A DNA stretch of 64,000 nt from the NCBI GenBank assembly GCA_030824275.1, contig JAVBXY010000005.1, forward strand, positions 186,001 to 250,000, written 5' to 3'. Below, piece after piece: positions 1-64,000 of the stretch; position 1 is the first letter of the stretch; the number at the start of each line of letters is the position of its first letter. Position numbers and translations under genes: made by a program. This DNA comes from Rhodocyclaceae bacterium. Lineage in GTDB: Bacteria; Pseudomonadota; Gammaproteobacteria; Burkholderiales; Rhodocyclaceae. A model generated the notes under the pieces. The model saw only the letters and a list, made by a program, of their open reading frames with translations, had not been told where the DNA came from and made no database searches.

Positions 1-1259
1 ACTACCCGTCCGGCGACGTCACCGCGCATATGCTGGGCTTTACCGGCATCGAGGACAACGGCCAGGAGGGTGTCGAGCTGGCCTTCAACGAGCTGCTGTC
101 GGGCAAGCCCGGTAGCCGTCGCGTGATAAAGGACCGCCGTGGCAACGTGGTGGAAGACGTCGAAAGCGTGCGTCCGCCATTGGAAGGCAAGGACATCGTG
201 CTGGCACTGGATGCCAAGATCCAGTACCTCGCTTATACGCATCTGCGTCGTGCCATCGAAGAGAACAAGGCCAAGGCGGGCGGGGTGGTAGTGCTCGATG
301 CCCGTACGGGGGAAATCCTGGCCCTGGTGAATCTGCCGACCTATAACCCCAACAACCGGGGCAAGCTGATCGGCGCGCAATTGCGCAACCGGGCGTTGAC
401 CGACACCTACGAGCCGGGCTCGACCATGAAGCCCTTCATTGCCGCTCTGGCGCTGGAAAAGGGCAAGGTCCGTTTCGATACACCGATCAATACGGCACCG
501 GGCAAGATGACCATCGGTACGGCGACGATTCACGATGCGCATATGCATGGTGTCCTGACCGTGGCCCAGGTGATCCAGAAGTCCTCCAACGTAGGCATCT
601 CGAAGATGGCTCTTTCGATGAAGCCGGAAGAGATGTGGACCATGTTCGACAGCATCGGTTTCGGCATGCCGCTCAAGCTGGGCTTCCCCGGCGAGGTCGG
701 CGGCCGCTTGCGGCCGGCCAAGAATTGGCGACCCATCGAGCAGGCCACCATGTCCTACGGCCATGGCATTTCGGTGACGCTGATGCAGATGGCGCGTGCC
801 TACCAGGCCTTCGCCCGTGACGGCGACTTGACGCCGATCTCCCTGACCCGCATGGATACACCGCCGACCAACGTCAAACAGATTTTCTCGGCGCAGACCG
901 CACGGGAAGTTCGCGCCATGCTGGAAATGGCCGTACAGCCGGGCGGCACCGCGCCCAAGGCGCAGATTCCCGGCTATCGAGTCGCCGGCAAGACGGGCAC
1001 GTCGCACAAACTGGAAGGCGGCGCCTACGCCAACAAATATGTGGCCTCCTTTACCGGCTTTGCGCCGGTTTCCGATCCGCGATTGATCGTCGCCGTGATG
1101 GTGGATGAACCCTCGAACGGCAGGCATTTCGGTGGCGACGTCTCGGCCCCTGTGTTTGCCCAGGTCATGGCGGGTGCACTGCGCACGCTGGGCGTGGCGC
1201 CGGATGCACCCCTCAAACCATTGGCGACCGATATGCCGCCGGTCACGGAGGAAATGTGA
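1..1259 (+). CDS. ftsI: FtsI (penicillin-binding protein 3), 3' part
   Basis: Septal peptidoglycan transpeptidase of the divisome, anchored in the inner membrane with a periplasmic catalytic domain. The window opens inside the gene; the reading frame is open from the first bases, so the N-terminal membrane anchor and part of the dimerisation domain are missing. The penicillin-binding motifs appear in the correct order: S-T-M-K (catalytic Ser codon near 420), S-S-N (near 582) and K-T-G-T-S (near 990). The stop at 1257-1259 lies 82 bases before murE, the largest gap in the mur/fts series. Its position at the head of murE-murF-mraY supports FtsI rather than another class B PBP. Confidence 0.95.
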   Translation, partial: YPSGDVTAHMLGFTGIEDNGQEGVELAFNELLSGKPGSRRVIKDRRGNVVEDVESVRPPLEGKDIVLALDAKIQYLAYTHLRRAIEENKAKAGGVVVLDARTGEILALVNLPTYNPNNRGKLIGAQLRNRALTDTYEPGSTMKPFIAALALEKGKVRFDTPINTAPGKMTIGTATIHDAHMHGVLTVAQVIQKSSNVGISKMALSMKPEEMWTMFDSIGFGMPLKLGFPGEVGGRLRPAKNWRPIEQATMSYGHGISVTLMQMARAYQAFARDGDLTPISLTRMDTPPTNVKQIFSAQTAREVRAMLEMAVQPGGTAPKAQIPGYRVAGKTGTSHKLEGGAYANKYVASFTGFAPVSDPRLIVAVMVDEPSNGRHFGGDVSAPVFAQVMAGALRTLGVAPDAPLKPLATDMPPVTEEM

Positions 1260-1292
1260 AGTTCGCCTGGACCGGAGCCGCGCAGCGGCGAA

Positions 1293-1335
1293 CCCTAGCC
1301 ACCCTCTCCCTCGGGGAGAGGGCTGGGGTGAGGGC
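1293..1335. repeat. Palindromic intergenic repeat (CCCTCTCCC hairpin)
   Basis: The ftsI-murE gap holds a 9-bp perfect stem, CCCTCTCCC (1302-1310) and GGGAGAGGG (1314-1322), with a TCG loop, followed by CTGGGGTGAGGG. Sequences of this shape are common as dispersed intergenic palindromes in proteobacteria. Its 3' end supplies TGAGGG seven bases before the murE ATG, so the repeat appears to double as the murE ribosome binding site. Only one copy is seen in this window. Confidence 0.7.
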
Positions 1336-1341
1336 ATTTTC

Positions 1342-2811
1342 ATGAGCGCGCTGAGTTTCATCGGCGAACTGGCGCGGCGTGGCATCGTCGTCAAAGGCCT
1401 CGCCATTGACTCGCGCCGCGTGCAACCGGGCGACGTCTTTCTCGCCTGGCCCGGTACCCAGGTGGATGGCCGCGATTTCATTCCGCAGGCCATTGCCAAT
1501 GGTGCCGTCGCCGTTATTGCCGAGCCGGGGAAAAAAGTCGGCGCTGGTGGTACGGCGACCATGAATACGCCGATGCTGGAAGTGGCAGGCCTCGCCCGCG
1601 TCGCCGGCACCATTGCGCATTTCGTCTATGGCCGGCCTTCGGAAAAACTCTGGCTGGCCGGCGTCACCGGCACCAACGGTAAAACCTCCGTGTCGCAGTG
1701 GATCGCCCAGGCCATGAACGCGCTGGACTGCAAATGCGCGGTGATCGGCACACTGGGCAACGGTTTCCCTGGCTCGCTGGTCGATAGCCCCAACACCACG
1801 CCGGATGCCGTGACCCTGCATCGTGATCTCGCCGGCTTTGTCGCCGAAGGTGCTGTGGCCTGCGTCATGGAGGTGTCCTCCATCGGCCTCGATCAGGACC
1901 GGATCGGCGGCGCCGAATTTGATGTTGCCGTGTTCACCAATCTGACCCGCGACCATCTCGAATACCACGGCAGCATGGAGGCCTACGCCGCCGCCAAGGA
2001 AAAACTGTTTACCCGGCCTGGCCTGTCGGCGGCGGTGATCAACCTCGACGATGCGTTGGGTGTGGCGCTGGCCGCACGCCTGAAAGGGCGAGTCAAGACC
2101 TGGGGCTACACACTGGCCGACGGCATGGGCACGGACGAAGTTCTGCGTGCCGAGAATCTGAAGATGACAGCCTCGGGCCTCGCTTTCGATTTGCGCGGGA
2201 CGCATATCGAGGTGCCGGTAGTCGGTCGCTTCAATGCCGCCAACATTCTCGCCGTGATCGGTGCCCTGCTGGCCGGTGACGAAGCGCTGGATGACATCGC
2301 CGCCGTGCTGCGCCACATCGAGCCGCCGCCGGGTCGCATGCAGGCGATCGGCGGCAAGGACGAACCGCTGGTGGTGGTGGACTATGCCCACACGCCGGAC
2401 GCGCTGGAGAAGGCCCTCGGTGTGCTGCGTGAAACCGCCACCGCCCGCGATGGACAACTGCGCTGCGTATTCGGTTGCGGCGGTGATCGTGATCCCGGCA
2501 AGCGCCCGTTGATGGGCGCCGTCGCCGAGGCGCTGGCGAGCCAGGTCGTGGTGACCAGCGACAACCCGCGTAGCGAAGACCCGCTGGCCATCGCTAGGCA
2601 GATTCTGGCCGGCATGAAAAGCGGCCCCGCCGCCGCCATCGAACTCGACCGCGCCCGTGCCATTCGTCTAACTGTGACCGAGGCCGATGCCTGCGACGTG
2701 GTGCTGATCGCTGGCAAGGGCCATGAACCCTATCAGGAGATTGCCGGCGTGAAACATCCGTTTTCTGATCTCGATGCCGCAAAGTCGGCTCTGGCGGTAC
2801 GGCGATCATGA
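1342..2811 (+). CDS. murE: UDP-MurNAc-L-Ala-D-Glu:meso-DAP ligase MurE
   Basis: Cytoplasmic ATP-dependent ligase adding the third stem-peptide residue. 489 residues from ATG 1342; the frame is open further upstream, but the family N-terminus and the TGAGGG ribosome site fit this ATG. The P-loop G-T-N-G-K-T lies near residue 110, and the D-N-P-R motif at 407-410 is the meso-diaminopimelate recognition signature. Two copies of the 26-bp dispersed repeat sit in the gene. One gives K-V-G-A-G-G-T-A at residues 65-72 in a variable N-terminal loop; the other gives K-S-A-L-A-V-R-R at the extreme C-terminus (481-488). The stop overlaps the murF start as ATGA. Confidence 0.97.
   Translation: MSALSFIGELARRGIVVKGLAIDSRRVQPGDVFLAWPGTQVDGRDFIPQAIANGAVAVIAEPGKKVGAGGTATMNTPMLEVAGLARVAGTIAHFVYGRPSEKLWLAGVTGTNGKTSVSQWIAQAMNALDCKCAVIGTLGNGFPGSLVDSPNTTPDAVTLHRDLAGFVAEGAVACVMEVSSIGLDQDRIGGAEFDVAVFTNLTRDHLEYHGSMEAYAAAKEKLFTRPGLSAAVINLDDALGVALAARLKGRVKTWGYTLADGMGTDEVLRAENLKMTASGLAFDLRGTHIEVPVVGRFNAANILAVIGALLAGDEALDDIAAVLRHIEPPPGRMQAIGGKDEPLVVVDYAHTPDALEKALGVLRETATARDGQLRCVFGCGGDRDPGKRPLMGAVAEALASQVVVTSDNPRSEDPLAIARQILAGMKSGPAAAIELDRARAIRLTVTEADACDVVLIAGKGHEPYQEIAGVKHPFSDLDAAKSALAVRRS
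1533..1558 (+). repeat. 26-bp dispersed repeat, copy 1 (in murE)
   Basis: Forward copy. Matches the consensus halves AAAAGTCGGCGCTGG and CGNNACGGCGA with one change (CTGGTG). Translated in frame as K-V-G-A-G-G-T-A in a variable loop of MurE. Confidence 0.9.
2780..2805 (+). repeat. 26-bp dispersed repeat, copy 2 (3' end of murE)
   Basis: Forward copy with CAAA at the start and GGCTCTGG in the middle. It is read in a different frame from copy 1, as K-S-A-L-A-V-R-R, and forms the last codons of murE just before the ATGA overlap with murF. Confidence 0.85.
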
Positions 2812-4190
2812 GCATGATGACCCTGTTCGAAGCCGCTCGCGTCCTCGGTGCCCCGGCTCCGGCCAAGGATGCGATGTTCACCGCCGTGTCCACCGATTCC
2901 CGCGCCATCGCCGCCGATGAACTTTTCGTCGCGCTCAAGGGCGAGCATTTCGACGGCCATCAATATGTCGCTGATGTTCTGCATAAGGGTGCCGCCGGCG
3001 CCGTCGTGGACGCTGCCTTCGCCGCCGCTCATCCTGGCCTGCCGCTGATCGCCGTGCAGGACACGCGGCTCGCCCTCGGTGCCCTGGCCGCCGACTGGCG
3101 CGGCCGTTTCGACATTCCGCTGATCGGCGTTACCGGCAGCAACGGCAAGACCACGGTGAAGGAAATGTGTGCCGCCATCCTGCGCGCCCATCTCGGCCCG
3201 CAGTTTGGTGAGGGTGCGGTGCTCGCCACCACCGGTAATCTCAACAACGAAATCGGTTTGCCGCTGACCCTGTTGCGCCTGCGCGCCCACCACAAGGCGG
3301 GGGTAATCGAGATGGGCATGAACCATGCGGGCGAGATCGACTACCTGACGCGTCTGGCCGCGCCCACCGTGGCACTGGTGAACAACGCCCAGCGTGCCCA
3401 CCTGGCCGGCCTTGGTTCGATCCAGGACGTGGCCCTGGCCAAGGGCGAAATCTTTGCCGGCCTCGGTGCGAGCGGGGTCGCGGTGTTCAATGGCGACGAT
3501 GCACAGTGCGGCATATGGCAGCAGTTGTCGCTGGACTACCGGCAAGTCTGCTTCGGCCTCGATCACGATGCCGAACTGCGCGGCGATTTTGTCCCTCATG
3601 GTTTCGGTGGCCTGCTGCGACTGATCACGGCGGAGGGTACGCTGGCCGTCAATCTCGGCGTGCCGGGGCGACACAACGCCCGCAATGCCTGCGCCGCGGC
3701 CGCTGCAACCCTGGCTGCCGGTGTGCCCGGCGAGGCCGTGGTGCGCGGGCTGGAGGGCTATGCCGGCGTCAAGGGTCGCTTGCAACGCTGTCAGGGCAAG
3801 CAGGGGGCACTGGTCATCGACGACAGCTACAACGCCAATCCGGATTCCATGCGTGCCGCTATCGACGTGCTGGCCTCGATTCCCGGCCACCGTATCTTTG
3901 TCATGGGCGACATGGGCGAGGCCGGCGAGGCCGCCGGACAATTCCATGACGAGATCGGCGGCTACGCCAAGAGCCACGGCATCGACAAGCTCTACGCGCT
4001 GGGCGATCTGTCGGTAGCGGCGGCGCGCAACTTCGGCGAGGGCGGCGTGCATTTCGGCCGCATCGACGACTTGATCAAATCACTGAACGCCGATCTGGAC
4101 AATCAGACCACCGTCCTCATCAAGGGCTCCCGTTTCATGCGCATGGAGCGCGTGGTCGAGGCCGTCACGGAGAAAATCCATGCTGCTTGA
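2808..4190 (+). CDS. murF: UDP-MurNAc-tripeptide:D-Ala-D-Ala ligase MurF
   Basis: Cytoplasmic Mur ligase that adds D-Ala-D-Ala to the UDP-MurNAc-tripeptide. 460 residues. The Mur-ligase P-loop G-S-N-G-K-T-T starts near residue 110, followed by the central-domain stretch with E-M-G-M-N-H and the C-terminal D-D-S-Y-N-A-N-P motif typical of MurF. The start is the ATG inside the ATGA overlap with murE, and the end overlaps mraY by 11 bases, so translation is very likely coupled through all three genes. Confidence 0.97.
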
Positions 4191-5349
4191 ACTGGCCCAA
4201 TGGCTGGCTCGCGACTTTCGCGGGTTCAACGTCTTCAACTACATCACCCTGCGCGCGGTGCTGGCGACCATGACGGCGCTGACCATCTCCTTCGTCTTCG
4301 GCCCGGCGGTGATTCGCTGGCTGGCGGCAAAGAAGATCGGCCAGTCGGTGCGCAGCGACGGGCCGCAAACGCACTTGATAAAAGCCGGCACGCCGACCAT
4401 GGGCGGGGCGCTGATCCTGATCTCGCTGGGCGTCTCCACCCTGCTCTGGGCCGACCTCTCCAATCGCTTCGTCTGGATCATCCTCATCGTCACCTTCGGT
4501 TACGGCGCCGTTGGCTGGGTCGATGACTGGCGCAAGGTGGTGTACCGCAACCCGGACGGCCTCTCGGCGCGCTCTAAGTTCTTCTGGCAGTCGGTGGTCG
4601 GCCTGGTCGCCGCCATCTACATCGCCTTCTCGATCTCGGCGCCGAACAACGAGAAAGTGGTCGAACTCTTCTTCCAGTGGGTCGGCTCCGGCTTCACGCT
4701 GGAACTACCGACCAAGACCGATCTCATCGTGCCTTTCTTCAAGAGCGTCTCCTACCCGCTCGGCATGTTCGGCTTCATCACCCTGAGTTACTTCGTCATC
4801 GTCGGTACCAGCAACGCGGTGAACCTCACCGACGGCCTCGATGGCCTCGCCATCATGCCCACCGTGCTGGTCGGCGCCGCCCTGGGCATCTTCACCTACG
4901 TCGCCGGCAATGCGGTGTTCTCCAAATACCTGCTGCTGCCCTACATCCCCGGTGCAGGCGAACTCACCGTGTTCTGCGGCGCCCTGGCCGGCGCGGGCCT
5001 TGGCTTCCTCTGGTTTAACGCCTATCCGGCCGAAGTCTTCATGGGCGACGTCGGCGCCCTGGCCCTGGGCGCGGCGCTGGGTGCAGTGGCCATCGTCGCC
5101 CGCCAGGAGATCGTGCTCTTCATCATGGGCGGCGTCTTCGTCGCCGAAACGCTCTCGGTGATGCTCCAGGTCGGCTATTTCAAATACACCAAGAAGCGCT
5201 ACGGCGAGGGTCGCCGCATCCTGCGCATGGCGCCGCTGCACCACCATTTCGAGCAGACCGGCTGGAAGGAAACCCAGGTCGTGGTCCGCTTCTGGATCAT
5301 CACCATCCTGCTGGTGCTGTTTGGCCTTTCCACCTTGAAGATACGCTGA
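4180..5349 (+). CDS. mraY: Phospho-MurNAc-pentapeptide transferase MraY
   Basis: Polytopic inner-membrane enzyme that transfers phospho-MurNAc-pentapeptide to undecaprenyl phosphate, giving lipid I. 389 residues, slightly longer than the 360 of E. coli. Family motifs are visible: V-D-D-W-R near 113, N-L-T-D-G-L-D-G near 215, and H-H-H-F-E near 354. The N-terminus (with G-F-N-V-F-N-Y) matches the family start, which supports the ATG inside the end of murF. It is followed after 9 bases by murD. Confidence 0.97.
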
Positions 5350-5358
5350 AGATCGGTA

Positions 5359-6753
5359 ATGGAACTCACGGGCAGACACGTCCTCATCCTCGGCCTCGGC
5401 GAAACCGGCCTGGCCTGCGCGCGCTGGTGCGAGCGGCAGGGTGCCCGTGTGCGCGTGGCGGATACGCGGACGGCGCCGCCTTATCTGAACGAGCTGCATC
5501 GCCGTGTCGCCAGCGCCGACTTTTGCACGACCAGTTTCAACGAGGATTTCGACAAGAGTCTGCTTGACGGCATCGACCTGCTGGTCCTCTCGCCGGGACT
5601 TTCCGGCGGCCTGATGGTGGTGATCCACGCCCGCGCCGCCGGCATTCCGGTGGTCGGCGAGATTGAGCTCTTCGCGCGCGGCTTGCGGACCCTGGGCGGG
5701 AATGTTCCCGTCGTCGCCATCACCGGGACCAACGGCAAGACCACCACTACCGCCCTGACCGGCCATCTGCTCGCGGCCACCGGCAAGCGGGTCGGCGTGG
5801 CCGGCAACATCTCACCGGCGGCGCTGACGGCGCTGATGGATTTCCAGGATGCCGGCACTCTGCCGGAGGTATGGGTGCTGGAACTGTCGAGCTTCCAGCT
5901 CGAAACCACCGAGACGCTGAATCCGATGGCGGCGACGGTGCTCAATATTTCCGACGACCATCTGGATCGCTATATCGATCTTGATGAATACGCATCGGTC
6001 AAGGCTCGCGTCTTCCAGGCCGGCGCCGAGCATGCGGGGGTGCAGGTGCTCAACCGCGTCGACCGTCGTGTCGCCCGCATGGCATTGCCGGATCGCCGCA
6101 TCATCGGCTTCGGCCTCGATGCACCGGCGCATCCGGACGACTTCGGCCTGCGCCCCAATCGGGGCGAGACCTGGATCGTGCAGGGTGATCGTTTCCTGCT
6201 GCCGGTTTCCGAGCTGCCCATCAGCGGTCTTCACAATGCCATGAACGCTATGGCGGCCCTGGCCTTGTGCGTGGCACTTGGCTTCGATGCGGTGCCGCTA
6301 TTGCCGGCGCTGCGCGCATTTCGCGGCCTGCCGCATCGGGTCGAGAAGGTGGATGAGATCGATGGCGTCGCCTGGTTCGACGACTCCAAAGGTACCAATG
6401 TCGGCGCCACTGTAGCCGCTCTCGAAGGCATGGGGCGTAAGGTGGTGGTGATCCTCGGCGGCGACGGCAAGGGGCAGGACTTCTCGCCCCTGAAGCGGGC
6501 CGTGGCGCGCCATGCCCGCGCCGCCGTGCTGATCGGTCGTGACGGGCCGCTGATCGAAAAGATCATCGCCGATGCTGGCGTGCCGGTGGAGTGCGCCACT
6601 GACATGACTGACGCCGTGCGTCGCGCCAGCGCCCAGGCGCAGCCGGGCGACGCCGTACTGCTCTCGCCAGCCTGTGCCAGCTTCGACATGTTCCGCAACT
6701 ATGAGCATCGCGCCCAGGTGTTCATCGAGGCGGTGAAAGGCCTGCCGCGATGA
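5359..6753 (+). CDS. murD: UDP-MurNAc-L-alanine:D-glutamate ligase MurD
   Basis: Cytoplasmic Mur ligase adding D-Glu to UDP-MurNAc-L-Ala. 464 residues. It has an N-terminal Rossmann-type G-L-G-E-T-G motif, the P-loop G-T-N-G-K-T-T near 123, and the C-terminal D-D-S-K-G-T-N-V segment characteristic of MurD. A reversed copy of the 26-bp repeat encodes residues 48-56 (R-R-V-A-S-A-D-F-C). The stop overlaps the ftsW start as ATGA. Confidence 0.97.
5499..5524 (-). repeat. 26-bp dispersed repeat, copy 3 (in murD, antisense to the gene)
   Basis: Minus-strand copy; its reverse complement matches the consensus at all informative positions, with AC at the variable pair. It is translated on murD's strand as R-R-V-A-S-A-D-F, a third reading frame of the same DNA sequence. 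Confidence 0.9.
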
Positions 6754-7910
6754 ACAGCTACGCCGCTCCGCAACAGCGCGGCCCGGCCGAGCTCGACGGC
6801 CTGCTGCTGTGGCCGGCCCTCGGCCTGCTGCTGTTCGGCATGGTCATGGTGTACTCGGCTTCCATCGCCATGGCCGAGGGCAGCCGCTTCACTGGCGGCC
6901 AACCCGCATTTTTCCTGATGCGCCACGGCGTTTTCCTCGCCGTCGGCCTGGTGGCCGGCGTGATGGCCTTCCAGATTCCGCTGCGGCTATGGCAGCAGGC
7001 GGCGCCCTGGGCCTTTCTGGTCGGCTTCGTGCTGCTGCTGGTGGTGCTGATTCCCCACGTCGGCAAATCGGTGAACGGCGCCCAGCGCTGGATTGGCTTC
7101 GGCCCCATCAATCTCCAGCCTTCCGAGCTGATGAAACTCTTCGCCGTGCTTTACGCCGCCGATTACACGACACGCAAGCTCGACGACATGATGAGCTTCC
7201 GCAAGGGCTTCGTGCCCATGGCCGTGGTCATGGTGCTGGTCGGCGCGCTGCTGCTGCGCGAGCCGGACTTCGGCGCCTTCGTGGTGATCATTTCCATCGC
7301 CGTCGGCATCCTTTTCCTCGGCGGCATCAACGCCCGCCTCTTCGCCGTGCTGATCGGCGTCATGGCCGTGGCCTTCGTCATCCTGATCTGGTCCTCGCCC
7401 TATCGTCGCGAACGCATCTTCGGCTTCATGGATCCGTGGCAGGACGCGTTCGGCAAGGGCTACCAGCTCTCCCATGCGCTGATCGCCTTCGGTCGCGGCG
7501 AGTGGTTCGGCGTCGGCCTCGGCGCCAGCGTCGAAAAGCTCTTCTACCTGCCGGAAGCGCACACCGACTTCCTGCTCGCCGTGATCGCCGAGGAACTCGG
7601 CTTCGTCGGCGTCTGCGCCGTGATCGGCCTATTCGCCCTGCTGGTGCAACGCTCCTTCGCCATCGGTCGCCAGGCCCTGATCCTCGACCGCGTCTATGCC
7701 GGACTTGTCGCCCAGGGCATCGGTATCTGGCTCGGCGTTCAGGGTTTCATCAACATGGGCGTGAACATGGGTCTGCTGCCGACCAAGGGCCTGACCCTGC
7801 CGCTGATGAGCTTTGGTGGTTCGGGTATCGTCGCCAACTGTCTGGCGCTGGGCATCCTGTTGCGCGTCGATTGGGAGAATAGGCAACTGATGCGGGGACA
7901 GCAGGTATGA
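6750..7910 (+). CDS. ftsW: FtsW, septal SEDS-family lipid II polymerase
   Basis: Polytopic inner-membrane SEDS glycosyltransferase that works with FtsI at the septum. 386 residues with about ten hydrophobic segments. Family landmarks include the G-A-Q-R-W-I stretch, Q-P-S-E-L-M-K, the long periplasmic loop with S-P-Y-R-R-E-R, and the C-terminal [14 protein letters not shown] overlaps join it to murD upstream and murG downstream, the standard dcw position for ftsW rather than rodA. Confidence 0.96.
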
Positions 7911-8962
7911 GAACTCTCCTGGTCATGGCTGGCGGCACGGGTGGGCACATCATGCCCGGCATCGCCGTGGCCGAAGCTCTGCGCGCACAGGGCTGGAAGA
8001 TCGCCTGGATGGGCAACCCGGATGGCATGGAAGCCAAGCTCACTGCCGGGCTCGGCTACGAGATGGCCTGGGTGCGTTTTTCGGCCCTGCGCGGCAAGGG
8101 TATCGTGCGCAAGCTGATGCTGCCCTTCAATCTGTTGCGCGGCTTCGCCCAGGCCCTGGCGCACCTCAAACGCATCCGGCCCGATGTGGTGCTCGGCATG
8201 GGCGGTTACGTCACATTCCCCGGCGGCATGATGGCGGTGCTGAAGGGTATCCCGCTGGTCCTGCACGAACAGAACTCCGTCGCCGGCCTCGCCAATCGCG
8301 TCCTCGCCGCCGTCGCCGACCGTATCGTCACCGGCTTCCCTGATGTCCTGAAGAAGGGCGAATGGCTGGGCAATCCGGTACGGCCTGAAATCGCCGTGCT
8401 GCCAGAGCCGACTATTCGCTACGCCGGCCACAGCGGCCCCTTGCGTGTGCTGGTGGTGGGTGGCAGTCTCGGTGCTCAGGCGCTTAATGAAACCTTGCCG
8501 AAAGCCCTGGCTCTGCTGCCCGAGAGCGAGCGGCCCGAAGTGGTGCACCAGGCTGGGGAAAAACATCTGCCGCTGCTACAGAGCTTCTACCTCTCGGCCG
8601 ACGTCAAGGCGCACTGTGTCGCCTTTATCAGCGATATGGGCGTCGCCTACGGCTGGGCCGATCTGGTGATTTGCCGGGCTGGCGCCCTTACCGTGGCCGA
8701 ACTGGCGGCGGCCGGTGTCGCCAGCATCCTGGTGCCCTTTCCGCATGCGGTGGATGACCACCAGACCACGAATGCCCGCTTTCTGGCCAGCGCCGGGGCG
8801 GCGATCCTGCTGCCACAAAGTGAGATGACGCCGGAGCGACTGGCCGAGATCGGCCGTCTGCCCCGGGAACAACTGGCCCAGATGGCCGAAAAGGCGAGGG
8901 CGCTGGCGCGCCCCGATGCGACGGCGGACGTCGCCCAAGTTTGCGCGGAGTTAGCCCGATGA
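7907..8962 (+). CDS. murG: UDP-GlcNAc:lipid I GlcNAc transferase MurG
   Basis: Peripheral inner-membrane GT-B glycosyltransferase making lipid II from lipid I. 351 residues. The N-terminal glycine-rich loop [14 protein letters not shown], and the C-terminal donor-site region around [10 protein letters not shown] are all present. It is coupled to ftsW and murC by 4-base ATGA overlaps. Confidence 0.97.
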
Positions 8963-10347
8963 AACATAAAGTCAAACGCATCCATTTCGTTGGCATCGGC
9001 GGTTCCGGCATGAGCGGCATCGCTGAGGTGCTGGCCAACCAGGGCTTCGAGGTCAGTGGTTCCGATCTCGCCGAGAGCGCGACGACGCGCCGATTGGCGG
9101 CGCAGGGCATCCGTGTCGATGTCGGCCATCGCCCGGAGAATGCGGCAACGGCCGATGCGGTGGTGGTGTCTACCGCCGTACGGGACGATAACCCGGAAGT
9201 GATGACCGCTCGCGAGCGCAAGGTGCCTGTGGTGCCCCGTGCCCAGATGCTGGCCGAGTTGATGCGCCTCAAGCAGGGCGTCGCCATCGCTGGTACCCAC
9301 GGCAAGACCACCACCACCAGCCTCGTTGCATCCTGCCTTGCCGAAGGCGGGCTGGACCCGACCTTCGTCATCGGTGGTCGTTTGAATTCCGCCGGCGCCA
9401 ACGCCCGTCTCGGCTCCGGCGAATTTCTCGTGGCCGAAGCCGACGAGTCGGACGCCTCCTTCCTCTTCCTGTCACCCGTCGTATCGGTGATCACCAATAT
9501 CGACGCCGACCACATGGAAACCTACGGCCACGATTTCGGTCGCCTCAAGCAGGCCTTCGTGGATTTCCTTCATCGCCTGCCGTTTTATGGCGTGGCCGTA
9601 GTCTGCAACGATGACCCCAATGTGCGCGAGATCATTCCCCGCGTCGCCAAGCAGATCGTCACCTACGGCATCGATGCACCTGCCAACTTCCGCGCCGAGA
9701 ACGTGGTGGCCGATGGCGGCACCATGCGCTTCGACTGCGTGCGCACCAACGGCAGTGTGTCGCGTCTGTCCATCGTGCTCAACTTGCCCGGTCGTCACAA
9801 CGTCCTCAATGCCCTGGCCGCGATTGCCGTGGCCACGGAAGTCGGCGTTGGCGACACGGCGATCGTCAAGGCCCTGGCCGAGTTCCGTGGCGTTGGCCGC
9901 CGCTTCCAGCGTTATGGTGAGGTTCCCTGTGCTGACGGCGGGCATTTCACACTGGTGGACGACTACGGTCACCATCCGGTTGAAATGGCGGCCACCATTG
10001 CTGCCGCGCGTGGTGCCTTTCCGGGCCGCCGACTGGTACTGGCCTTCCAGCCCCACCGCTACACCCGGACGCGCGACTGTTTCGAGGATTTCGTCAAGGT
10101 GCTCTCCGGTGTCGATGCCCTCCTGTTGGCCGAGGTCTACGCGGCTGGCGAGGCCCCCATCGTCGCCGCCGACGGCCGCACCCTGGTCCGCGCCGTACGC
10201 GTGGCGGGCAAGGTGGAACCCGTTTTTGTCGAGGACATCGTGGCCATGCCGACAGCCATCCTCGATGCGGTGCGTGACGGCGACGTGGTGATCACCATGG
10301 GCGCCGGTTCGATTGGCGCTGTGCCGGGAAAGCTTTCCGATGCCTGA
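8959..10347 (+). CDS. murC: UDP-MurNAc:L-alanine ligase MurC
   Basis: Cytoplasmic ligase that adds the first amino acid of the stem peptide. 462 residues from the ATG overlapping the murG stop; an in-frame TTG six codons earlier is less likely. N-terminal G-I-G-G-S-G-M-S-G and the P-loop G-T-H-G-K-T-T-T near 112 are diagnostic of MurC, as is the C-terminal Q-P-H-R-Y-T-R-T. A degenerate copy of the 26-bp repeat encodes E-V-G-V-G-D-T-A at residues 294-301, with no obvious length change against the family. Confidence 0.97.
9837..9862 (+). repeat. 26-bp dispersed repeat, copy 4 (in murC, degenerate start)
   Basis: Forward copy differing from consensus in the first two bases (GG for AA) and one internal base (GTTGG for GCTGG). 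Read as E-V-G-V-G-D-T-A. It could partly be chance convergence in a conserved protein, so it is the least certain copy. Confidence 0.65.
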
Positions 10348-11251
10348 TACCGGTCGCCCGACGGTTCGTGCCAACGAACCCATGGCCCGCCATGTTTCCT
10401 GGCGGGCAGGGGGCGCGGCCGCCTGCGCCTTCTTCCCGACCAGCGTGGATGAGCTTGCCGAGTTCCTCCGCACCCTGCGCACCGATGAAAATCTTCTATT
10501 GGTGGGCCTGGGCAGCAACCTGCTGGTGCGGGACGGCGGCTTTGACGGCACGGCGATCTTCACCCATGGCGCGCTGAACACCCTGCGCCTGGAGGATGAC
10601 GGCACGATCTACGCCGAGGCCGGCGTTGCCTCGCCCAAGCTGGCCCGCTTCGCTGCCAACCACAATCTGGCCGAGGCCGAGTTCCTCGCCGGAGTGCCGG
10701 GTACCGTTGGCGGAGCGCTGGCGATGAACGCCGGTTGCCACGGCGGCGAAACATGGCGCTACGTGGCGCGGGTGCTGATGCTCAATCGCCAGGGCGAGCG
10801 GGTGTTGCGCACTGCCGATGACTTCGAGATCGGCTATCGCCATGTCGGTCTGAAAGCGACCACTGACGAGATTTTCGCTGCCGCCTGGTTCCGCTTTCCG
10901 ACGGGGGATGGCGACGTCGCTCGCGAGCGCATTCGCGAACTGCTGGAACGACGTATCGCCACCCAGCCGCTCAATCTGCCCAATGCCGGATCGGTGTTCC
11001 GCAACCCCCCTGGCGACCACGCTGCGCGACTGATCGAGGCCGCCGGTTTGAAAGGTGCACGGCTAGGCGGCGCGCAGGTTTCCGAAAAGCATGCGAATTT
11101 CATCGTTAATCCAGAGGGTGAGGCGACGGCGAGTGCGATAGAAATGCTAATCGGCCATGTTCAGGCGGTCGTGAGGGGAAAATTCGGGGTCGACCTGGTG
11201 CGTGAAGTACGCATCGTCGGCTCGCAAACGCAGGACGGAGCAGGGTTTTGA
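10340..11251 (+). CDS. murB: UDP-N-acetylenolpyruvoylglucosamine reductase MurB
   Basis: FAD- and NADPH-dependent cytoplasmic reductase that completes UDP-MurNAc. 303 residues from ATG 10340, which overlaps the end of murC by 8 bases and follows a GGGAAAG ribosome site; a TTG nine codons upstream is an alternative. The FAD-binding G-S-N-L-L-V-R, the G-V-P-G-T-V-G-G-A stretch, the catalytic serine region N-A-G-S-V-F-R-N-P and the C-terminal E-K-H-A-N-F mark MurB. The stop shares one base with the ddl start. Confidence 0.96.
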
Positions 11252-12159
11252 TGGATTTCGGCAAGGTGGCGGTGATGATGGGCGGGAAATCGGCCGAGCG
11301 CGAGGTGTCGCTGAAAAGTGGCGCCGCAGTGCTGGCGGCGATGACTGCCGTGGACGTGGACGTCCATGCCTTCGATCCGCGCGACAAACCGCTGGAGGCT
11401 CTCCACGCAGAAGGTTTCGACCGCGTGTTCGTCGCCCTGCACGGTCGCGGTGGTGAGGACGGCTCCCTGCAAGGAGCGCTGGACCTGCTCGACATTCCCT
11501 ATACCGGCAGCGGCGTGCTGGCCTCGGCCCTGGCCATGGACAAGTGGCGCTGCAAGCTGATCTGGCAGGCGGCCGGCCTGCCCGTGCCCGAATTCGTCGT
11601 CCTTAGCGGCGCCAGTGATTTCGCGGCCGTGGAAGCGCAACTCGGTTTGCCGCTCTTCGTCAAGCCGGCCTGCGAAGGCTCGAGCATCGGCATCAGCAAG
11701 GTCAAGGAACCGGGTGGCCTGCGCGCTGCCTACGAACTGGCGGCCCGTTACGATTCCTGCGTGATCGCCGAGCGCTTTCTTGCCGGTGGCGAATTCACCG
11801 TCGGCATTCTCGGCGGCCGTGCCCTGCCGGTGATCCGCATCGTGCCGGCCACCGAGTTCTACGACTACGACGCCAAGTACCTGCGCGACGACACCGAATA
11901 TCGAATCCCCTGCGGCCTTGGCGAAGCCCGCGAGAAGGAATTGCAGGACCTGGCCCTGCGCGCCTACGCCGTGCTCGGTGGTCGCGGCTGGGGTCGCATG
12001 GACCTGATGCTGGATGCGGACGGCCGTGCCTGGTGCCTGGAGGCGAACACCGCGCCGGGTATGACCGACCATTCGCTGGTACCCATGGCGGCCCGCGCCG
12101 CCGGCATCGAGTTTCCACAACTGGTGCTGAAACTGCTCGACGAGGCGCGCTGTGGCTAA
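11251..12159 (+). CDS. ddl: D-alanine--D-alanine ligase
   Basis: ATP-grasp enzyme making D-Ala-D-Ala for MurF. 302 residues. It shows the N-terminal [10 protein letters not shown] loop, [14 protein letters not shown], and the C-terminal metal/ATP site [10 protein letters not shown] chose ATG 11251 (TGATG with the murB stop) over the preceding TTG. By position, between murB and ftsQ, it corresponds to ddlB. Confidence 0.96.
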
Positions 12160-12925
12160 AGCCAAGGGCAACTCTCGCGTCAATCCAACGGCCGGCGGCG
12201 AAGGCTTCTGGGATCGGCCGGCCCTGATGAATCTTGCCTCCGACCTGCTCTTCCTCGCGGCCGGCGTGCTGCTGGCCTGGGCCGGTGCCATGGCCTTGCA
12301 ACGTCTGCCGGTGCTGCCGCTCAAGCAACTGGTGGTGACCAGTTCGCTGGACAACGTGTCCCGCGCCCAGATTGAGCACACTGCACGCACGGCGATTTCC
12401 GGTAATTTCTTCACCGTCAATCTCGAGTTCGCCCAAGCGGCCTTCGAGAAACTGCCCTGGGTGCGGCGTGTCGACCTGCGTCGACGCTGGCCCGATGGCC
12501 TGGAACTGAATGTGGAGGAACATCAGGCCGTTGCCCGCTGGACCTCCCTCGAAGGCGAGGCCCGACTGGTCAATAGTCGCGGCGAGGTCTTCGTCGCCAC
12601 GACCAAGGCGCCGCTCCCCAGTTTCTCAGGCCCCGAAGGCTCCTCCCCCCGCGTCCTCGCCCGCTATCAGGAGTTCGCCGAAGGTCTGGCCACCATCGGC
12701 CGCAAGCCCGCGACCGTGCATCTGTCGGCCCGCGAGGCCTGGCAGATCAAGCTCGACGACGGCGTGGTACTGGAACTGGGCCGCGACCAGCCGAAGGCGC
12801 CGCTTGCCGAGCGTCTGACCCGATTTACGACCCACTACGCAACGGCGAAGGCCCGCCTGCAAACCGTCGGCGTGGTGGACATGCGTTACCCCAATGGATT
12901 CGCCCTGCGGGCGAGCAAGAGTTAA
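12152..12925 (+). CDS. ftsQ: Cell division protein FtsQ
   Basis: Bitopic inner-membrane divisome protein linking early and late components. 257 residues from a GTG that overlaps ddl by 8 bases. A short basic cytoplasmic tail (K-A-K-G-N-S-R) is followed by one membrane helix at roughly 28-50. After that come a POTRA-like domain (around 55-125, with L-P-W-V-R-R-V) and the FtsQ/DivIB beta domain. The low conservation is normal for this family; position between ddl and ftsA settles the identity. Confidence 0.92.
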
Positions 12926-14157
12926 TGAGCAAAGAACAGAAACGCGACCTCATCGTCGGCCTCGACATCGGCACCTCCAAGATCGTTGCCATCGTCGGCG
13001 AACTGGATGCCGAAGGCCGCCTGGCCATTCTCGGTCTCGGTACCCAGGAATCCACCGGACTCAAGCGCGGCATGGTGATCAACATCGAGTCCACGGTTAA
13101 CTCGATCTCCAAAGCCATCGCTGAAGTCGAGATGATGGCCGGTTGCAAGGTGCGCGAGGTCTATACGGGCATCGCCGGCAGCCACATCAAGAGCAAGGAT
13201 TCGTCCGGCATGGCCGTGGTGAAGGACGGTGAAGTCACCCAGTTCGATGTCGAGCGCGCCATCGAGGCGGCCAATGCAACGCCGATCTCCGCTGACGACC
13301 AGATACTGCACACTCTGGTGCAGGAGTTCATTGTGGACGGCCAGGACGGCGTCAGGGAACCCATCGGCATGGATGCGCGGCGTCTCGACGTCAAGGTGCA
13401 TCTGGTGACCGGTGCCGTCACCGCGGTGCAGAACATCGTCAAGTGCGTGCATCGCTGCGGCCTGGAAGTAGTGGACCTGGTACTGCAACCGCTGGCCTCG
13501 GGCTATGCAGTGCTGACCGAGGACGAGAAGGATGTCGGCGTCTGCCTCGTCGATATTGGCGGTGGCACGACCGACGTGGCGGTCTTCGTCCAGGGCGCGA
13601 TCCGTCATACGGCGGTGATCCCGATTGCCGGCGACCAGCTGACCAACGACATCGCCATTGCACTGCGTACTTCGACTCAAGACGCAGAAGACATCAAGGT
13701 GCGCTATGGCGTTGCCCTCCAGCAGTTGGCCGATCCGGAAGAAATGATCGATGTCCCTGGCGTCGGTGATCGGCCGGCCACCCAGCTTTCGCGGCAGACG
13801 CTGGCCGGCTTCATCCAGCCGCGCGTCGAGGAGATTTTCCAGAAGGTGCAGGAAGAGCTGCACCGCAGCGGCTACGAGCGCCTGTTGCGCGCCGGTGTCG
13901 TGCTGACCGGCGGTTCGGCCCAGATGGCCGGCATGACGCAGCTCGGCGAAGAGATATTCCACAACACGGTAAAGCTGGCCATGCCGCATTACGACGGCAA
14001 CCTGCGCGACTTCGTGCGCAATCCGCGCTATTCGACGGCGATGGGCCTGCTGCTCGAAGGAGTGGCGCAGCGCCATCGCGGCATGAAGATCCAGAGTCCC
14101 AAGAGTTTCGGCCAGATTCTGGGGCGCATGAAAGCATGGTTCAGCAAGAATTTTTGA
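12925..14157 (+). CDS. ftsA: Cell division protein FtsA
   Basis: Actin-like ATPase that tethers FtsZ to the membrane. 410 residues. N-terminal phosphate-1 motif G-L-D-I-G-T-S-K, the phosphate-2 stretch V-D-I-G-G-G-T-T-D, and a C-terminal amphipathic membrane-targeting helix (I-L-G-R-M-K-A-W-F) are visible. The start shares one base with the ftsQ stop (TAATG). Confidence 0.97.
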   Translation: MSKEQKRDLIVGLDIGTSKIVAIVGELDAEGRLAILGLGTQESTGLKRGMVINIESTVNSISKAIAEVEMMAGCKVREVYTGIAGSHIKSKDSSGMAVVKDGEVTQFDVERAIEAANATPISADDQILHTLVQEFIVDGQDGVREPIGMDARRLDVKVHLVTGAVTAVQNIVKCVHRCGLEVVDLVLQPLASGYAVLTEDEKDVGVCLVDIGGGTTDVAVFVQGAIRHTAVIPIAGDQLTNDIAIALRTSTQDAEDIKVRYGVALQQLADPEEMIDVPGVGDRPATQLSRQTLAGFIQPRVEEIFQKVQEELHRSGYERLLRAGVVLTGGSAQMAGMTQLGEEIFHNTVKLAMPHYDGNLRDFVRNPRYSTAMGLLLEGVAQRHRGMKIQSPKSFGQILGRMKAWFSKNF

Positions 14158-14196
14158 GTTGATTTGATCGGGCAGTCGTTCTTTTAGGAGGCAAAC

Positions 14197-15387
14197 ATGT
14201 TTGAACTTGAGGAAGTCGTAGCACAAGAGGCCGAGGCCAGCACCACCGTGATCAAGGTGGTCGGCGTCGGTGGAGCCGGCGGCAATGCCGTCGAACACAT
14301 GATCCGCGAAGGGGTGGGTGGCGTTGAGTTCATCTGCTGCAACACGGATGCGCAGGCGCTGAAGAAAAGCAGTGCCCACGTTCGCCTGCAACTGGGCCCG
14401 GGCCTGGGCGCTGGTGGCAAGCCGGAGAAGGCCAAGGAACTGGCGCAAATCGACCGGGCGCGCATCGCCGAGGCATTGGCCGGTGCGCACATGGTCTTTA
14501 TCACCGCCGGCATGGGCGGTGGCACCGGTACCGGTGCTGGCCCCGTGGTGGCCGAGGTCGCCCGTGAGCTTGGCATCCTTACGGTGGCCGTGGTGACCAA
14601 GCCCTTCGAATATGAAGGCAAGCGCAAGCGTCTGGCCGAAGAGGGCGTGGCCGAACTGGCCCAGCACGTCGATTCCCTGATCGTGATTCTCAACGAGAAG
14701 CTTGAAGAAGTTCTCGGTGACGAGGTCAGCATGCTTGAGGCCTTCAAGGCGGCTGACAACGTGCTGCGCAATGCCGTCGGCGGTATCGCCGAGATCATCA
14801 ACGTGCCCGGTCTGGTGAACGTCGACTTCGAAGACGTGAAGACGGTCATGGGCGAGATGGGCAAGGCCATGATGGGTTCCGCTTCCGCGTCCGGCGTCGA
14901 CCGTGCCCGCGTCGCCGCCGAGGAAGCCGTGTCCAGCCCGTTGCTGGAAGGCATCGAGCTCTCTGGTGCTCGTGGCGTGCTGGTGAATATTACTGCCAGC
15001 ACCTCGCTCGGCCTCAAGGAGTACAAGGAAGTCATGAACACCATCCGTCAGTACACGGCCGCCGAAGCGACCGTGATCTGCGGTGCCGTGTTCGACGAAA
15101 CCATGGAAGACCAGCTTCGCGTTACCGTCGTGGCGACCGGGCTGGGCGGTGTCGTCGCCAAGGCCAGGAAGCCGGAGATGCGGGTGATCGAGACCGTCGG
15201 CCTGCGTACCGGTACCGACAATCTGCCGATTCTCGATGCCGTTGCCGGTCAGCACCAGTTTGATCTTTCCAGCGTGATGACCAGCGCCCGTGGCAGCTCG
15301 CCGCGTAACGCGCAGGCTGAAGCGATGGCCAACTCGGGTGTCGACAAGTACGACATCCCGGCCTTCCTGCGTCGCCAGTCGGACTGA
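14197..15387 (+). CDS. ftsZ: Cell division GTPase FtsZ
   Basis: Tubulin homologue that forms the Z ring. 396 residues. The tubulin signature [10 protein letters not shown] and the C-terminal conserved peptide D-I-P-A-F-L-R-R (binding site for FtsA and ZipA) are intact. Unlike its neighbours it is not overlapped: 39 bases separate it from ftsA and carry a strong TAGGAGG ribosome site ten bases before the ATG, consistent with independent high-level translation. A stable hairpin follows at 15406-15441. Confidence 0.98.
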
Positions 15388-15405
15388 TCACCTGGCTGGA
15401 TCGCG

Positions 15406-15441
15406 ATGCCGGCGGATGGGCGCCTCCCCATTCGCCGGCAT
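15406..15441 (+). terminator. Hairpin after ftsZ
   Basis: Arms 15406-15420 (ATGCCGGCGGATGGG) and 15427-15441 (CCCATTCGCCGGCAT) pair over 15 bp with one G-T wobble around a 6-base loop. There is no U-run after it, so it may be a partial terminator, an RNA-stability structure, or an attenuator between ftsZ and lpxC. Confidence 0.6.
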
Positions 15442-15496
15442 TCGTGATTGCATTAGTGTTAAAATTTTGCACCGCATCAATTGCTTGGCATCATTC

Positions 15497-16411
15497 ATGT
15501 TGCGTCAGCGCACACTGAAATCCATCGTTAAGGCCACTGGCGTCGGGCTCCATTCCGGCGCCAAGGTGACGCTCGTGCTGCGTCCGGCGCAGCCCGGTAC
15601 GGGCATCGTTTTCCATCGTGTCGATCTCGATCCGCCGGTATCCATCAAGGCCGATCCCTTCGGTGTCGGCGATACGCGGCTGGCCTCCTGCCTGGAGAAG
15701 GACGGTGCCAAGGTGGCGACCGTCGAGCACCTGATGTCGGCCCTGGCCGGTCTCGGTATCGACAACATCCATGTGGATGTCGATGCGGCCGAGCTGCCGA
15801 TCATGGACGGCTCCGCCGCTCCTTTCGTCTTCCTGCTCCAGTCCGCAGGGATCGACGAACAGAAGGCGGCGAAGAAATTCCTCCGCGTGAAAAAGACCGT
15901 GGAAGTGCAGGATGGCGACAAGTGGGCGAAGCTGACGCCCTACGACGGTTTCAGCCTCGACTTCTCCATTGTCTTCAACCATCCGGCGATGGATGCATCC
16001 GCCAGTCGCGCCCATATCGATTTCGCCGATCAGTCCTATGTGCGCGAAGTGTCCCGCGCCCGCACCTTCGGTTTCATGCAGGATGTCGAGGCCATGCGCG
16101 AACAGGGCCTGGCCCTGGGCGGTAGTCTGGAAAACGCCATCGTGATGGACGAGTACCGTGTGCTCAACAGCGACGGCCTGCGTTTCGGCGACGAATTCGT
16201 CAAGCACAAGATCCTTGATGCCGTCGGTGATCTCTATCTGGCCGGTCACCCATTGCTGGCGGCGTTCTCCGCCCACAAGTCGGGCCACGCGCTGAACAAC
16301 AAGCTGTTGCGCGCCTTGCTGGCCGACCAGTCCGCCTGGGAACTGGTCAGTTTCGAACGGGCCGAGGACGCGCCGGGTTCTGTTGCCCGGCTGTATCCCC
16401 AGCTGACCTAG
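15497..16411 (+). CDS. lpxC: UDP-3-O-acyl-N-acetylglucosamine deacetylase LpxC
   Basis: Zinc-dependent deacetylase that commits UDP-GlcNAc precursors to lipid A. 304 residues from ATG 15497, which matches the family start (L-R-Q-R-T-L-K). The zinc-site histidines are seen in V-E-H-L-M-S-A-L and in [10 protein letters not shown], and the catalytic base region H-K-S-G-H-A-L-N near the C-terminus is present. The 109-base gap after ftsZ contains an AT-rich stretch with TAAAAT that could be a -10 element, so lpxC may have its own promoter. Confidence 0.97.
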
Positions 16412-16413
16412 CC

Positions 16414-16596
16414 ATGCTGCTGCTGCGGATCATCGGGATACTTACGGTGATCGCCATCGGCAGCGGCATAGTCGCCTGGATATTCACCGGCGACAAAACC
16501 TACCTGAAGCTGGCCTTTCGCATCGCCAAGGGCGCGCTGCTGTTCGCGCTGGCCTTGCTGGTGCTGATGGCAGCGGAGCGCCTGATCATTCTTTGA
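16414..16596 (+). CDS. Small two-helix membrane protein downstream of lpxC
   Basis: 60 residues, beginning two bases after the lpxC stop. Almost entirely hydrophobic: one helix at about 3-24 and a second at about 40-58, with a short basic loop (T-G-D-K-T-Y-L-K) between. I do not recognise a named family. The tight spacing argues for co-translation with lpxC. The 3' end overlaps the convergent minus-strand gene by 11 bases. Confidence 0.7.
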   Translation: MLLLRIIGILTVIAIGSGIVAWIFTGDKTYLKLAFRIAKGALLFALALLVLMAAERLIIL

Positions 16597-17020
16597 CGGT
16601 ACGCAGCAGGCGTTCCAGTGCTGCCTTCAGGCGGGACTCTCCCGGCAGTCGGTTTTTTAGCGCAGTAAGTCCCTGCTTCTGTTGTGATCCAGGCAGGACG
16701 GGGCGAATATGAGGCGGCGGCGCGGGATTATGACTGCGGGCTTGCACCCGGACCTCGATTTGGGTAAGCTTCGCCGCTTCTGAAGATAACTCGCTGGCAA
16801 GACGTGGTCCAAGTTGACGGACTTTTGCAGCGACCGCACCGTTCGAGGTGTGGATAAAAAGTTTCCCCAGCCGGAAGTTGGCTACCCGCACATGAGGCCG
16901 CAGCGCCTCGGGCAAGGCGGCTTCCAGAGCGTGCTGGAATTGCAGGAGGCGTTGGGCGTGGGCGGCAAGCCGCGCCAGGCTGTCACCGGAGTTGAGATGT
17001 TCCTGGAGACTGCGCGCCAT
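16586..17020 (-). CDS. dciA: DUF721 / DciA-like protein
   Basis: 144 residues of the DUF721 family. DciA members help load the replicative helicase DnaB in bacteria lacking DnaC; that role is family knowledge, not shown here. The conserved N-terminal part (about 20-85) has the pattern L-P-E-A-L-R-P-H-V-R-V-A-N-F followed by L-G-K-L-F-I-H-T-S-N-G-A-V-A-A-K-V-R-Q. The C-terminal tail is basic and Pro/Gln-rich. The position between lpxC and an M23 peptidase/secA is typical for betaproteobacteria. Confidence 0.75.
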   Translation of the reverse strand: MARSLQEHLNSGDSLARLAAHAQRLLQFQHALEAALPEALRPHVRVANFRLGKLFIHTSNGAVAAKVRQLGPRLASELSSEAAKLTQIEVRVQARSHNPAPPPHIRPVLPGSQQKQGLTALKNRLPGESRLKAALERLLRTVKE

Positions 17021-17052
17021 TTGAATTGAAACGAACCTGAGGAAGGGAATGG

Positions 17053-18018
17053 ATGCATATTATTCTCGTCTCTGACCGGCTGGCAACCGCTCGCACCATT
17101 ACTTTGAGCTGGCGCCATCTGATATTCGCGGTGGGTCTCCTGTTTGCATCGGTTCTGACCCTGTCGTCATTGTTTTCCTATGTCACCGTCCGCCACGCGG
17201 CGGAAATCCGTCTGCCCTTCCTGCAAAACCTCCTGCGTGCGGTGAATGCAGAGGAAACGCAGCGTTCCAAGGACTTTGTCCGCGAAAACCTCAATGCCAT
17301 GGCGGTCAAGCTGGGCGAGATGCAGGCGCAATTGCTTCGTCTCGATACCATCGGCGAACGTCTGGCGGGCATGGCCGGTGTCAAGCCGCAGGACTTGAAA
17401 GCCATGGAGTCCAAGGTGGATGGCCGTGGTGGTCCCTTGATCCTGCCCCAGGCGGTTTCCCCCGGTGACCTGCAAAAGGCCGTCGATGCACTGGCCCGCC
17501 AGGTGGAGGCGAAGTCCGATGCCTTGTCCCTGATCGAGTCGCAATTACTGGAGGAGCGGATCCGCAAGAGTCTGTTGCCTACCAGTCTGCCGGTCGCCGT
17601 GCAGTGGAATGCCTCGGCCTATGGCTGGCGCATGGACCCTTTCACTGGTGAGCGGGCCATGCATGAAGGCGTCGATTTCGTCGCCACTACCGGTACGGCA
17701 ATCCATGCCGCCGCTGCTGGCGTCGTCACTACTTCCGAACATCATCCGCAGTATGGCAACCTGATTGAGATTGACCACGGCAAGGAATTGACTACCCGCT
17801 ACGCGCATGCCTCCAGGTTGCTGGTCAAGCCGGGACAGCTGGTCAAGCGCGGGCAGAAGATCGCCGAGGTTGGCACAACTGGCCGCTCCACCGGTCCGCA
17901 TCTGCATTTCGAGGTCCGCGTGCGTGGCATTGCGCAAAACCCGGACCGCTTCCTGCGCATGGCGCAGTCGACACAGACCGCTCAGGTCGGCACCAAAGCA
18001 GCGCCCCATCGTCATTGA
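17053..18018 (+). CDS. Membrane-anchored M23 family metallopeptidase
   Basis: 321 residues: cytoplasmic N-terminus, one membrane helix (about 20-42), a periplasmic coiled-coil region (about 50-180), and a C-terminal M23 (LytM-type) domain. Zinc ligands are visible as H-E-G-V-D (HxxxD) and P-H-L-H-F-E (HxH), so it should be an active peptidoglycan endopeptidase. A good ribosome site (GAGGAAGGG) precedes ATG 17053. It diverges from the dciA-like gene with only 32 bases between the starts. Confidence 0.9.
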   Translation: MHIILVSDRLATARTITLSWRHLIFAVGLLFASVLTLSSLFSYVTVRHAAEIRLPFLQNLLRAVNAEETQRSKDFVRENLNAMAVKLGEMQAQLLRLDTIGERLAGMAGVKPQDLKAMESKVDGRGGPLILPQAVSPGDLQKAVDALARQVEAKSDALSLIESQLLEERIRKSLLPTSLPVAVQWNASAYGWRMDPFTGERAMHEGVDFVATTGTAIHAAAAGVVTTSEHHPQYGNLIEIDHGKELTTRYAHASRLLVKPGQLVKRGQKIAEVGTTGRSTGPHLHFEVRVRGIAQNPDRFLRMAQSTQTAQVGTKAAPHRH

Positions 18019-18022
18019 GGGC

Positions 18023-18044
18023 CGGGGGAGGGCCACCTCCCCCG
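18023..18044 (+). terminator. GC hairpin after the M23 peptidase gene
   Basis: Perfect 9-bp stem CGGGGGAGG / CCTCCCCCG with a GCCA loop, five bases after the stop codon. It lacks a clear U-run. A second hairpin (GGCCCTCC / GGGGGGCC, about 18072-18095) lies further into the 166-base secA leader, so this region may hold a terminator plus secA leader structure. Confidence 0.5.
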
Positions 18045-18184
18045 CATGCTAAAATCCGCGCTTTGCATTTCCGGCCCTCCCGGGACTCGGGGGGCCGCGT
18101 GGCCCATGATCTCCGGCTTTAGTTTTAGCCTGCGCTTCCGTTACGGGCGTTGGCTTTCTCTGAAGCCAGTTTCCGGTTGAAAAA

Positions 18185-20908
<2,724 letters not shown>

Positions 20909-20917
20909 GAAAACTCA

Positions 20918-21913
20918 GTGAGCAAGCATCCGACCATCGTCGAGGACGGGGATCAGGTCGTCGTTCTTGACCAGACCCGTCTGCCCCGCGAGGTCGCCAT
21001 GCTGCGTCTTGCGACGCTCGAAGACGCCGCCCACGCCATTCGCGTCATGCAGGTGCGCGGTGCGCCCCTGATCGGTGCCACCGCTGCCTATGGCGTCGCC
21101 CTTGGTCTGGCCGATGATGTTTCCGACGCCCGCCTGGCGCAGGTGATCGATACTCTGGCCGCAACCCGACCCACCGCCGTCAACCTGCACTGGGCCTTGG
21201 CGCGCATGCACCGCGTGCTGGAAAAGTCGGCGCTGGCGACACGGCGACAAACCGCCTGGAACGAGGCCCGTGCCATCGCCGCCGAGGATGTGATCGCAAA
21301 TGCCGCCATCGGTCAGCACGGCCTGCCGCTGCTACGCGCCCGCCAGCGCGGCAGCGACACCATACAGGTCATGACCCACTGCAATGCCGGCCGCCTCGCG
21401 ACCGTCGACCACGGCACCGCGATTTCGCCGGTGTATGCCGCCCATGCCGCCGGCCTGCCGGTGCATGTCTGGGTCTCGGAAACTCGCCCCCGCAACCAGG
21501 GCCTGCTCACCGCCTGGGAGCTGGCCGAGGCCGGCGTGCCGCACACCCTGATCGCCGACAATGCCGCCGGCCTGCTGTTGATGCAGGGTAAGGTGGACCT
21601 CGTCATCGTCGGTGCCGATCGCATCGCCGCCAACGGTGATACGGCCAACAAAGTCGGCACTTACCTCAAGGGTTTGGCTGCTCGCGAACACGGCGTACCG
21701 TTCTATGTTGCTGCACCGCTATCCACCATCGATTTCGCCTGCCCCGATGGTGCCGCCATTCCCATCGAGGAACGCGCCACCGACGAACTCGGTGCCGGCG
21801 ACGTGCCGGTGGCCAACCCGGCCTTTGACGTGACGCCGGCCGCACTGATCGCCGGTATCATTTCCGAGCGCGGTGTCGCTGTGCCGCAATCTCTGGCGTG
21901 CTGGCAATCGTGA
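20918..21913 (+). CDS. mtnA: S-methyl-5-thioribose-1-phosphate isomerase MtnA
   Basis: Isomerises methylthioribose-1-phosphate (and in some bacteria 5-deoxyribose-1-phosphate) to the ribulose-1-phosphate. 331 residues from GTG 20918. Family motifs: R-G-A-P-L-I-G near 47, catalytic Cys155 in T-H-C-N-A-G, and Asp234 in G-A-D-R-I-A-A-N-G-D with N-K-V-G-T-Y following. A repeat copy encodes K-S-A-L-A-T-R-R at 103-110. It starts 9 bases after secA and overlaps the class II aldolase gene, so the two probably act consecutively. Confidence 0.95.
   Translation: MSKHPTIVEDGDQVVVLDQTRLPREVAMLRLATLEDAAHAIRVMQVRGAPLIGATAAYGVALGLADDVSDARLAQVIDTLAATRPTAVNLHWALARMHRVLEKSALATRRQTAWNEARAIAAEDVIANAAIGQHGLPLLRARQRGSDTIQVMTHCNAGRLATVDHGTAISPVYAAHAAGLPVHVWVSETRPRNQGLLTAWELAEAGVPHTLIADNAAGLLLMQGKVDLVIVGADRIAANGDTANKVGTYLKGLAAREHGVPFYVAAPLSTIDFACPDGAAIPIEERATDELGAGDVPVANPAFDVTPAALIAGIISERGVAVPQSLACWQS
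21222..21247 (+). repeat. 26-bp dispersed repeat, copy 5 (in mtnA)
   Basis: Perfect consensus match with AC at the variable pair. Read in the K-S-A-L-A-x-R-R frame. Confidence 0.92.
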
Positions 21914-22539
21914 GCGATCTCGCTGCCCACGTATTGGCGACGGCGCGGGCGATGAATGCCTCCGGCATCAATCGCGGCAGCGCCGGCAATGTCAGCGCCC
22001 GTTGTGCGGACGGTTTTCTCATTACGCCCACTGGCATGGCCTACGATACCTGCGAGCCGGCCGACATGGCAAAAGTCGGCGCTGGCGGGACGGCGAGCGG
22101 CCGCCGCAAGCCTTCGTCGGAGTGGCGTTTCCACCACGACATCTATGCCGCCCGCCCCGAGGCCGGTGCGGTGATCCACACCCATTCCTCGTTCGCCACG
22201 GCCCTGGCCTGTCAGGAGCAGGGCGTTCCCGCCTTTCATTACATGGTGGCCCGTTTCGGTGGTGCCGATGTACGCTGCGCGGAGTATGCGACCTTCGGCA
22301 CGCAGGCGCTGTCGGATGTCATCCTCGCCGCCTTGGCGGATCGTTGCGCCTGCCTGATGGCGCATCACGGCATGCTGGTGTTCGGCCGTGATCTGGAGCA
22401 TGCACTGGCGCTCGCCGTGGAACTGGAAACGCTTTGCGAGCAGTATTGGCGGGTGCTCCAGCTGGGCGCGCCGAAGTTGCTGGCTGCCGACGAAATGGCC
22501 CGTGTGATCGAGAAGTTCTCGACCTACGGTCAGCAGTAA
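21910..22539 (+). CDS. Class II aldolase family protein (MtnB-like or Ald2-like)
   Basis: 209 residues from the GTG in the GTGA overlap with mtnA (another GTG lies four codons earlier). Class II aldolase/adducin fold: G-S-A-G-N-V-S-A-R near 23, catalytic Glu71 in K-P-S-S-E, zinc ligands His90 and His92 in H-T-H-S, and a third His in H-H-G-M-L-V-F-G near 152. Next to mtnA it could be methylthioribulose-1-phosphate dehydratase (MtnB) of the methionine salvage pathway. It could equally be the fuculose-phosphate-aldolase-like enzyme of the DHAP shunt, cleaving to dihydroxyacetone phosphate plus an aldehyde. No other salvage genes (mtnC, mtnD) are present here. A repeat copy encodes K-V-G-A-G-G-T-A at 55-62. 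Confidence 0.85.
   Translation: MSDLAAHVLATARAMNASGINRGSAGNVSARCADGFLITPTGMAYDTCEPADMAKVGAGGTASGRRKPSSEWRFHHDIYAARPEAGAVIHTHSSFATALACQEQGVPAFHYMVARFGGADVRCAEYATFGTQALSDVILAALADRCACLMAHHGMLVFGRDLEHALALAVELETLCEQYWRVLQLGAPKLLAADEMARVIEKFSTYGQQ
22071..22096 (+). repeat. 26-bp dispersed repeat, copy 6 (in the class II aldolase gene)
   Basis: Perfect consensus match with GG at the variable pair; read as K-V-G-A-G-G-T-A just before the conserved K-P-S-S-E motif. It lies only 824 bases after copy 5. Confidence 0.92.
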
Positions 22540-22542
22540 GCC

Positions 22543-23187
22543 CTAGGGCAGGATCAGCGAGAACACCGCGCCGCCGTCATTGGCGAGCTCGACCCGGCCG
22601 CGCTTGCCACCGGGAGTGGCGTGGTGTGCCGCAATCAGGCGGGCAAAGCTGAGGCCAAGGCCGCTGCTGCCATCGGCCATGGGGCTCGCCACGTTGGCAT
22701 TTCCATCCAGCAGTTCCGCAGGGAAGCCGGGACCATCGTCGCGCACCGAGAAACGCAGGCCGCTGCCCGGCGCCAGTTCAACCTGCAGGGTGACGCGCGT
22801 GGCGGCATGACGCAAGCCATTGCGCAAGGCGTCCTGCAAGGCCAGCTTGACCTGATAGGCGTCGAAAGCCCAGGCGCCCAGCGTTTCGATGGCCGGGAAG
22901 TCGGCCTCGATGCGCACCGCGCTGCCGGCGGGAATGATCACTTCCGCACAGGTCTCGCGACAGAAGTCGCCGAGGTCGTGATCCTCGATGGCCAGCCGCA
23001 GGCTGTTTTCGCCGGCACGGTAGAGCGCCAGCAATTCGACCAGCTGGGTCCCGACGCGCACCGCCACGGCGCGGGCTTCGTCCAGCGCCGGCGAGGGCGC
23101 CGTGCGGCGAGCCTCTTCCAGCCAGGTGTTGAGAGCGTTGAGTCCGTTCTTGGCGTCGTGGATGGCGGCGGCGATCAGTGGCGACAT
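22543..23187 (-). CDS. Stand-alone cytoplasmic histidine kinase
   Basis: 214 residues with no sensor or membrane segment. A short dimerisation part with the probable phospho-acceptor His10 (I-H-D-A-K-N-G) is followed by a HATPase_c domain: N box D-A-L-R-N-G-L-R-H-A, G1 box D-D-G-P-G-F-P and G2 box G-S-S-G-L-G-L-S-F-A. It follows the response-regulator gene by 11 bases, so the two likely form a pair. The input presumably comes from a partner protein. Confidence 0.88.
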   Translation of the reverse strand: MSPLIAAAIHDAKNGLNALNTWLEEARRTAPSPALDEARAVAVRVGTQLVELLALYRAGENSLRLAIEDHDLGDFCRETCAEVIIPAGSAVRIEADFPAIETLGAWAFDAYQVKLALQDALRNGLRHAATRVTLQVELAPGSGLRFSVRDDGPGFPAELLDGNANVASPMADGSSGLGLSFARLIAAHHATPGGKRGRVELANDGGAVFSLILP

Positions 23188-23198
23188 GCGTATTTTCC

Positions 23199-24818
23199 TT
23201 ACGGGACCAGCAGCGTCGGGGCGCCTTCGGGCGCCAGCTTGCGATAGAGGTTGATCGCTTCGGCCAGACGAGGATGGTCCGGGTTGGCGCGCTGGGCCTG
23301 GGTGACATAGCGATGGGCTTTTTCGACCATGCCCGGCGCCTTGTCACGCTGGAAGCGCATCAAGGCCGCGATGGCGGCATTGATCGAGACCTGGGCATTG
23401 TTGAGCAGGCGATCCGCCGCCTCGTCCAGCATGGTGCTGGCTTGCTCCAGGTTGCCGGCCTTGGCCATGGCGACGGCATCGTTGTTGAGCTTGATCATGC
23501 GTTTCCGGGTGGCTTCGAGGAATATTTCGCCCTCGCTGCCAAGGCCCGCCGCCTGGAACACGGCCTGCGCCTGCGCCTGCACCTGCTCGTTTTCCTGGTG
23601 GTCTTCCGCTACGGTCTGGATGATGCGCTTGGCCGTCTCTTGGTCGCCGCAGGCAAAGCAGGCGTTGGCGATTTCCAGCGAGGTGGATGGATCGAGTCCC
23701 GCATCCTTGCTGGCGGCCAAAGCCTTTTCCATCGCCGCCTTCGCCGCCGGCGCGTTACCCGCGCGGGCATGCACGATGCTCTCGACGGCGGCCTGACGGG
23801 CCGCCAGCTCGGGGCTCTTGCCGAAGCTCATGCCCATGTCCTTGACGGTCGCCAGGGCTTCCTGCACCTTGCCCTGTTCGACCCGACTCTTGGCCAGCCC
23901 GGCATAGTCGTCGTGGCTCTTGAAGAATCCGGTGCGGTCTTTCTCGACGGCGCGGCCGAAGGCTTCCTCGGCACGCGGGAAGTCCTTGTTGCCCATGGCC
24001 AGCGAGCCGAGCTGGCGCTGGCGCCGGGTCGTCGGCGCGACCTTCAGCGCTTTTTCGACCACTACCTGCGCCGCCGGCAGGTCGGTCTTTTCCAGCAGGC
24101 TCGCCATGGAGTCGTAGGCCTCCAGGTAGTTGGGATAGGCCTCGATGGCTTTTTCGAGATCGGCGCGTGCGTCCTCTGCTTTTCCGCTGGCGGTCAATGC
24201 GCGGGCGCGGCCGACGGCGGCCCAGGGCGTTTCCCGTTGCTCGAGAACGCTCTGGTAAAGGGTCAATGCCTCATCGTTGCGACCCGTTTCGAGGAGCAGG
24301 TTGCCCTTGATGCGCAGGATTTCCATCAGGTAGCGCGGCTGTCCGGCCTCCAACTCATCGCAGGCGGCCAGTGCCTTGACCTTGTCGCCGCCGGCACCGA
24401 GATGCTGGAGCACGGGCTTGAGGGCCTGCTTCTTGTCGAGAATGCGATCCAGGCGCGTATGCAGCGTCTGTGCGGTGAAGGGCTTGATCAGATAGTCGTC
24501 CGGTGCGAATTCGGCGGCCGTGGAGACTTGCTCATAGCCGGTTTCGCCGGTGATCATCAGGAATACCGTGGTCAGCGGCAGCAGCTTGCGGCGACGAACG
24601 AGTTCGAGCAACTGCTGGCCGTCGGCGCCCTGGCCCAGGTTGTAGTCGCAGACGATCAGGTCGTAGCGATTGCTGCTGATGCGCTCGATGGCTTCCTTGA
24701 TGTTGCGCGCGGTGTCACATTTCTCGATGCCGCAGTCAGTCAACTGGATGCGCACCGCCGAACGCATCTCCGGGATGTCGTCAATCAGCAATGCGCCAAG
24801 GCGGGACAGGTCGCTCAC
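23199..24818 (-). CDS. Response regulator with TPR-type output
   Basis: 539 residues. N-terminal receiver domain (about 8-125) with acidic L-I-D-D, phospho-acceptor Asp58 in V-C-D-Y-N, Thr90 and Lys112 in I-K-P-F-T. The rest is alpha-helical with tetratricopeptide-like repeats (A-x-x-L-E-K-A-I-E-A-Y-P-N-Y-L-E-A-Y type), so the output is probably protein-protein interaction rather than DNA binding. It is sandwiched between fbp (8 bases upstream) and the histidine kinase gene (11 bases downstream) on the same strand. Confidence 0.88.
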   Translation of the reverse strand: MSDLSRLGALLIDDIPEMRSAVRIQLTDCGIEKCDTARNIKEAIERISSNRYDLIVCDYNLGQGADGQQLLELVRRRKLLPLTTVFLMITGETGYEQVSTAAEFAPDDYLIKPFTAQTLHTRLDRILDKKQALKPVLQHLGAGGDKVKALAACDELEAGQPRYLMEILRIKGNLLLETGRNDEALTLYQSVLEQRETPWAAVGRARALTASGKAEDARADLEKAIEAYPNYLEAYDSMASLLEKTDLPAAQVVVEKALKVAPTTRRQRQLGSLAMGNKDFPRAEEAFGRAVEKDRTGFFKSHDDYAGLAKSRVEQGKVQEALATVKDMGMSFGKSPELAARQAAVESIVHARAGNAPAAKAAMEKALAASKDAGLDPSTSLEIANACFACGDQETAKRIIQTVAEDHQENEQVQAQAQAVFQAAGLGSEGEIFLEATRKRMIKLNNDAVAMAKAGNLEQASTMLDEAADRLLNNAQVSINAAIAALMRFQRDKAPGMVEKAHRYVTQAQRANPDHPRLAEAINLYRKLAPEGAPTLLVP

Positions 24819-24826
24819 GATGGTAG

Positions 24827-25825
24827 TCAGTCCGAGTGGTAGGCGGTTGCCCGCTCCACTTCATTCTTCGAGCCAAGGATCACCGGGATGCGTTGGTGCA
24901 GTCGCTCCGGGACTACATCAAGAATGCGGCGGCGACCGTCGGTGGCGGCGCCGCCGGCCTGTTCGACGATGAAGGCCATCGGGTTGGCCTCGTACAGCAG
25001 ACGCAGCTTGCCGCCCTGCTTGACGGTCTTGCTGTCGAGCGGATACATGAAGATGCCGCCCCGGCTCATGATGCGATGCACGTCGGCGACCATGGAGGCG
25101 ACCCAGCGCATGTTGAAGTCCTCGCCACGCGGCCCCTCCTTGCCTGCGAGCAACTCGTCAACGTAGCGCTTGACGGGGGGTTCCCAGTAACGGGCGTTGG
25201 AGGCATTGATGGCGAATTCGCGGGTTTCTTCGGGAATGCGGACGTTTTCCTGGGAGAGCACGAAACTGCCGAGCTCGCGATCCAGCGTGAAGACATGCAC
25301 GCCGTCGCCGATGGTCAACACCAGCAGCGTGGTCGGACCATACACGGCATAGCCGGCACAGACCTGGCGGCTGCCGGGCTGAAGAAAGGCCTGCTCGTCC
25401 GGCTCCATGCCCTCGGGGCATTGCAGCACGGAGAAGATGGTACCCACCGAGACATTTACGTCGATGTTGGAGGAGCCATCTAGGGGGTCGAACAGCAACA
25501 GGTATTCGCCCTTCGGGTAGCGGTTGGGAATGGCGTGGGGGAATTCCATTTCTTCGGAGGCCATGGCTGCCAGATGCCCGCCCCACTCATTGGCTTCGAG
25601 CAGGATCTCGTTGGAGATCACGTCGAGCTTCTTCTGCACTTCGCCCTGGACGTTGTCGCTGCCGGCACTGCCCAGCACGCCGGCCAGGCTGCCCTTGCCG
25701 ATGGCGATGGAGATGGCCTTGCAGGCACGGGCAACGACCTCGATCAGCAGGCGCAGGTCGGAGGAGATGACGTTCTTGTTGCGTTGTTCCTCGATGAGGA
25801 AGCGGGAAAGGCTGATGCGGCGCAT
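24827..25825 (-). CDS. fbp: Fructose-1,6-bisphosphatase class I
   Basis: Gluconeogenic phosphatase converting fructose-1,6-bisphosphate to fructose-6-phosphate. 332 residues. The metal/substrate site [10 protein letters not shown] with the following V-G-T-I-F-S-V is diagnostic of class I, and the C-terminal [15 protein letters not shown] is present. It is the first gene of a tight minus-strand group with the response regulator and kinase. Confidence 0.96.
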
Positions 25826-25888
25826 GGAGTTCTGACGTGACGGGGAAATACGGCCGATTATACCGACCGTGCCAGCCCCGCCCGGCGA

Positions 25889-26992
25889 TCAGGCCTCGAC
25901 CATGCCGCGTATCACCTGATTGAAATGGGCAATCCACTCGACGGAGAACTGCTTGTCGCTGGCATTGATTTCCGCCACTGCCCGCAGCAGCGAACGGCCT
26001 TCACCGCGATGGCTGTGCTTCAGCGTGACCGCCTCGAAGGCATCGATGATGGCGAGGATTTTGGCGCCGGGAACGATCTCGTCCTCCTTCAGTCCTCGTG
26101 GATAACCACGGCCATCCACCATCTCGTGATGCTGGGCGACCATGGTGGCTGCCTCCTGCCAACCGTCCATGCGCGCGACCAGCCCGGCGGCGTAGCCGGG
26201 GTGTTCCTGCAATTGGCGGCGCTCCGCATCGGCGAGTTGGCCCACCTTGAGCCAGACGGATTCCGGCAGGAACATCATGCCGATGTCGTGAAGGAAGACG
26301 GCTGCCTCGAGTTGCACGGGGTCGACCGGCTTGCCGGCGCGGTTGTTGGTATCGATGGCCAGCCGCAGCAGGCGGCCGCTGCGGCCCTTGAACAGGGGGG
26401 AACGGGTTTCCAGTTGCAGGGCCAGGTCCTGAAAGAAGCGCAGGTCTTCGTTACGGTTGTGCCCCTTGGCAGTGGTCTTGGGCGACACCTTGGCCGAAGC
26501 AGCCACAGGGCGGAAGCCGGTGACGCCTTCGATCAGGGCCACGGCGCTGGTATCCATGCCGGCAGTGTCGCTGGCTTCCAGGCGGTCGAGGCCGGCGAGT
26601 AGGGCATCCAGCCGCAGGGCGTCGAGGGAGCGGCCGGAGAGCAGGGATTCCACTGCCAGTTCCAGGCGATCGAGGGCCAGCAGGATGGCCTCGGCCAGCA
26701 GGGGTGTGAAATTCAGCCGGCCTTCCCGCAGACGGACCAGCAGGCTTTCTATCGGATGGGTGATGCGAACGCCAAGCTGGAAACGGCAGATCGCCGCGTC
26801 GCCCTTGATCGTGTGCAGGGCACGGAATAGCGAAGCGACGGAGTCGCGATCACCGGAGTCGCGGCGCAGGTTGGCCACCTGGCGTTCCAGCGCCGCCGCC
26901 TGGTCCGTCAGGCTATCGCGAAACTCCTCTAGCAGTTCGCGGTCAGCAATCTGCGTATAGCTGGCAAGGTAATTCTTATCAATCGCGCTCAT
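25889..26992 (-). CDS. Hpt domain / HD-GYP phosphodiesterase-like protein
   Basis: 367 residues from ATG 26992, preceded by GGAG; a longer frame upstream is not supported. The N-terminal Hpt domain has phospho-acceptor His60 in L-H-T-I-K-G-D-A. The C-terminal HD-GYP domain has H-D-I-G, H-H-E-M-V-D-G-R-G-Y-P-R-G and D-A-F-E-A-V-T. It therefore looks like a phosphorelay-controlled c-di-GMP phosphodiesterase, an inference from domains. It ends 63 bases upstream of fbp on the same strand. Confidence 0.88.
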   Translation of the reverse strand: MSAIDKNYLASYTQIADRELLEEFRDSLTDQAAALERQVANLRRDSGDRDSVASLFRALHTIKGDAAICRFQLGVRITHPIESLLVRLREGRLNFTPLLAEAILLALDRLELAVESLLSGRSLDALRLDALLAGLDRLEASDTAGMDTSAVALIEGVTGFRPVAASAKVSPKTTAKGHNRNEDLRFFQDLALQLETRSPLFKGRSGRLLRLAIDTNNRAGKPVDPVQLEAAVFLHDIGMMFLPESVWLKVGQLADAERRQLQEHPGYAAGLVARMDGWQEAATMVAQHHEMVDGRGYPRGLKEDEIVPGAKILAIIDAFEAVTLKHSHRGEGRSLLRAVAEINASDKQFSVEWIAHFNQVIRGMVEA

Positions 26993-27074
26993 GGCCGTAC
27001 TCCGGGTGCAATGCCCGGAAAATACGGCAGCGGCTTGCCCTTGGCAAGAGGCGGGATTCCTACCGAATAGGCTC

Positions 27075-27431
27075 TCAGGCCGGCATGCGTCCCCAGTCCG
27101 GGTTTTGCAGCGCCACACGGGCAGGTGTGGCCACGGCGAGGAAGTCCCGACTGAAATCACCATCGTAGTCGTCCATGCGGGCGACGAAGGGATCGGCACC
27201 GGCGATGGCGGCTGACACCGATTGTGGTGAGAGGGAGCGTGCGGCCTCGGTGATGGGCTGCACCCATACCCCGGCCGTCTGTTCGTAACTGCCGACGCAC
27301 AACCAAGGCCCTTCCTCCGCCGGAGGCTGGGTGTATTCCGGCGTGTAGCCACCTCCCTCGGCAAGCCTGCTGCGATAGGCGACATCGAATCCCAATTGCT
27401 TCGCGCGATGGCGCAGTGTGCTCCAGGTCAT
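27075..27431 (-). CDS. Hypothetical protein, 118 aa
   Basis: No family recognised. The ATG at 27431 is chosen because GAGGAG lies seven bases upstream; an in-frame ATG eight codons earlier is possible. The protein is soluble. It starts M-T-W-S-T-L-R-H-R-A-K, is rich in Trp/Tyr/Pro in the middle (G-G-G-Y-T-P-E-Y, G-V-W-V-Q-P), and ends in an acidic D-D-Y-D-G-D-F segment. It lies on the same strand as, and 82 bases upstream of, the Hpt/HD-GYP gene. Confidence 0.6.
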   Translation of the reverse strand: MTWSTLRHRAKQLGFDVAYRSRLAEGGGYTPEYTQPPAEEGPWLCVGSYEQTAGVWVQPITEAARSLSPQSVSAAIAGADPFVARMDDYDGDFSRDFLAVATPARVALQNPDWGRMPA

Positions 27432-27593
27432 GATGGTCTCCTCGGTGGTTGTCATCCATTTATAGACGAGGGATGTTGCGCTGTCATGTCGCACTGCAAT
27501 CGCTGCACTGCGGCATCGATTTCGCATAGGCTTGCCGGGTTTGCTGCTATCCTCTCATATCCTCACATCGTTCTTACGTCATAGGCTGAACCG

Positions 27594-30500
27594 TTGAAGT
27601 CGCTGCCCCTGCAATCGATTCTGACCACGGACGTCGTCACTTGCACGACTGACACACCTTTGGGTGAGGTTCTGCATCGCATGGAGCACGAAAGGATCAG
27701 CTGCGTCGTCGTCATCGATGCCGAGCGCCGGCCCTGCGGCATTTTTACCGAACGCGATGCTGTGGCCCTGCTGGCCGAGGATCTGGTTTCAGCCGACCAT
27801 CCCATCAGCGCGGTGATGAGCCATCCAGTGGTCACGCTGCCGCTGATCACCGACTACCGCGAAGTCCACCAGCACATGGCGCAGCACGGTGTTCGTCATT
27901 TGGTCGGCGTGGATATCGATGGCCGTGTCGCCGGCGTGGTGACCGAGGCGGACTTTCTGTCGCATCTCGGCGACGAATACCTGGTCGAACTCAAGACCGT
28001 CGGTTCGGCAATGAGCCCCGGGGTAAACAATCTGGACGCTGCCGCCCCGTTGCACGATGCCCTGCGCCTGATGCGCAGCCGCAACGTGGACCATGTGGTG
28101 ATCACCATCGATGACCAGCCGGTCGGCATGCTCACTGATCGCGACATCGTCCGCTTTGCTGGCAGTGGTGAGCGCTTGCAGACGCCGGTGGCTGAACTGA
28201 TGACACCGACCATCCACGTCATCGAGCCGGATGCACCATTGCAACTCGCGGTGCACCGCATGGCCGAGCTGGGCGTGCGCCGCCTGCTGGTCGAGGAGGA
28301 TGGGCAACTGGTCGGGGTGGTGACCCGCCACGACATCGTCCGTACCTTGCAGGGGCGTTACGTCGAATACCTGCGCGAGACCATCGTCCGTCTGCGTCGG
28401 GAACTGACCCAGCCTTCCGAGCGCTACAGCGAGTTCGGGCGCCACATGATCATGGGCGGCGTGCTCGACCGCATCGGTGATGGTGTCTTTCTGGTGGATG
28501 CCGCCACCGGCATTTATGTAGAGGTCAATGACCGGGGCTGTGAAATGCTCGGTTACCCGCGTGATCAGATCGTCGGTCGCCGGATCTGGGATGTCTCCGC
28601 TACTTTCCGCGACGAGGCCCAGTGGCGGGAATGGAGTACCACGCTCACCGAGGAGGTGCGGGTGGTCGAGACCAACCACCGCCGCCGCGACGGCAGTCTG
28701 CTGCCGGTGGAAGTCCGGGTGTATGTGGTCAACGACGGCGACCGCCGGCTGCATGTGGCAATCAGCCGCGACATGAGCGAAACGCGCAAGATCGAGGCCG
28801 CCCTGCGCGAAGGCGAGCGTTACTACCGGCACGTCATTGACAGCGCGATTGATGGCTATTTCGCCATCGATGCCCAGCGTCGCTTCGTTGAGGTGAACGA
28901 TACATTGTGCCGTCTGTTTGGATATTCCCGCGAGGAGTTCCTCGGCAAGACGCCGCTGAACTTCATCACCGACGACAGCCAGGCCGAATTGATCGCGCAA
29001 TTGCAACGCATCGAAACCACGGATCGTCGACGCTATCAGCTAACCGGCCTGCGCAAGGACGGCAGTACTTTCCCGATCCTGCTTAACAACTCCACCCATC
29101 ACGACGAAGACGGCAAAGTGGTCGGATCGTTTGGCTTCATTACCGACCTGACCCTGATCGTGGAGGCGCAACGGGCCATCGCCGAGTCGGAGCAGGAGTT
29201 GCGGACCATCCTCGACGACCTCCAGGATACCTATTACCGGACCAACGCCGAAGGGCGAATCGTTCGCGCGTCGCGCTCGGTGAAGAAGCTGCTTGGCTAC
29301 GAACCGGAGGAAGTGGTGGGACTCCTCCTTGCCGATTTGTATGTGGACCCGGCGGAGCGCGGACGCTTTCTCACCCAGATGCAAACGGGTGGTGGACATA
29401 TCGTCGGTGGCGAATCCCGCTTGCGCCGCAAGGACGGCAGCGAGGTCTGGGTGATGACCAATGCCCATTTCGTCCGCGATGCGGCCGGCAATGTGATCGG
29501 CGTCGAAGGCACCACCCGCGACAACTCCGACAGACGTTACGCCGAACAGGAGTTGCGGCTGGCCGCCAAGGTGTTCGAGAGCAGCGGCGAGGCAATCATG
29601 ATCACCGACGCCGCCGGCCTCATCATCTCCGTCAATCAGGCCTTCAGCCGTGTCACCGGCTATGCAGCTGACGAAGCCGTAGGCAGAAACGCCAGTCTGC
29701 TCAATTCCGGGCGCCATCAACGTGACTTCTTCAGCGCCATGTGGAGCAGCGTGATCGAGAGCGGCTACTGGCACGGGGAAATCTGGAACCGGCGCAAGAA
29801 TGGTGAGGTGTTTCCGGAATGGCTGGGTATTTCCTCGGTACGGAACCAGGCGGGTGACATCACCCACTACGTCGCAATTTTCTCCGATATCAGCGAGCGC
29901 AAGGCCGCCGAGGCCAAGATCGAGTTCCTTGCCCAGCACGACCCCTTGACCGAATTGCCCAATCGTCTTTTGCTCAAGGACCGCGTCGAACAGGCCATTG
30001 CCCACAGTGACCGCTCCGGCAGCAAGGTGGCCGTTTTGTTCATCGATCTTGACCGTTTCAAGACAGTCAACGATTCCCTCGGGCATCCCATCGGCGACCT
30101 GTTGCTGCGCGATGCCGCCCAGCGATTGCGCGGCTGTGTGCGTGATTCCGACACCATCAGCCGACACGGTGGCGATGAGTTTCTCGTCGTGCTGACCGAT
30201 CTCCATAGCTCGGATGTCGCGGCGCAGGTGTCCGGCAAGATCATGGGGTCACTGAGCGAGCCTTTCATCATTGACGGTCACGAGGCGAACATTTCGGCCT
30301 CGGTGGGCATTGCGGTTTACCCCGACGATGGCGCCAGTTTCGACGACTTGATGAAGAAAGCCGATACGGCCATGTATTCCGCCAAGGACGCGGGACGCAA
30401 TGCCTTCCGCTTCTATACCCAGCGCATGAATACCGACGCCCAGGAAAAGCTCGACCTTCATGGCCGCCTGCGCCGGGCCATCGAGCATGAGGAGTTCGTC

Positions 30501-31238
30501 CTTCACTACCAGCCGCTGGTGGACCTCAAGAGTGGCAAGGTGGTCGGTGCTGAAGCCCTGGTGCGTTGGCAGAGCCCCGAACATGGTTTGATCGCGCCGG
30601 GTCGTTTCATTCCGCTGGCCGAGCACAGCGGCCTGATCGTGCCCATCGGTGAATGGGTCTTGCACGAAGCCTGTCGTGAGCTGGAAAGCTGGCACCGGCA
30701 GGGGCACGAGCAATTGTCGATGGCCGTCAATCTCTCGGCCATCCAGTTTCGTCGCGGCGACGTAGAGGAAATGGTGATGCGCGTGCTGGCGGCTACCGGG
30801 GTCGCGCCCACTCGGCTGGAACTGGAACTTACCGAATCCATCCTGATCGATGGCGCCGACCAGGTGTTGGCGACCATCAAGCGCTTGCAGGAACTCGGCG
30901 TGCGCTTGGCCATCGACGATTTCGGCACCGGCTATTCCAGCCTTGCCTATCTCAAGCGTTTTGCCGTGGATAAATTGAAGATCGACCAGTCCTTCGTGCG
31001 CGACATCGTCACCGACCAGGACGACGCCGCCATCGTGCGCGCCGTGATCCAGATGGCCAAGAGCCTGAACCTGACGGTGCTGGCCGAAGGTGTTGAAAAC
31101 GAGGCGGTGGCGGAGGGCCTGCATGCCCTCGAGTGCGATCTGGTGCAGGGCTACCATTTTGGCAAGCCCATGCCCGCCGCAGAGTTTCGCCAGTTGATCG
31201 GCATCGGGAATGCCGGGAGGCCGCATGGCGCTGACTAG
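27594..31238 (+). CDS. Multidomain CBS-PAS-GGDEF-EAL c-di-GMP enzyme
   Basis: 1214 residues from a TTG start; an in-frame TAG sits nine bases before it and the CBS fold begins at once, so no earlier start is available. Order: two CBS pairs (about 1-130 and 130-265), four PAS-type domains (about 285-400, 408-525, 535-645, 650-770), GGDEF (about 785-950, intact G-G-D-E-F near 859) and EAL (about 960-1205, with E-A-L-V-R-W near 985 and D-D-F-G-T-G-Y-S-S near 1107). Both catalytic motifs look intact, so it could make or degrade c-di-GMP. The CBS pairs suggest adenine-nucleotide sensing. The 3' end overlaps the next gene by 14 bases. Confidence 0.93.
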   Translation: MKSLPLQSILTTDVVTCTTDTPLGEVLHRMEHERISCVVVIDAERRPCGIFTERDAVALLAEDLVSADHPISAVMSHPVVTLPLITDYREVHQHMAQHGVRHLVGVDIDGRVAGVVTEADFLSHLGDEYLVELKTVGSAMSPGVNNLDAAAPLHDALRLMRSRNVDHVVITIDDQPVGMLTDRDIVRFAGSGERLQTPVAELMTPTIHVIEPDAPLQLAVHRMAELGVRRLLVEEDGQLVGVVTRHDIVRTLQGRYVEYLRETIVRLRRELTQPSERYSEFGRHMIMGGVLDRIGDGVFLVDAATGIYVEVNDRGCEMLGYPRDQIVGRRIWDVSATFRDEAQWREWSTTLTEEVRVVETNHRRRDGSLLPVEVRVYVVNDGDRRLHVAISRDMSETRKIEAALREGERYYRHVIDSAIDGYFAIDAQRRFVEVNDTLCRLFGYSREEFLGKTPLNFITDDSQAELIAQLQRIETTDRRRYQLTGLRKDGSTFPILLNNSTHHDEDGKVVGSFGFITDLTLIVEAQRAIAESEQELRTILDDLQDTYYRTNAEGRIVRASRSVKKLLGYEPEEVVGLLLADLYVDPAERGRFLTQMQTGGGHIVGGESRLRRKDGSEVWVMTNAHFVRDAAGNVIGVEGTTRDNSDRRYAEQELRLAAKVFESSGEAIMITDAAGLIISVNQAFSRVTGYAADEAVGRNASLLNSGRHQRDFFSAMWSSVIESGYWHGEIWNRRKNGEVFPEWLGISSVRNQAGDITHYVAIFSDISERKAAEAKIEFLAQHDPLTELPNRLLLKDRVEQAIAHSDRSGSKVAVLFIDLDRFKTVNDSLGHPIGDLLLRDAAQRLRGCVRDSDTISRHGGDEFLVVLTDLHSSDVAAQVSGKIMGSLSEPFIIDGHEANISASVGIAVYPDDGASFDDLMKKADTAMYSAKDAGRNAFRFYTQRMNTDAQEKLDLHGRLRRAIEHEEFVLHYQPLVDLKSGKVVGAEALVRWQSPEHGLIAPGRFIPLAEHSGLIVPIGEWVLHEACRELESWHRQGHEQLSMAVNLSAIQFRRGDVEEMVMRVLAATGVAPTRLELELTESILIDGADQVLATIKRLQELGVRLAIDDFGTGYSSLAYLKRFAVDKLKIDQSFVRDIVTDQDDAAIVRAVIQMAKSLNLTVLAEGVENEAVAEGLHALECDLVQGYHFGKPMPAAEFRQLIGIGNAGRPHGAD

Positions 31239-32367
31239 GCTTGGCTATGCGGACGTGGCAGTGGGCCAGCCGATTCCCTTCGACATCCTCGATGCGAATG
31301 GGCGCACGCTGCTCAGTCATGGCTACGTGATTCCCAACCAGGCCCAGCTCGAACGCATCGTTGATCGGGGTTCCTTCTTCGATGCCATCGAGGATGAGGC
31401 CACCGCTGATGCCCTAGCCTACGAAAAAGCATCTCCCTTCAACCTGGTTGCCGATGTCGCCGCCAGTTACGGCACCTTGTTCGACGGCGGCTTTGATGAA
31501 CTGGCCTGTGCGGCAATCCCTGGTATCGTCACCCAGGTACAGGACTTTTGCGAGCGGGACGCCGATCCCGCGCTGGCTGCGATCCTCCTGCATCGCAGCG
31601 ACCGCTATTCGCTGCGGCATGCCTTCGGTGCAGCGATTTTCTCGGAAATACTGCTGCGGCAGATGGAGGTTCCCGCCGAGGCGCGCCAGCATGCGCTGGC
31701 CGGCGCGCTGACCATGAACATCGGCATGCAGGATTTGCAGGACAGCCTCTACCACCAGAACACACCGCTGACATCGGAGCAGAAACAGAGCATCGTTCTG
31801 CATCCACGCAAGGCGCGGGCGATGCTCGAAGCCATGGGTATTGGCCATGCCGTCTGGCTCGAGGTGGTGGAGAACCACCACGAACTGATCGACGGTTCCG
31901 GCTATGCCGCTCGCAAGCGCGGCCAGGACCTATGCACGCAGTCCCAGGTGGTTTCCCTGGCGGATCGCTATTGCGCCATGGTGTCGGAGCGTGCCTACCG
32001 CGCCGGTAGCTTGCCCAATGTGGCGGCCAAGGACTTGCTCAGCCGCCAGGCGGCGACTATCGATCCGGCGATTGCCGCCGGCTTTCTCAAGGTCGTCGGC
32101 ATCTACCCACCGGGCACCGTCGTCAAACTGGCGAACGGCGAGATCGCCATCGTCGCCCGCCGCACCTTGCATCCAGCGCAGCCCGTGGTGCGGGCCATCC
32201 GTGCCCGCAGCGGCGTACGGCACGCGGAGCCGCCGAAGCGGCTCACCAGCAAACCCGCCTACGAGATCAAGGAAGTGCTGGGCGCCGAACTGGCCCGCGA
32301 GATCGACCCGGCCCAGATCTGGCCCCCCGCCCAGCTGGATGCAGCGGACGAGGGCGACGCCGACTGA
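31225..32367 (+). CDS. Degenerate HD-GYP-type protein
   Basis: 380 residues from ATG 31225, preceded by GGGAGG and lying inside the end of the GGDEF-EAL gene. The fold follows HD-GYP proteins: an N-terminal segment with S-H-G-Y-V-I-P, then an HD-like helical core with H-H-E (208-210) and D-G-S-G-Y (213-217). The metal-binding HD pair is replaced by M-N (154-155, in T-M-N-I-G-M) and GYP reads G-Y-A. It is therefore probably not an active phosphodiesterase and may act as a c-di-GMP receptor or partner of the upstream protein. Confidence 0.78.
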   Translation: MALTRLGYADVAVGQPIPFDILDANGRTLLSHGYVIPNQAQLERIVDRGSFFDAIEDEATADALAYEKASPFNLVADVAASYGTLFDGGFDELACAAIPGIVTQVQDFCERDADPALAAILLHRSDRYSLRHAFGAAIFSEILLRQMEVPAEARQHALAGALTMNIGMQDLQDSLYHQNTPLTSEQKQSIVLHPRKARAMLEAMGIGHAVWLEVVENHHELIDGSGYAARKRGQDLCTQSQVVSLADRYCAMVSERAYRAGSLPNVAAKDLLSRQAATIDPAIAAGFLKVVGIYPPGTVVKLANGEIAIVARRTLHPAQPVVRAIRARSGVRHAEPPKRLTSKPAYEIKEVLGAELAREIDPAQIWPPAQLDAADEGDAD

Positions 32368-32376
32368 AACCGGCGC

Positions 32377-32880
32377 TTACTTGTTGCAGGCTGCGCTCAG
32401 CCACTTGCCCGAATAGTTCTGCTTCATCGTCATCGGCCCGCGCTTCGGGTCCGTGGTTGTGATCGTCGATTCGCCCTTGTAGCTTTCCGGTCCGGCGGAA
32501 GTGATCGAACCGCTGCCGGTCACCTTCTGTTCGCCATGGCACTCGATCTTCCAGGTGGTCGTGTTGCCCGAGGTCTTTACGTCCTTCTGTTCGCAGCGCT
32601 GGCGACGATCCTCATCGCTCTGCGGCGGCAGACGCTTCTCGGCCTGTTCCTTTGTCACGCAGGTCTTCATGGTCACGGTCATCGGCCCGCCCGCTCCGCC
32701 CGGCATCTTGATGCCCATGGCTTCCATCTGCTTGCGCTGCGCTTCGGGGATGGCCGGCGCCGCCGGCATACCCGCGCCACTCATCTGAGTGGTGATTTCC
32801 CACATGCCGGGTTTCATGCTCTGGGCGTGAGCGGTGGTGGCCAGAAGAAAGAGGGATGCGAGGGTAAGGGTGTGACGCAT
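32377..32880 (-). CDS. DUF3617 domain-containing periplasmic protein
   Basis: 167 residues from ATG 32880. A signal peptide with cleavage after A-H-A is clear, followed by K-P-G-M-W-E-I-T-T-Q-M typical of DUF3617 and a closing segment around M-K-Q-N-Y-S-G-K-W-L. Two Cys pairs may form disulphides. Function unknown. Convergent with the HD-GYP-like gene, 9 bases apart. Confidence 0.8.
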   Translation of the reverse strand: MRHTLTLASLFLLATTAHAQSMKPGMWEITTQMSGAGMPAAPAIPEAQRKQMEAMGIKMPGGAGGPMTVTMKTCVTKEQAEKRLPPQSDEDRRQRCEQKDVKTSGNTTTWKIECHGEQKVTGSGSITSAGPESYKGESTITTTDPKRGPMTMKQNYSGKWLSAACNK

Positions 32881-32949
32881 GGCTGGACTCCGAATAATGA
32901 CGAATGGAAACCGGATTCTGCCCGAATCGATACGCCAAGCCAAGCCGGT

Positions 32950-33849
32950 CTAGCGGTTGGCCTTCAAGCGGGCGAGCAGACGGCCGCCGAAGAGATTGAG
33001 GGCGAGGCCGAGCATCAGCAAGCCGCCACCGATGAAGTGCACCGCCAGCAAGCCTTCGTCGAACACCAGCCAGCCGGCGGAAAGTCCGACCAGTGGCACC
33101 AGCAGGCTGAATGGCGCCACCTGATTCGCCGGGTAGCGCGACAACAGGCGCGTCCACAAGCCATAGCCGAGCAATGTCGCCGCCCAGGCCAGGTAAGCGA
33201 CCGCGCCGGCCGAACGCAGACTGAGGGCGGCGAGGGCATCGCCCATCGCCTGTGGTCCTTCGATCAGTAGCGACAGGGCGAGAAAGGGCAGGGGCGGCAC
33301 CAGACTGGCCCAGACAACGAAGGCCAGCTGATTGATCGGCCCGTGATTGCTCAGGGCGCGGGTGACGATGTTGCCGGCCGCCCACATCACTGCGCCCATC
33401 ACGGTGAGCAGAAAGCCGGCCAGCGGCATCGAGACGCCGTGGGTCGAACCAATCAGCGCCAGCCCGCCGGCCGCCAGTACCAGCCCGGCGAGCTGATGGC
33501 CGTGCCAGCGTTCCTTGAGCCAGAAGGCGGCGAAGAGCATGGTGAAAAAGGCTTGCGATTGCAGCACCAGGGACGCGAGTCCCGAAGGCATGCCGACATG
33601 GATCGCCGAAAAGAGGAAGGCGAACTGGCCAACGGAGATGGTCAGCCCGTAGGCGAGATAGAGGCGCAGTGGCACCTTTGGCGGCCGCAACAACAGCACC
33701 GCCGGAAATGCCGCCAGCAGGAAGCGCAGGGCACCGAGCAGCAGCGGCGGCACCTCGGCGACGCCGGCCTTGATGACAACGAAGTTCATGCCCCAGACGA
33801 GGATGACCAGCAGGGCGAGGCCGATGTCGGTGGGGCGCATGAGGAACAT
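32950..33849 (-). CDS. EamA/DMT-family transporter
   Basis: 299 residues with about ten hydrophobic helices in two repeats of the EamA fold (L-V-I-L-V-W-G-M-N-F-V-V-I-K near the start; W-A-A-T-L-L-G-Y-G-L-W-T-R-L in the second half). Resembles amino-acid/metabolite exporters of the drug/metabolite superfamily; the substrate cannot be told. Start taken at 33849; an ATG three codons later is equally possible. Confidence 0.85.
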   Translation of the reverse strand: MFLMRPTDIGLALLVILVWGMNFVVIKAGVAEVPPLLLGALRFLLAAFPAVLLLRPPKVPLRLYLAYGLTISVGQFAFLFSAIHVGMPSGLASLVLQSQAFFTMLFAAFWLKERWHGHQLAGLVLAAGGLALIGSTHGVSMPLAGFLLTVMGAVMWAAGNIVTRALSNHGPINQLAFVVWASLVPPLPFLALSLLIEGPQAMGDALAALSLRSAGAVAYLAWAATLLGYGLWTRLLSRYPANQVAPFSLLVPLVGLSAGWLVFDEGLLAVHFIGGGLLMLGLALNLFGGRLLARLKANR

Positions 33850-33970
33850 TGTGCCTGTCCGGGATGCAGACGCCAAGAACCAAAAACCTTGCAATACGCA
33901 TGGGATATGCGGCAAGCTACGCGGCTTGGCCAGGCGAGTGGTTTGGCGTGCGTATAGGAGGCGAGGCCGA

Positions 33971-35023
33971 ATGCAGCAGAACAGCGACGACGATGGGGAT
34001 CTCGATATCCTGTTGCCCTACCGCAGCCGCATCGTCTATTCGCTGGCCGTGGCCAGCCTGCTGATTTTTTTGCCCTTCGCGATCAATAATCTGTTGCAGG
34101 GGCAATGGTTGCTGGCGGGAGCGACCAGCGCCATCGTGTTCATCCTGGTGTTTGACGCCCTGGCGATCTATCGTGGTCGGCAACTCCCCATCCCGCTCTG
34201 GGTGCTGGTCTTTCCGGTGATCGGCGGCCTGGTCGCGACGACCTTGATCCCCTTCTACATGGGCTTGGCCTGGACCTATCCGGCGTTGGTGCTGTTCTGC
34301 TTCATCCTGCCGCGGCGGATGGCCAGTCTGGTGGCCTTCCTGTTGGTGCTGACCGTGGCGATTCTGAGCGCCCTGCTGATTCCCGAGGATGTCCGCTGGC
34401 GCGTCGGCAGCCGACTGGTGGCAACGATGGCGCTGACGGCGCTCCTCGGCAACATCTTTCTCGGCATCATCGCCGACCTGCAACGCAAGCTGCGCCGGCA
34501 GACCATCATCGATCCGCTCACCGATGCCTACAATCGGCGACACATGGATGCGGTGCTGGGAGAGGCGATTGCCCGCGCGGCACGGGGCACGCCGGCACCT
34601 TCACTGCTGATGATCGACATCGATCACTTCAAGCGCATTAATGACCAGTACGGACATGCCGCCGGCGACGAGTTACTGCGTCAGGTGACAGCGCTGGTCC
34701 GGCGCGAAGGCCGGAGCACCGACAAGCTGTTCCGTTGTGGCGGCGAGGAGTTCGTGCTTTACCTGCCGGAGACCGATGCCGCCGGAGCGAGGATCGTGGC
34801 CGATGGTATTCGGAGCACCATCGCCAAGGTGCCTCTGCTGCCCGGGGTGTCGGTCACGGTCAGCATCGGTGTGTCGATGCTACAGGCTGGCGATAGCCTC
34901 GATGACTGGTTGCGTTTCGGCGACGAGGCGCTCTATCGGGCCAAGGAGAGTGGGCGGAATCAGGTGTGCTCGCGAGAATCCGCTCCCCTCGCCGGAGGCC
35001 TGACCCTCAGCGCCAGCGGTTGA
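33971..35023 (+). CDS. Membrane-bound GGDEF diguanylate cyclase
   Basis: 350 residues from ATG 33971 behind AGGAGGCGAGG. About six membrane helices (roughly 20-165) form a MASE-like sensor, followed by a GGDEF domain with D-P-L-T-D-A-Y-N-R-R, I-D-H-F-K-R-I-N-D and the active-site G-G-E-E-F. The stop codon falls inside a stretch that matches the 3' end of pyrF (35008-35058), so the original C-terminal tail may have been altered by the rearrangement there. Confidence 0.9.
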   Translation: MQQNSDDDGDLDILLPYRSRIVYSLAVASLLIFLPFAINNLLQGQWLLAGATSAIVFILVFDALAIYRGRQLPIPLWVLVFPVIGGLVATTLIPFYMGLAWTYPALVLFCFILPRRMASLVAFLLVLTVAILSALLIPEDVRWRVGSRLVATMALTALLGNIFLGIIADLQRKLRRQTIIDPLTDAYNRRHMDAVLGEAIARAARGTPAPSLLMIDIDHFKRINDQYGHAAGDELLRQVTALVRREGRSTDKLFRCGGEEFVLYLPETDAAGARIVADGIRSTIAKVPLLPGVSVTVSIGVSMLQAGDSLDDWLRFGDEALYRAKESGRNQVCSRESAPLAGGLTLSASG

Positions 35024-35107
35024 TCGCCGTTCCGCTTGCCCAGCGCCACTTGGCGCGCTCATCTATCGCCGTGTCACCAGGGCCGACTTTTTGGCACTGT
35101 TAGAATC
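35008..35107 (-). pseudogene. Duplicated remnant of the pyrF 3' end
   Basis: Positions 35011-35058 match the intact pyrF 3' end at 38961-39007 almost base for base: the first 17 bases are identical, then one gap and a few substitutions. Positions 35058-35107 then resemble an internal part of pyrF (39280-39328), including sequence on both sides of the dispersed repeat. The remnant therefore looks like pyrF with about 270 bp deleted, in the same orientation as the real gene. It marks the left edge of the helicase/AbiC/Fic module. Confidence 0.6.
35066..35091 (-). repeat. 26-bp dispersed repeat, copy 7 (non-coding)
   Basis: Minus-strand copy of the GGCCCTGG sub-type (AC at the variable pair), the same sub-type as the copies in pyrF and glnS. 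It lies between the GGDEF gene and the helicase gene, inside the pyrF-like remnant. Confidence 0.88.
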
Positions 35108-35132
35108 AGGGCATATTCTTGGAGAGTCGGGC

Positions 35133-36905
35133 ATGGCGGCATTGATCCCCAGCATGGGCAGTTGCACCTTCGATACCGGCGGCGAACGACGCTTCGCCGA
35201 ACGGCTCGAAGCCAAGCTGGAAGACGACTACCTGTGCTGGTACAACGTCCCCGTCGGCCCCAGCACGCGGCACCCGGACTTCATCATCCTGCATCCCCGG
35301 CGCGGCCTACTGGTGCTGGAAGTCAAGGATTGGCGGCGCGACACCCTGATTACCATCGACCCCACCAGCGCCGTGATCCACGCCAATGGCGCCGCCAAGA
35401 CCGTGCTCAATCCGCTGGAACAGGCCCGGCACTACGCCCAGGCTCTGGCCGGTGCGCTGGAGAAAGACCCGCAACTGGTTTTCTCGTCGGGACGCGAGGC
35501 CGGTAAGCTGCGCTTCCCCTGGAGCTACGGCGTCGTTCTCACCAACATTTCACGCAAAGTCTTCGATGAAGGTGGCTTGGGCGACGTGATCCCCTCGCAA
35601 CGGGTGATCTGCCAGGACGAAATGCTGGAAAGCGTCGATGCCGAGGACTTCCAGCGCCGCCTGTGGGAAATGTTCCAATTCCGCTTTCAAGGCGCCTTGA
35701 GCCTGCCGGAGATCGACCGCGTGCGCTGGCACCTGTTCCCCGAAGTGCGCATTCCGCCGCGCCAGGCGCAGTTGTTTGACGGCGACGCGACTCCCGATCT
35801 GATGCAGGTCATGGATTTGCATCAGGAGCAGCTTGCCCGTAGTCTCGGCGAGGGCCACCGTGTCATCCACGGCGTCGCCGGCTCAGGCAAGACGCTGATC
35901 CTCGGCTACCGTGCCGAGCATCTGGCGCGTGCCGCCGGCAAACCCATTCTCGTTCTCTGTTACAACGAATCATTGGCCAAGCGGCTGGCGCGCAGCATGG
36001 CCGACAAGGGCCTGGACGCCAAGGTGCACACCCATCACTTTCATCAGTGGTGCCGCGCCCAGCTCATCGCTTACAACGCAGGACTCCCCGTCAACAACGA
36101 CGACAAAGGTGCATTCTTCGACGAGATGGTGGCGCGTGTGATCCGTGGCGTCGAGCGCGGCCTCATTCCCGCCGCCCAGTACGACGCCATCCTGATCGAC
36201 GAAGGCCACGACTTCAAATCCGAATGGCTCAAGCTGGTGGTGCAGATGGTGGACCCGAAAACCAACAGCCTGCTGGTGCTCTACGACGACGCCCAGTCCA
36301 TCTACGGCGACGCCAAACGCAAGAAGTTCAGCTTCAAGCAGGCCGGTATCCAGGCTCAAGGGCGCACCACGATACTCAAGCTGAACTATCGCAACACCGA
36401 CGAAATCCTGCGCTTCGCCCGTGATGTGGCGCAAGGCATCCTTAAGGCGCAGGATGCCGACGACGACGGCGTGCCCCTGATCCGCCCCCAGTCCGCCGGT
36501 CGTGCCGGCCCACCGCCGCAGGTGGTCAAGTTGCCGACCCTGCGTGACGAAGCCGAGTTCATCGTCCAGCGTCTGAAGGACGCCCACCGCAACGGCACGC
36601 CCTGGCGTGACATGGCGGTGATCTACCGCCACTACAACCCGGTGGGCAAAGTGGTGCTGGCAACGCTGCGCGGCTTCGGCGTGCCTGTGACCTACTTCAA
36701 GGACGTAACCTTTGCGGCGGACGAAGATGCCGTGCTCGCCGTGACCATGCATTCCTGCAAAGGGCTGGAGTTTCCCTTGGTCGCAGTGGCTGGCGTGGAG
36801 CCGCTGGAGGAAGGGAGCGAGCGTTCGCCCGAGGAGGCGAAATTGCTTTATGTGGCGATGACGCGGGCGACGCGGGAATTGGTTGTGAGCGGGGTTGCCG
36901 AGTGA
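35133..36905 (+). CDS. NERD nuclease-domain UvrD/SF1-type DNA helicase
   Basis: 590 residues. The N-terminal NERD (nuclease-related) domain shows Asp49, Glu63 and Lys65 in P-D-F-I-I-L and L-E-V-K-D-W, a PD-(D/E)xK-type arrangement. The rest is an SF1 helicase: Walker A G-V-A-G-S-G-K-T near 247, I-L-I-D-E-G-H-D-F, Y-D-D-A-Q-S-I-Y, L-N-Y-R-N-T, M-H-S-C-K-G-L-E-F and V-A-M-T-R-A. Proteins with this layout are frequent in mobile and defence regions. ATG 35133 is chosen over an upstream frame extension. It is followed after 10 bases by a PutAbiC gene. Confidence 0.88.
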   Translation: MAALIPSMGSCTFDTGGERRFAERLEAKLEDDYLCWYNVPVGPSTRHPDFIILHPRRGLLVLEVKDWRRDTLITIDPTSAVIHANGAAKTVLNPLEQARHYAQALAGALEKDPQLVFSSGREAGKLRFPWSYGVVLTNISRKVFDEGGLGDVIPSQRVICQDEMLESVDAEDFQRRLWEMFQFRFQGALSLPEIDRVRWHLFPEVRIPPRQAQLFDGDATPDLMQVMDLHQEQLARSLGEGHRVIHGVAGSGKTLILGYRAEHLARAAGKPILVLCYNESLAKRLARSMADKGLDAKVHTHHFHQWCRAQLIAYNAGLPVNNDDKGAFFDEMVARVIRGVERGLIPAAQYDAILIDEGHDFKSEWLKLVVQMVDPKTNSLLVLYDDAQSIYGDAKRKKFSFKQAGIQAQGRTTILKLNYRNTDEILRFARDVAQGILKAQDADDDGVPLIRPQSAGRAGPPPQVVKLPTLRDEAEFIVQRLKDAHRNGTPWRDMAVIYRHYNPVGKVVLATLRGFGVPVTYFKDVTFAADEDAVLAVTMHSCKGLEFPLVAVAGVEPLEEGSERSPEEAKLLYVAMTRATRELVVSGVAE

Positions 36906-36915
36906 GGGGCAGAAC

Positions 36916-37869
36916 ATGATCGTCGAAAAGCAGGAAGCCAAATCGGATCATGAGCCGAGGGTAGCGTGGCTGGGGTTTGGTCTGCTTGCCTTGCTTCTGA
37001 TATGGCTGCTCTACGGGCTGGCTTCCTATTTCTTATTGCCACTCTTGCTGGTCTATAGCAATACGGACACCCAAAAAATTGGACAGTTTGGTGACGTATT
37101 CGGCGCGCTGAACGCGCTCTTCTCGGCGTTTGCGTTTGCCGTATTGATCTTCACGATGTTCCTGCAACGACGGGAACTGGCGCTGCAACGCGAAGAGTTG
37201 GAACACACTCGAAATGAAATTCGTGGACAAAAAGAACAACTGCAAGCACAGAATCTAACTATGCAACGGCAGGTTTTTGAGAGCAGCTTTTTTGCTTTGC
37301 TTGGGGCATACCAAGACATTGTGCGGATGTTAGATGTCCGCAAGCTGGATGGGACGCTCATTCGGCAAGGACGAGATTGTTTTGAGTATTTCTTCTCTCG
37401 ATCTTTGCGACGAGACTACTTGGTAATAAAAGAAAAAGGGTTGTCAGGCATTGAAGCTTCTCGAGCAGATCGAGTTAGGCGCATTTCAGATCTTGCGGGC
37501 TTTCAGGAGTTGGTTCAAGAGCGTGATGGCGTGGATGAGAATGTCACTCAAGCCTATGTGAGCTTCTTTCTTCAGCATCAATCTGATGTTGGGCACTATT
37601 TCCGCACCGTCTATCACATCTACCGATTTATCGATGAAAGTGATCTTGCGTGGCAGGAAAAGCAGCGCTTCGCACGAGTCGTTCGGGCTCAGTTGTCGAC
37701 TTATGAGCTTTTGCTGTTTTTCTACAACGGACTGAGTCCCTACGGGTATGAAAAGTTTTGGCCGCTAGCCAACACATATGAGATTTTCCAGAATCTTGAC
37801 GTTGATCTTTTGTTTGATCCGACTCACGTCCAGTACTACGATGGCGCGCTTGGCGGGGAGGTTGAATGA
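36916..37869 (+). CDS. Putative phage abortive infection protein (PutAbiC type)
   Basis: 317 residues. Two membrane helices (about 19-46 and 59-83) are followed by a coiled coil (84-112) and a soluble domain. That domain has the pattern of the PutAbiC/AbiC-like family: F-F-A-L-L-G-A-Y-Q-D-I-V, then G-H-Y-F-R-T-V-Y-H-I-Y-R-F-I-D and R-A-Q-L-S-T-Y-E-L-L-L-F-F-Y-N. The gene is noticeably richer in A+T than its neighbours, suggesting separate ancestry. Family assignment is from pattern recognition; an anti-phage role is inferred from the family and from neighbouring helicase and Fic genes. Its end overlaps fic as ATGA. Confidence 0.8.
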   Translation: MIVEKQEAKSDHEPRVAWLGFGLLALLLIWLLYGLASYFLLPLLLVYSNTDTQKIGQFGDVFGALNALFSAFAFAVLIFTMFLQRRELALQREELEHTRNEIRGQKEQLQAQNLTMQRQVFESSFFALLGAYQDIVRMLDVRKLDGTLIRQGRDCFEYFFSRSLRRDYLVIKEKGLSGIEASRADRVRRISDLAGFQELVQERDGVDENVTQAYVSFFLQHQSDVGHYFRTVYHIYRFIDESDLAWQEKQRFARVVRAQLSTYELLLFFYNGLSPYGYEKFWPLANTYEIFQNLDVDLLFDPTHVQYYDGALGGEVE

Positions 37870-38909
37870 ATACCTTGTTGCGTTTTTCGTCATCGCTTCC
37901 GGTACACCCCGCCGCTGCCTGGTATCTCGCCGATCTCGGTGAATTCCGCGGCAAGCAGGAGTTATACACGCGCCAATCGCCTCAGCGGCTGAAGGTCTTG
38001 CGTGAACACGCGCTGATCGAGAGCGCGGTGTCCTCGAATCGCATCGAGGGGGTGGCCTTGGATTCCTCCCGTGTGCGCGATGTGCTGGTGGCGCCCAAGC
38101 CATTGTTTCGGGATCGGGATGAGGAAGAGGTGCGCGGATATCGCGACGCGCTGGATTGGCTGCATCGCGAGGTGGTGAACATCGACGTCAGTGAGATCAC
38201 CATTTGCCGGCTGCATGCGATGGCACGCGGTCAGATTTGGGATGCGGGGCAGTACAAGGAAAGGGACGGCGACATCATCGAGCGCTACCCGGATGGCCGC
38301 GAGCGGGTGCGTTTCCGGCCGGTGGCTGCTGCGCGCACGGGTGAGGCCATGGCAAGCCTGGTGGGCGACTGGCAGCGCTGTCTCGACGAGGCCTGGGTAC
38401 ATCCGCTGATTGCGCTGGCGGCATTCAATCTCGACTTTCTTTGCATCCATCCCTTTCGCGACGGCAATGGCCGCGTTTCGCGCCTGCTGTGGTTGTTGCA
38501 GTGCCATCGACTCGGCTACGAAGTGGGGCGCTACATCAGCCTGGAGCGGCTGGTGGAAGAGAACAAGGCGCGCTATTACGAGACGCTGGAACTTAGCTCA
38601 CAGGGTTGGCACGAAGGCAAGCACGATCCCTGGCCCTACATCAATTTCGTGCTCTACATCCTCAAGACGGCCTACAAGGAGTTTGCCGAGCGGGTCGGTG
38701 AAGTTGCTGCGCCGCGTGGCTCCAAGCGCGAATTGGTGCTGGCGGAGTTGGGGCGCTTTCCTGCGGAATTTTCCGTTGCGGAGCTTGAGCGTGCTTGTCC
38801 TGGCGTGAGTCGGGACATGATTCGCCGGGTATTGCGGGAGAGGCAGCACGCCGGGGCAGTGGAATGCATTGGCTTGGGGCCTGGCGCCCGCTGGCGGAAA
38901 AGAGGGTAA
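37866..38909 (+). CDS. Fic family protein with C-terminal winged helix
   Basis: 347 residues. An N-terminal Fic-like region carries the inhibitory-helix motif S-S-N-R-I-E-G (56-62). The Fic core has intact H-P-F-R-D-G-N-G-R (195-203), so AMP transfer from ATP to a target protein is expected. The C-terminal part (about 280-345) looks like a winged helix-turn-helix. Coupled to the PutAbiC gene by ATGA. The stop codon lies within a 16-bp palindrome and is followed by two more copies of GAGGGTAAT. Confidence 0.9.
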   Translation: MNTLLRFSSSLPVHPAAAWYLADLGEFRGKQELYTRQSPQRLKVLREHALIESAVSSNRIEGVALDSSRVRDVLVAPKPLFRDRDEEEVRGYRDALDWLHREVVNIDVSEITICRLHAMARGQIWDAGQYKERDGDIIERYPDGRERVRFRPVAAARTGEAMASLVGDWQRCLDEAWVHPLIALAAFNLDFLCIHPFRDGNGRVSRLLWLLQCHRLGYEVGRYISLERLVEENKARYYETLELSSQGWHEGKHDPWPYINFVLYILKTAYKEFAERVGEVAAPRGSKRELVLAELGRFPAEFSVAELERACPGVSRDMIRRVLRERQHAGAVECIGLGPGARWRKRG

Positions 38910-38942
38910 TTACCCTCAAATGAGGGTAATAAAGAGGGTAAT
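38902..38942. promoter_or_regulatory. GAGGGTAAT iterated/palindromic site at the fic 3' end
   Basis: GAGGGTAATTACCCTC (38902-38917) is a perfect 16-bp palindrome overlapping the fic stop codon. Direct copies GAGGGTAAT follow at 38922-38930 and 38934-38942. TTACCCTCA and TGAGGGTAA could also pair as a hairpin and end transcription. It could therefore be a terminator, an operator for the Fic winged helix, or a junction mark of the module. Confidence 0.55.
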
Positions 38943-38956
38943 GTCTTTCGCTGGAT

Positions 38957-39787
38957 TTACCGCCAGCGGTTGATCGCGTCCCGCGTTTCCAGCGCCACCT
39001 GGCGCGCAGCGGCGGCGTAGTCCTCGTCCTTGCCGGCGTAGAGGATGGCGCGGGAGGAATTGATCATGAGGCCGGTGCCGGCGGCGGTTTTGCCGGCCTT
39101 CACCGTGGCTTCAATGTCGCCGCCCTGGGCGCCGATGCCGGGGACCAGCAGGGGCAGTTCGCCGACGATCTCGCGGACGCGGGCGATCTCGCCGGGGAAG
39201 GTGGCGCCGACGACGAGTCCCAATTGGCCGGCGTATTTGCCATCCGGGTTCCAGTCCTTGGCCACCATCTCGGCGACCAGCTCATAAATCGCCGTCCCGC
39301 CAGGGCCGACTTTTTGAAACTGTAAATCGCTGCCGCCGGGATTCGAGGTGCGACAGAGCAGGATCACGCCCTTGTCCTTGTACGCGAGCCAGGGCTCCAC
39401 CGAATCGCGACCCATGTAGGGGTTCACGGTCACAGCGTCGGCCCGGTAGCGCTCGAAGGCCTCGATGGCGTATTGCTCGGCGGTGCTGCCGATATCGCCG
39501 CGCTTGGCGTCGAGGATCACCGGCACGTTCGGATGCTTGTCGTGGATGTGGGCGATCAGCGCTTCGAGCTGGTCTTCCGCGCGGCGTGCGGCGAAGTAGG
39601 CGATCTGCGGCTTGAAGGCGCAGGCCAGGTCGGCCGTGGCGTCGGCGATGCCGGCACAGAACTGGAAGATCGCGTCCGGCTTGCCTCGCAGATGGGCGGG
39701 GAATTTCGCCGGGTCCGGGTCGAGGCCGACGCAGAGCAGGGAGTTGTTCTTTTGCCAGGCGGCCTTGAGTTGGGCGATGAAGCTCAC
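38957..39787 (-). CDS. pyrF: Orotidine-5'-phosphate decarboxylase
   Basis: Last step of UMP synthesis. 276 residues from a GTG that overlaps the glnS stop (GTGA). Catalytic Lys95 and Asp98 lie in L-D-A-K-R-G-D-I-G, followed by S-T-A-E-Q-Y-A, which marks the longer (subfamily 2) enzymes. A repeat copy encodes K-V-G-P-G-G-T-A at 149-156, between the T-S-N-P-G-G motif and Y-E-L-V-A. The 3' end is the sequence duplicated at 35008-35058. Confidence 0.95.
39289..39314 (-). repeat. 26-bp dispersed repeat, copy 8 (in pyrF)
   Basis: Minus strand, sense relative to pyrF; GGCCCTGG sub-type with GG at the variable pair. Read as K-V-G-P-G-G-T-A. Confidence 0.92.
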
Positions 39788-41571
39788 TTCTTGCTCCAGG
39801 AATCCTTCAGCGTCACAGCGCGATTGAACACCGGCGCGCCGGGCCTGGAGTCGATGCGGTCGGCGACGAAGTAGCCGTGGCGCTCGAACTGAAAGCGCTC
39901 TTCCGCAACCGCATCCTTCAGCGCGGCTTCGAGCTGGGCGGTGATGAGCTGTTTCGAATTCGGATTGATGTCGTCGAGGAAATCGCGGCCGCCGCTGCCC
40001 GGCGCTTCGACGGCGAAGAGACGGTCGTAGAGGCGCACTTCGGCGGCGTAGGCGTGTTTCGCCGAGACCCAGTGGATGTTGCCCTTGACCTTGTAGGTAT
40101 CGGCACCCGGCGTGCCGCTCTTGGAGTCGGGCATGTATTCGCAATGCACGGCGGTGATCTTGCCGTTAGCATCCTTGTCGCAGCCGATGCATTTGACGAC
40201 GAAGCCGTAGCGCAGTCGGACCATGTTGCCGGGGAAGAGGCGGAAGTAACCCTTGCTCGGCGTCTCCATGAAGTCCTCGCGCTCGATCCAGAGTTCTTTC
40301 GAGAAGGGCACCGGGCGCTTGCCCCAGTCCGGCTTTTGCGGATGATTGGGCGCTTCGCAGAGTTCTTCCTGACCTTCCGGGTAGTTGTCGATGATCAGCT
40401 TCACCGGATCGAGCACGGCGATGCGGCGCGGCGCGGTGTCGTTGAGATGCTCGCGCTGGCATTCCTCCAGCACGCTGATGTCGATCCAGGAATCCGACTT
40501 GGTGACGCCGATCATCTCGGCGAAATGACGGAAGCCTTCCGGCGTGAAGCCGCGACGGCGAGCGCCGACCAGCGTCGGCAGGCGCGGGTCGTCCCAGCCG
40601 TCCACGTGCTTCTCTTCGACGAGCTGGATCAGCTTGCGCTTGGACAGCACGACGTAGGAAAGATTGAGGCGGGCAAATTCGATCTGACGTGGCACCGGCT
40701 GTTCGATACAACCCAGTGTCGCCAGCGTGCTCAGCAGCCAGTCGTAGAAGGGCCGCTGGTCCTCGAACTCCAGGGTGCAGATGGAGTGGGTGATGTTCTC
40801 CAGCGCGTCCTCGATGGGATGGGCGAAGGTGTACATCGGGTAGATGCACCAGGCATCCCCGGTGTTGTGGTGTGTCGCCTTGCGGATGCGGTAGATGGCC
40901 GGGTCGCGCAGGTTGATGTTGCCCGAGGCCATGTCGATCTTGGCGCGCAGGATGTGTGCGCCGTCGGCGAATTCGCCGGCCTTCATGCGGCGGAACAGGT
41001 CAAGGTTTTCCGCTGGTGTGCGGTTGCGGAAGGGCGAGTTCTTGCCCGGCTCGGTCAGCGTGCCGCGATTGGCGCGCATCTCGTCGGCGGATTGGGAATC
41101 GACGTAGGCGTGGCCGGCTTCGACCAGCTTCTCGGCAAAATCGTACATCCACTGGAAGTAGTCGGAGGCGTAGTAGAGATTGCTCTCGCCCTTGACGTCC
41201 CAACTCCAGCCCAGCCACTTCACCGCGTCGAGAATCGAGACGACGTATTCCTTTTCTTCCTTCTCCGGATTGGTGTCGTCGAAGCGCATGTGGCAGGCGC
41301 CGTCGTAGTCGCGGGCAAGACCGAAGTTGAGGCAGATCGACTTGGCATGGCCGAAGTGCAGGTAACCATTGGGCTCCGGCGGGAAACGGGTGCGGATCTT
41401 CGCCGTCTCACCAGGGCCGACTTTTTGCTGGGCACCGGGACCGGGCTTGCCGGACCAGGTGCGCTGCGCATAGACGCCGGCGGCGAGGTCCGCATCAATG
41501 GCGTGGCGGATGAAGTTGGAGACGGGGGTCTTGGCGTCGGGGGTATCGCCGGGTGCTTTGTCATGGGCCAT
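39784..41571 (-). CDS. glnS: Glutaminyl-tRNA synthetase
   Basis: Class I aminoacyl-tRNA synthetase charging tRNA-Gln. 595 residues from ATG 41571. The HIGH-type motif is H-F-G-H (72-75) in the family segment P-P-E-P-N-G-Y-L, and the KMSKS equivalent is V-L-S-K-R-K. The repeat copy encodes K-V-G-P-G-E-T-A at 50-57, in the linker just before the catalytic core. Coupled to pyrF by GTGA. Confidence 0.96.
41400..41425 (-). repeat. 26-bp dispersed repeat, copy 9 (in glnS)
   Basis: Minus strand, sense relative to glnS; GGCCCTGG sub-type with AG at the variable pair. Read as K-V-G-P-G-E-T-A. Confidence 0.92.
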
Positions 41572-41606
41572 GGTGGTGGCGGCTCGAATGATGCAAAGCG
41601 GCAATT

Positions 41607-43460
41607 CTACCGTGCAGCCGTCGCCTGCCCATACTCGGCAACGACGCAGCGATCCCGTCCCGCATGCTTGGCGGCATACAGGGCGCGGTCGCAGCGGAGA
41701 TAGAGGTCATCGAAGCTTTCAACGTCACTGCTCGCCAGTTCGGCGGCACCGCCGCTGATGGTGATGTAGCTGCTGGTGGCGCTGTCTGGATGAGGCAGCG
41801 CCAGGTGATGCAGGGCCAGGCGCAATTCCTCGAACAGACGGGCTGCTCCCGCGGCGTCGGTGTCCGGCAGCAGCAGGGCGAACTCCTCGCCACCGACGCG
41901 AGCCGCCAGGTCGCCGGGGCGGCGCGCGGCATCACCCAGCAGCGACGCGATCGTAGCCAGGCAGACATCGCCTTCGGCATGGCCGAGGGTGTCGTTGTAG
42001 GCCTTGAAGTGATCCACGTCGAGCAGCAGCAGGGCGAGCGGAGAGCGGGTGCGACGGGCGCGGCTGGTCTCCCTGGCGCGGGCTTCGTCGAAAGCGCGAC
42101 GATTGGCCAGGGCGGTGAGCGGGTCGGTGCGACTGAGGCGTTCCAGTTCGGTGTTGGCGACTTGCAGGTCCTGCTGTGTGTTGTCGAGCTGTTGCAGGGA
42201 GCGCTGTTGTGCCAGGGCGCTGGCGACGATCTGGCCGAGCAGTTCGAAGAATCCGGTTTCCCGGTCGCCCCAGGGCTCGTCGGCGTCTGCGTTTCGCGCA
42301 CGGCCAAGAAGCAGGATGCCGTGCTGGCTATCGCGCACCTGAAGCGGAATCGCCACCAGCGAGCCCAGGCCCAGGCGCTGGAATTCCGCCAGCGATGCCT
42401 CCGTTGTCTTCGCCAGGTTGTCAATGCGCAGCACGGCGTGCGCGGCCAGATGCAACTGAGCCCAGTGTGACAGATCGTGCTGGCTATTCGGTGAAAGGGC
42501 GACGGGTGCGGACAGGCGTTCCGATTGCCAGTAGGTATCGATGTGGCAGCCGGCGTCGCCGTCCGGCACCAGTACACCGGCAAAATCGAGGCCGCCGTAG
42601 CGACCGATCTCGGTCAACGAACGGGCGATCTGCGGCACGATCATTTCGTGGGGCAGGCTGATGAGCCCGGTGGACATGTTCAGGGCATGGCGTTCCAGGC
42701 CTTCCAGGAAGCTCAGGCGGCGCTCGCGATATTCCGCCAGTTCCGCCAGTTGGTCACGGTTCTGCGCCAGGTCCCGTTGCAGGTCACGTTGCCGTTGCAG
42801 GTGGGTGGCGAGGGAGCTGCGCATCTCGCTGAAGGCCCGTGCCAGGCGTGTCATTTCCTCGCTGGCATACAGGGCGTCCGTGCGCAGTGGCGGCGCATCG
42901 TCGCCCGGCGTCCAATTGGCGATCTGCGCTGAGATGTCACGCAGGGGGGCGGCGGCCTCCTTGTCGAGGGTGCGGAACAAGGCATAGCCACCAGCGGCGA
43001 GCAGGACGGTGAAGATGCCCAGCATCTGCACCAGATGGCCCTGCACGGCGGCCACCAGTGTCGTTCGGTCGGCGGCAATTTCGAGAGTGCCGACATCATG
43101 GTCCTGGTGTCGCAGGGTGATCCTGTGGATCAGGATGGGTTCGTGACTGGAGCTGTCACGGGCGTCGAAATGGAATTCGTTGCGCGTGAAGGTGTGCACC
43201 GTGACGTGCGCGATACCCGGGATGCGCACCATCGCCTGCAACTGGCTTTCCACCAACGGCCGATCCACTAGCCAGAGGCTTTCCGACAGTGGACGGGAGA
43301 AGGCGTTGCCGACCTCGATGACGCGGCTTTCCAGATCTTCCGCTTCGTCCTGCCATGCCGTGATCGCCAGCATGGCGGCGGTCGCGATGAGCAGGAGTAG
43401 CAGGATGTAGAGGATGCGGCGGCCGATGCGTGTGGCCAGCGTATGTGTTCGACCGCTCAT
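41607..43460 (-). CDS. Membrane GGDEF diguanylate cyclase with periplasmic sensor
   Basis: 617 residues: membrane helix at about 15-36, periplasmic sensor region to about 140, second helix about 143-164, HAMP-like linker and coiled coil to about 250, GAF-like domain (about 255-425), then GGDEF (about 440-605) with D-P-L-T-A-L-A-N-R-R, V-D-H-F-K-A-Y-N-D and intact G-G-E-E-F. The start overlaps the stop of the upstream periplasmic binding protein gene as ATGA, so the binding protein probably supplies the ligand signal. glnS follows after 35 bases. Confidence 0.9.
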   Translation of the reverse strand: MSGRTHTLATRIGRRILYILLLLLIATAAMLAITAWQDEAEDLESRVIEVGNAFSRPLSESLWLVDRPLVESQLQAMVRIPGIAHVTVHTFTRNEFHFDARDSSSHEPILIHRITLRHQDHDVGTLEIAADRTTLVAAVQGHLVQMLGIFTVLLAAGGYALFRTLDKEAAAPLRDISAQIANWTPGDDAPPLRTDALYASEEMTRLARAFSEMRSSLATHLQRQRDLQRDLAQNRDQLAELAEYRERRLSFLEGLERHALNMSTGLISLPHEMIVPQIARSLTEIGRYGGLDFAGVLVPDGDAGCHIDTYWQSERLSAPVALSPNSQHDLSHWAQLHLAAHAVLRIDNLAKTTEASLAEFQRLGLGSLVAIPLQVRDSQHGILLLGRARNADADEPWGDRETGFFELLGQIVASALAQQRSLQQLDNTQQDLQVANTELERLSRTDPLTALANRRAFDEARARETSRARRTRSPLALLLLDVDHFKAYNDTLGHAEGDVCLATIASLLGDAARRPGDLAARVGGEEFALLLPDTDAAGAARLFEELRLALHHLALPHPDSATSSYITISGGAAELASSDVESFDDLYLRCDRALYAAKHAGRDRCVVAEYGQATAAR

Positions 43461-44569
43461 TTAAGAAAGGGCAGGATCGAAAAGCGGTAGTCGCGCAGGC
43501 GCGGGTTGTGGGCGCGGCTGAAGGCACGGAAGTCGAGGCCGGACATCCGGCCCTGGGCCTGCCACTCAAGGAAACGGCCAGCCTGCGCGGGCGTCAGCAT
43601 CACGAACAGCGGCTCGACGCGCTCCAGCGGACCGACGGCGGCGAAATCCTGCTTGTGGTGGTAGTCGTAGAGCATCACCATGGCCCAGCCGCCGGTGGAG
43701 AAATGACCGCTGGCGAGAGCGCTCAGCCGGCCATCACGCAAGGCCTGCATGGCCTCCGCCGAGTTGTTGAGGCCCGACAGCAGCAGGTCGCGCCCCGGCT
43801 GGAGGCCGGCGGCGGTGGCGGCCTCCATGGCACCGAAGGCCATCAGGTCGTTGGCGCTCCACAGCAGCCGCGTATCGGGGTGGCGACGCAGCAAAACCTC
43901 CGTCTGCTCGCGAGCACGAGTCTGGTTCCATTCGCCATACACCACCTGGCGCAGCACGATGCCGGGGCTCTCGGCGACTGCGCGTTGCAGGCCGGCCTCG
44001 CGTTCGATGCCCGCTGCCGTGCTGCGGTCGCCGTTGATTGCCAGCATCGACAGCGGCGCTGTCGCCGGCCAGCGCTTGCGGCCGGTCTGGATCAATTGCT
44101 GCGCCATGCGATAGCCGGCATCCTCATTGTTCGGCACCAGGCTGCCGATCCAGTGCGGGGCGGATTCGCGGGGCCTGCCGGCGGCGCGCTGCTCGTCCGC
44201 GCTCAGGGTGTTGTTGATGAAGAAGACGCGGATGCCGCTTTTCGCGGTGATGCGCAGGATTTCGCTTCCGACCTGTTTTTCGTTGACCACGACGAGGTAG
44301 TCCGGCCGCTGGCTACGGCTTACCACCTTGTTCGCATTCCCCAGCATGCGCAGCGGGTCGCGTTCAGCGTAGAGCACTTCCAACTCGGCGCCGAGACTTT
44401 CTGCCGCCGCCTGCATGAACTGGCTGACGCTGACCCAGAACTTCTCATCCGACTTGCCGGGGTTGAGGAAGGTTACGGACATGGCCAGGGTCGGCAAGGC
44501 GAGCAACAGCAAGCCGACGGCGACGGCGTGACGAAACAGCAATGACAGTTTTGGCGGGAGAGGAGCCAT
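43457..44569 (-). CDS. Periplasmic binding protein, sugar/autoinducer-type
   Basis: 370 residues from ATG 44569. An N-terminal hydrophobic signal segment (about 10-32) is followed by a type 1 periplasmic binding protein fold (V-T-F-L-N-P-G, I-R-V-F-F-I-N-N, M-L-A-I-N-G-D, W-S-A-N-D-L-M-A-F-G-A). No ABC permease or ATPase is nearby. Instead its stop overlaps a membrane GGDEF gene, a layout like LuxP with LuxQ. The ligand is unknown. Confidence 0.85.
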   Translation of the reverse strand: MAPLPPKLSLLFRHAVAVGLLLLALPTLAMSVTFLNPGKSDEKFWVSVSQFMQAAAESLGAELEVLYAERDPLRMLGNANKVVSRSQRPDYLVVVNEKQVGSEILRITAKSGIRVFFINNTLSADEQRAAGRPRESAPHWIGSLVPNNEDAGYRMAQQLIQTGRKRWPATAPLSMLAINGDRSTAAGIEREAGLQRAVAESPGIVLRQVVYGEWNQTRAREQTEVLLRRHPDTRLLWSANDLMAFGAMEAATAAGLQPGRDLLLSGLNNSAEAMQALRDGRLSALASGHFSTGGWAMVMLYDYHHKQDFAAVGPLERVEPLFVMLTPAQAGRFLEWQAQGRMSGLDFRAFSRAHNPRLRDYRFSILPFLK

Positions 44570-44658
44570 GGGCCGGGCAGGTCGGTTTTTGTGCCTGCAT
44601 GCTAGCACCGGGAGCATGTCATGTCGCTGACAGCGGCCTGCCGAGGCATAATCAGGCC

Positions 44659-45138
44659 ATGCATTTTGAACACCTCGTCGCCATCAATGATCCGGGCCTG
44701 CCATTGCTCGCTGCCCTCAGCCGGCACCAGGTCTGGTTCGGCCTCATGCATCGCGTCAAGGACGCCCGCCCTTTCCTGCCGGGGCTGGAGCAATGCGACA
44801 TCCTCCACCGTGGCGACGGTGTCGTCGAACGTCGCCTGAATTTCGGTGCGGCCCAGGTTCACGACCGGGTGTTCTTTGCCGAGAACGATTGGGTTCGCTT
44901 CGATACCGAGGCCACTGCCCAGCACGGCGGTGGCCGCTTGACCATCCGCATCGAAGAGCCCGACGCCGGATGGCTGCTGCTTCGCTTCATCTACGAGACC
45001 GTGCATGCCATCGGTGCCGAAGCGGAGAACGACGCCTACGACGCCTATCTGCGCCAGGCCTACGAAGCGGCCGACATCGACACCGTGCGCGTCATCCGCG
45101 AGCTGGCGGCGCTAGCGACTAGCGGCGTCCCTCACTGA
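44659..45138 (+). CDS. SRPBCC family protein (DUF1857/AtaL-like)
   Basis: 159 residues from ATG 44659. Soluble, with the layout of a small START/SRPBCC ligand-binding fold: V-W-F-G-L-M-H-R-V-K-D-A-R-P-F-L-P, then a beta-rich middle and a long C-terminal helix. Substrate unknown. It precedes crcB by 14 bases on the same strand and is divergent from the periplasmic binding protein gene. Confidence 0.75.
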   Translation: MHFEHLVAINDPGLPLLAALSRHQVWFGLMHRVKDARPFLPGLEQCDILHRGDGVVERRLNFGAAQVHDRVFFAENDWVRFDTEATAQHGGGRLTIRIEEPDAGWLLLRFIYETVHAIGAEAENDAYDAYLRQAYEAADIDTVRVIRELAALATSGVPH

Positions 45139-45152
45139 TGAGGGAGTAGCTC

Positions 45153-45536
45153 ATGAACGGACTCGCATTGCTCGCCATCGGTATCGGCGCCGCCTTCGGC
45201 GCCTGGCTGCGCTGGGGCCTCGGCCTCTGGCTCAACCCCCTGTTCGTCACGTTGCCCATGGGCACGCTGGCGGCCAACCTGCTCGGCGGCTATCTGGTCG
45301 GCGCGGCGGTCACGGTCTTTCATTTCAACGTGGACCTCTCGCCCGAGTTGCGGCTCTTCCTCATCACCGGCTTCCTCGGCGGCCTGACCACCTTCTCCAC
45401 CTTTTCCGCCGAGGTCGTGTCGCTGATCCAGCATGGCCGCTACGCCTGGGCCATGGGCGCCGCCTCGCTGCACCTGTTCGGTTCGCTGCTGATGACCGGG
45501 CTGGGCATCTTTACCATTCACAAACTCGCCGCTTAG
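45153..45536 (+). CDS. crcB: Fluoride channel CrcB/Fluc
   Basis: 127 residues with four hydrophobic helices forming half of the dual-topology fluoride channel. N-terminal [19 protein letters not shown] and the signature [10 protein letters not shown] are all present. GGGAG lies a few bases before the ATG. I see no fluoride riboswitch in front of it or of the preceding gene. Confidence 0.95.
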
Positions 45537-46432
45537 CGCGGGCGAGGCAGCACCAGGGCCATCCCACCCGCCAGCGGCACCAGCGCCAGCAGGTCCATCG
45601 TGCCCAGTGTTTCGCCGAGCAGCGCTGCCGCCAAAGCGATGCTGAAAAATGGATTGAGCAGGTGGAAGCTGCTGGCCCGCCCGGCGCCGCCGTGGCGCAC
45701 CAGCCAGAGCATCATCAGCGTGGTGCCGATCGACACCGGCCCGGCCTGGTAGAGCAGGCTGCCGAAGAAGGCCGTGCCGGGTTCGAAACGCAGGCCTTCG
45801 AACAGCACCGCCAGCGGCAGCAGGGCCAGGCCCGCCACCAGCAGTTGCGCCGTCGCCGTCCGCCAGGGATCGCCACGCCCCGATGCCTTGCGATTGAGCA
45901 GGGTGCCCACGGCCAAGGCCAGGCTGCCGAGGCAGATGGCGGCCACTGCCCAGGGATCGAGGCCGTCCATCCGCAGGCGCCAGCCCATGATCAGCAACAC
46001 CGCGCCAAAGGCCAGCAGCAGACCCAGCACGGCGCGCGGCCGCAATGTCTCGCCCTGCCAGAAGGCCGCCATCAGCGCGGTGAACAGGGGGGCGGTGCAC
46101 ACCAGGATCGCCGTCAGCGCCGCTGGCACCGTCGCCATGCCGATGTAGGTCAGACCCAGATAGGCCGCGTTGGCCAGCAGGCCGGCCAGCAGCGCCACCG
46201 GGTCGGGTCGGCCCAGGCGCTGGCCGGTGAGCCGAAGTCCGAGGTAGAGCAGGGCGCCCGCCAGCAGAAAGCGCAGGGCCAGCAGGGTCAGCGGCGCGGC
46301 GACGCCAAGGCCGATCTTGCCGGCGATGAAGGCCGAACTCCAGAGCAGGCTGAAAGCGATGCCGACGACGGCGAGTTGCGAAGTCGAAGGCGCCGGCAAG
46401 GACGGGGCGGCGAGGACAGTGGTGCTGGTCAT
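45533..46432 (-). CDS. EamA/DMT-family transporter
   Basis: 299 residues, about ten membrane helices in the two-repeat EamA pattern ([12 protein letters not shown] early; [12 protein letters not shown] in the second half). Divergent from a LysR gene across 101 bases, so the LysR protein may control it. Substrate unknown. Convergent with crcB, overlapping by 4 bases. Confidence 0.85.
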
Positions 46433-46533
46433 GGCGAGTCTCCGGTATCAGGGCAGGCCCAGAGTAGAGACTGTTATCTTATGAGTAAAATTGATAATAT
46501 ATGATTCATCATTGCAAACGGAAATGATGCGCC
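46433..46533. promoter_or_regulatory. Divergent AT-rich promoter region, EamA/LysR
   Basis: The 101-base gap contains an unusually AT-rich stretch (about 46472-46520). TTATC (46474-46478) and GATAA (46493-46497) form an inverted repeat with a 14-base spacer, and ATGATTCATCAT follows at 46501-46512. These are plausible LysR-type operator and promoter elements, but no exact T-N11-A site is clear. Confidence 0.45.
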
Positions 46534-47424
46534 ATGACCCCCACCCGCCACCTCGACATGGACCTGCTGCGCACCCTGGTCGCTATTGCCGACAGCGGCA
46601 GCTTTTCCGCCGCCGGCCAGCAGCTCGGTCGCACCCAGTCCGCCATCAGCCTGCAGATCAAGCGCCTCGAAGAGCTGGTCGGGCAAACCCTGCTCGACCG
46701 CGCCAACGGCCGCGTCGTCGGCCCCACCGAGGAAGGCCGGGTGCTGATCGACTACGGCCGGCGCATCCTGCGGCTCAACGACGAGGCCTATAGCTGCTTC
46801 GCCCAGCCGGGGCTGGCGGGCCGCCTGCGGGTCGGCGTGCCCGAGGAGTTGATGGAGGGCATCTTTCCCGACGTCATGGCTGCTTTCGCCCGCGCCTGCC
46901 CGCGCGTGGAGATTTCCCTGCGCTGCGACATCTCGGTGCGGCTGGCGGCGGCCCTCGATGCCGGCGATCTCGACGTCGCCGTGGTCAAGCGCGTGGGCAG
47001 CGAAGCGAGCGGCGGCCGGGCGAGTGGACGCATATTGCGGCGCGAGGCCATGGTCTGGTTCGTCGGCGAAGGCAGCGACGCCCATCGCCGCACGCCCCTG
47101 CCCCTGGCCGTGTTCCATGAAGGCTGCGTTTTCCGCGTCGCTGCCCAGGCGGCCCTGGCCCGCGCCGACCGGCCCTGGCAGATCAGCTTCGTCGGCAACA
47201 GCTTCACTGGCATCCGCCATGCCGTGGCCGCCGGCCTGGCGGTGAGCCCCCTGCCACGCAGCATGGCCTGCGACGGTTTGGTGCAGGTCAAGAGCGGCCT
47301 GCCCAAACTGCCCATGACCGAACTGGTGGCCTGCTTTCCCGGCGGCACGGCCTCGCCGGCCGCCCAGCGCCTTGTCGATCTGCTGGAAACACGACTCTGG
47401 GGGCCGACGGTGGCGGCGGCCTGA
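46534..47424 (+). CDS. LysR-family transcriptional regulator
   Basis: 296 residues. N-terminal winged helix-turn-helix (about 8-68) with L-V-A-I-A-D-S-G-S-F-S-A-A-G and S-A-I-S-L-Q-I-K-R-L-E, then a periplasmic-binding-protein-like effector domain (about 95-290). Divergent from the EamA transporter gene, its most likely target. Confidence 0.92.
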   Translation: MTPTRHLDMDLLRTLVAIADSGSFSAAGQQLGRTQSAISLQIKRLEELVGQTLLDRANGRVVGPTEEGRVLIDYGRRILRLNDEAYSCFAQPGLAGRLRVGVPEELMEGIFPDVMAAFARACPRVEISLRCDISVRLAAALDAGDLDVAVVKRVGSEASGGRASGRILRREAMVWFVGEGSDAHRRTPLPLAVFHEGCVFRVAAQAALARADRPWQISFVGNSFTGIRHAVAAGLAVSPLPRSMACDGLVQVKSGLPKLPMTELVACFPGGTASPAAQRLVDLLETRLWGPTVAAA

Positions 47425-47441
47425 CCGGTAGAATCCGGCCG

Positions 47442-50400
47442 ATGAAATTCGATCCCGAGGCCCGCCGGGCGGCACGGCCTGCCATCAGCTTTGACGAATC
47501 CCTGCCGGTCAACGCCCGCCGTGCCGAAATCGCCGCCGCCATCCAGAAGCATCAGGTCGTCGTCATCTGCGGCGAAACCGGTTCCGGCAAGACCACGCAA
47601 CTGCCGAAAATCTGCCTCGAACTCGGGCGCGGGCTCAAGGGCCTGATCGGCCACACCCAGCCGCGCCGCATCGCCGCGCGGGCCACGGCCACGCGCATTG
47701 CGCAGGAATTGAAATCCGAGATCGGCCAGCACGTCGGCTTCAAGATTCGCTTCACCGACAAGACCACGCCGTCGAGCTACATCAAGCTGATGACCGACGG
47801 CATCCTGCTGGCCGAGACACAGACCGATCCACTGCTGCGCCAGTACGACACCCTCCTGATCGACGAGGCCCACGAGCGAAGCCTAAACATCGACTTCCTG
47901 CTCGGCTACCTAAAGTCGGTGCTGGCGAGACGGCGAGATTTGAAGGTGATCGTCACCTCGGCGACGCTGGATGCTGAACGCTTCAGCAAACATTTCGACG
48001 GCGCGCCGGTGATTGAAGTTTCCGGCCGCCTCTACCCCATCGAGACCCGCTACCGTCCCTTCGACGAGAAGAAGGACACCGATCTCAACGACGCCATCGT
48101 CGACGCCGTGGACGAAGCCCATCGCACCGGCCCCGGCGACGTGCTGGTCTTCCTGCCCGGCGAGCGCGAGATCCGCGAGGCAGCGGAAGCATTAAGAAAG
48201 CACCATCCTCCCGGCCTCGAAGTGCTGCCCCTGTTCGCCCGCCAGACCGCCGTCGAACAAGGCCGCGTCTTCGCGCCGCATCAGGGCCGCCGCGTGATAT
48301 TGGCGACCAACGTCGCCGAGACCTCGCTGACCGTGCCCGGCATCCGCTACGTCATCGACTCCGGCCTCGCCCGCGTCAAGCGCTACAGCCATCGCAACAA
48401 GGTCGAGCAGTTGCAGGTGGAGCCCATCGCCAAGGCAGCGGCCAGCCAGCGCGCCGGTCGTTGCGGCCGCGTTTCCGCCGGCGTCTGCATCCGCCTCTAC
48501 GACGAAGAGGATTTCAACAAGCGCCCGCCCTACACCGAGCCGGAAATCCTGCGCTCCTCGCTGGCCGGCGTCATCCTGCGCATGAAGTCCCTGCACCTGG
48601 GCGACGTCGAGGACTTCCCCTTCCTCGAAGCGCCGCTGCCGCGCATGGTCGCCGATGGTTATCAACTGCTCGCCGAACTCGGTGCCATCGACGAGACGAG
48701 CAAGGAACTGACCAAGGTCGGCTTTGAGTTGGCCAAGCTGCCGCTGGACCCGAAGATCGGCCGCATGATCCTCGCCGCCCGCGAACACAACTGCCTCAAG
48801 GAAGTGCTGATCATCGCCGCCGCCCTGGGCACGCAAGACCCCCGCGACCGGCCGCAGGAACAGGCCGCCGCTGCCGATCAGGCGCATGCGAAATGGAAGG
48901 ACGAGAAATCCGAGTTCCTTTCCTATCTCAAGCTGTGGGCCGCCGGCGACGAAATCTGGAAACACGAAACCTCCAACAAGCAGCGCCAGTGGTGCCGGCA
49001 GAATTTCATCAACTGGCTGCGCCTGCGTGAATGGCGCGACGTGCATGGCCAACTGATGACCCTGTGCCACGAACACGGCTGGAAGGAGAACCAGATCCCC
49101 GCCAGCTACGAGGCCATCCACAAGGCCCTGCTGACCGGCCTGCTCGGCCACATCGGCCTCATCAGCGAAGATGACAAGAACTACCTCGGCGCCCGCGGTA
49201 TCCGCTTCTACATCCATCCGGGTTCCAGCCTGGTGAAGAAGGCCGGGCGCTGGATCGTCGCCGCCGAAGTGGTCGAGACTTCGCGCCTCTTCGCCCGCTG
49301 CGTCGCCCGCATCGAGCCGGAATGGCTGGAGCAGGTGGGCGCCCATCTGGTGCGCAGCCACATCTACGAACCGCATTGGGAAAAGGGCCCGGGCCAGGTT
49401 GTTGCCTGGGAGCGGCTGACCCTGCACGGCCTGATGATCCACGCCAAGCGGCGCGTGCATTACGGCCCCATCGACCCCAAGCTCTCCCGCTCCATCCTGA
49501 TCCGCTCGGCCCTCGTCGAAGGCGAGATCGGCGAGGACTGGGCCAAGCGCTGGCGCTTCTTCCAGCACAACCAGAAACTCAAGAACGAGATCCAGAAGCT
49601 CGAACACAAGTCGCGCCGGCCCGACGTGCTGGTGGACGACGAACTGGTCTACGCCTTCTTCGATGCGGTGATTCCCGAGGGCATCACCACCCTGGCCGCC
49701 TTCGAGCACTGGCGGCGCGAGGCCGAGGCGCAGAACCCGAAGCTGCTGTGCCTGGAAAAAGACCAGCTCATGCGCCACGACGCGGCGGGCATCACCACCG
49801 ACGCCTTCCCTCCCTCGCTGGAACACCGTGGTCAGAGCTTTAAGCTCGTCTACCACCACGATCCCGGCGCCGCCGACGACGGCATCACGCTCTCGCTGCC
49901 GCTGGCCGCCCTCAACCAGTTGCCGGTGAATCGCTGCGAATGGCTGGTGCCCGGCCTGCTGAAAGAGAAGGTCATCGCGTTGTTGAAAACGCTGCCGCAG
50001 AAGTACCGCCATCGCGTGCAGCCCATCGACGCCTTCGCCGAAGAGTTCGCCGACGCCGAGCATGATCGCGACGAGACGCTCGTGCGTGCCCTGACCCGCG
50101 CCGTCGAAGAGAAGATCGCGCTCAAGCTGCCGCTGGATGCCTTCCGCAGCGGCGAACTGCGCTCGCACCTGTTCATGAATTTCCGCCTCCTCGACGAGCA
50201 TGGCGGCACGCTGGCCCTGTCGCGCAATCTGTCGGAACTGCGCGCGCAGTTTGGTGGCCGCGCCGCCGAGGCTTTCGCCAATGCCGATATAAAAGTCGGC
50301 GCTGGCGACACGGCAAGCACTACTGTTGTCGAGGGCGAAAAGGCCACGGGTTGGGCCTTCGGCGCCCTGCCCGAGTTATTGGAGTTGAAGGTCGCCGGCC

Positions 50401-51188
50401 GCAGCGTGATCGGCTTCCCGGCCCTGATCGACGAAGGCGACGGCGTGCGCCTGACCGCCTACGACACCGAGGACAAGGCCCGTCTCGAACACCGCAAGGG
50501 CCTCGCCCGCCTCTTCGCCCTGCAACTCAAGGAGCAGGTGAAAGCCGTCGAACGCATCCCCGGCCTGCGCGACATCGCCATGCAGTTCATGTCGCTCGGC
50601 ACCGAAGCCGAACTCAAGCAGCAACTGGTCGCCGCCACCCTGGAGCGCACCTGCCTGCAAGACCCGCTGCCCGCCGACGAGAAGGGCTTCGACGAACGCC
50701 GCGAAGCCGCTCGCGGTCGACTGCTGCTCGTCGCCCAGGAGATCGCTCGTATGGTCGGCGCCATCCTCACCGAGCATGCCGCCCTGCAAAAGAAACTGCA
50801 TGGCATGCAGAAGGCCTTCCCCCAGGCCTGCGCCGACATCACCGCGCAGATGGCCGCGCTGCTCCCCAAGCGTTTCATCACCGCTACGCCCTTCGAGCGC
50901 CTGCAACACTATCCGCGCTACCTCAAGGCCGCCAACCTGCGTCTCGAAAAGGCCCGCGCCGACGCCGCCCGCGACGCGCGCTGGATGAGCGACTGGCAAG
51001 GCCTCGCCAAGCCGTGGGAGCGGGAGCGTGGCAACATGCAGAAATCGGGCGTGGTCGATCCCTTCCTGGAGGAATTCCGCTGGCTGCTCGAAGAGCTGCG
51101 CGTCGCGCTCTTCGCCCAGGAACTGAAAACCCCGTCGCCGGTCTCGGTGAAACGCTTGCAGAAAATGTGGGAGGGCAGGGAGAGATGA
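47442..51188 (+). CDS. hrpA: ATP-dependent RNA helicase HrpA
   Basis: DEAH-box helicase of 1248 residues, close to the E. coli length of about 1300. Walker A G-E-T-G-S-G-K-T-T, D-E-A-H-E-R-S, S-A-T and Q-R-A-G-R-C-G-R are present, followed by the HA2 region, OB-fold domain and the long HrpA-specific C-terminal half (DUF3418-type). Two copies of the 26-bp repeat lie in the gene. One is near residue 158 (K-S-V-L-A-R-R-R) in the well conserved helicase core, at normal length; the other is at 951-958 (K-V-G-A-G-D-T-A) in the variable C-terminal half. Confidence 0.96.
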   Translation: MKFDPEARRAARPAISFDESLPVNARRAEIAAAIQKHQVVVICGETGSGKTTQLPKICLELGRGLKGLIGHTQPRRIAARATATRIAQELKSEIGQHVGFKIRFTDKTTPSSYIKLMTDGILLAETQTDPLLRQYDTLLIDEAHERSLNIDFLLGYLKSVLARRRDLKVIVTSATLDAERFSKHFDGAPVIEVSGRLYPIETRYRPFDEKKDTDLNDAIVDAVDEAHRTGPGDVLVFLPGEREIREAAEALRKHHPPGLEVLPLFARQTAVEQGRVFAPHQGRRVILATNVAETSLTVPGIRYVIDSGLARVKRYSHRNKVEQLQVEPIAKAAASQRAGRCGRVSAGVCIRLYDEEDFNKRPPYTEPEILRSSLAGVILRMKSLHLGDVEDFPFLEAPLPRMVADGYQLLAELGAIDETSKELTKVGFELAKLPLDPKIGRMILAAREHNCLKEVLIIAAALGTQDPRDRPQEQAAAADQAHAKWKDEKSEFLSYLKLWAAGDEIWKHETSNKQRQWCRQNFINWLRLREWRDVHGQLMTLCHEHGWKENQIPASYEAIHKALLTGLLGHIGLISEDDKNYLGARGIRFYIHPGSSLVKKAGRWIVAAEVVETSRLFARCVARIEPEWLEQVGAHLVRSHIYEPHWEKGPGQVVAWERLTLHGLMIHAKRRVHYGPIDPKLSRSILIRSALVEGEIGEDWAKRWRFFQHNQKLKNEIQKLEHKSRRPDVLVDDELVYAFFDAVIPEGITTLAAFEHWRREAEAQNPKLLCLEKDQLMRHDAAGITTDAFPPSLEHRGQSFKLVYHHDPGAADDGITLSLPLAALNQLPVNRCEWLVPGLLKEKVIALLKTLPQKYRHRVQPIDAFAEEFADAEHDRDETLVRALTRAVEEKIALKLPLDAFRSGELRSHLFMNFRLLDEHGGTLALSRNLSELRAQFGGRAAEAFANADIKVGAGDTASTTVVEGEKATGWAFGALPELLELKVAGRSVIGFPALIDEGDGVRLTAYDTEDKARLEHRKGLARLFALQLKEQVKAVERIPGLRDIAMQFMSLGTEAELKQQLVAATLERTCLQDPLPADEKGFDERREAARGRLLLVAQEIARMVGAILTEHAALQKKLHGMQKAFPQACADITAQMAALLPKRFITATPFERLQHYPRYLKAANLRLEKARADAARDARWMSDWQGLAKPWERERGNMQKSGVVDPFLEEFRWLLEELRVALFAQELKTPSPVSVKRLQKMWEGRER
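47911..47936 (+). repeat. 26-bp dispersed repeat, copy 10 (hrpA helicase core)
   Basis: Forward copy with two changes (T at the first base, GGTGCTGG). Read as K-S-V-L-A-R-R-R, where related helicases have a similar basic stretch of equal length. Confidence 0.8.
50291..50316 (+). repeat. 26-bp dispersed repeat, copy 11 (hrpA C-terminal half)
   Basis: Forward copy with one change near the end (GGCAA for GGCGA), AC at the variable pair. Read as K-V-G-A-G-D-T-A. Confidence 0.92.
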
Positions 51189-51198
51189 GGCAAGCACG

Positions 51199-51912
51199 AT
51201 GATGGAACTGTTCAGCGCCTTCAGCCGCGCCGCACGCGATCTCACGCGCGGCGACGTGCTCTGGCACGCCCTCTGGCCGCCCATCGTGGCCGCTTTGCTG
51301 TGGGCGACCGTCGCCTTCCTGGTCTGGGCCGACGGCATCGCCGCCATGTCGCGCATCATCCCCGAGTTGCCCTGGTCCGGCTGGGAATGGGTCAGCCGCT
51401 GGGCCGCCATGTTCCTGCTGCTGGCCGCCTTCGCCACCCTGACCTACCTCACCGCCCTCGGCCTCGTCGCCATCGTCGCCCTGCCGCTGCTGATCAATCT
51501 CGTCGCCGCCCGCGACTACCCGGACCTGGCCCGCCATGGCGAGAACGTCTTTCTCGGCAGCCTCGGCAACACCCTGGGCGCCGGCGCCGTCTTCCTCATC
51601 GGCGGTCTGCTCTCGCTGCCCCTGCTGCTGATCCCCGGCGTCGTCCTCGTCCTGCCGCTGGCCTGGGCCACCTGGCTCAACCAGCGCACCTTCCGCTTCG
51701 ACGCCCTCGCCGAACATGCCACGCGCAAGGAGCTGGCCAGCCTGGTGCGCGAGCGGCGTAGCCAGTTCATGGCTGCCGGCGCCGGCAGCGCGCTGGTCGC
51801 CCACATCCCGATCGTGCAACTGCTGGCGCCGGCCTTCACCGCGCTGGTCTTCGTCCACCTCGGACTCGCGGCCCTGCGCCGCCAACGACAACAAGGCGGC
51901 ATCGAACTATGA
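51199..51912 (+). CDS. EI24-domain membrane protein (CysZ-like)
   Basis: 237 residues with five to six hydrophobic segments and the EI24 pattern (A-R-D-L-T-R-G-D-V-L-W-H-A-L-W-P, later F-R-F-D-A-L-A-E-H-A-T-R). EI24 includes sulfate permease CysZ; I do not claim sulfate transport for this one. It starts 10 bases after hrpA and overlaps the next gene as ATGA. Confidence 0.82.
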   Translation: MMELFSAFSRAARDLTRGDVLWHALWPPIVAALLWATVAFLVWADGIAAMSRIIPELPWSGWEWVSRWAAMFLLLAAFATLTYLTALGLVAIVALPLLINLVAARDYPDLARHGENVFLGSLGNTLGAGAVFLIGGLLSLPLLLIPGVVLVLPLAWATWLNQRTFRFDALAEHATRKELASLVRERRSQFMAAGAGSALVAHIPIVQLLAPAFTALVFVHLGLAALRRQRQQGGIEL

Positions 51913-52682
51913 GTGCAACTGGTGGCATTGGCGTCCTCATCATCGGCGACGAAATCACGCGTGGCAAGCGCCAGGACAAGCACTTCCCGCAGATCGTCGA
52001 TATCCTCGCCGCGCGCGGCCTCGTCCTCGACTGGGCCATGTACCTCGGCGACGACCGCCAGCGCCTCACCGACACCCTGCGCCGCACCCTCGCCAGCGAC
52101 GACATCGTCTTCAGTTGCGGCGGTATCGGCAACACCCCGGACGACCACACCCGGCAGGCCGCAGCCGCAGCAGCCGGCGTCGAGCTGGAACTGCACCCGG
52201 AAGCCGAGCGCCTGATCCGCGAACGCTTCGTCGAGATCAAGCGCGAAGTCACGGAAGATTCCCTCGGCATGGGCCGCTTCCCCGCCGGCAGCCGCATCAT
52301 CCCCAACCCCTTCAACCGCATCGCCGGCTTCAGCTACGGCCACCACCACTTCGTCCCCGGCTTCCCGCAGATGGCCTGGCCAATGATCGAATGGGTGCTC
52401 GACACGCAGTACGCCGAGCGCTTCAACCGCCAGCCGACGGCGGAAGCGGCGATCCTCGTCTGGGAAGGCATCGAAAGCGTGCTGACGCCGCTGATGCGCC
52501 GCATCGAAGCCGACTACCCCGGTATCAAGGTTTTCAGCCTGCCCTCGCTGGGCACGCCCGACGTGCGCCGCCACATCGAACTCGGCGTGCGCGGCGTGCC
52601 CGAAAAAGTGCCGACCGCCATGGCCGACATCCGCCTCGCCGTGGCCGCGCTGGGCTACAGCTTCGACGAGAAGGCCGACTAG
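51909..52682 (+). CDS. MoCF/CinA-like molybdopterin-binding domain protein
   Basis: 257 residues. The N-terminal MoCF-type fold shows I-G-D-E-I-T-R-G-K-R-Q-D and the G-G-I-G-N-T-P-D-D-H-T nucleotide/cofactor loop seen in CinA N-domains and in molybdopterin adenylyltransferases. It lacks the C-terminal CinA amidase domain, so it is best called a competence/damage-inducible-A-like protein of unknown substrate. Confidence 0.82.
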   Translation: MSATGGIGVLIIGDEITRGKRQDKHFPQIVDILAARGLVLDWAMYLGDDRQRLTDTLRRTLASDDIVFSCGGIGNTPDDHTRQAAAAAAGVELELHPEAERLIRERFVEIKREVTEDSLGMGRFPAGSRIIPNPFNRIAGFSYGHHHFVPGFPQMAWPMIEWVLDTQYAERFNRQPTAEAAILVWEGIESVLTPLMRRIEADYPGIKVFSLPSLGTPDVRRHIELGVRGVPEKVPTAMADIRLAVAALGYSFDEKAD

Positions 52683-53104
52683 GCGCCCTGTCGCGCCACC
52701 AGTGCCACGCCGATGGCGAGCAATAGGCACAGCGGCGAATAGACGTAGGTGTCGAGGGTGGCGAAGCGGCTGCCCCGTACCCGCTTGAAGAAACCCACGT
52801 AGCGGAACTCGCCCACTGCCCGCGCCAGCAGGCCGGCGGCCAGTCCGAACGACAGCCACATCAGCACTGCGGGCGGCAGCCCCACCGACACCAGTCCGCC
52901 CGTCGCCGCTACCAGGCCAGCAAAGAGCAGCAGCACCACGCCGACCGCGACGGTCGCCCTAGCCGACGGCACGAACAGCGGCTTGCCGTCCACGCTGGGC
53001 ACCGCGCCGCTCTCGCCGACGAAGGGCGTCGCCGCCATGCGGAAATGCCACAGGGCAAGGAACAGGAAAATCAAGGAGATGATTGGGGCAAGGAGGGTGT
53101 TCAT
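52679..53104 (-). CDS. DUF3995-type small membrane protein
   Basis: 141 residues with four hydrophobic helices. N-terminal L-F-L-A-L-W-H-F-R-M and C-terminal G-F-F-K-R-V-R-G, L-D-T-Y-V-Y-S-P-L-C fit the DUF3995 family. Function unknown. It converges on the MoCF gene with a 4-base overlap. Confidence 0.7.
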   Translation of the reverse strand: MNTLLAPIISLIFLFLALWHFRMAATPFVGESGAVPSVDGKPLFVPSARATVAVGVVLLLFAGLVAATGGLVSVGLPPAVLMWLSFGLAAGLLARAVGEFRYVGFFKRVRGSRFATLDTYVYSPLCLLLAIGVALVARQGA

Positions 53105-53171
53105 GGCGACTGAGTGGCGGAAGTGGTTCGCGTTTGGTCGTTGAAACTACGCCCCCGGAACTCTGCCACGC

Positions 53172-53519
53172 TTACGCCGCCTGCAACAGGAACTCGACTT
53201 TTACAGCCTCGAACGGGAAAACAATGCGCCCATCCTCCGTGCGGTCGAGGACTCCTGCGTTGAGCAGTGCCGTGACATCGCCATGGACGGCTTTTACATC
53301 ACGTCCGGCGCGCCGGGCAGCTTCGCGGATTGACACCGGGCCGGCACCGCAGAGCGCCTTGAGCAACTCCCACCGCTTTTGGGTCAGCACCCGCCAAAGC
53401 AGTTCTGGGGAGGCAAAGCTGATGTGAGCGGACTTCTGGGGTTTGCCTGTCTTCCACGCGCGCGCAAAGTCAGCCATCGAGTCAGCAGGCGTTCGCACAT
53501 CAAGGGTTACGGTTTTCAT
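53172..53519 (-). CDS. Winged-helix antitoxin-like regulator (HVO_A0114 type)
   Basis: 115 residues from ATG 53519. An N-terminal extension (about 1-45) precedes a winged helix with W-E-L-L-K-A-L-C-G-A-G-P-V-S-I-R-E-A-A-R-R and D-V-K-A-V-H-G-D-V-T-A-L. The start lies 20 bases inside the upstream gene on the same strand. By layout it is the antitoxin/repressor of a two-gene toxin-antitoxin unit and could bind the two inverted repeats in front of the toxin gene. Confidence 0.75.
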   Translation of the reverse strand: MKTVTLDVRTPADSMADFARAWKTGKPQKSAHISFASPELLWRVLTQKRWELLKALCGAGPVSIREAARRAGRDVKAVHGDVTALLNAGVLDRTEDGRIVFPFEAVKVEFLLQAA

Positions 53520-53796
53520 GGTTCCACCTCGCAATGTCATTCTGGAAGTCGGCGATCAACTGTTCCGGTGTTGTGAACGCATAGGCCGCTTCCTTTCCCG
53601 CAACATGTCTATGATCGCCCTTCCCGGCTTCATTGTCGTAGCGCAAGACGCATTCCCCGAGCACGACATACACCAGCCTGTACTTGAACCTGTGTAACGA
53701 CCCTTCGATAGGTTTTGGAAGGCGCCACAGTACCAATTCCGCGAACGCAAATTCCGAGTAGGGAATGCGTGTGCGAATGAGTTCAACGGCTTTCAT
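53500..53796 (-). CDS. Putative toxin, DUF6516 (TumE-like)
   Basis: 98 residues. The segment R-Y-D-N-E-A-G-K-G-D-H-R-H and the preceding Y-R-L-V-Y-V are typical of the DUF6516/TumE-like toxin family. It precedes and overlaps a winged-helix gene, the toxin-first order reported for such pairs. Target unknown. Confidence 0.75.
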   Translation of the reverse strand: MKAVELIRTRIPYSEFAFAELVLWRLPKPIEGSLHRFKYRLVYVVLGECVLRYDNEAGKGDHRHVAGKEAAYAFTTPEQLIADFQNDIARWNHENRNP

Positions 53797-53842
53797 GTTG
53801 GAAATGGTACCAACGCTTGTGGTTGTTGTCCATTAGTCCAAC
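53797..53842 (-). promoter_or_regulatory. Promoter with two operator-like inverted repeats, TA operon
   Basis: Two 18-base inverted repeats share the form GTTG-N9/10-(C)CAAC. One is at 53797-53814 (GTTGG, 8-base spacer, CCAAC), the other at 53825-53842 (GTTG ending CCAAC), with centres 28 bp apart. On the minus strand a candidate promoter TGGACA, 17-base spacer, TACCAT overlaps them, with the -10 inside the operator next to the toxin ATG. An outer stem TGGTTGTTG / CAACAACCA spans 53820-53847. This fits autorepression. Confidence 0.55.
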
Positions 53843-53888
53843 AACCAAGGGCGACGATAAGGGGGCGAACGATCAAGGGGGTATCGGG

Positions 53889-53914
53889 AAAAGTCGGCGC
53901 TGGCGGTACGGCGA
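53889..53914 (+). repeat. 26-bp dispersed repeat, copy 12 (intergenic)
   Basis: Perfect consensus match with GT at the variable pair, in the 145-base gap between the toxin and methyltransferase genes. It shows that the sequence is not kept only for its coding value. Confidence 0.93.
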
Positions 53915-53941
53915 CCGAAGACGGCAAGGCGGAACACGGCG

Positions 53942-54544
53942 CTAGGCAACACGTGCCACGATGCCATAGCGGCCCTTGTCCCGACCCGTGGTTGGCGGAT
54001 TGATGAACTCGGCATGCTCTATGACGGTACCCAATTCCTTCAGGATGGAGAGGGTCTGTTCCGGCGTAAGGGAGTCGTAGAAGAAGGAATGCCCGTACAT
54101 GGTGTCGGTGAAGGCCGGATGATCGGACCCGCCAACGGTGAGCATCAATTTCGCCCCAGGCCGCAGGCTGCGGACAACTTTTTGCAGAATCGGCCCGTGT
54201 TGTTCTCGCGGGACATGGAACAGGGAATCCCAAATGACTGCGCCGTCGTAGACTTCGTCCGGCTCGAACGATTCCATGTGTGCGTGCAGCCAGCGGCCCT
54301 CGGGGAGGCGCTGCCTGGCGAGGGCGAGCAGGTCTTCGGCCTGGTCAACGCCGGTGACGGCAAATCCCCGCTTCAGCAGGAACTCGGCAATGGGGCGGCC
54401 CGTACCGCAACCCAGGTCAAGTATCTTGCCCGGAAGCGGCACATTGCTCAGCAGGCGGTCGAGGAACGCGGGCTCATGGCCGAAAAGCGCGGATCGCGCA
54501 GCATCCCAGTTACTGGCAATGGCGTTATAGCTGCGGCGGTTCAT
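53942..54544 (-). CDS. Class I SAM-dependent methyltransferase
   Basis: 200 residues. SAM-binding motif I I-L-D-L-G-C-G-T-G-R, motif II around V-T-G-V-D-Q-A-E-D-L, and a motif III-like D-G-A-V-I-W-D-S-L-F-H-V. The N-terminus (Y-N-A-I-A-S-N-W-D) is typical of small UbiE/Tam-like methyltransferases. Substrate unknown. Same strand as the DUF1398 gene, 53 bases downstream of it. Confidence 0.85.
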   Translation of the reverse strand: MNRRSYNAIASNWDAARSALFGHEPAFLDRLLSNVPLPGKILDLGCGTGRPIAEFLLKRGFAVTGVDQAEDLLALARQRLPEGRWLHAHMESFEPDEVYDGAVIWDSLFHVPREQHGPILQKVVRSLRPGAKLMLTVGGSDHPAFTDTMYGHSFFYDSLTPEQTLSILKELGTVIEHAEFINPPTTGRDKGRYGIVARVA

Positions 54545-54597
54545 CTGCGTGACGGTCGGGTGGCGCGGTGCCGGTCGGCGTTACGCTGGAACAAGGC

Positions 54598-55002
54598 TCA
54601 GGAATCACCCTTCGCCCCCGGGAACCACTCAACATGCTGATCACCCTGGCGACCCAGATACGTGACGCGCTGGCCTCGAAGGAACGCGAAATATCCCTGA
54701 ACACCTGCGCGAATCGCGCGTTCGCAGAATTGGCGGAATTTTTGCCCGTGTTGCTGGCTGTCGAGGATCGCAGCCCTGAGCGCTGCCGCATCGAAGTCCA
54801 GGGAAACCGATGGCAATTCCTCGAATGAGAGTGGCGCTATCACGGTAGAGCCGGCGGCGCTGTAAAAGGTAAATGACTTGGCAACGTAATCCACGTGGTA
54901 GTACTCAACGCCTTCGGCAATGAGCCTACCAACGATCTCGGGAAATGGCACCGAGCCATCCAGCGTCGCCTTGGCCAAGGCCTTGATTGCGTCTGCATTC
55001 AT
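54598..55002 (-). CDS. DUF1398 family protein
   Basis: 134 residues from ATG 55002. The pattern G-V-E-Y-Y-H-V-D-Y, F-Y-S and the closing V-Q-G-Y-F-A-F-L-R-G-Q-R-V-T-Y-L-G-R-Q-G fits DUF1398 (E. coli YbcV-like), often found in mobile regions. Function unknown. It lies immediately after an attC-like site and could be the third cassette gene. Confidence 0.75.
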   Translation of the reverse strand: MNADAIKALAKATLDGSVPFPEIVGRLIAEGVEYYHVDYVAKSFTFYSAAGSTVIAPLSFEELPSVSLDFDAAALRAAILDSQQHGQKFRQFCERAIRAGVQGYFAFLRGQRVTYLGRQGDQHVEWFPGAKGDS

Positions 55003-55033
55003 GGGGACTCGCAAGATTGATTGTCGGTATGGT

Positions 55034-55086
55034 GGCTAGCGTTTGAATTCACCGGACTACGCGGTTTCATCGCGCAACGTTTGGGT
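55034..55086 (-). other. Degenerate attC-like site, cassette 2
   Basis: Read on the minus strand it runs from an R''-like ACCCAAAC through a small hairpin (TGCGCG / CGCGTA) and GTGAATTCAAAC to R'-like GCTAGCC. The arms are unequal and the core triplet is GCT instead of GTT, so it looks decayed or only attC-like. Confidence 0.4.
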
Positions 55087-55147
55087 TGATGGATGGGCTA
55101 AACGGGGAATGGGCCACGCCAACTCCGTTGCTTGGGCTATTTGGTAA

Positions 55148-55609
55148 TCAAATACGACGAACTGATTGCTGCCTGTTAAGAAAGTCTCGTAAAGATCCAC
55201 GGGGATTAACACTTGTGGCTGCAATAAGCATCAGCATGAATACATATCTTGCTGAAGATGTGTCGATGATTGATATGTCGATCGATTCTTCAAGGGTTGG
55301 AAGGTGTTGCTCAACCCATCCATCCACGAATTGGATGGACTCTTCCGGACCAAGCTTACTTAGTCCCCCGCGAACCTCTTGGAGGTCTTCAACTGTGAGA
55401 GCCTTTAGCTCTTCAGAAATAATAATTGTTTGAAGAATAATTGATTTGGCAAGAGTTGCTTTGTCCAAAGAGTTATGGGGCGATTGGATGTATTTCTTTA
55501 TCCATGTGGGAAACGGGCTAAAGCAAAGTTTATTTATATCGACTGTCTTTTTGGTTTGAAATACAAAGAAGAGAATAATTGCGACGGTGATTGTGATCAG
55601 TATTTCCAT
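55148..55609 (-). CDS. Hypothetical membrane-anchored protein, cassette 2 gene
   Basis: 153 residues; no family recognised. One N-terminal membrane helix (about 3-18) is followed by a basic stretch and an alpha-helical soluble part with E-E-L-K-A-L-T-V-E-D-L-Q-E-V. It is far richer in A+T than the core genes, and lies between two attC-like sites, as expected of an integron cassette gene. Confidence 0.65.
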   Translation of the reverse strand: MEILITITVAIILFFVFQTKKTVDINKLCFSPFPTWIKKYIQSPHNSLDKATLAKSIILQTIIISEELKALTVEDLQEVRGGLSKLGPEESIQFVDGWVEQHLPTLEESIDISIIDTSSARYVFMLMLIAATSVNPRGSLRDFLNRQQSVRRI

Positions 55610-55647
55610 GGTGAAGTGCTATTTTCGATAGTCGCGGATAAGTGAAT

Positions 55648-55714
55648 GTCTAAACGTAGAAGTGAGCGGCCTGCGCGGCTTTTCGCGCAGGCCCGCTCGA
55701 CTACCAGGTTCGCC
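55648..55714 (-). other. attC-like site, cassette 1
   Basis: On the minus strand: R''-like GGCGAAC (55708-55714), an unpaired spacer, an imperfect hairpin with arms 55684-55701 and 55662-55677 around a 6-base loop, a second spacer, then R'-like GTTTAGAC (55648-55655). One arm has 18 bases and the other 16; they pair fully apart from two unpaired extra bases on one arm, like the extrahelical bases of attC. The R'' with six flanking bases is exactly complementary to the sequence at the attI-side junction (57071-57083). Confidence 0.7.
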
Positions 55715-55724
55715 GTCTTAGCGC

Positions 55725-57050
55725 TCACTTGAGAAATTTCTCGTAGTCGGCCTTTACGCCGCTTGGAACACTCGCTGGATCGATGAGCGCTAAGTTCTGT
55801 TTGAATCGTTGGCGGCAAGATGGAAAGCTGCTAAGGCGCTGCCCCAATGTGGTTGCTGGTGACGACGCGATGCGAATCATCGTAGCGATTTCGCGGGGTG
55901 AAAACGACTTAATGATTTGGTCGTAGCTCGTAGCAGCGGCCCATGAAACACCGTATCTGTTTCCGACATTGCAACAAACGACAACCTGCACAAATGTTTC
56001 TTGCACTGTTTCTGGAACTGCGCCTTGTCGTGAGAGTTCGAGCAAGCGCTCAGCAAACGGGGGTTCGTTGTAGAAGTTGTTCATCCCGTTGTGAACGTTC
56101 CAAAGACGCTCGACGGCACGATAGAAAACCGCATGTTGCTCGGATTCATTCAGTAATGTAAGAAGTCCAAGCTTCTCGAAGAACTGTAGCGACGCTGTAT
56201 GTCGAGGCTCGTCGCCTTTGGCCGCGTACTCGCTGTGCTTGTTGATGAGATCCGAACGCAACGCGGAGGTGAACCCGGCTTTTAGCGAATTGCAGATGTC
56301 AAACGCATTTAGTCGAGAAGGCTCCGACGTATTTGGATCGCAGTAGATGCCATGAATCATCCCAGCGAGCATTTGGCGCTGTGCGTCATGGGTTTCGCCA
56401 AGTCGATGAACCCAGACACCGCACTGGTTTGCGTTGAAGCGTGCACCCTTAACCGCCGAAATAAAGGCGCCGATGTCGACGCCCTTCGGTGACGACGCAT
56501 CAGCGAGCGCATAGCGAACGCAACGATTTAGAAAGGTGGTGAACTCGCGGTCGTTTACCGTTCCGAGGGTGGGATGTGCAGCCGAAAAATTGTTTCGGAC
56601 GTCGCGGCATTGATCCAGGAAAAAGAAACCGTCCTCATTGACGAGATTCAGCTTTAAGCACAGTTCTAGCAATCGACTGTCTTGAAGTTCCAGCAGGTGC
56701 TTTTCTTCGAAATCTGACTGAGTAATCTGGGCAACGATTGGCAGGCCGAAATTTCTTACTTTCGTTCGGAGCTGAAGGATCGCTGCATTCCAGATGTAAT
56801 TCATTGCACCATCGAAGAGCCCTGTACTTACAGCAACGCACATTCTGGCTACCAGTTCACCTCTAAGGGCTACAGGCACATCTCTAAGCTCACGTGGCAA
56901 ATCGCGCCAAGCGTATTGAATTTCTTCATCACTCGCGAGAACGGTTCGCGGAATCCCCAGAGATGTAGTGAGCGCCGTGATCGCCGGCAGAATAGTTGTT
57001 GGCAGTGCCGGAAGCATAGGTTCAAGTGGATGGGGGACTATTGCTGACAC
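55725..57050 (-). CDS. Hypothetical protein with HEPN-like motif, cassette 1 gene
   Basis: 441 residues from GTG 57050, with GGAG eight bases upstream. No confident family. It is soluble and mostly alpha-helical. A central segment R-D-V-R-N-N-F-S-A-A-H-P contains an R-N-x5-H arrangement reminiscent of HEPN ribonuclease domains, which are common in toxin and anti-phage systems; this is a weak, motif-level inference. Base composition is nearer 50% GC than the core genes. It is bounded by an attI-like junction upstream and an attC-like site downstream. Confidence 0.7.
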   Translation of the reverse strand: MSAIVPHPLEPMLPALPTTILPAITALTTSLGIPRTVLASDEEIQYAWRDLPRELRDVPVALRGELVARMCVAVSTGLFDGAMNYIWNAAILQLRTKVRNFGLPIVAQITQSDFEEKHLLELQDSRLLELCLKLNLVNEDGFFFLDQCRDVRNNFSAAHPTLGTVNDREFTTFLNRCVRYALADASSPKGVDIGAFISAVKGARFNANQCGVWVHRLGETHDAQRQMLAGMIHGIYCDPNTSEPSRLNAFDICNSLKAGFTSALRSDLINKHSEYAAKGDEPRHTASLQFFEKLGLLTLLNESEQHAVFYRAVERLWNVHNGMNNFYNEPPFAERLLELSRQGAVPETVQETFVQVVVCCNVGNRYGVSWAAATSYDQIIKSFSPREIATMIRIASSPATTLGQRLSSFPSCRQRFKQNLALIDPASVPSGVKADYEKFLK

Positions 57051-57070
57051 AGGATCATCTCCAATGGTTG

Positions 57071-57092
57071 TAAGACGGCGAACGTTATTTAG
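57071..57092 (-). other. attI-like recombination junction
   Basis: On the minus strand the sequence reads CTAAATAACG followed by TTCGCC and GTCTTA. G^TTCGCC fits the conserved GTT core at an attI/cassette boundary. The 13 bases 57071-57083 are the inverse complement of 55708-55720 at the far end of the same cassette. Confidence 0.6.
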
Positions 57093-57184
57093 ACAGCAAT
57101 TTTGCAGGGTGTCGCAGCAGGCTTACTGCATAGCATGGACGATGTGTCACTGAAAATTCCTTGCAATCCTAGAGCTGCACCATA

Positions 57185-57204
57185 TACTGTTTTTATGATC
57201 AGTA
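57185..57204. promoter_or_regulatory. LexA (SOS) box
   Basis: TACTG, ten bases, CAGTA: a full match to both outer halves of the SOS consensus. As CTGT-N8-TCAG it is one base off CTGT-N8-ACAG. It lies just upstream of, and overlaps, the integrase stub. That is the place where LexA boxes control intI in known integrons. Confidence 0.75.
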
Positions 57205-57325
57205 CTAAAGCCACCCCAAGTCCTGCAAACCGCCGAGGGATTTTCCTTGCTCGCGAGTGCTTATGCGCTACAGCATACGGAGTGATCCGGCTTATGTCCA
57301 ATGGGTAGGTTTTGCCAGTGCTGCG
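57195..57325 (+). pseudogene. Integron integrase (intI) 5' remnant, frameshifted
   Basis: From ATG 57195 one frame gives an N-terminus with T-P-S-P-A-N-R-R and A-R-E-C-L. After a small indel near 57261 the third forward frame continues as M-R-Y-S-I-R-S-D-P-A-Y-V-Q-W-V-G-F. This closely follows the conserved IntI N-terminal segment of the type Y-S-I-R-T-E-x-A-Y-V-x-W-V-x-x-F. No tyrosine-recombinase catalytic region follows. The true start could lie elsewhere, as the ATG falls inside the LexA box. Confidence 0.6.
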
Positions 57326-57366
57326 ATGAGCTGCATGACTGGTACGGCCGGCCGGTTTGACGCATC

Positions 57367-58446
57367 GTGAATCCGTCTCCACCCAGAGGCCGTGGCGCGG
57401 CCTTCAATCCGGACAACCGTTACGCGGCGTGGCAGCGGGAGGCGGCGGACGACGGTTGGTGGAATGATGGCGAGGAGATGGCGGCGCCCCTGACGACGGA
57501 GCTGATTGTCGATACGGCCAAGTCGGTGATCAGCTACAACGAGTCGCCGGACATTCCCTATGACCGGTCCATCAATCCCTATCGCGGTTGCGAGCATGGC
57601 TGTTCCTATTGTTTCGCGCGGCCGTCGCATGCCTATCTGGGTTTGTCGCCGGGGCTGGATTTCGAGACCAAGCTGGCTTACAAGGCCGATGCGGCGGAGC
57701 GCCTGCGGGCGGAGCTGGCGAAGCCGCGCTACGTGTGCCAGCCGGTGGCGCTGGGCATCAACACGGATGCCTGGCAGCCGGTGGAGCGTAGCCTGCGGGT
57801 GACGCGGGGAATTCTGGAGGTGCTGGCGGAGTGTCGGCATCCGGTGACCATCGTCACCAAGTCGGCGCTGATCCTGCGCGATCTGGATTTGCTGGCGGAG
57901 ATGGCGCGGGAGCATCTGGTGCATGTGGCGATTTCGGTGACGACGCTGGATGCGGCGCTGGCGCGGCGCATGGAGCCACGGGCGCCGTCCTGCCAGCGCC
58001 GACTTTTGGTGATCCGCGAGCTGGCCGATGCTGGGGTGCCGGTGACGGTGCTGGCGGCGCCGCTGATTCCGGCGCTGACGGACCACGAGATGGAGGCGAT
58101 CTTCCAGGCGGCGGCCGCTGCTGGGGCGACCTCGGCGGGCTACATCCTGCTGCGCCTGCCGCACGAGCTGAAGGTGCTGTTCCGCGACTGGCTGGCGCAT
58201 CACTATCCGGGGCGGGCGGCGCATGTGTATAGCCTGCTGCGGCAGATGCATGGCGGCAAGGAATACGACAGCGCGTTCGGCCGCCGCCAGCGCGGGGCCG
58301 GGCCGCTGGCGGAGATCATCGCGCAGCGCTGCCGGGTGGCGCTGCGCCGCTGTGGGCTGGATGCACCGTCACTGGTGCTGGACTGCGGAAAGTTTCGCCG
58401 CCCGGCTGCGACGAATGGAGCGCCGGCGCAAGGGATGCTGTTTTGA
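57367..58446 (+). CDS. Radical SAM protein, PA0069/SplB-like family
   Basis: 359 residues from GTG 57367; an in-frame TGA at 57358 rules out earlier starts. The cluster motif C-E-H-G-C-S-Y-C (CxxxCxxC) is intact, with N-P-Y-R-G before it and F-A-R-P-S-H after it. These proteins resemble spore photoproduct lyase-like radical SAM enzymes, but the substrate is unknown. A reversed repeat copy encodes residues near 206-214. The LexA box lies about 160 bases upstream, so weak SOS read-through is possible but unproven. Confidence 0.88.
   Translation: MNPSPPRGRGAAFNPDNRYAAWQREAADDGWWNDGEEMAAPLTTELIVDTAKSVISYNESPDIPYDRSINPYRGCEHGCSYCFARPSHAYLGLSPGLDFETKLAYKADAAERLRAELAKPRYVCQPVALGINTDAWQPVERSLRVTRGILEVLAECRHPVTIVTKSALILRDLDLLAEMAREHLVHVAISVTTLDAALARRMEPRAPSCQRRLLVIRELADAGVPVTVLAAPLIPALTDHEMEAIFQAAAAAGATSAGYILLRLPHELKVLFRDWLAHHYPGRAAHVYSLLRQMHGGKEYDSAFGRRQRGAGPLAEIIAQRCRVALRRCGLDAPSLVLDCGKFRRPAATNGAPAQGMLF
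57982..58007 (-). repeat. 26-bp dispersed repeat, copy 13 (in the radical SAM gene, antisense)
   Basis: Minus-strand copy with changes at the last base and within the variable part. Translated on the gene strand as A-P-S-C-Q-R-R-L-L, a fourth reading frame of the repeat. Confidence 0.82.
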
Positions 58447-58488
58447 TTTATTCTCCCGTGACGCCAACAGGGGATTGCGGGTGAGACG

Positions 58489-59439
58489 ATGATTCAACAG
58501 GAAGATCGCAGCCGGCTGGGCATGGCCAAACTGTTCGCCAACATCAGCCTGGAGGCGGTGGAGCACCTCTTCGAGCGCTGCCACACGCTGGGCCTGGAGC
58601 GGGGCGAACACCTGCTGGAGCCGGGCGCGGCGAACGACCACCTGTACCTGATCCTCGATGGCGAGCTGCGCGTCTACCTGTCCGACCGCAGCCTGCCCGA
58701 ACATGCGGTGCTGACCACCGGCGACTGTGTCGGCGAGATGTCGCTGATCGATGGCCGTGGCGCCTCGGCGCTGGTCCTGGCGGCCCATTACACACGACTG
58801 CTGGCGATGCCCCACGATGTGCTGTGGTCGCTGGTGGATTGCTCCCACGGCGTGGCGCGCAACCTGCTGGCGATCCTGGCCGGGCGCATGCGCAACGACA
58901 ATCTGGCGCTGGTCTCCTCGCAGACCATGAGTCTGGAATTCGAGCAGGCCACCAGCGTCGATGCGCTGACCGGCGTGCATAACCGGCGCTGGCTGCTGGA
59001 TGCCTTCCCGCGCGCGATTGCGCGCTGCGAGCGGGACGGCGTTGCCACCTGCCTGCTGGTGGCGGACATCGATCACTTCCGGCGCTACAACGAGCATTTC
59101 GGCCATCTGGCTGGCGATGCGGTGTTGCGCCGGGTGGCGCGGCAGATGGCCGACGGCCTGCGCGCGCAGGACCTGGTGGCCCGTTATGGCGGTGAGGAGT
59201 TTTTGATCCTGCTGCCGCAGGCGGAGCTGGACGAGGCGCAACTGATCGCGGAGCGGCTGCGCGGGCTGGTGGCTGCCGGCAGCGCGGTGGAGACGAGTGG
59301 GGGCGTGCAGGGGGTGACGATCAGTTGCGGCGTGGCCCAGTTGCAGCGGGGCGAGGGGCTGGACGGCCTGATCGCCCGTGCCGAGGTGATGTTGCACCAG
59401 GCCAAGGAGCGCGGCCGGGACCGCGTCGAGGCTGCCTGA
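58489..59439 (+). CDS. Cyclic-nucleotide-binding/GGDEF diguanylate cyclase
   Basis: 316 residues. N-terminal CAP-type cyclic-nucleotide-binding domain (about 12-130, with L-E-P-G-A-A-N-D-H-L-Y-L-I-L-D-G-E-L and G-D-C-V-G-E-M-S-L), followed by GGDEF (about 155-315) with D-A-L-T-G-V-H-N-R-R, I-D-H-F-R-R-Y-N and G-G-E-E-F. Soluble. It converges on the HD-GYP-hemerythrin gene with a shared hairpin between them, so a synthase and a hydrolase of c-di-GMP lie tail to tail. Confidence 0.92.
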   Translation: MIQQEDRSRLGMAKLFANISLEAVEHLFERCHTLGLERGEHLLEPGAANDHLYLILDGELRVYLSDRSLPEHAVLTTGDCVGEMSLIDGRGASALVLAAHYTRLLAMPHDVLWSLVDCSHGVARNLLAILAGRMRNDNLALVSSQTMSLEFEQATSVDALTGVHNRRWLLDAFPRAIARCERDGVATCLLVADIDHFRRYNEHFGHLAGDAVLRRVARQMADGLRAQDLVARYGGEEFLILLPQAELDEAQLIAERLRGLVAAGSAVETSGGVQGVTISCGVAQLQRGEGLDGLIARAEVMLHQAKERGRDRVEAA

Positions 59440-59441
59440 TT

Positions 59442-59481
59442 GCAGCCTGATTGCCGCCTGATCAGGCGGCGATCAGGCTGC
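59442..59481. terminator. 40-bp near-perfect palindrome between convergent genes
   Basis: Arms 59442-59461 and 59462-59481 pair over 20 bp with a single wobble; the centre CCGCCTGATCAGGCGG is itself a palindrome, and GCCTGAT recurs within the arms. It overlaps the stop codon of the minus-strand gene. Most likely a bidirectional terminator, although there is no U-run. Confidence 0.65.
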
Positions 59482-61006
59482 GCAGCTGGGCGTCTTCGTA
59501 GCGGATGTGGCCGATCAGCCAGCGCCGCAGATAGCTCAGCACGTCGTGCTGGGCGGTGATCGGATTGTCGTGCAGCTCGGCGGCGAATTCGCGCAGCGTG
59601 TCCTGAAACAGATGGTGCTGCGTCTTCTGGTGATCCAGGGCGGCGAAGCCGTAGTGCGCCATCATCTTTTCCTCGGCGCGGAAATGGATCTGCGCGTACT
59701 GGTTGAGTGACTTCAACACGCGGGTGACGTCGCGGAAGCCGCGCTTGCGGGTGATCACGGCATACAGGTCGTTGGTCAGGTCGAACAGGTAGCGATGATG
59801 TTCGTCGATGACGTCGATGCCGACATTCAGCGAGTCGTCCCATTTCACCCATTCATCTTCCCGGGGCGGCACCGGCGGCAGTGCCAGCACCTGGTTCGGG
59901 TCGATGATGTCGTCGCGGTAAAGCTCGCGGATGCGCAGGATGTCGGGCAGGGCCTGGTCGAAGGCGAGCACCACCGCCGGGTCGAACTGCCGGCCGGCCT
60001 GCTGGCGTATCAGGTCGATGGCCTCTTGCAGGGGCCAGGCTTCCTTGTAGGGCCGGCTCGACGTGAGGGCGTCGAAGACGTCGGCGAGGGCGCAGATACG
60101 CGCCAGGATGGGAATTTCCTCGCCCTTGAGGCCGCTGGGGTAGCCGCGTCCGTCCCAGTGTTCGTGATGGGTGGCGGCGATGTCGCGGGCGGCGGCGATC
60201 AGGGCGTCCTGGCCCTTGAGCAGGCGGGCGCCGATGTCGGTGTGGGTCTTCATGACGGCGAATTCGTCGTCCGTGAGCTTGCCCGGCTTGAGCAGGATGG
60301 CATCGGCGATGCCGATCTTGCCAACGTCGTGCATGGGCGCGGTGATGGCGAGGATTTCGCGCGTTTCCTCGTCGAGGCCGAGGGCTTTGCCGATGGCGGT
60401 GGCGAAATGGGTCATGCGCATCACGTGCATGCCGGTTTCGTTGTCGCGGTATTCGGAGGCGGCGCCAAGCCGGCGGATGGCATCGGCGCGGGCGTCCTCC
60501 AGTTCGATCTCGCGCACGCGCAGGGTTTCCATCATCAGGCAGCGCGAGACGACGCGAGCCATGGCGCGGCCGAGATTGGCGAGGAAGGTGCGCTCGGTGT
60601 GGCCCGGTTCGGTTTCGGTGGCCACGCAGAGCACGATGTCGCCGAGGTTGCGGCCGCTGTCGAGCAGGCCGACGACGAGCACCGGCCGTTCGGCATCGGC
60701 GAGGGTGATCAGGGCTGGTTGGCCGCTGTCGCCGTCCGGAAGTTGGTTGGAGAGGCCGGCCTGGTGATCCGCCAGCCAGTCGCTGTCGAAGCCCTGTTGG
60801 GCGACGAGGACGCGGTCACCGCGCGGGTTGCGCAGGAAGAGCAGGCCGGCGGGCTGGGTTTGCAGGGCGGGCAGCTTGAGCAGCAGCGCCAGAAGCCGCT
60901 CCAACAGGCCGTCGAGGTCGCTGTCGGCGGCCTCCAGCATGGCCAGTTCAAAGGCGAATTCACCGGTGGTGAGTGCTTCTAGAGTCCCCGAAAGTTCTGC
61001 CGCCAT
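59462..61006 (-). CDS. GAF-like/HD-GYP phosphodiesterase fused to bacteriohemerythrin
   Basis: 514 residues. GAF-like sensor (about 25-160), short coiled coil, HD-GYP domain (about 175-350) with M-H-D-V-G-K-I-G, H-H-E-H-W-D-G-R-G-Y-P-S-G-L and F-D-A-L-T-S-S-R-P-Y-K. The C-terminal hemerythrin domain (about 380-510) has iron-ligand candidates in D-E-H-H-R-Y-L-F, H-F-R-A-E-E, H-Q-K-T-Q-H-H-L-F and H-I-R-Y-E-D. The expected role is c-di-GMP breakdown controlled by oxygen or another diatomic ligand at the di-iron site. Confidence 0.92.
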   Translation of the reverse strand: MAAELSGTLEALTTGEFAFELAMLEAADSDLDGLLERLLALLLKLPALQTQPAGLLFLRNPRGDRVLVAQQGFDSDWLADHQAGLSNQLPDGDSGQPALITLADAERPVLVVGLLDSGRNLGDIVLCVATETEPGHTERTFLANLGRAMARVVSRCLMMETLRVREIELEDARADAIRRLGAASEYRDNETGMHVMRMTHFATAIGKALGLDEETREILAITAPMHDVGKIGIADAILLKPGKLTDDEFAVMKTHTDIGARLLKGQDALIAAARDIAATHHEHWDGRGYPSGLKGEEIPILARICALADVFDALTSSRPYKEAWPLQEAIDLIRQQAGRQFDPAVVLAFDQALPDILRIRELYRDDIIDPNQVLALPPVPPREDEWVKWDDSLNVGIDVIDEHHRYLFDLTNDLYAVITRKRGFRDVTRVLKSLNQYAQIHFRAEEKMMAHYGFAALDHQKTQHHLFQDTLREFAAELHDNPITAQHDVLSYLRRWLIGHIRYEDAQLRSLIAA

Positions 61007-61085
61007 GACGCCTTCGAATCAAATCATGAGAGGATTTGAAAGGTATCACGGGGTTTTTGCCGGAGACTTGATCCAGCGCAAGCCT

Positions 61086-62534
61086 TTAGCCGGTGCCGCC
61101 GACCGTCAGGCCGTCGATGCGCAGGGTCGGCTGGCCGACGCCGACGGGCACGCTTTGGCCTTCCTTGCCGCAGGTGCCGACGCCCGAGTCGAGGGCCATG
61201 TCGTTGCCGATCATGGAGACACGGGTCATGGCCTCTGGGCCGTTGCCGATCAGCGTGGCGCCCTTGACCGGCGTGGTGATCCTGCCGTTCTCGATCAGGT
61301 AGGCCTCGGCAGTGGAGAAGACGAATTTGCCGCTGGTGATGTCCACCTGGCCGCCGCCGAAGTTGGCGGCGTAGAGACCCTTCTTCACCGACTTGATGAT
61401 TTCCTCAGGGTCGCGCTCACCGTTCAGCATGGTGGTATTGGTCATGCGCGGCAGCGGCAGGTGGGCGAAGGATTCGCGGCGGCCGTTGCCGGTGGGGGCG
61501 ACACCCATCAGGCGGGCGTTGAGCGTGTCCTGCAAATAGCCGGTGAGGATGCCGTCTTCGATCAGCACGGTGCGCTGGGTGGGATTGCCCTCGTCGTCGA
61601 TGGTCAACGAGCCGCGACGGTCGGCGATGGTGCCGTCGTCCACCACGGTGACGCCCTTGGCGGCGACGCGCTGGCCGACGCGGCCGGCGAAGGTGGAACT
61701 GCCCTTGCGGTTGAAGTCGCCTTCGAGCCCGTGGCCGACCGCTTCGTGCAGCAGGATGCCGGGCCAGCCGGGGCCGAGGACGACGGTCATCTCGCCGGCC
61801 GGGGCGGGCTTGGCGGCGAGGTTGACGCTGGCCTGGTGCACGGCGCGCTTGGCGTAGTCGCGCAGTATCTCGTCGCTGAAGTAGGCGTAGTCGAAACGGC
61901 CACCACCGCCGGAGGAACCCTGTTCGCGCTTACCCTTGTCCTCCATGATCACAGTGATGGAGACGCGCACCAGCGGGCGCACGTCGGCGGCCATGTGGCC
62001 GTCGGAACGGGCCACCAGCACCACTTCCCAGGTGCCGGCGATGTGGGCCATGACGTCCTTGACGCGCGGGTCTTCGGCGCGGGCCATGCGTTCGAGGCGT
62101 TCCAGCAGGGCGACCTTGGCGGCGTCGTCGAGCGAGGCGATGGGGTCGTTGCCGGCGTAGAGCGCGACGGCCGGCGATTTCTTGCGCAGCAGCGGCGCGA
62201 GGCGCTGGGCACCGGCGGCGGCGATGGCGCGGGTGGTGCCGGCGGCGGCCTTGAGCGCGGCCAGGGTGATGTCGTCGGAATAGGCGAAGGCGGTCTTCTC
62301 GCCGGAGATGGCGCGCACGCCGACGCCTTGTTCGATATTGAAGCTGCCCGACTTGACGATGCCTTCCTCCAGGCTCCAGGCCTCCGAGCGGGCGTACTGG
62401 AAGTAGAGGTCGGCGTAGTCCACATGGTGGCCGAACATCTGGCCGAAGACGCCTTCGAGCTGATGGGGCGCGAGGCCGTGGGGCGTGAGCAGGGTTTGTT
62501 CGGCGATCTGGAAGTGGTTCATGGGGGTGTTCAT
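61086..62534 (-). CDS. tldD: Metalloprotease TldD
   Basis: 482 residues from ATG 62534; a longer frame upstream overlaps the nitrilase gene and is rejected. The HExxxH zinc motif is H-E-A-V-G-H (263-268), followed by the TldD-specific region and a C-terminal G-T-C-G-K-E-G. TldD acts with TldE/PmbA in proteolysis of small peptides and modified precursors; pmbA is not in this window. It follows the nitrilase gene by 8 bases. Confidence 0.95.
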
Positions 62535-62542
62535 TTTGTACC

Positions 62543-63358
62543 TCAAAGAATTCGGTGACGCAGGGCGGGCAGGCTGCTTCTTACGTCGACCACCCGCTGA
62601 CGATCCAGTTCGCCGACGACCACGCCTTCGCCCTTGTCCATGCGGGCGAGGATGTCGCCCCAGGGGTCGATGACCATGCTGTTGCCGTGGGTCATGCGTC
62701 CGTTCGGGTGGCGGCCGCCCTGCGCCGAAGCCAGAACATAACACTGGTTCTCGACGGCGCGGGCACGCAGGAGCATTTCCCAGTGGGCGCGGCCGGTGGT
62801 GTCGGTGAAGGCGGCGGGCAGGACGATCAGGTCAACCGGGTCTGGCTGGGCCATGGCGCGGAAAAGCTCGGGGAAGCGCAGGTCGTAGCAGATGGCGACG
62901 CCGACGCGGAGTTTCTCGCCGGCTTCCTCGTAGTCGAATACGGCGATGTCGCCGCCGGCCTCGATGGTCAGCGATTCGTCGTAGCTTTCGGTGCCCTTGG
63001 TGAAGCCGAAGAGGTGGATCTTGTCGTAGCGCCGTACGCGCTCGCCCTGCGGGTTGAAGACGAGGCTGCTGTTGCGCAGCTTGGAAGGATTTTTCGCGGT
63101 CAGCGGAATGGAGCCGCCGACCAGCCAGATGCCGTGGCGTTGCGCGGCATCGGCGAGGAAGTCCTGGATCGGGCCGTGGCCATCGGCTTCGCGGGCGGCG
63201 AGGCGATCGGCGTCGGTGGCGCCGATCAGGGGAAAATATTCGGGCAGGGCGACGAGGCGGGCACCGGCAGCGGCAGCCTCGGCGATCAGGCGGCCGGCGG
63301 TGTCGAGGTTGGGGGCCACGTCGGGGCCGGAGATCATTTGGACGGCGGCGATCTTCAT
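62543..63358 (-). CDS. Carbon-nitrogen hydrolase (Nit/deaminated-glutathione-amidase-like)
   Basis: 271 residues. The catalytic triad of the nitrilase superfamily is visible: Glu40 (A-L-P-E-Y-F), Lys113 (R-Y-D-K-I-H-L-F) and Cys157 (I-C-Y-D-L-R-F-P-E). The sequence is nearest the Nit1/Nit2 branch. The start overlaps the yhdP stop as ATGA, and tldD follows closely, an order common in betaproteobacteria. Confidence 0.92.
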
Positions 63359-64000
63359 TTCTTCTCCTCGGCCTTGGGGTTCTTCGACAGTTTTTCCACC
63401 TTCGGATCGGCCCAGCCGCCGGTGACGGCGTACTCGAAGGCGAAGGCCTGGTCGAGAGGGTCCTTGAGAATCTTCTGCGCCACCCAGGCCACGGCGCCGG
63501 CCACCGGGTTGGCCAGCATGGCGCCGACGGCGATGGATTCGCCCAGCGCCGGCTGCACCCGCACCTTGAGGTTCTGGGTTTCGTTGCCGAGATTGACGTT
63601 GCCGCTCATCAGCACCTTGGCCGCCGGGCCCTGGATCTGGAGGTCGTTGGTGTCCATGACGCCACGGGTGACGGTGAACTGGCCGTTGATGCTGTCGAAG
63701 GCGAAGCCCTCGCTGAAGATGTCGCGGAAATCCAGGGTGATGCGGCGCGGCAGCGATTGCAGGCTGAGGATGCCGAGCAGGCGGCCGACGCCGGGTTCGA
63801 GCTTGTTGAACTGGCCGCCGGCGGCGTCGAGCTTGAGCTTGCCGTTGAGGCTCTGGTAGTCGATGTTGTAGGGCGCGCCGTTCCACGACAGCTGGCCGGA
63901 GAGGTTGGCGGTGCCGCGTCGCATGGCCTCGGGATAGCCGATACGCACCAGCAGCTTTTCGATGCTCTTGGCCGTCAGCTTGAAGTCGATCTGCGTGTCG
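63355..64000 (-). CDS. yhdP: YhdP-family AsmA-like protein, C-terminal part
   Basis: About 215 C-terminal residues; the frame runs out of the window. It shows the AsmA-like C-terminal repeats of YhdP (L-S-W-N-G-A-P, G-V-G-R-L-L-G-I-L-S-L-Q-S-L-P-R-R, D-F-R-D-I-F, F-A-F-D-S-I-N-G) and a closing V-A-W-V-A-Q-K-I-L-K-D-P-L. YhdP bridges the inner and outer membranes and takes part in phospholipid transport; this is family knowledge. It is probably the first gene of the yhdP-nitrilase-tldD unit. Confidence 0.9.
   Translation of the reverse strand, partial: DTQIDFKLTAKSIEKLLVRIGYPEAMRRGTANLSGQLSWNGAPYNIDYQSLNGKLKLDAAGGQFNKLEPGVGRLLGILSLQSLPRRITLDFRDIFSEGFAFDSINGQFTVTRGVMDTNDLQIQGPAAKVLMSGNVNLGNETQNLKVRVQPALGESIAVGAMLANPVAGAVAWVAQKILKDPLDQAFAFEYAVTGGWADPKVEKLSKNPKAEEKK

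What the first reader, a model, noticed from the sequence alone, without database searches (positions are those of the whole stretch)
1533..58007. A 26-bp non-palindromic sequence is scattered 13 times, mostly inside conserved genes
Copies lie at 1533, 2780, 5499(-), 9837, 21222, 22071, 35066(-), 39289(-), 41400(-), 47911, 50291, 53889 and 57982(-). The consensus is AAAAGTCGGC(G/C)CTGG followed by (C/T)GNNACGGCGA, with only the NN pair free to vary (GT, AC, GG or AG). That is about one per 4.5 kb, far beyond chance for 26 bp. Eleven copies are in coding sequence (murE twice, murD, murC, mtnA, class II aldolase, pyrF, glnS, hrpA twice, radical SAM) and two are outside intact genes. Inference: a DNA-level signal such as an uptake, segregation or repair/recombination motif, or a small mobile repeat that spread into tolerant sites. 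I do not know a described element with this sequence.
Basis: partly seen in the sequence, partly recalled or inferred. Interest (0 to 1): 0.88.

Follow-up and report, generated by a model that had tools for sequence, protein, structure and literature searches.

The report
Likely new bacterial DNA-uptake signal
A 26-letter DNA word is written about 700 times through this bacterium's genome and, in altered 'dialects', through the genomes of several related genera; it most likely marks DNA as 'own kind' for uptake from the surroundings, a device known to me from two other bacterial families.

Summary
About 71 of 395 genomes of its family carry 20 or more copies of a generic form; of 386 genomes of other families in the order, one exceeds 5. 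Lineages use different dialects with the same bipartite layout and spacing: AAAGTCAGTC-N8-ACGGCG in genome G010, AAACTCGGCGC(C/T)GGC-N3-GCGGC (263 copies) in G283. Where relatives can be aligned, copies are in-place substitutions, not insertions. They show no replication-strand bias, are spread fairly evenly, are over-represented outside genes, prefer one reading frame inside genes, and are sparser in virus-labelled contigs. Two genomes of carrier genera have 5 and 0 copies. This resembles DNA uptake sequences, which the papers I read describe in Neisseriaceae and Pasteurellaceae. Best explanation: a further, separate uptake-signal system (confidence 0.8). No uptake experiment was found and the receptor was not identified: ComEC and ComP_DUS/FimT-type pilins occur in carriers and non-carriers alike.

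The parts
1533..1558 (+). motif copy, 0 mismatches, in murE, sense, read as KVGAGGTA
   Evidence: frame and relatives; gene
2780..2805 (+). motif copy, 2 mismatches, at the 3' end of murE, read as AKSALAVRR
   Evidence: copies at the same place in G001 and G019
5499..5524 (-). motif copy, 0 mismatches, antisense in murD
   Evidence: copies at the same place in G008 (2 mismatches), G001 and G019 (4 each)
   Evidence: copies at the same place in G001 and G008
9837..9862 (+). motif copy, 3 mismatches, in murC, read as EVGVGDTAI
   Evidence: copies at the same place in G001 and G008, and a 6-mismatch form in G019
21222..21247 (+). motif copy, 0 mismatches, in an mtnA-type gene (IF-2B family)
22071..22096 (+). 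motif copy, 0 mismatches, in a class II aldolase gene
35066..35091 (-). motif copy, 0 mismatches, between a GGDEF gene (ORF ends 35023) and a UvrD-like/NERD helicase gene (ORF from 35091)
39289..39314 (-). motif copy, 0 mismatches, in pyrF
41400..41425 (-). motif copy, 0 mismatches, in glnS
47911..47936 (+). motif copy, 2 mismatches, in an hrpA-type helicase gene
50291..50316 (+). motif copy, 1 mismatch, in the same hrpA-type gene
53889..53914 (+). motif copy, 0 mismatches, in a stretch with no ORF of 150 aa or more
57982..58007 (-). motif copy, 2 mismatches, antisense in a radical SAM gene

Best explanation
The motif is a DNA uptake sequence: a self-recognition mark read when these bacteria take up DNA for natural transformation. 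A surface receptor on the type IV pilus or competence machinery (inferred, not identified) binds the two blocks, AAAAGTCGGC at the left and ACGGCG at the right. DNA carrying a copy enters preferentially and recombines into the chromosome, so copies accumulate where the encoded amino acids or the intergenic sequence tolerate them, by biased uptake with or without selection. When receptor specificity changes, the genome-wide motif drifts to a new dialect; when specific uptake is lost, copies decay by point mutation. Shown here: abundance, near-confinement to one family, dialects, in-place origin at two testable sites, strand symmetry, fairly even spread, reading-frame preference, near-universal ComEC in the family, and lower density in virus-labelled DNA. 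Inferred: that uptake is the function, the receptor, and the evolutionary drive.
For: 723 copies, 360/363 by strand, control 0. De novo, its pieces head the list of over-represented 10-mers in the samples of G000, G171 and G019, and the dialect AAAGTCAGTC heads it in G010 (36 against 0.07 expected), 33 of 39 seeds there being followed by ACGGCG at the same distance. Generic bipartite form at 20 or more copies in about 71 of 395 family genomes by hand count; of 386 genomes of other families one exceeds 5, G493 with 17. G283 has 263 exact copies of its own dialect against 0-2 in each of 18 congeners, control 0. In 464 kb of the own genome sites fall sharply from 13 at 3 mismatches to 2 at 4 and background beyond, with no flank signal. 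Relatives align without gaps through the motif at murC and murG, where non-carriers differ from it at 7-14 positions. Of 65 intragenic copies 26 are in one sense frame (KVGAGxTA), p about 8e-6 for uneven frames; 23 of 95 intergenic against 13.7% noncoding, p 0.004. The abstract of PMC2346458 reports a one-orientation frame bias for known uptake sequences. Counts per 20 kb are more even than random, variance/mean 0.48, one-sided p 0.03. ComEC in 381 of 395 family genomes and in 67 of the 71 carriers; the four without are 79-85% complete (hand cross). Pilin-type N-termini in 22 own-genome ORFs, 21 over the cut-off.
Against: No uptake or transformation experiment was found for a carrier. ComEC is also present in non-carriers, and in the low-copy genomes G178 and G270, so it does not discriminate. 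No receptor co-distributes with the motif: ComP_DUS pilins in 29 of 30 carriers and non-carriers, GspH/FimT in 27 of 30 with two carriers lacking a match; the ComP-like pilin of the own genome's C18 cluster has no close match in carriers G001 and G008, and a tree of 14 ComP-like pilins does not track dialect. Inverted pairs, common in terminators for known uptake sequences, are rare here: 1 of 74 neighbouring gaps is under 100 bp. Some phage-like contigs carry copies. In the de novo test, words unrelated to the motif in non-carriers G018, G005 and G034 and in G178 score as high as the motif does in the 80 kb of G019, so that test alone is weak for G019. At about 24 largely fixed positions the motif is far longer than the 9-12 bp DUS and USS cores. 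Carriers G010 and G023 lack copies at murC, murG and murD, and G019 at murG.
Confidence: 0.8

Rival explanations
1. A recombination or segregation signal (Chi-like, KOPS-like or matS-like) that acts inside the cell on the chromosome.
For: Dispersed through the genome, kept at the same place in core genes of related genera, and present in some phage-like contigs, which could gain from a Chi-like site.
Against: No strand bias: 360/363 genome-wide; 36/25 relative to GC skew, p 0.20, and 14/20 in a dialect genome, p 0.39. Found in all 20 stretches sampled, so not confined to one domain. About 24 fixed bases against about 8-13 for such signals (recalled). A species-level dialect would need a housekeeping protein to change specificity.
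Confidence: 0.1
2. A small mobile or selfish repeat that inserts into tolerant sites.
For: Many near-identical copies; some excess outside genes.
Against: Relatives show substitution without gaps through the motif at murC and murG; the murD and first murE sites lie in variable stretches with indels among relatives and are uninformative. Flanks show no target duplication or shared sequence. 26 bp is not a multiple of 3, yet the host frames stay open.
Confidence: 0.03
3. A binding site for a nucleoid-associated protein, methyltransferase or regulator unrelated to DNA uptake, with lineage-specific specificity.
For: Bipartite layout with a looser spacer, clearest in G010, looks like a two-part protein contact; Type I restriction targets are bipartite too (recalled).
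Against: Type I targets have about 7 fixed bases and are not known to me to be enriched (recalled). Copies inside genes on both strands and in six frames do not suggest transcription control.
Confidence: 0.06

Closest known systems
DNA uptake sequence (DUS) of Neisseriaceae and its dialects
   Same: Abundant asymmetric motif, dialects by lineage, copies in permissive places of the core genome (PMC3630211, abstract and the section on DUS counts read; PMC2397512, passages read).
   Different: DUS is 10-12 bp and read by the minor pilin ComP; here about 26 bp and bipartite. About 1900 exact DUS in N. meningitidis and N. gonorrhoeae against 723 copies here counted with up to 3 mismatches (28 of 96 sampled copies exact when S and Y are allowed). 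Inverted pairs are rare here. Receptor unknown, other family.
Uptake signal sequence (USS) of Pasteurellaceae
   Same: A conserved left core after an A-run followed by a downstream element: eHin-USS is AAAGTGCGGTCAATTTT (PMC12616744, passage). The left block AAAAGTCGGC looks similar, possibly by chance.
   Different: The right element here is GC-rich ACGGCG, not AT-rich; no evidence of common descent. The receptor proposed there, ComN/PpdA (abstract), was not tested here.
FimT-type DNA-binding minor pilins
   Same: GspH/FimT-type pilins match in 27 of 30 genomes examined and are candidate receptors.
   Different: FimT as a DNA receptor is known to me from the title and abstract start of PMC8897410 (listing); whether it is sequence-specific was not checked. 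FimT presence does not separate carriers from non-carriers here.

Membership tests
DNA uptake sequence (DUS/USS functional class) | Hundreds to thousands of copies of one asymmetric motif in the genome | tested here: met
   723 copies with up to 3 mismatches, control 0; other carriers
DNA uptake sequence (DUS/USS functional class) | Among the most over-represented words found de novo | tested here: met
   First 10-mer in the G000, G171, G019 and G010 samples; in G283 the dialect word ranks behind another repeat, ATGCCAGACA. G019's score is no higher than unrelated words in non-carriers
DNA uptake sequence (DUS/USS functional class) | Equal on both strands, no replication-strand bias | tested here: met
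   360/363; 36/25 and 14/20 against GC skew; GC skew is only a proxy for replication direction
DNA uptake sequence (DUS/USS functional class) | Dialects that differ between lineages | tested here: met
   G010, G019 and G283
DNA uptake sequence (DUS/USS functional class) | One orientation preferred in one reading frame | tested here: met
   26 of 65 in sense frame 2 with a home-made gene caller; known systems per abstract of PMC2346458
DNA uptake sequence (DUS/USS functional class) | Rare in recently acquired or viral DNA | tested here: inconclusive
   42 copies in 768 kb of 18 virus-labelled records chosen because each has at least one; truncated-Poisson rate 0.047/kb against 0.202/kb in the own genome; hosts unknown; accessory genes not tested
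DNA uptake sequence (DUS/USS functional class) | Inverted pairs, often in terminators (frequent, not defining) | tested here: not met
   1 of 74 neighbouring gaps under 100 bp in 464 kb
DNA uptake sequence (DUS/USS functional class) | Carrier has the competence channel ComEC | tested here: met
   381 of 395 family genomes; 67 of 71 carriers by hand cross; DprA, ComEA and PilQ not tested
DNA uptake sequence (DUS/USS functional class) | Cognate receptor | tested here: inconclusive
   ComP_DUS and FimT-type pilins present but not discriminating
DNA uptake sequence (DUS/USS functional class) | Motif raises DNA uptake in an experiment | not testable with these tools
   needs a bench assay
Neisserial DUS or Hin/Apl-USS by sequence | Consensus GCCGTCTGAA, AAGTGCGGT or ACAAGCGGT | tested here: not met
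   The consensus differs (known consensus); so not a member of these sequence families
Mobile repeat | Insertion with empty sites in relatives | tested here: not met
   Ungapped substitution at murC (21 relatives) and murG (21 relatives, one with a gap beside the motif); murD and murE sites uninformative
Chi/KOPS-type signal | Strand bias toward replication or terminus | tested here: not met
   by GC-skew proxy

The most novel reading that the evidence does not exclude
A third, independently evolved self-DNA recognition code, with its own dialects, gains and losses across at least nine genera of environmental betaproteobacteria, read by a receptor unlike ComP or ComN or at a later step such as processing or recombination of incoming DNA.
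Probability: 0.3. Interest if true: 0.92.

Novelty: new variant of a known kind. Interest (0 to 1): 0.82.

Why it matters
The papers I read name uptake-sequence systems in Neisseriaceae and Pasteurellaceae. A further system in environmental bacteria, with clean dialects and low-copy genomes inside carrier genera, would give an independent replicate for the open question why such sequences evolve (molecular drive or selection for conspecific DNA). It would offer many natural pairs for finding the receptor by co-variation, predict natural competence in bacteria not known for it, and give a watermark for tracing which genes moved between genera.

Tried and rejected
Mobile repeat: contradicted by ungapped orthologous alignments at murC and murG and lack of flank signal. 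Chi/KOPS/matS: disfavoured by strand symmetry and presence in all stretches sampled. Artefact of codon usage: rejected by 0 in shuffles, 0 in the reversed control, and intergenic copies. ComEC as discriminator: fails, it is almost universal in the family. The ComP_DUS pilin of the own genome's C18 minor-pilin cluster as a general receptor: fails, carriers G001 and G008 have no close match. ComP_DUS and GspH/FimT presence: not discriminating. A ComP-like tree mixes genera and does not follow dialect; two of 16 selected loci (G008, G178) dropped out through my length and tail filter, so 14 were compared. Literature searches: searches returned no paper; one search returned 21 with motif strings, 20 listed, unrelated by title; one listing, not read; listings, from which the papers named in the report were opened or cited from the listing.

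Weak points: the gene caller is home-made; one search uses GC skew as a proxy; one search's density comparison mixes hosts; the sample of G000 is 20 stretches chosen by me plus the window; the G270, G354 and G283 samples were small (58, 29 and 90 kb) and G178 rests on 100 kb, so 'no dialect' in G178 and G270 is provisional, and an unrelated signal there is not excluded; the figure of 71 carriers is a hand count and leaves out G283, whose dialect the generic pattern misses.
Full report
Observation. The pattern AAAAGTCGGCSCTGGYGNNACGGCGA with up to 3 mismatches occurs 14 times in the window, against 0 in 100 shuffles. Nothing in the window lies at 4-6 mismatches; the next matches are at 7.

Genome. 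The window is C16:186001-250000 of an 85%-complete, 38-contig assembly of 3,577,214 bases. It has 360 forward and 363 reverse copies, with 0 for the pattern read backwards. In 464 kb (20 stretches of 20 kb plus the window) the mismatch classes 0 to 4 hold 18, 30, 32, 13 and 2 sites against the strict consensus; from 5 on the numbers are near those of one first-order Markov resampling. With S and Y allowed the classes are 28, 30, 26, 11 and 1. The 95 sites show no conservation outside the 26 bp; positions 18-19 are loose and position 26 is weak. All 20 stretches hold 1 to 6 copies, more even than random placement (variance/mean 0.48, one-sided p 0.03).

Who carries it. In 60 relatives plus the own genome, G001 (631), G008 (718), G019 (87) and G023 (30) stand out; 21 of 61 have any match. 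A generic bipartite form (AAAGTC-N-G-N10-ACGGC, exact) over 395 genomes of the family reaches 20 or more in about 71 genomes (hand count) from genera g1, g2, g9, g11, g20, g24, g70, g88 and g90, while most others stand near control level. Among 399 genomes drawn from the order, 13 belong to the family; of the remaining 386 only G493 (17 copies) exceeds 5. A six-gene protein tree of 21 genomes puts carriers G000, G001, G008, G019 and G023 in one clade (support 0.96) and the dialect genome G010 elsewhere, next to non-carrier G004 (0.98). The history is therefore either old presence with repeated loss, or more than one gain.

Dialects. In G010 the top de novo 10-mer is AAAGTCAGTC (36 against 0.07 expected in 320 kb). 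The aligned sites read (A)AAAGTCAGTC, eight loose positions, ACGGCG, with ACGGCG at that distance in 33 of 39 seeds. In G019, 7 of 11 seed matches have CGGCA where the window's motif has CGGCG. G283, in the same genus as G019, has 8 generic matches but AAACTCGGCGCYGGC-N3-GCGGC 263 times, against 0-2 in each of 18 congeners and 0 in the control. G178 (g11) has 5 and G270 (g20) has 0 generic matches; no word related to the motif is among the ten listed for their 100 and 58 kb, nor for 100 kb each of non-carriers G018, G005 and G034. Unrelated words there score as high as the motif does in G019's 80 kb, so this de novo test is strong for G000 and G010 but weak for G019.

Substitution, not insertion. 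At murC, the window's EVGVGDTAI faces EVGVPDEAI-like sequences in 21 relatives, with no gaps. Carriers G001 and G008 keep the DNA motif (2 and 3 mismatches), G019 shows it with 6, and the other 18 differ at 7 to 14 positions. At murG, G000, G001 and G008 share it (2-3 mismatches); the others, G019 included, differ at 8 to 14, with one gap beside the motif in G017. At murD, G000 (0), G008 (2), G001 (4) and G019 (4) share it, but this and the first murE site lie in variable stretches with indels, so they say little about insertion. Carriers G010 and G023 have no copy at murC, murG or murD.

Inside genes. With a home-made gene caller (397 genes, 86% coding), 65 of 95 sites are inside genes, 7 at edges and 23 intergenic (noncoding fraction 13.7%; p 0.004). 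Of the 65, 26 are in sense frame 2, read as xKVGAGxTA, where the two loose bases are codon positions 2 and 3; the six frames are used unevenly (p 8e-6). The abstract of PMC2346458 reports that in known uptake-sequence genomes one orientation is commoner in the reading frame.

Strand. Relative to local GC skew, 36 sites lie on the G-rich and 25 on the C-rich strand in G000 (sites with skew under 0.02 left out; p 0.20), and 14 and 20 in G010 (p 0.39).

Viruses. Several look like phage by my own reading of translations, such as tail-tip, tape-measure or primase proteins (no family search was run). In 18 such records, chosen because each has a copy, there are 42 copies in 768 kb; a zero-truncated Poisson rate is 0.047 per kb against 0.202 in the own genome. 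Copies are thus sparser but not absent, and the hosts are unknown.

Machinery. ComEC is found in 381 of 395 family genomes and in 67 of the 71 carriers. The own genome has 22 ORFs with a pilin-type N-terminus, 21 over the cut-off; of eight scanned, two match ComP_DUS and three GspH. ComP_DUS pilins occur in 29 of 30 and GspH in 27 of 30 genomes chosen from carriers and non-carriers; G010 and G069, carriers without a GspH match, do have further pilin-type ORFs beside their ComP-like gene. The best receptor guess, a minor pilin, stays a guess.

Literature. Searches: 'DNA uptake sequence' + Rhodocyclaceae: none; motif strings: 21 papers, 20 listed, unrelated by title; none; listings; one listing, not read. 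PMC3630211: abstract and the section on DUS counts. PMC12616744: abstract and passages. PMC13020248: passages, which report uptake signals in terminators of Neisseriaceae and Pasteurellaceae. PMC2397512: passages. PMC2346458: abstract. What I saw of them does not mention this motif or family. The library holds open-licence papers only, so absence from print is not established.

Verdict. The motif behaves like an uptake sequence in most respects open to computation. It is not a neisserial DUS or a Pasteurellaceae USS by sequence. Function, receptor and the history of gain and loss remain to be shown.

Noticed in passing
G022:C12:64177-66034; G106:C1:1461266-1502266; G079:C66 and C104 (listings): Some genomes with few copies have them clustered within a few kb to tens of kb, as if carrier DNA had been imported (or a MAG contaminated); the motif may serve as a donor watermark.
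   Followed up: no
G493 (family f38): One genome outside the family has 17 generic matches; the ten listed include canonical and G010-type forms. Transfer or contamination not resolved.
   Followed up: no
G283 stretches L248-L252: A second repeat with 10-mer ATGCCAGACA (11 against 0.07 expected) is strongly over-represented in this genome.
   Followed up: no
L296:883-2238, record G435: A virus-labelled contig carries five motif copies in the same orientation, the first four 316 bp apart.
   Followed up: partly
G000:C18:186109-187782 and G000:C8:24762-32023: Two minor-pilin clusters, each with a ComP_DUS-type and a GspH/FimT-type pilin; the C18 ComP-like protein has near-full-length matches of 60-79% identity in five other family genomes.
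   Followed up: partly
G171 stretches L268-L272: A word containing AGACCCCGGT is over-represented (7 against 0.13 expected) besides the motif.
   Followed up: no
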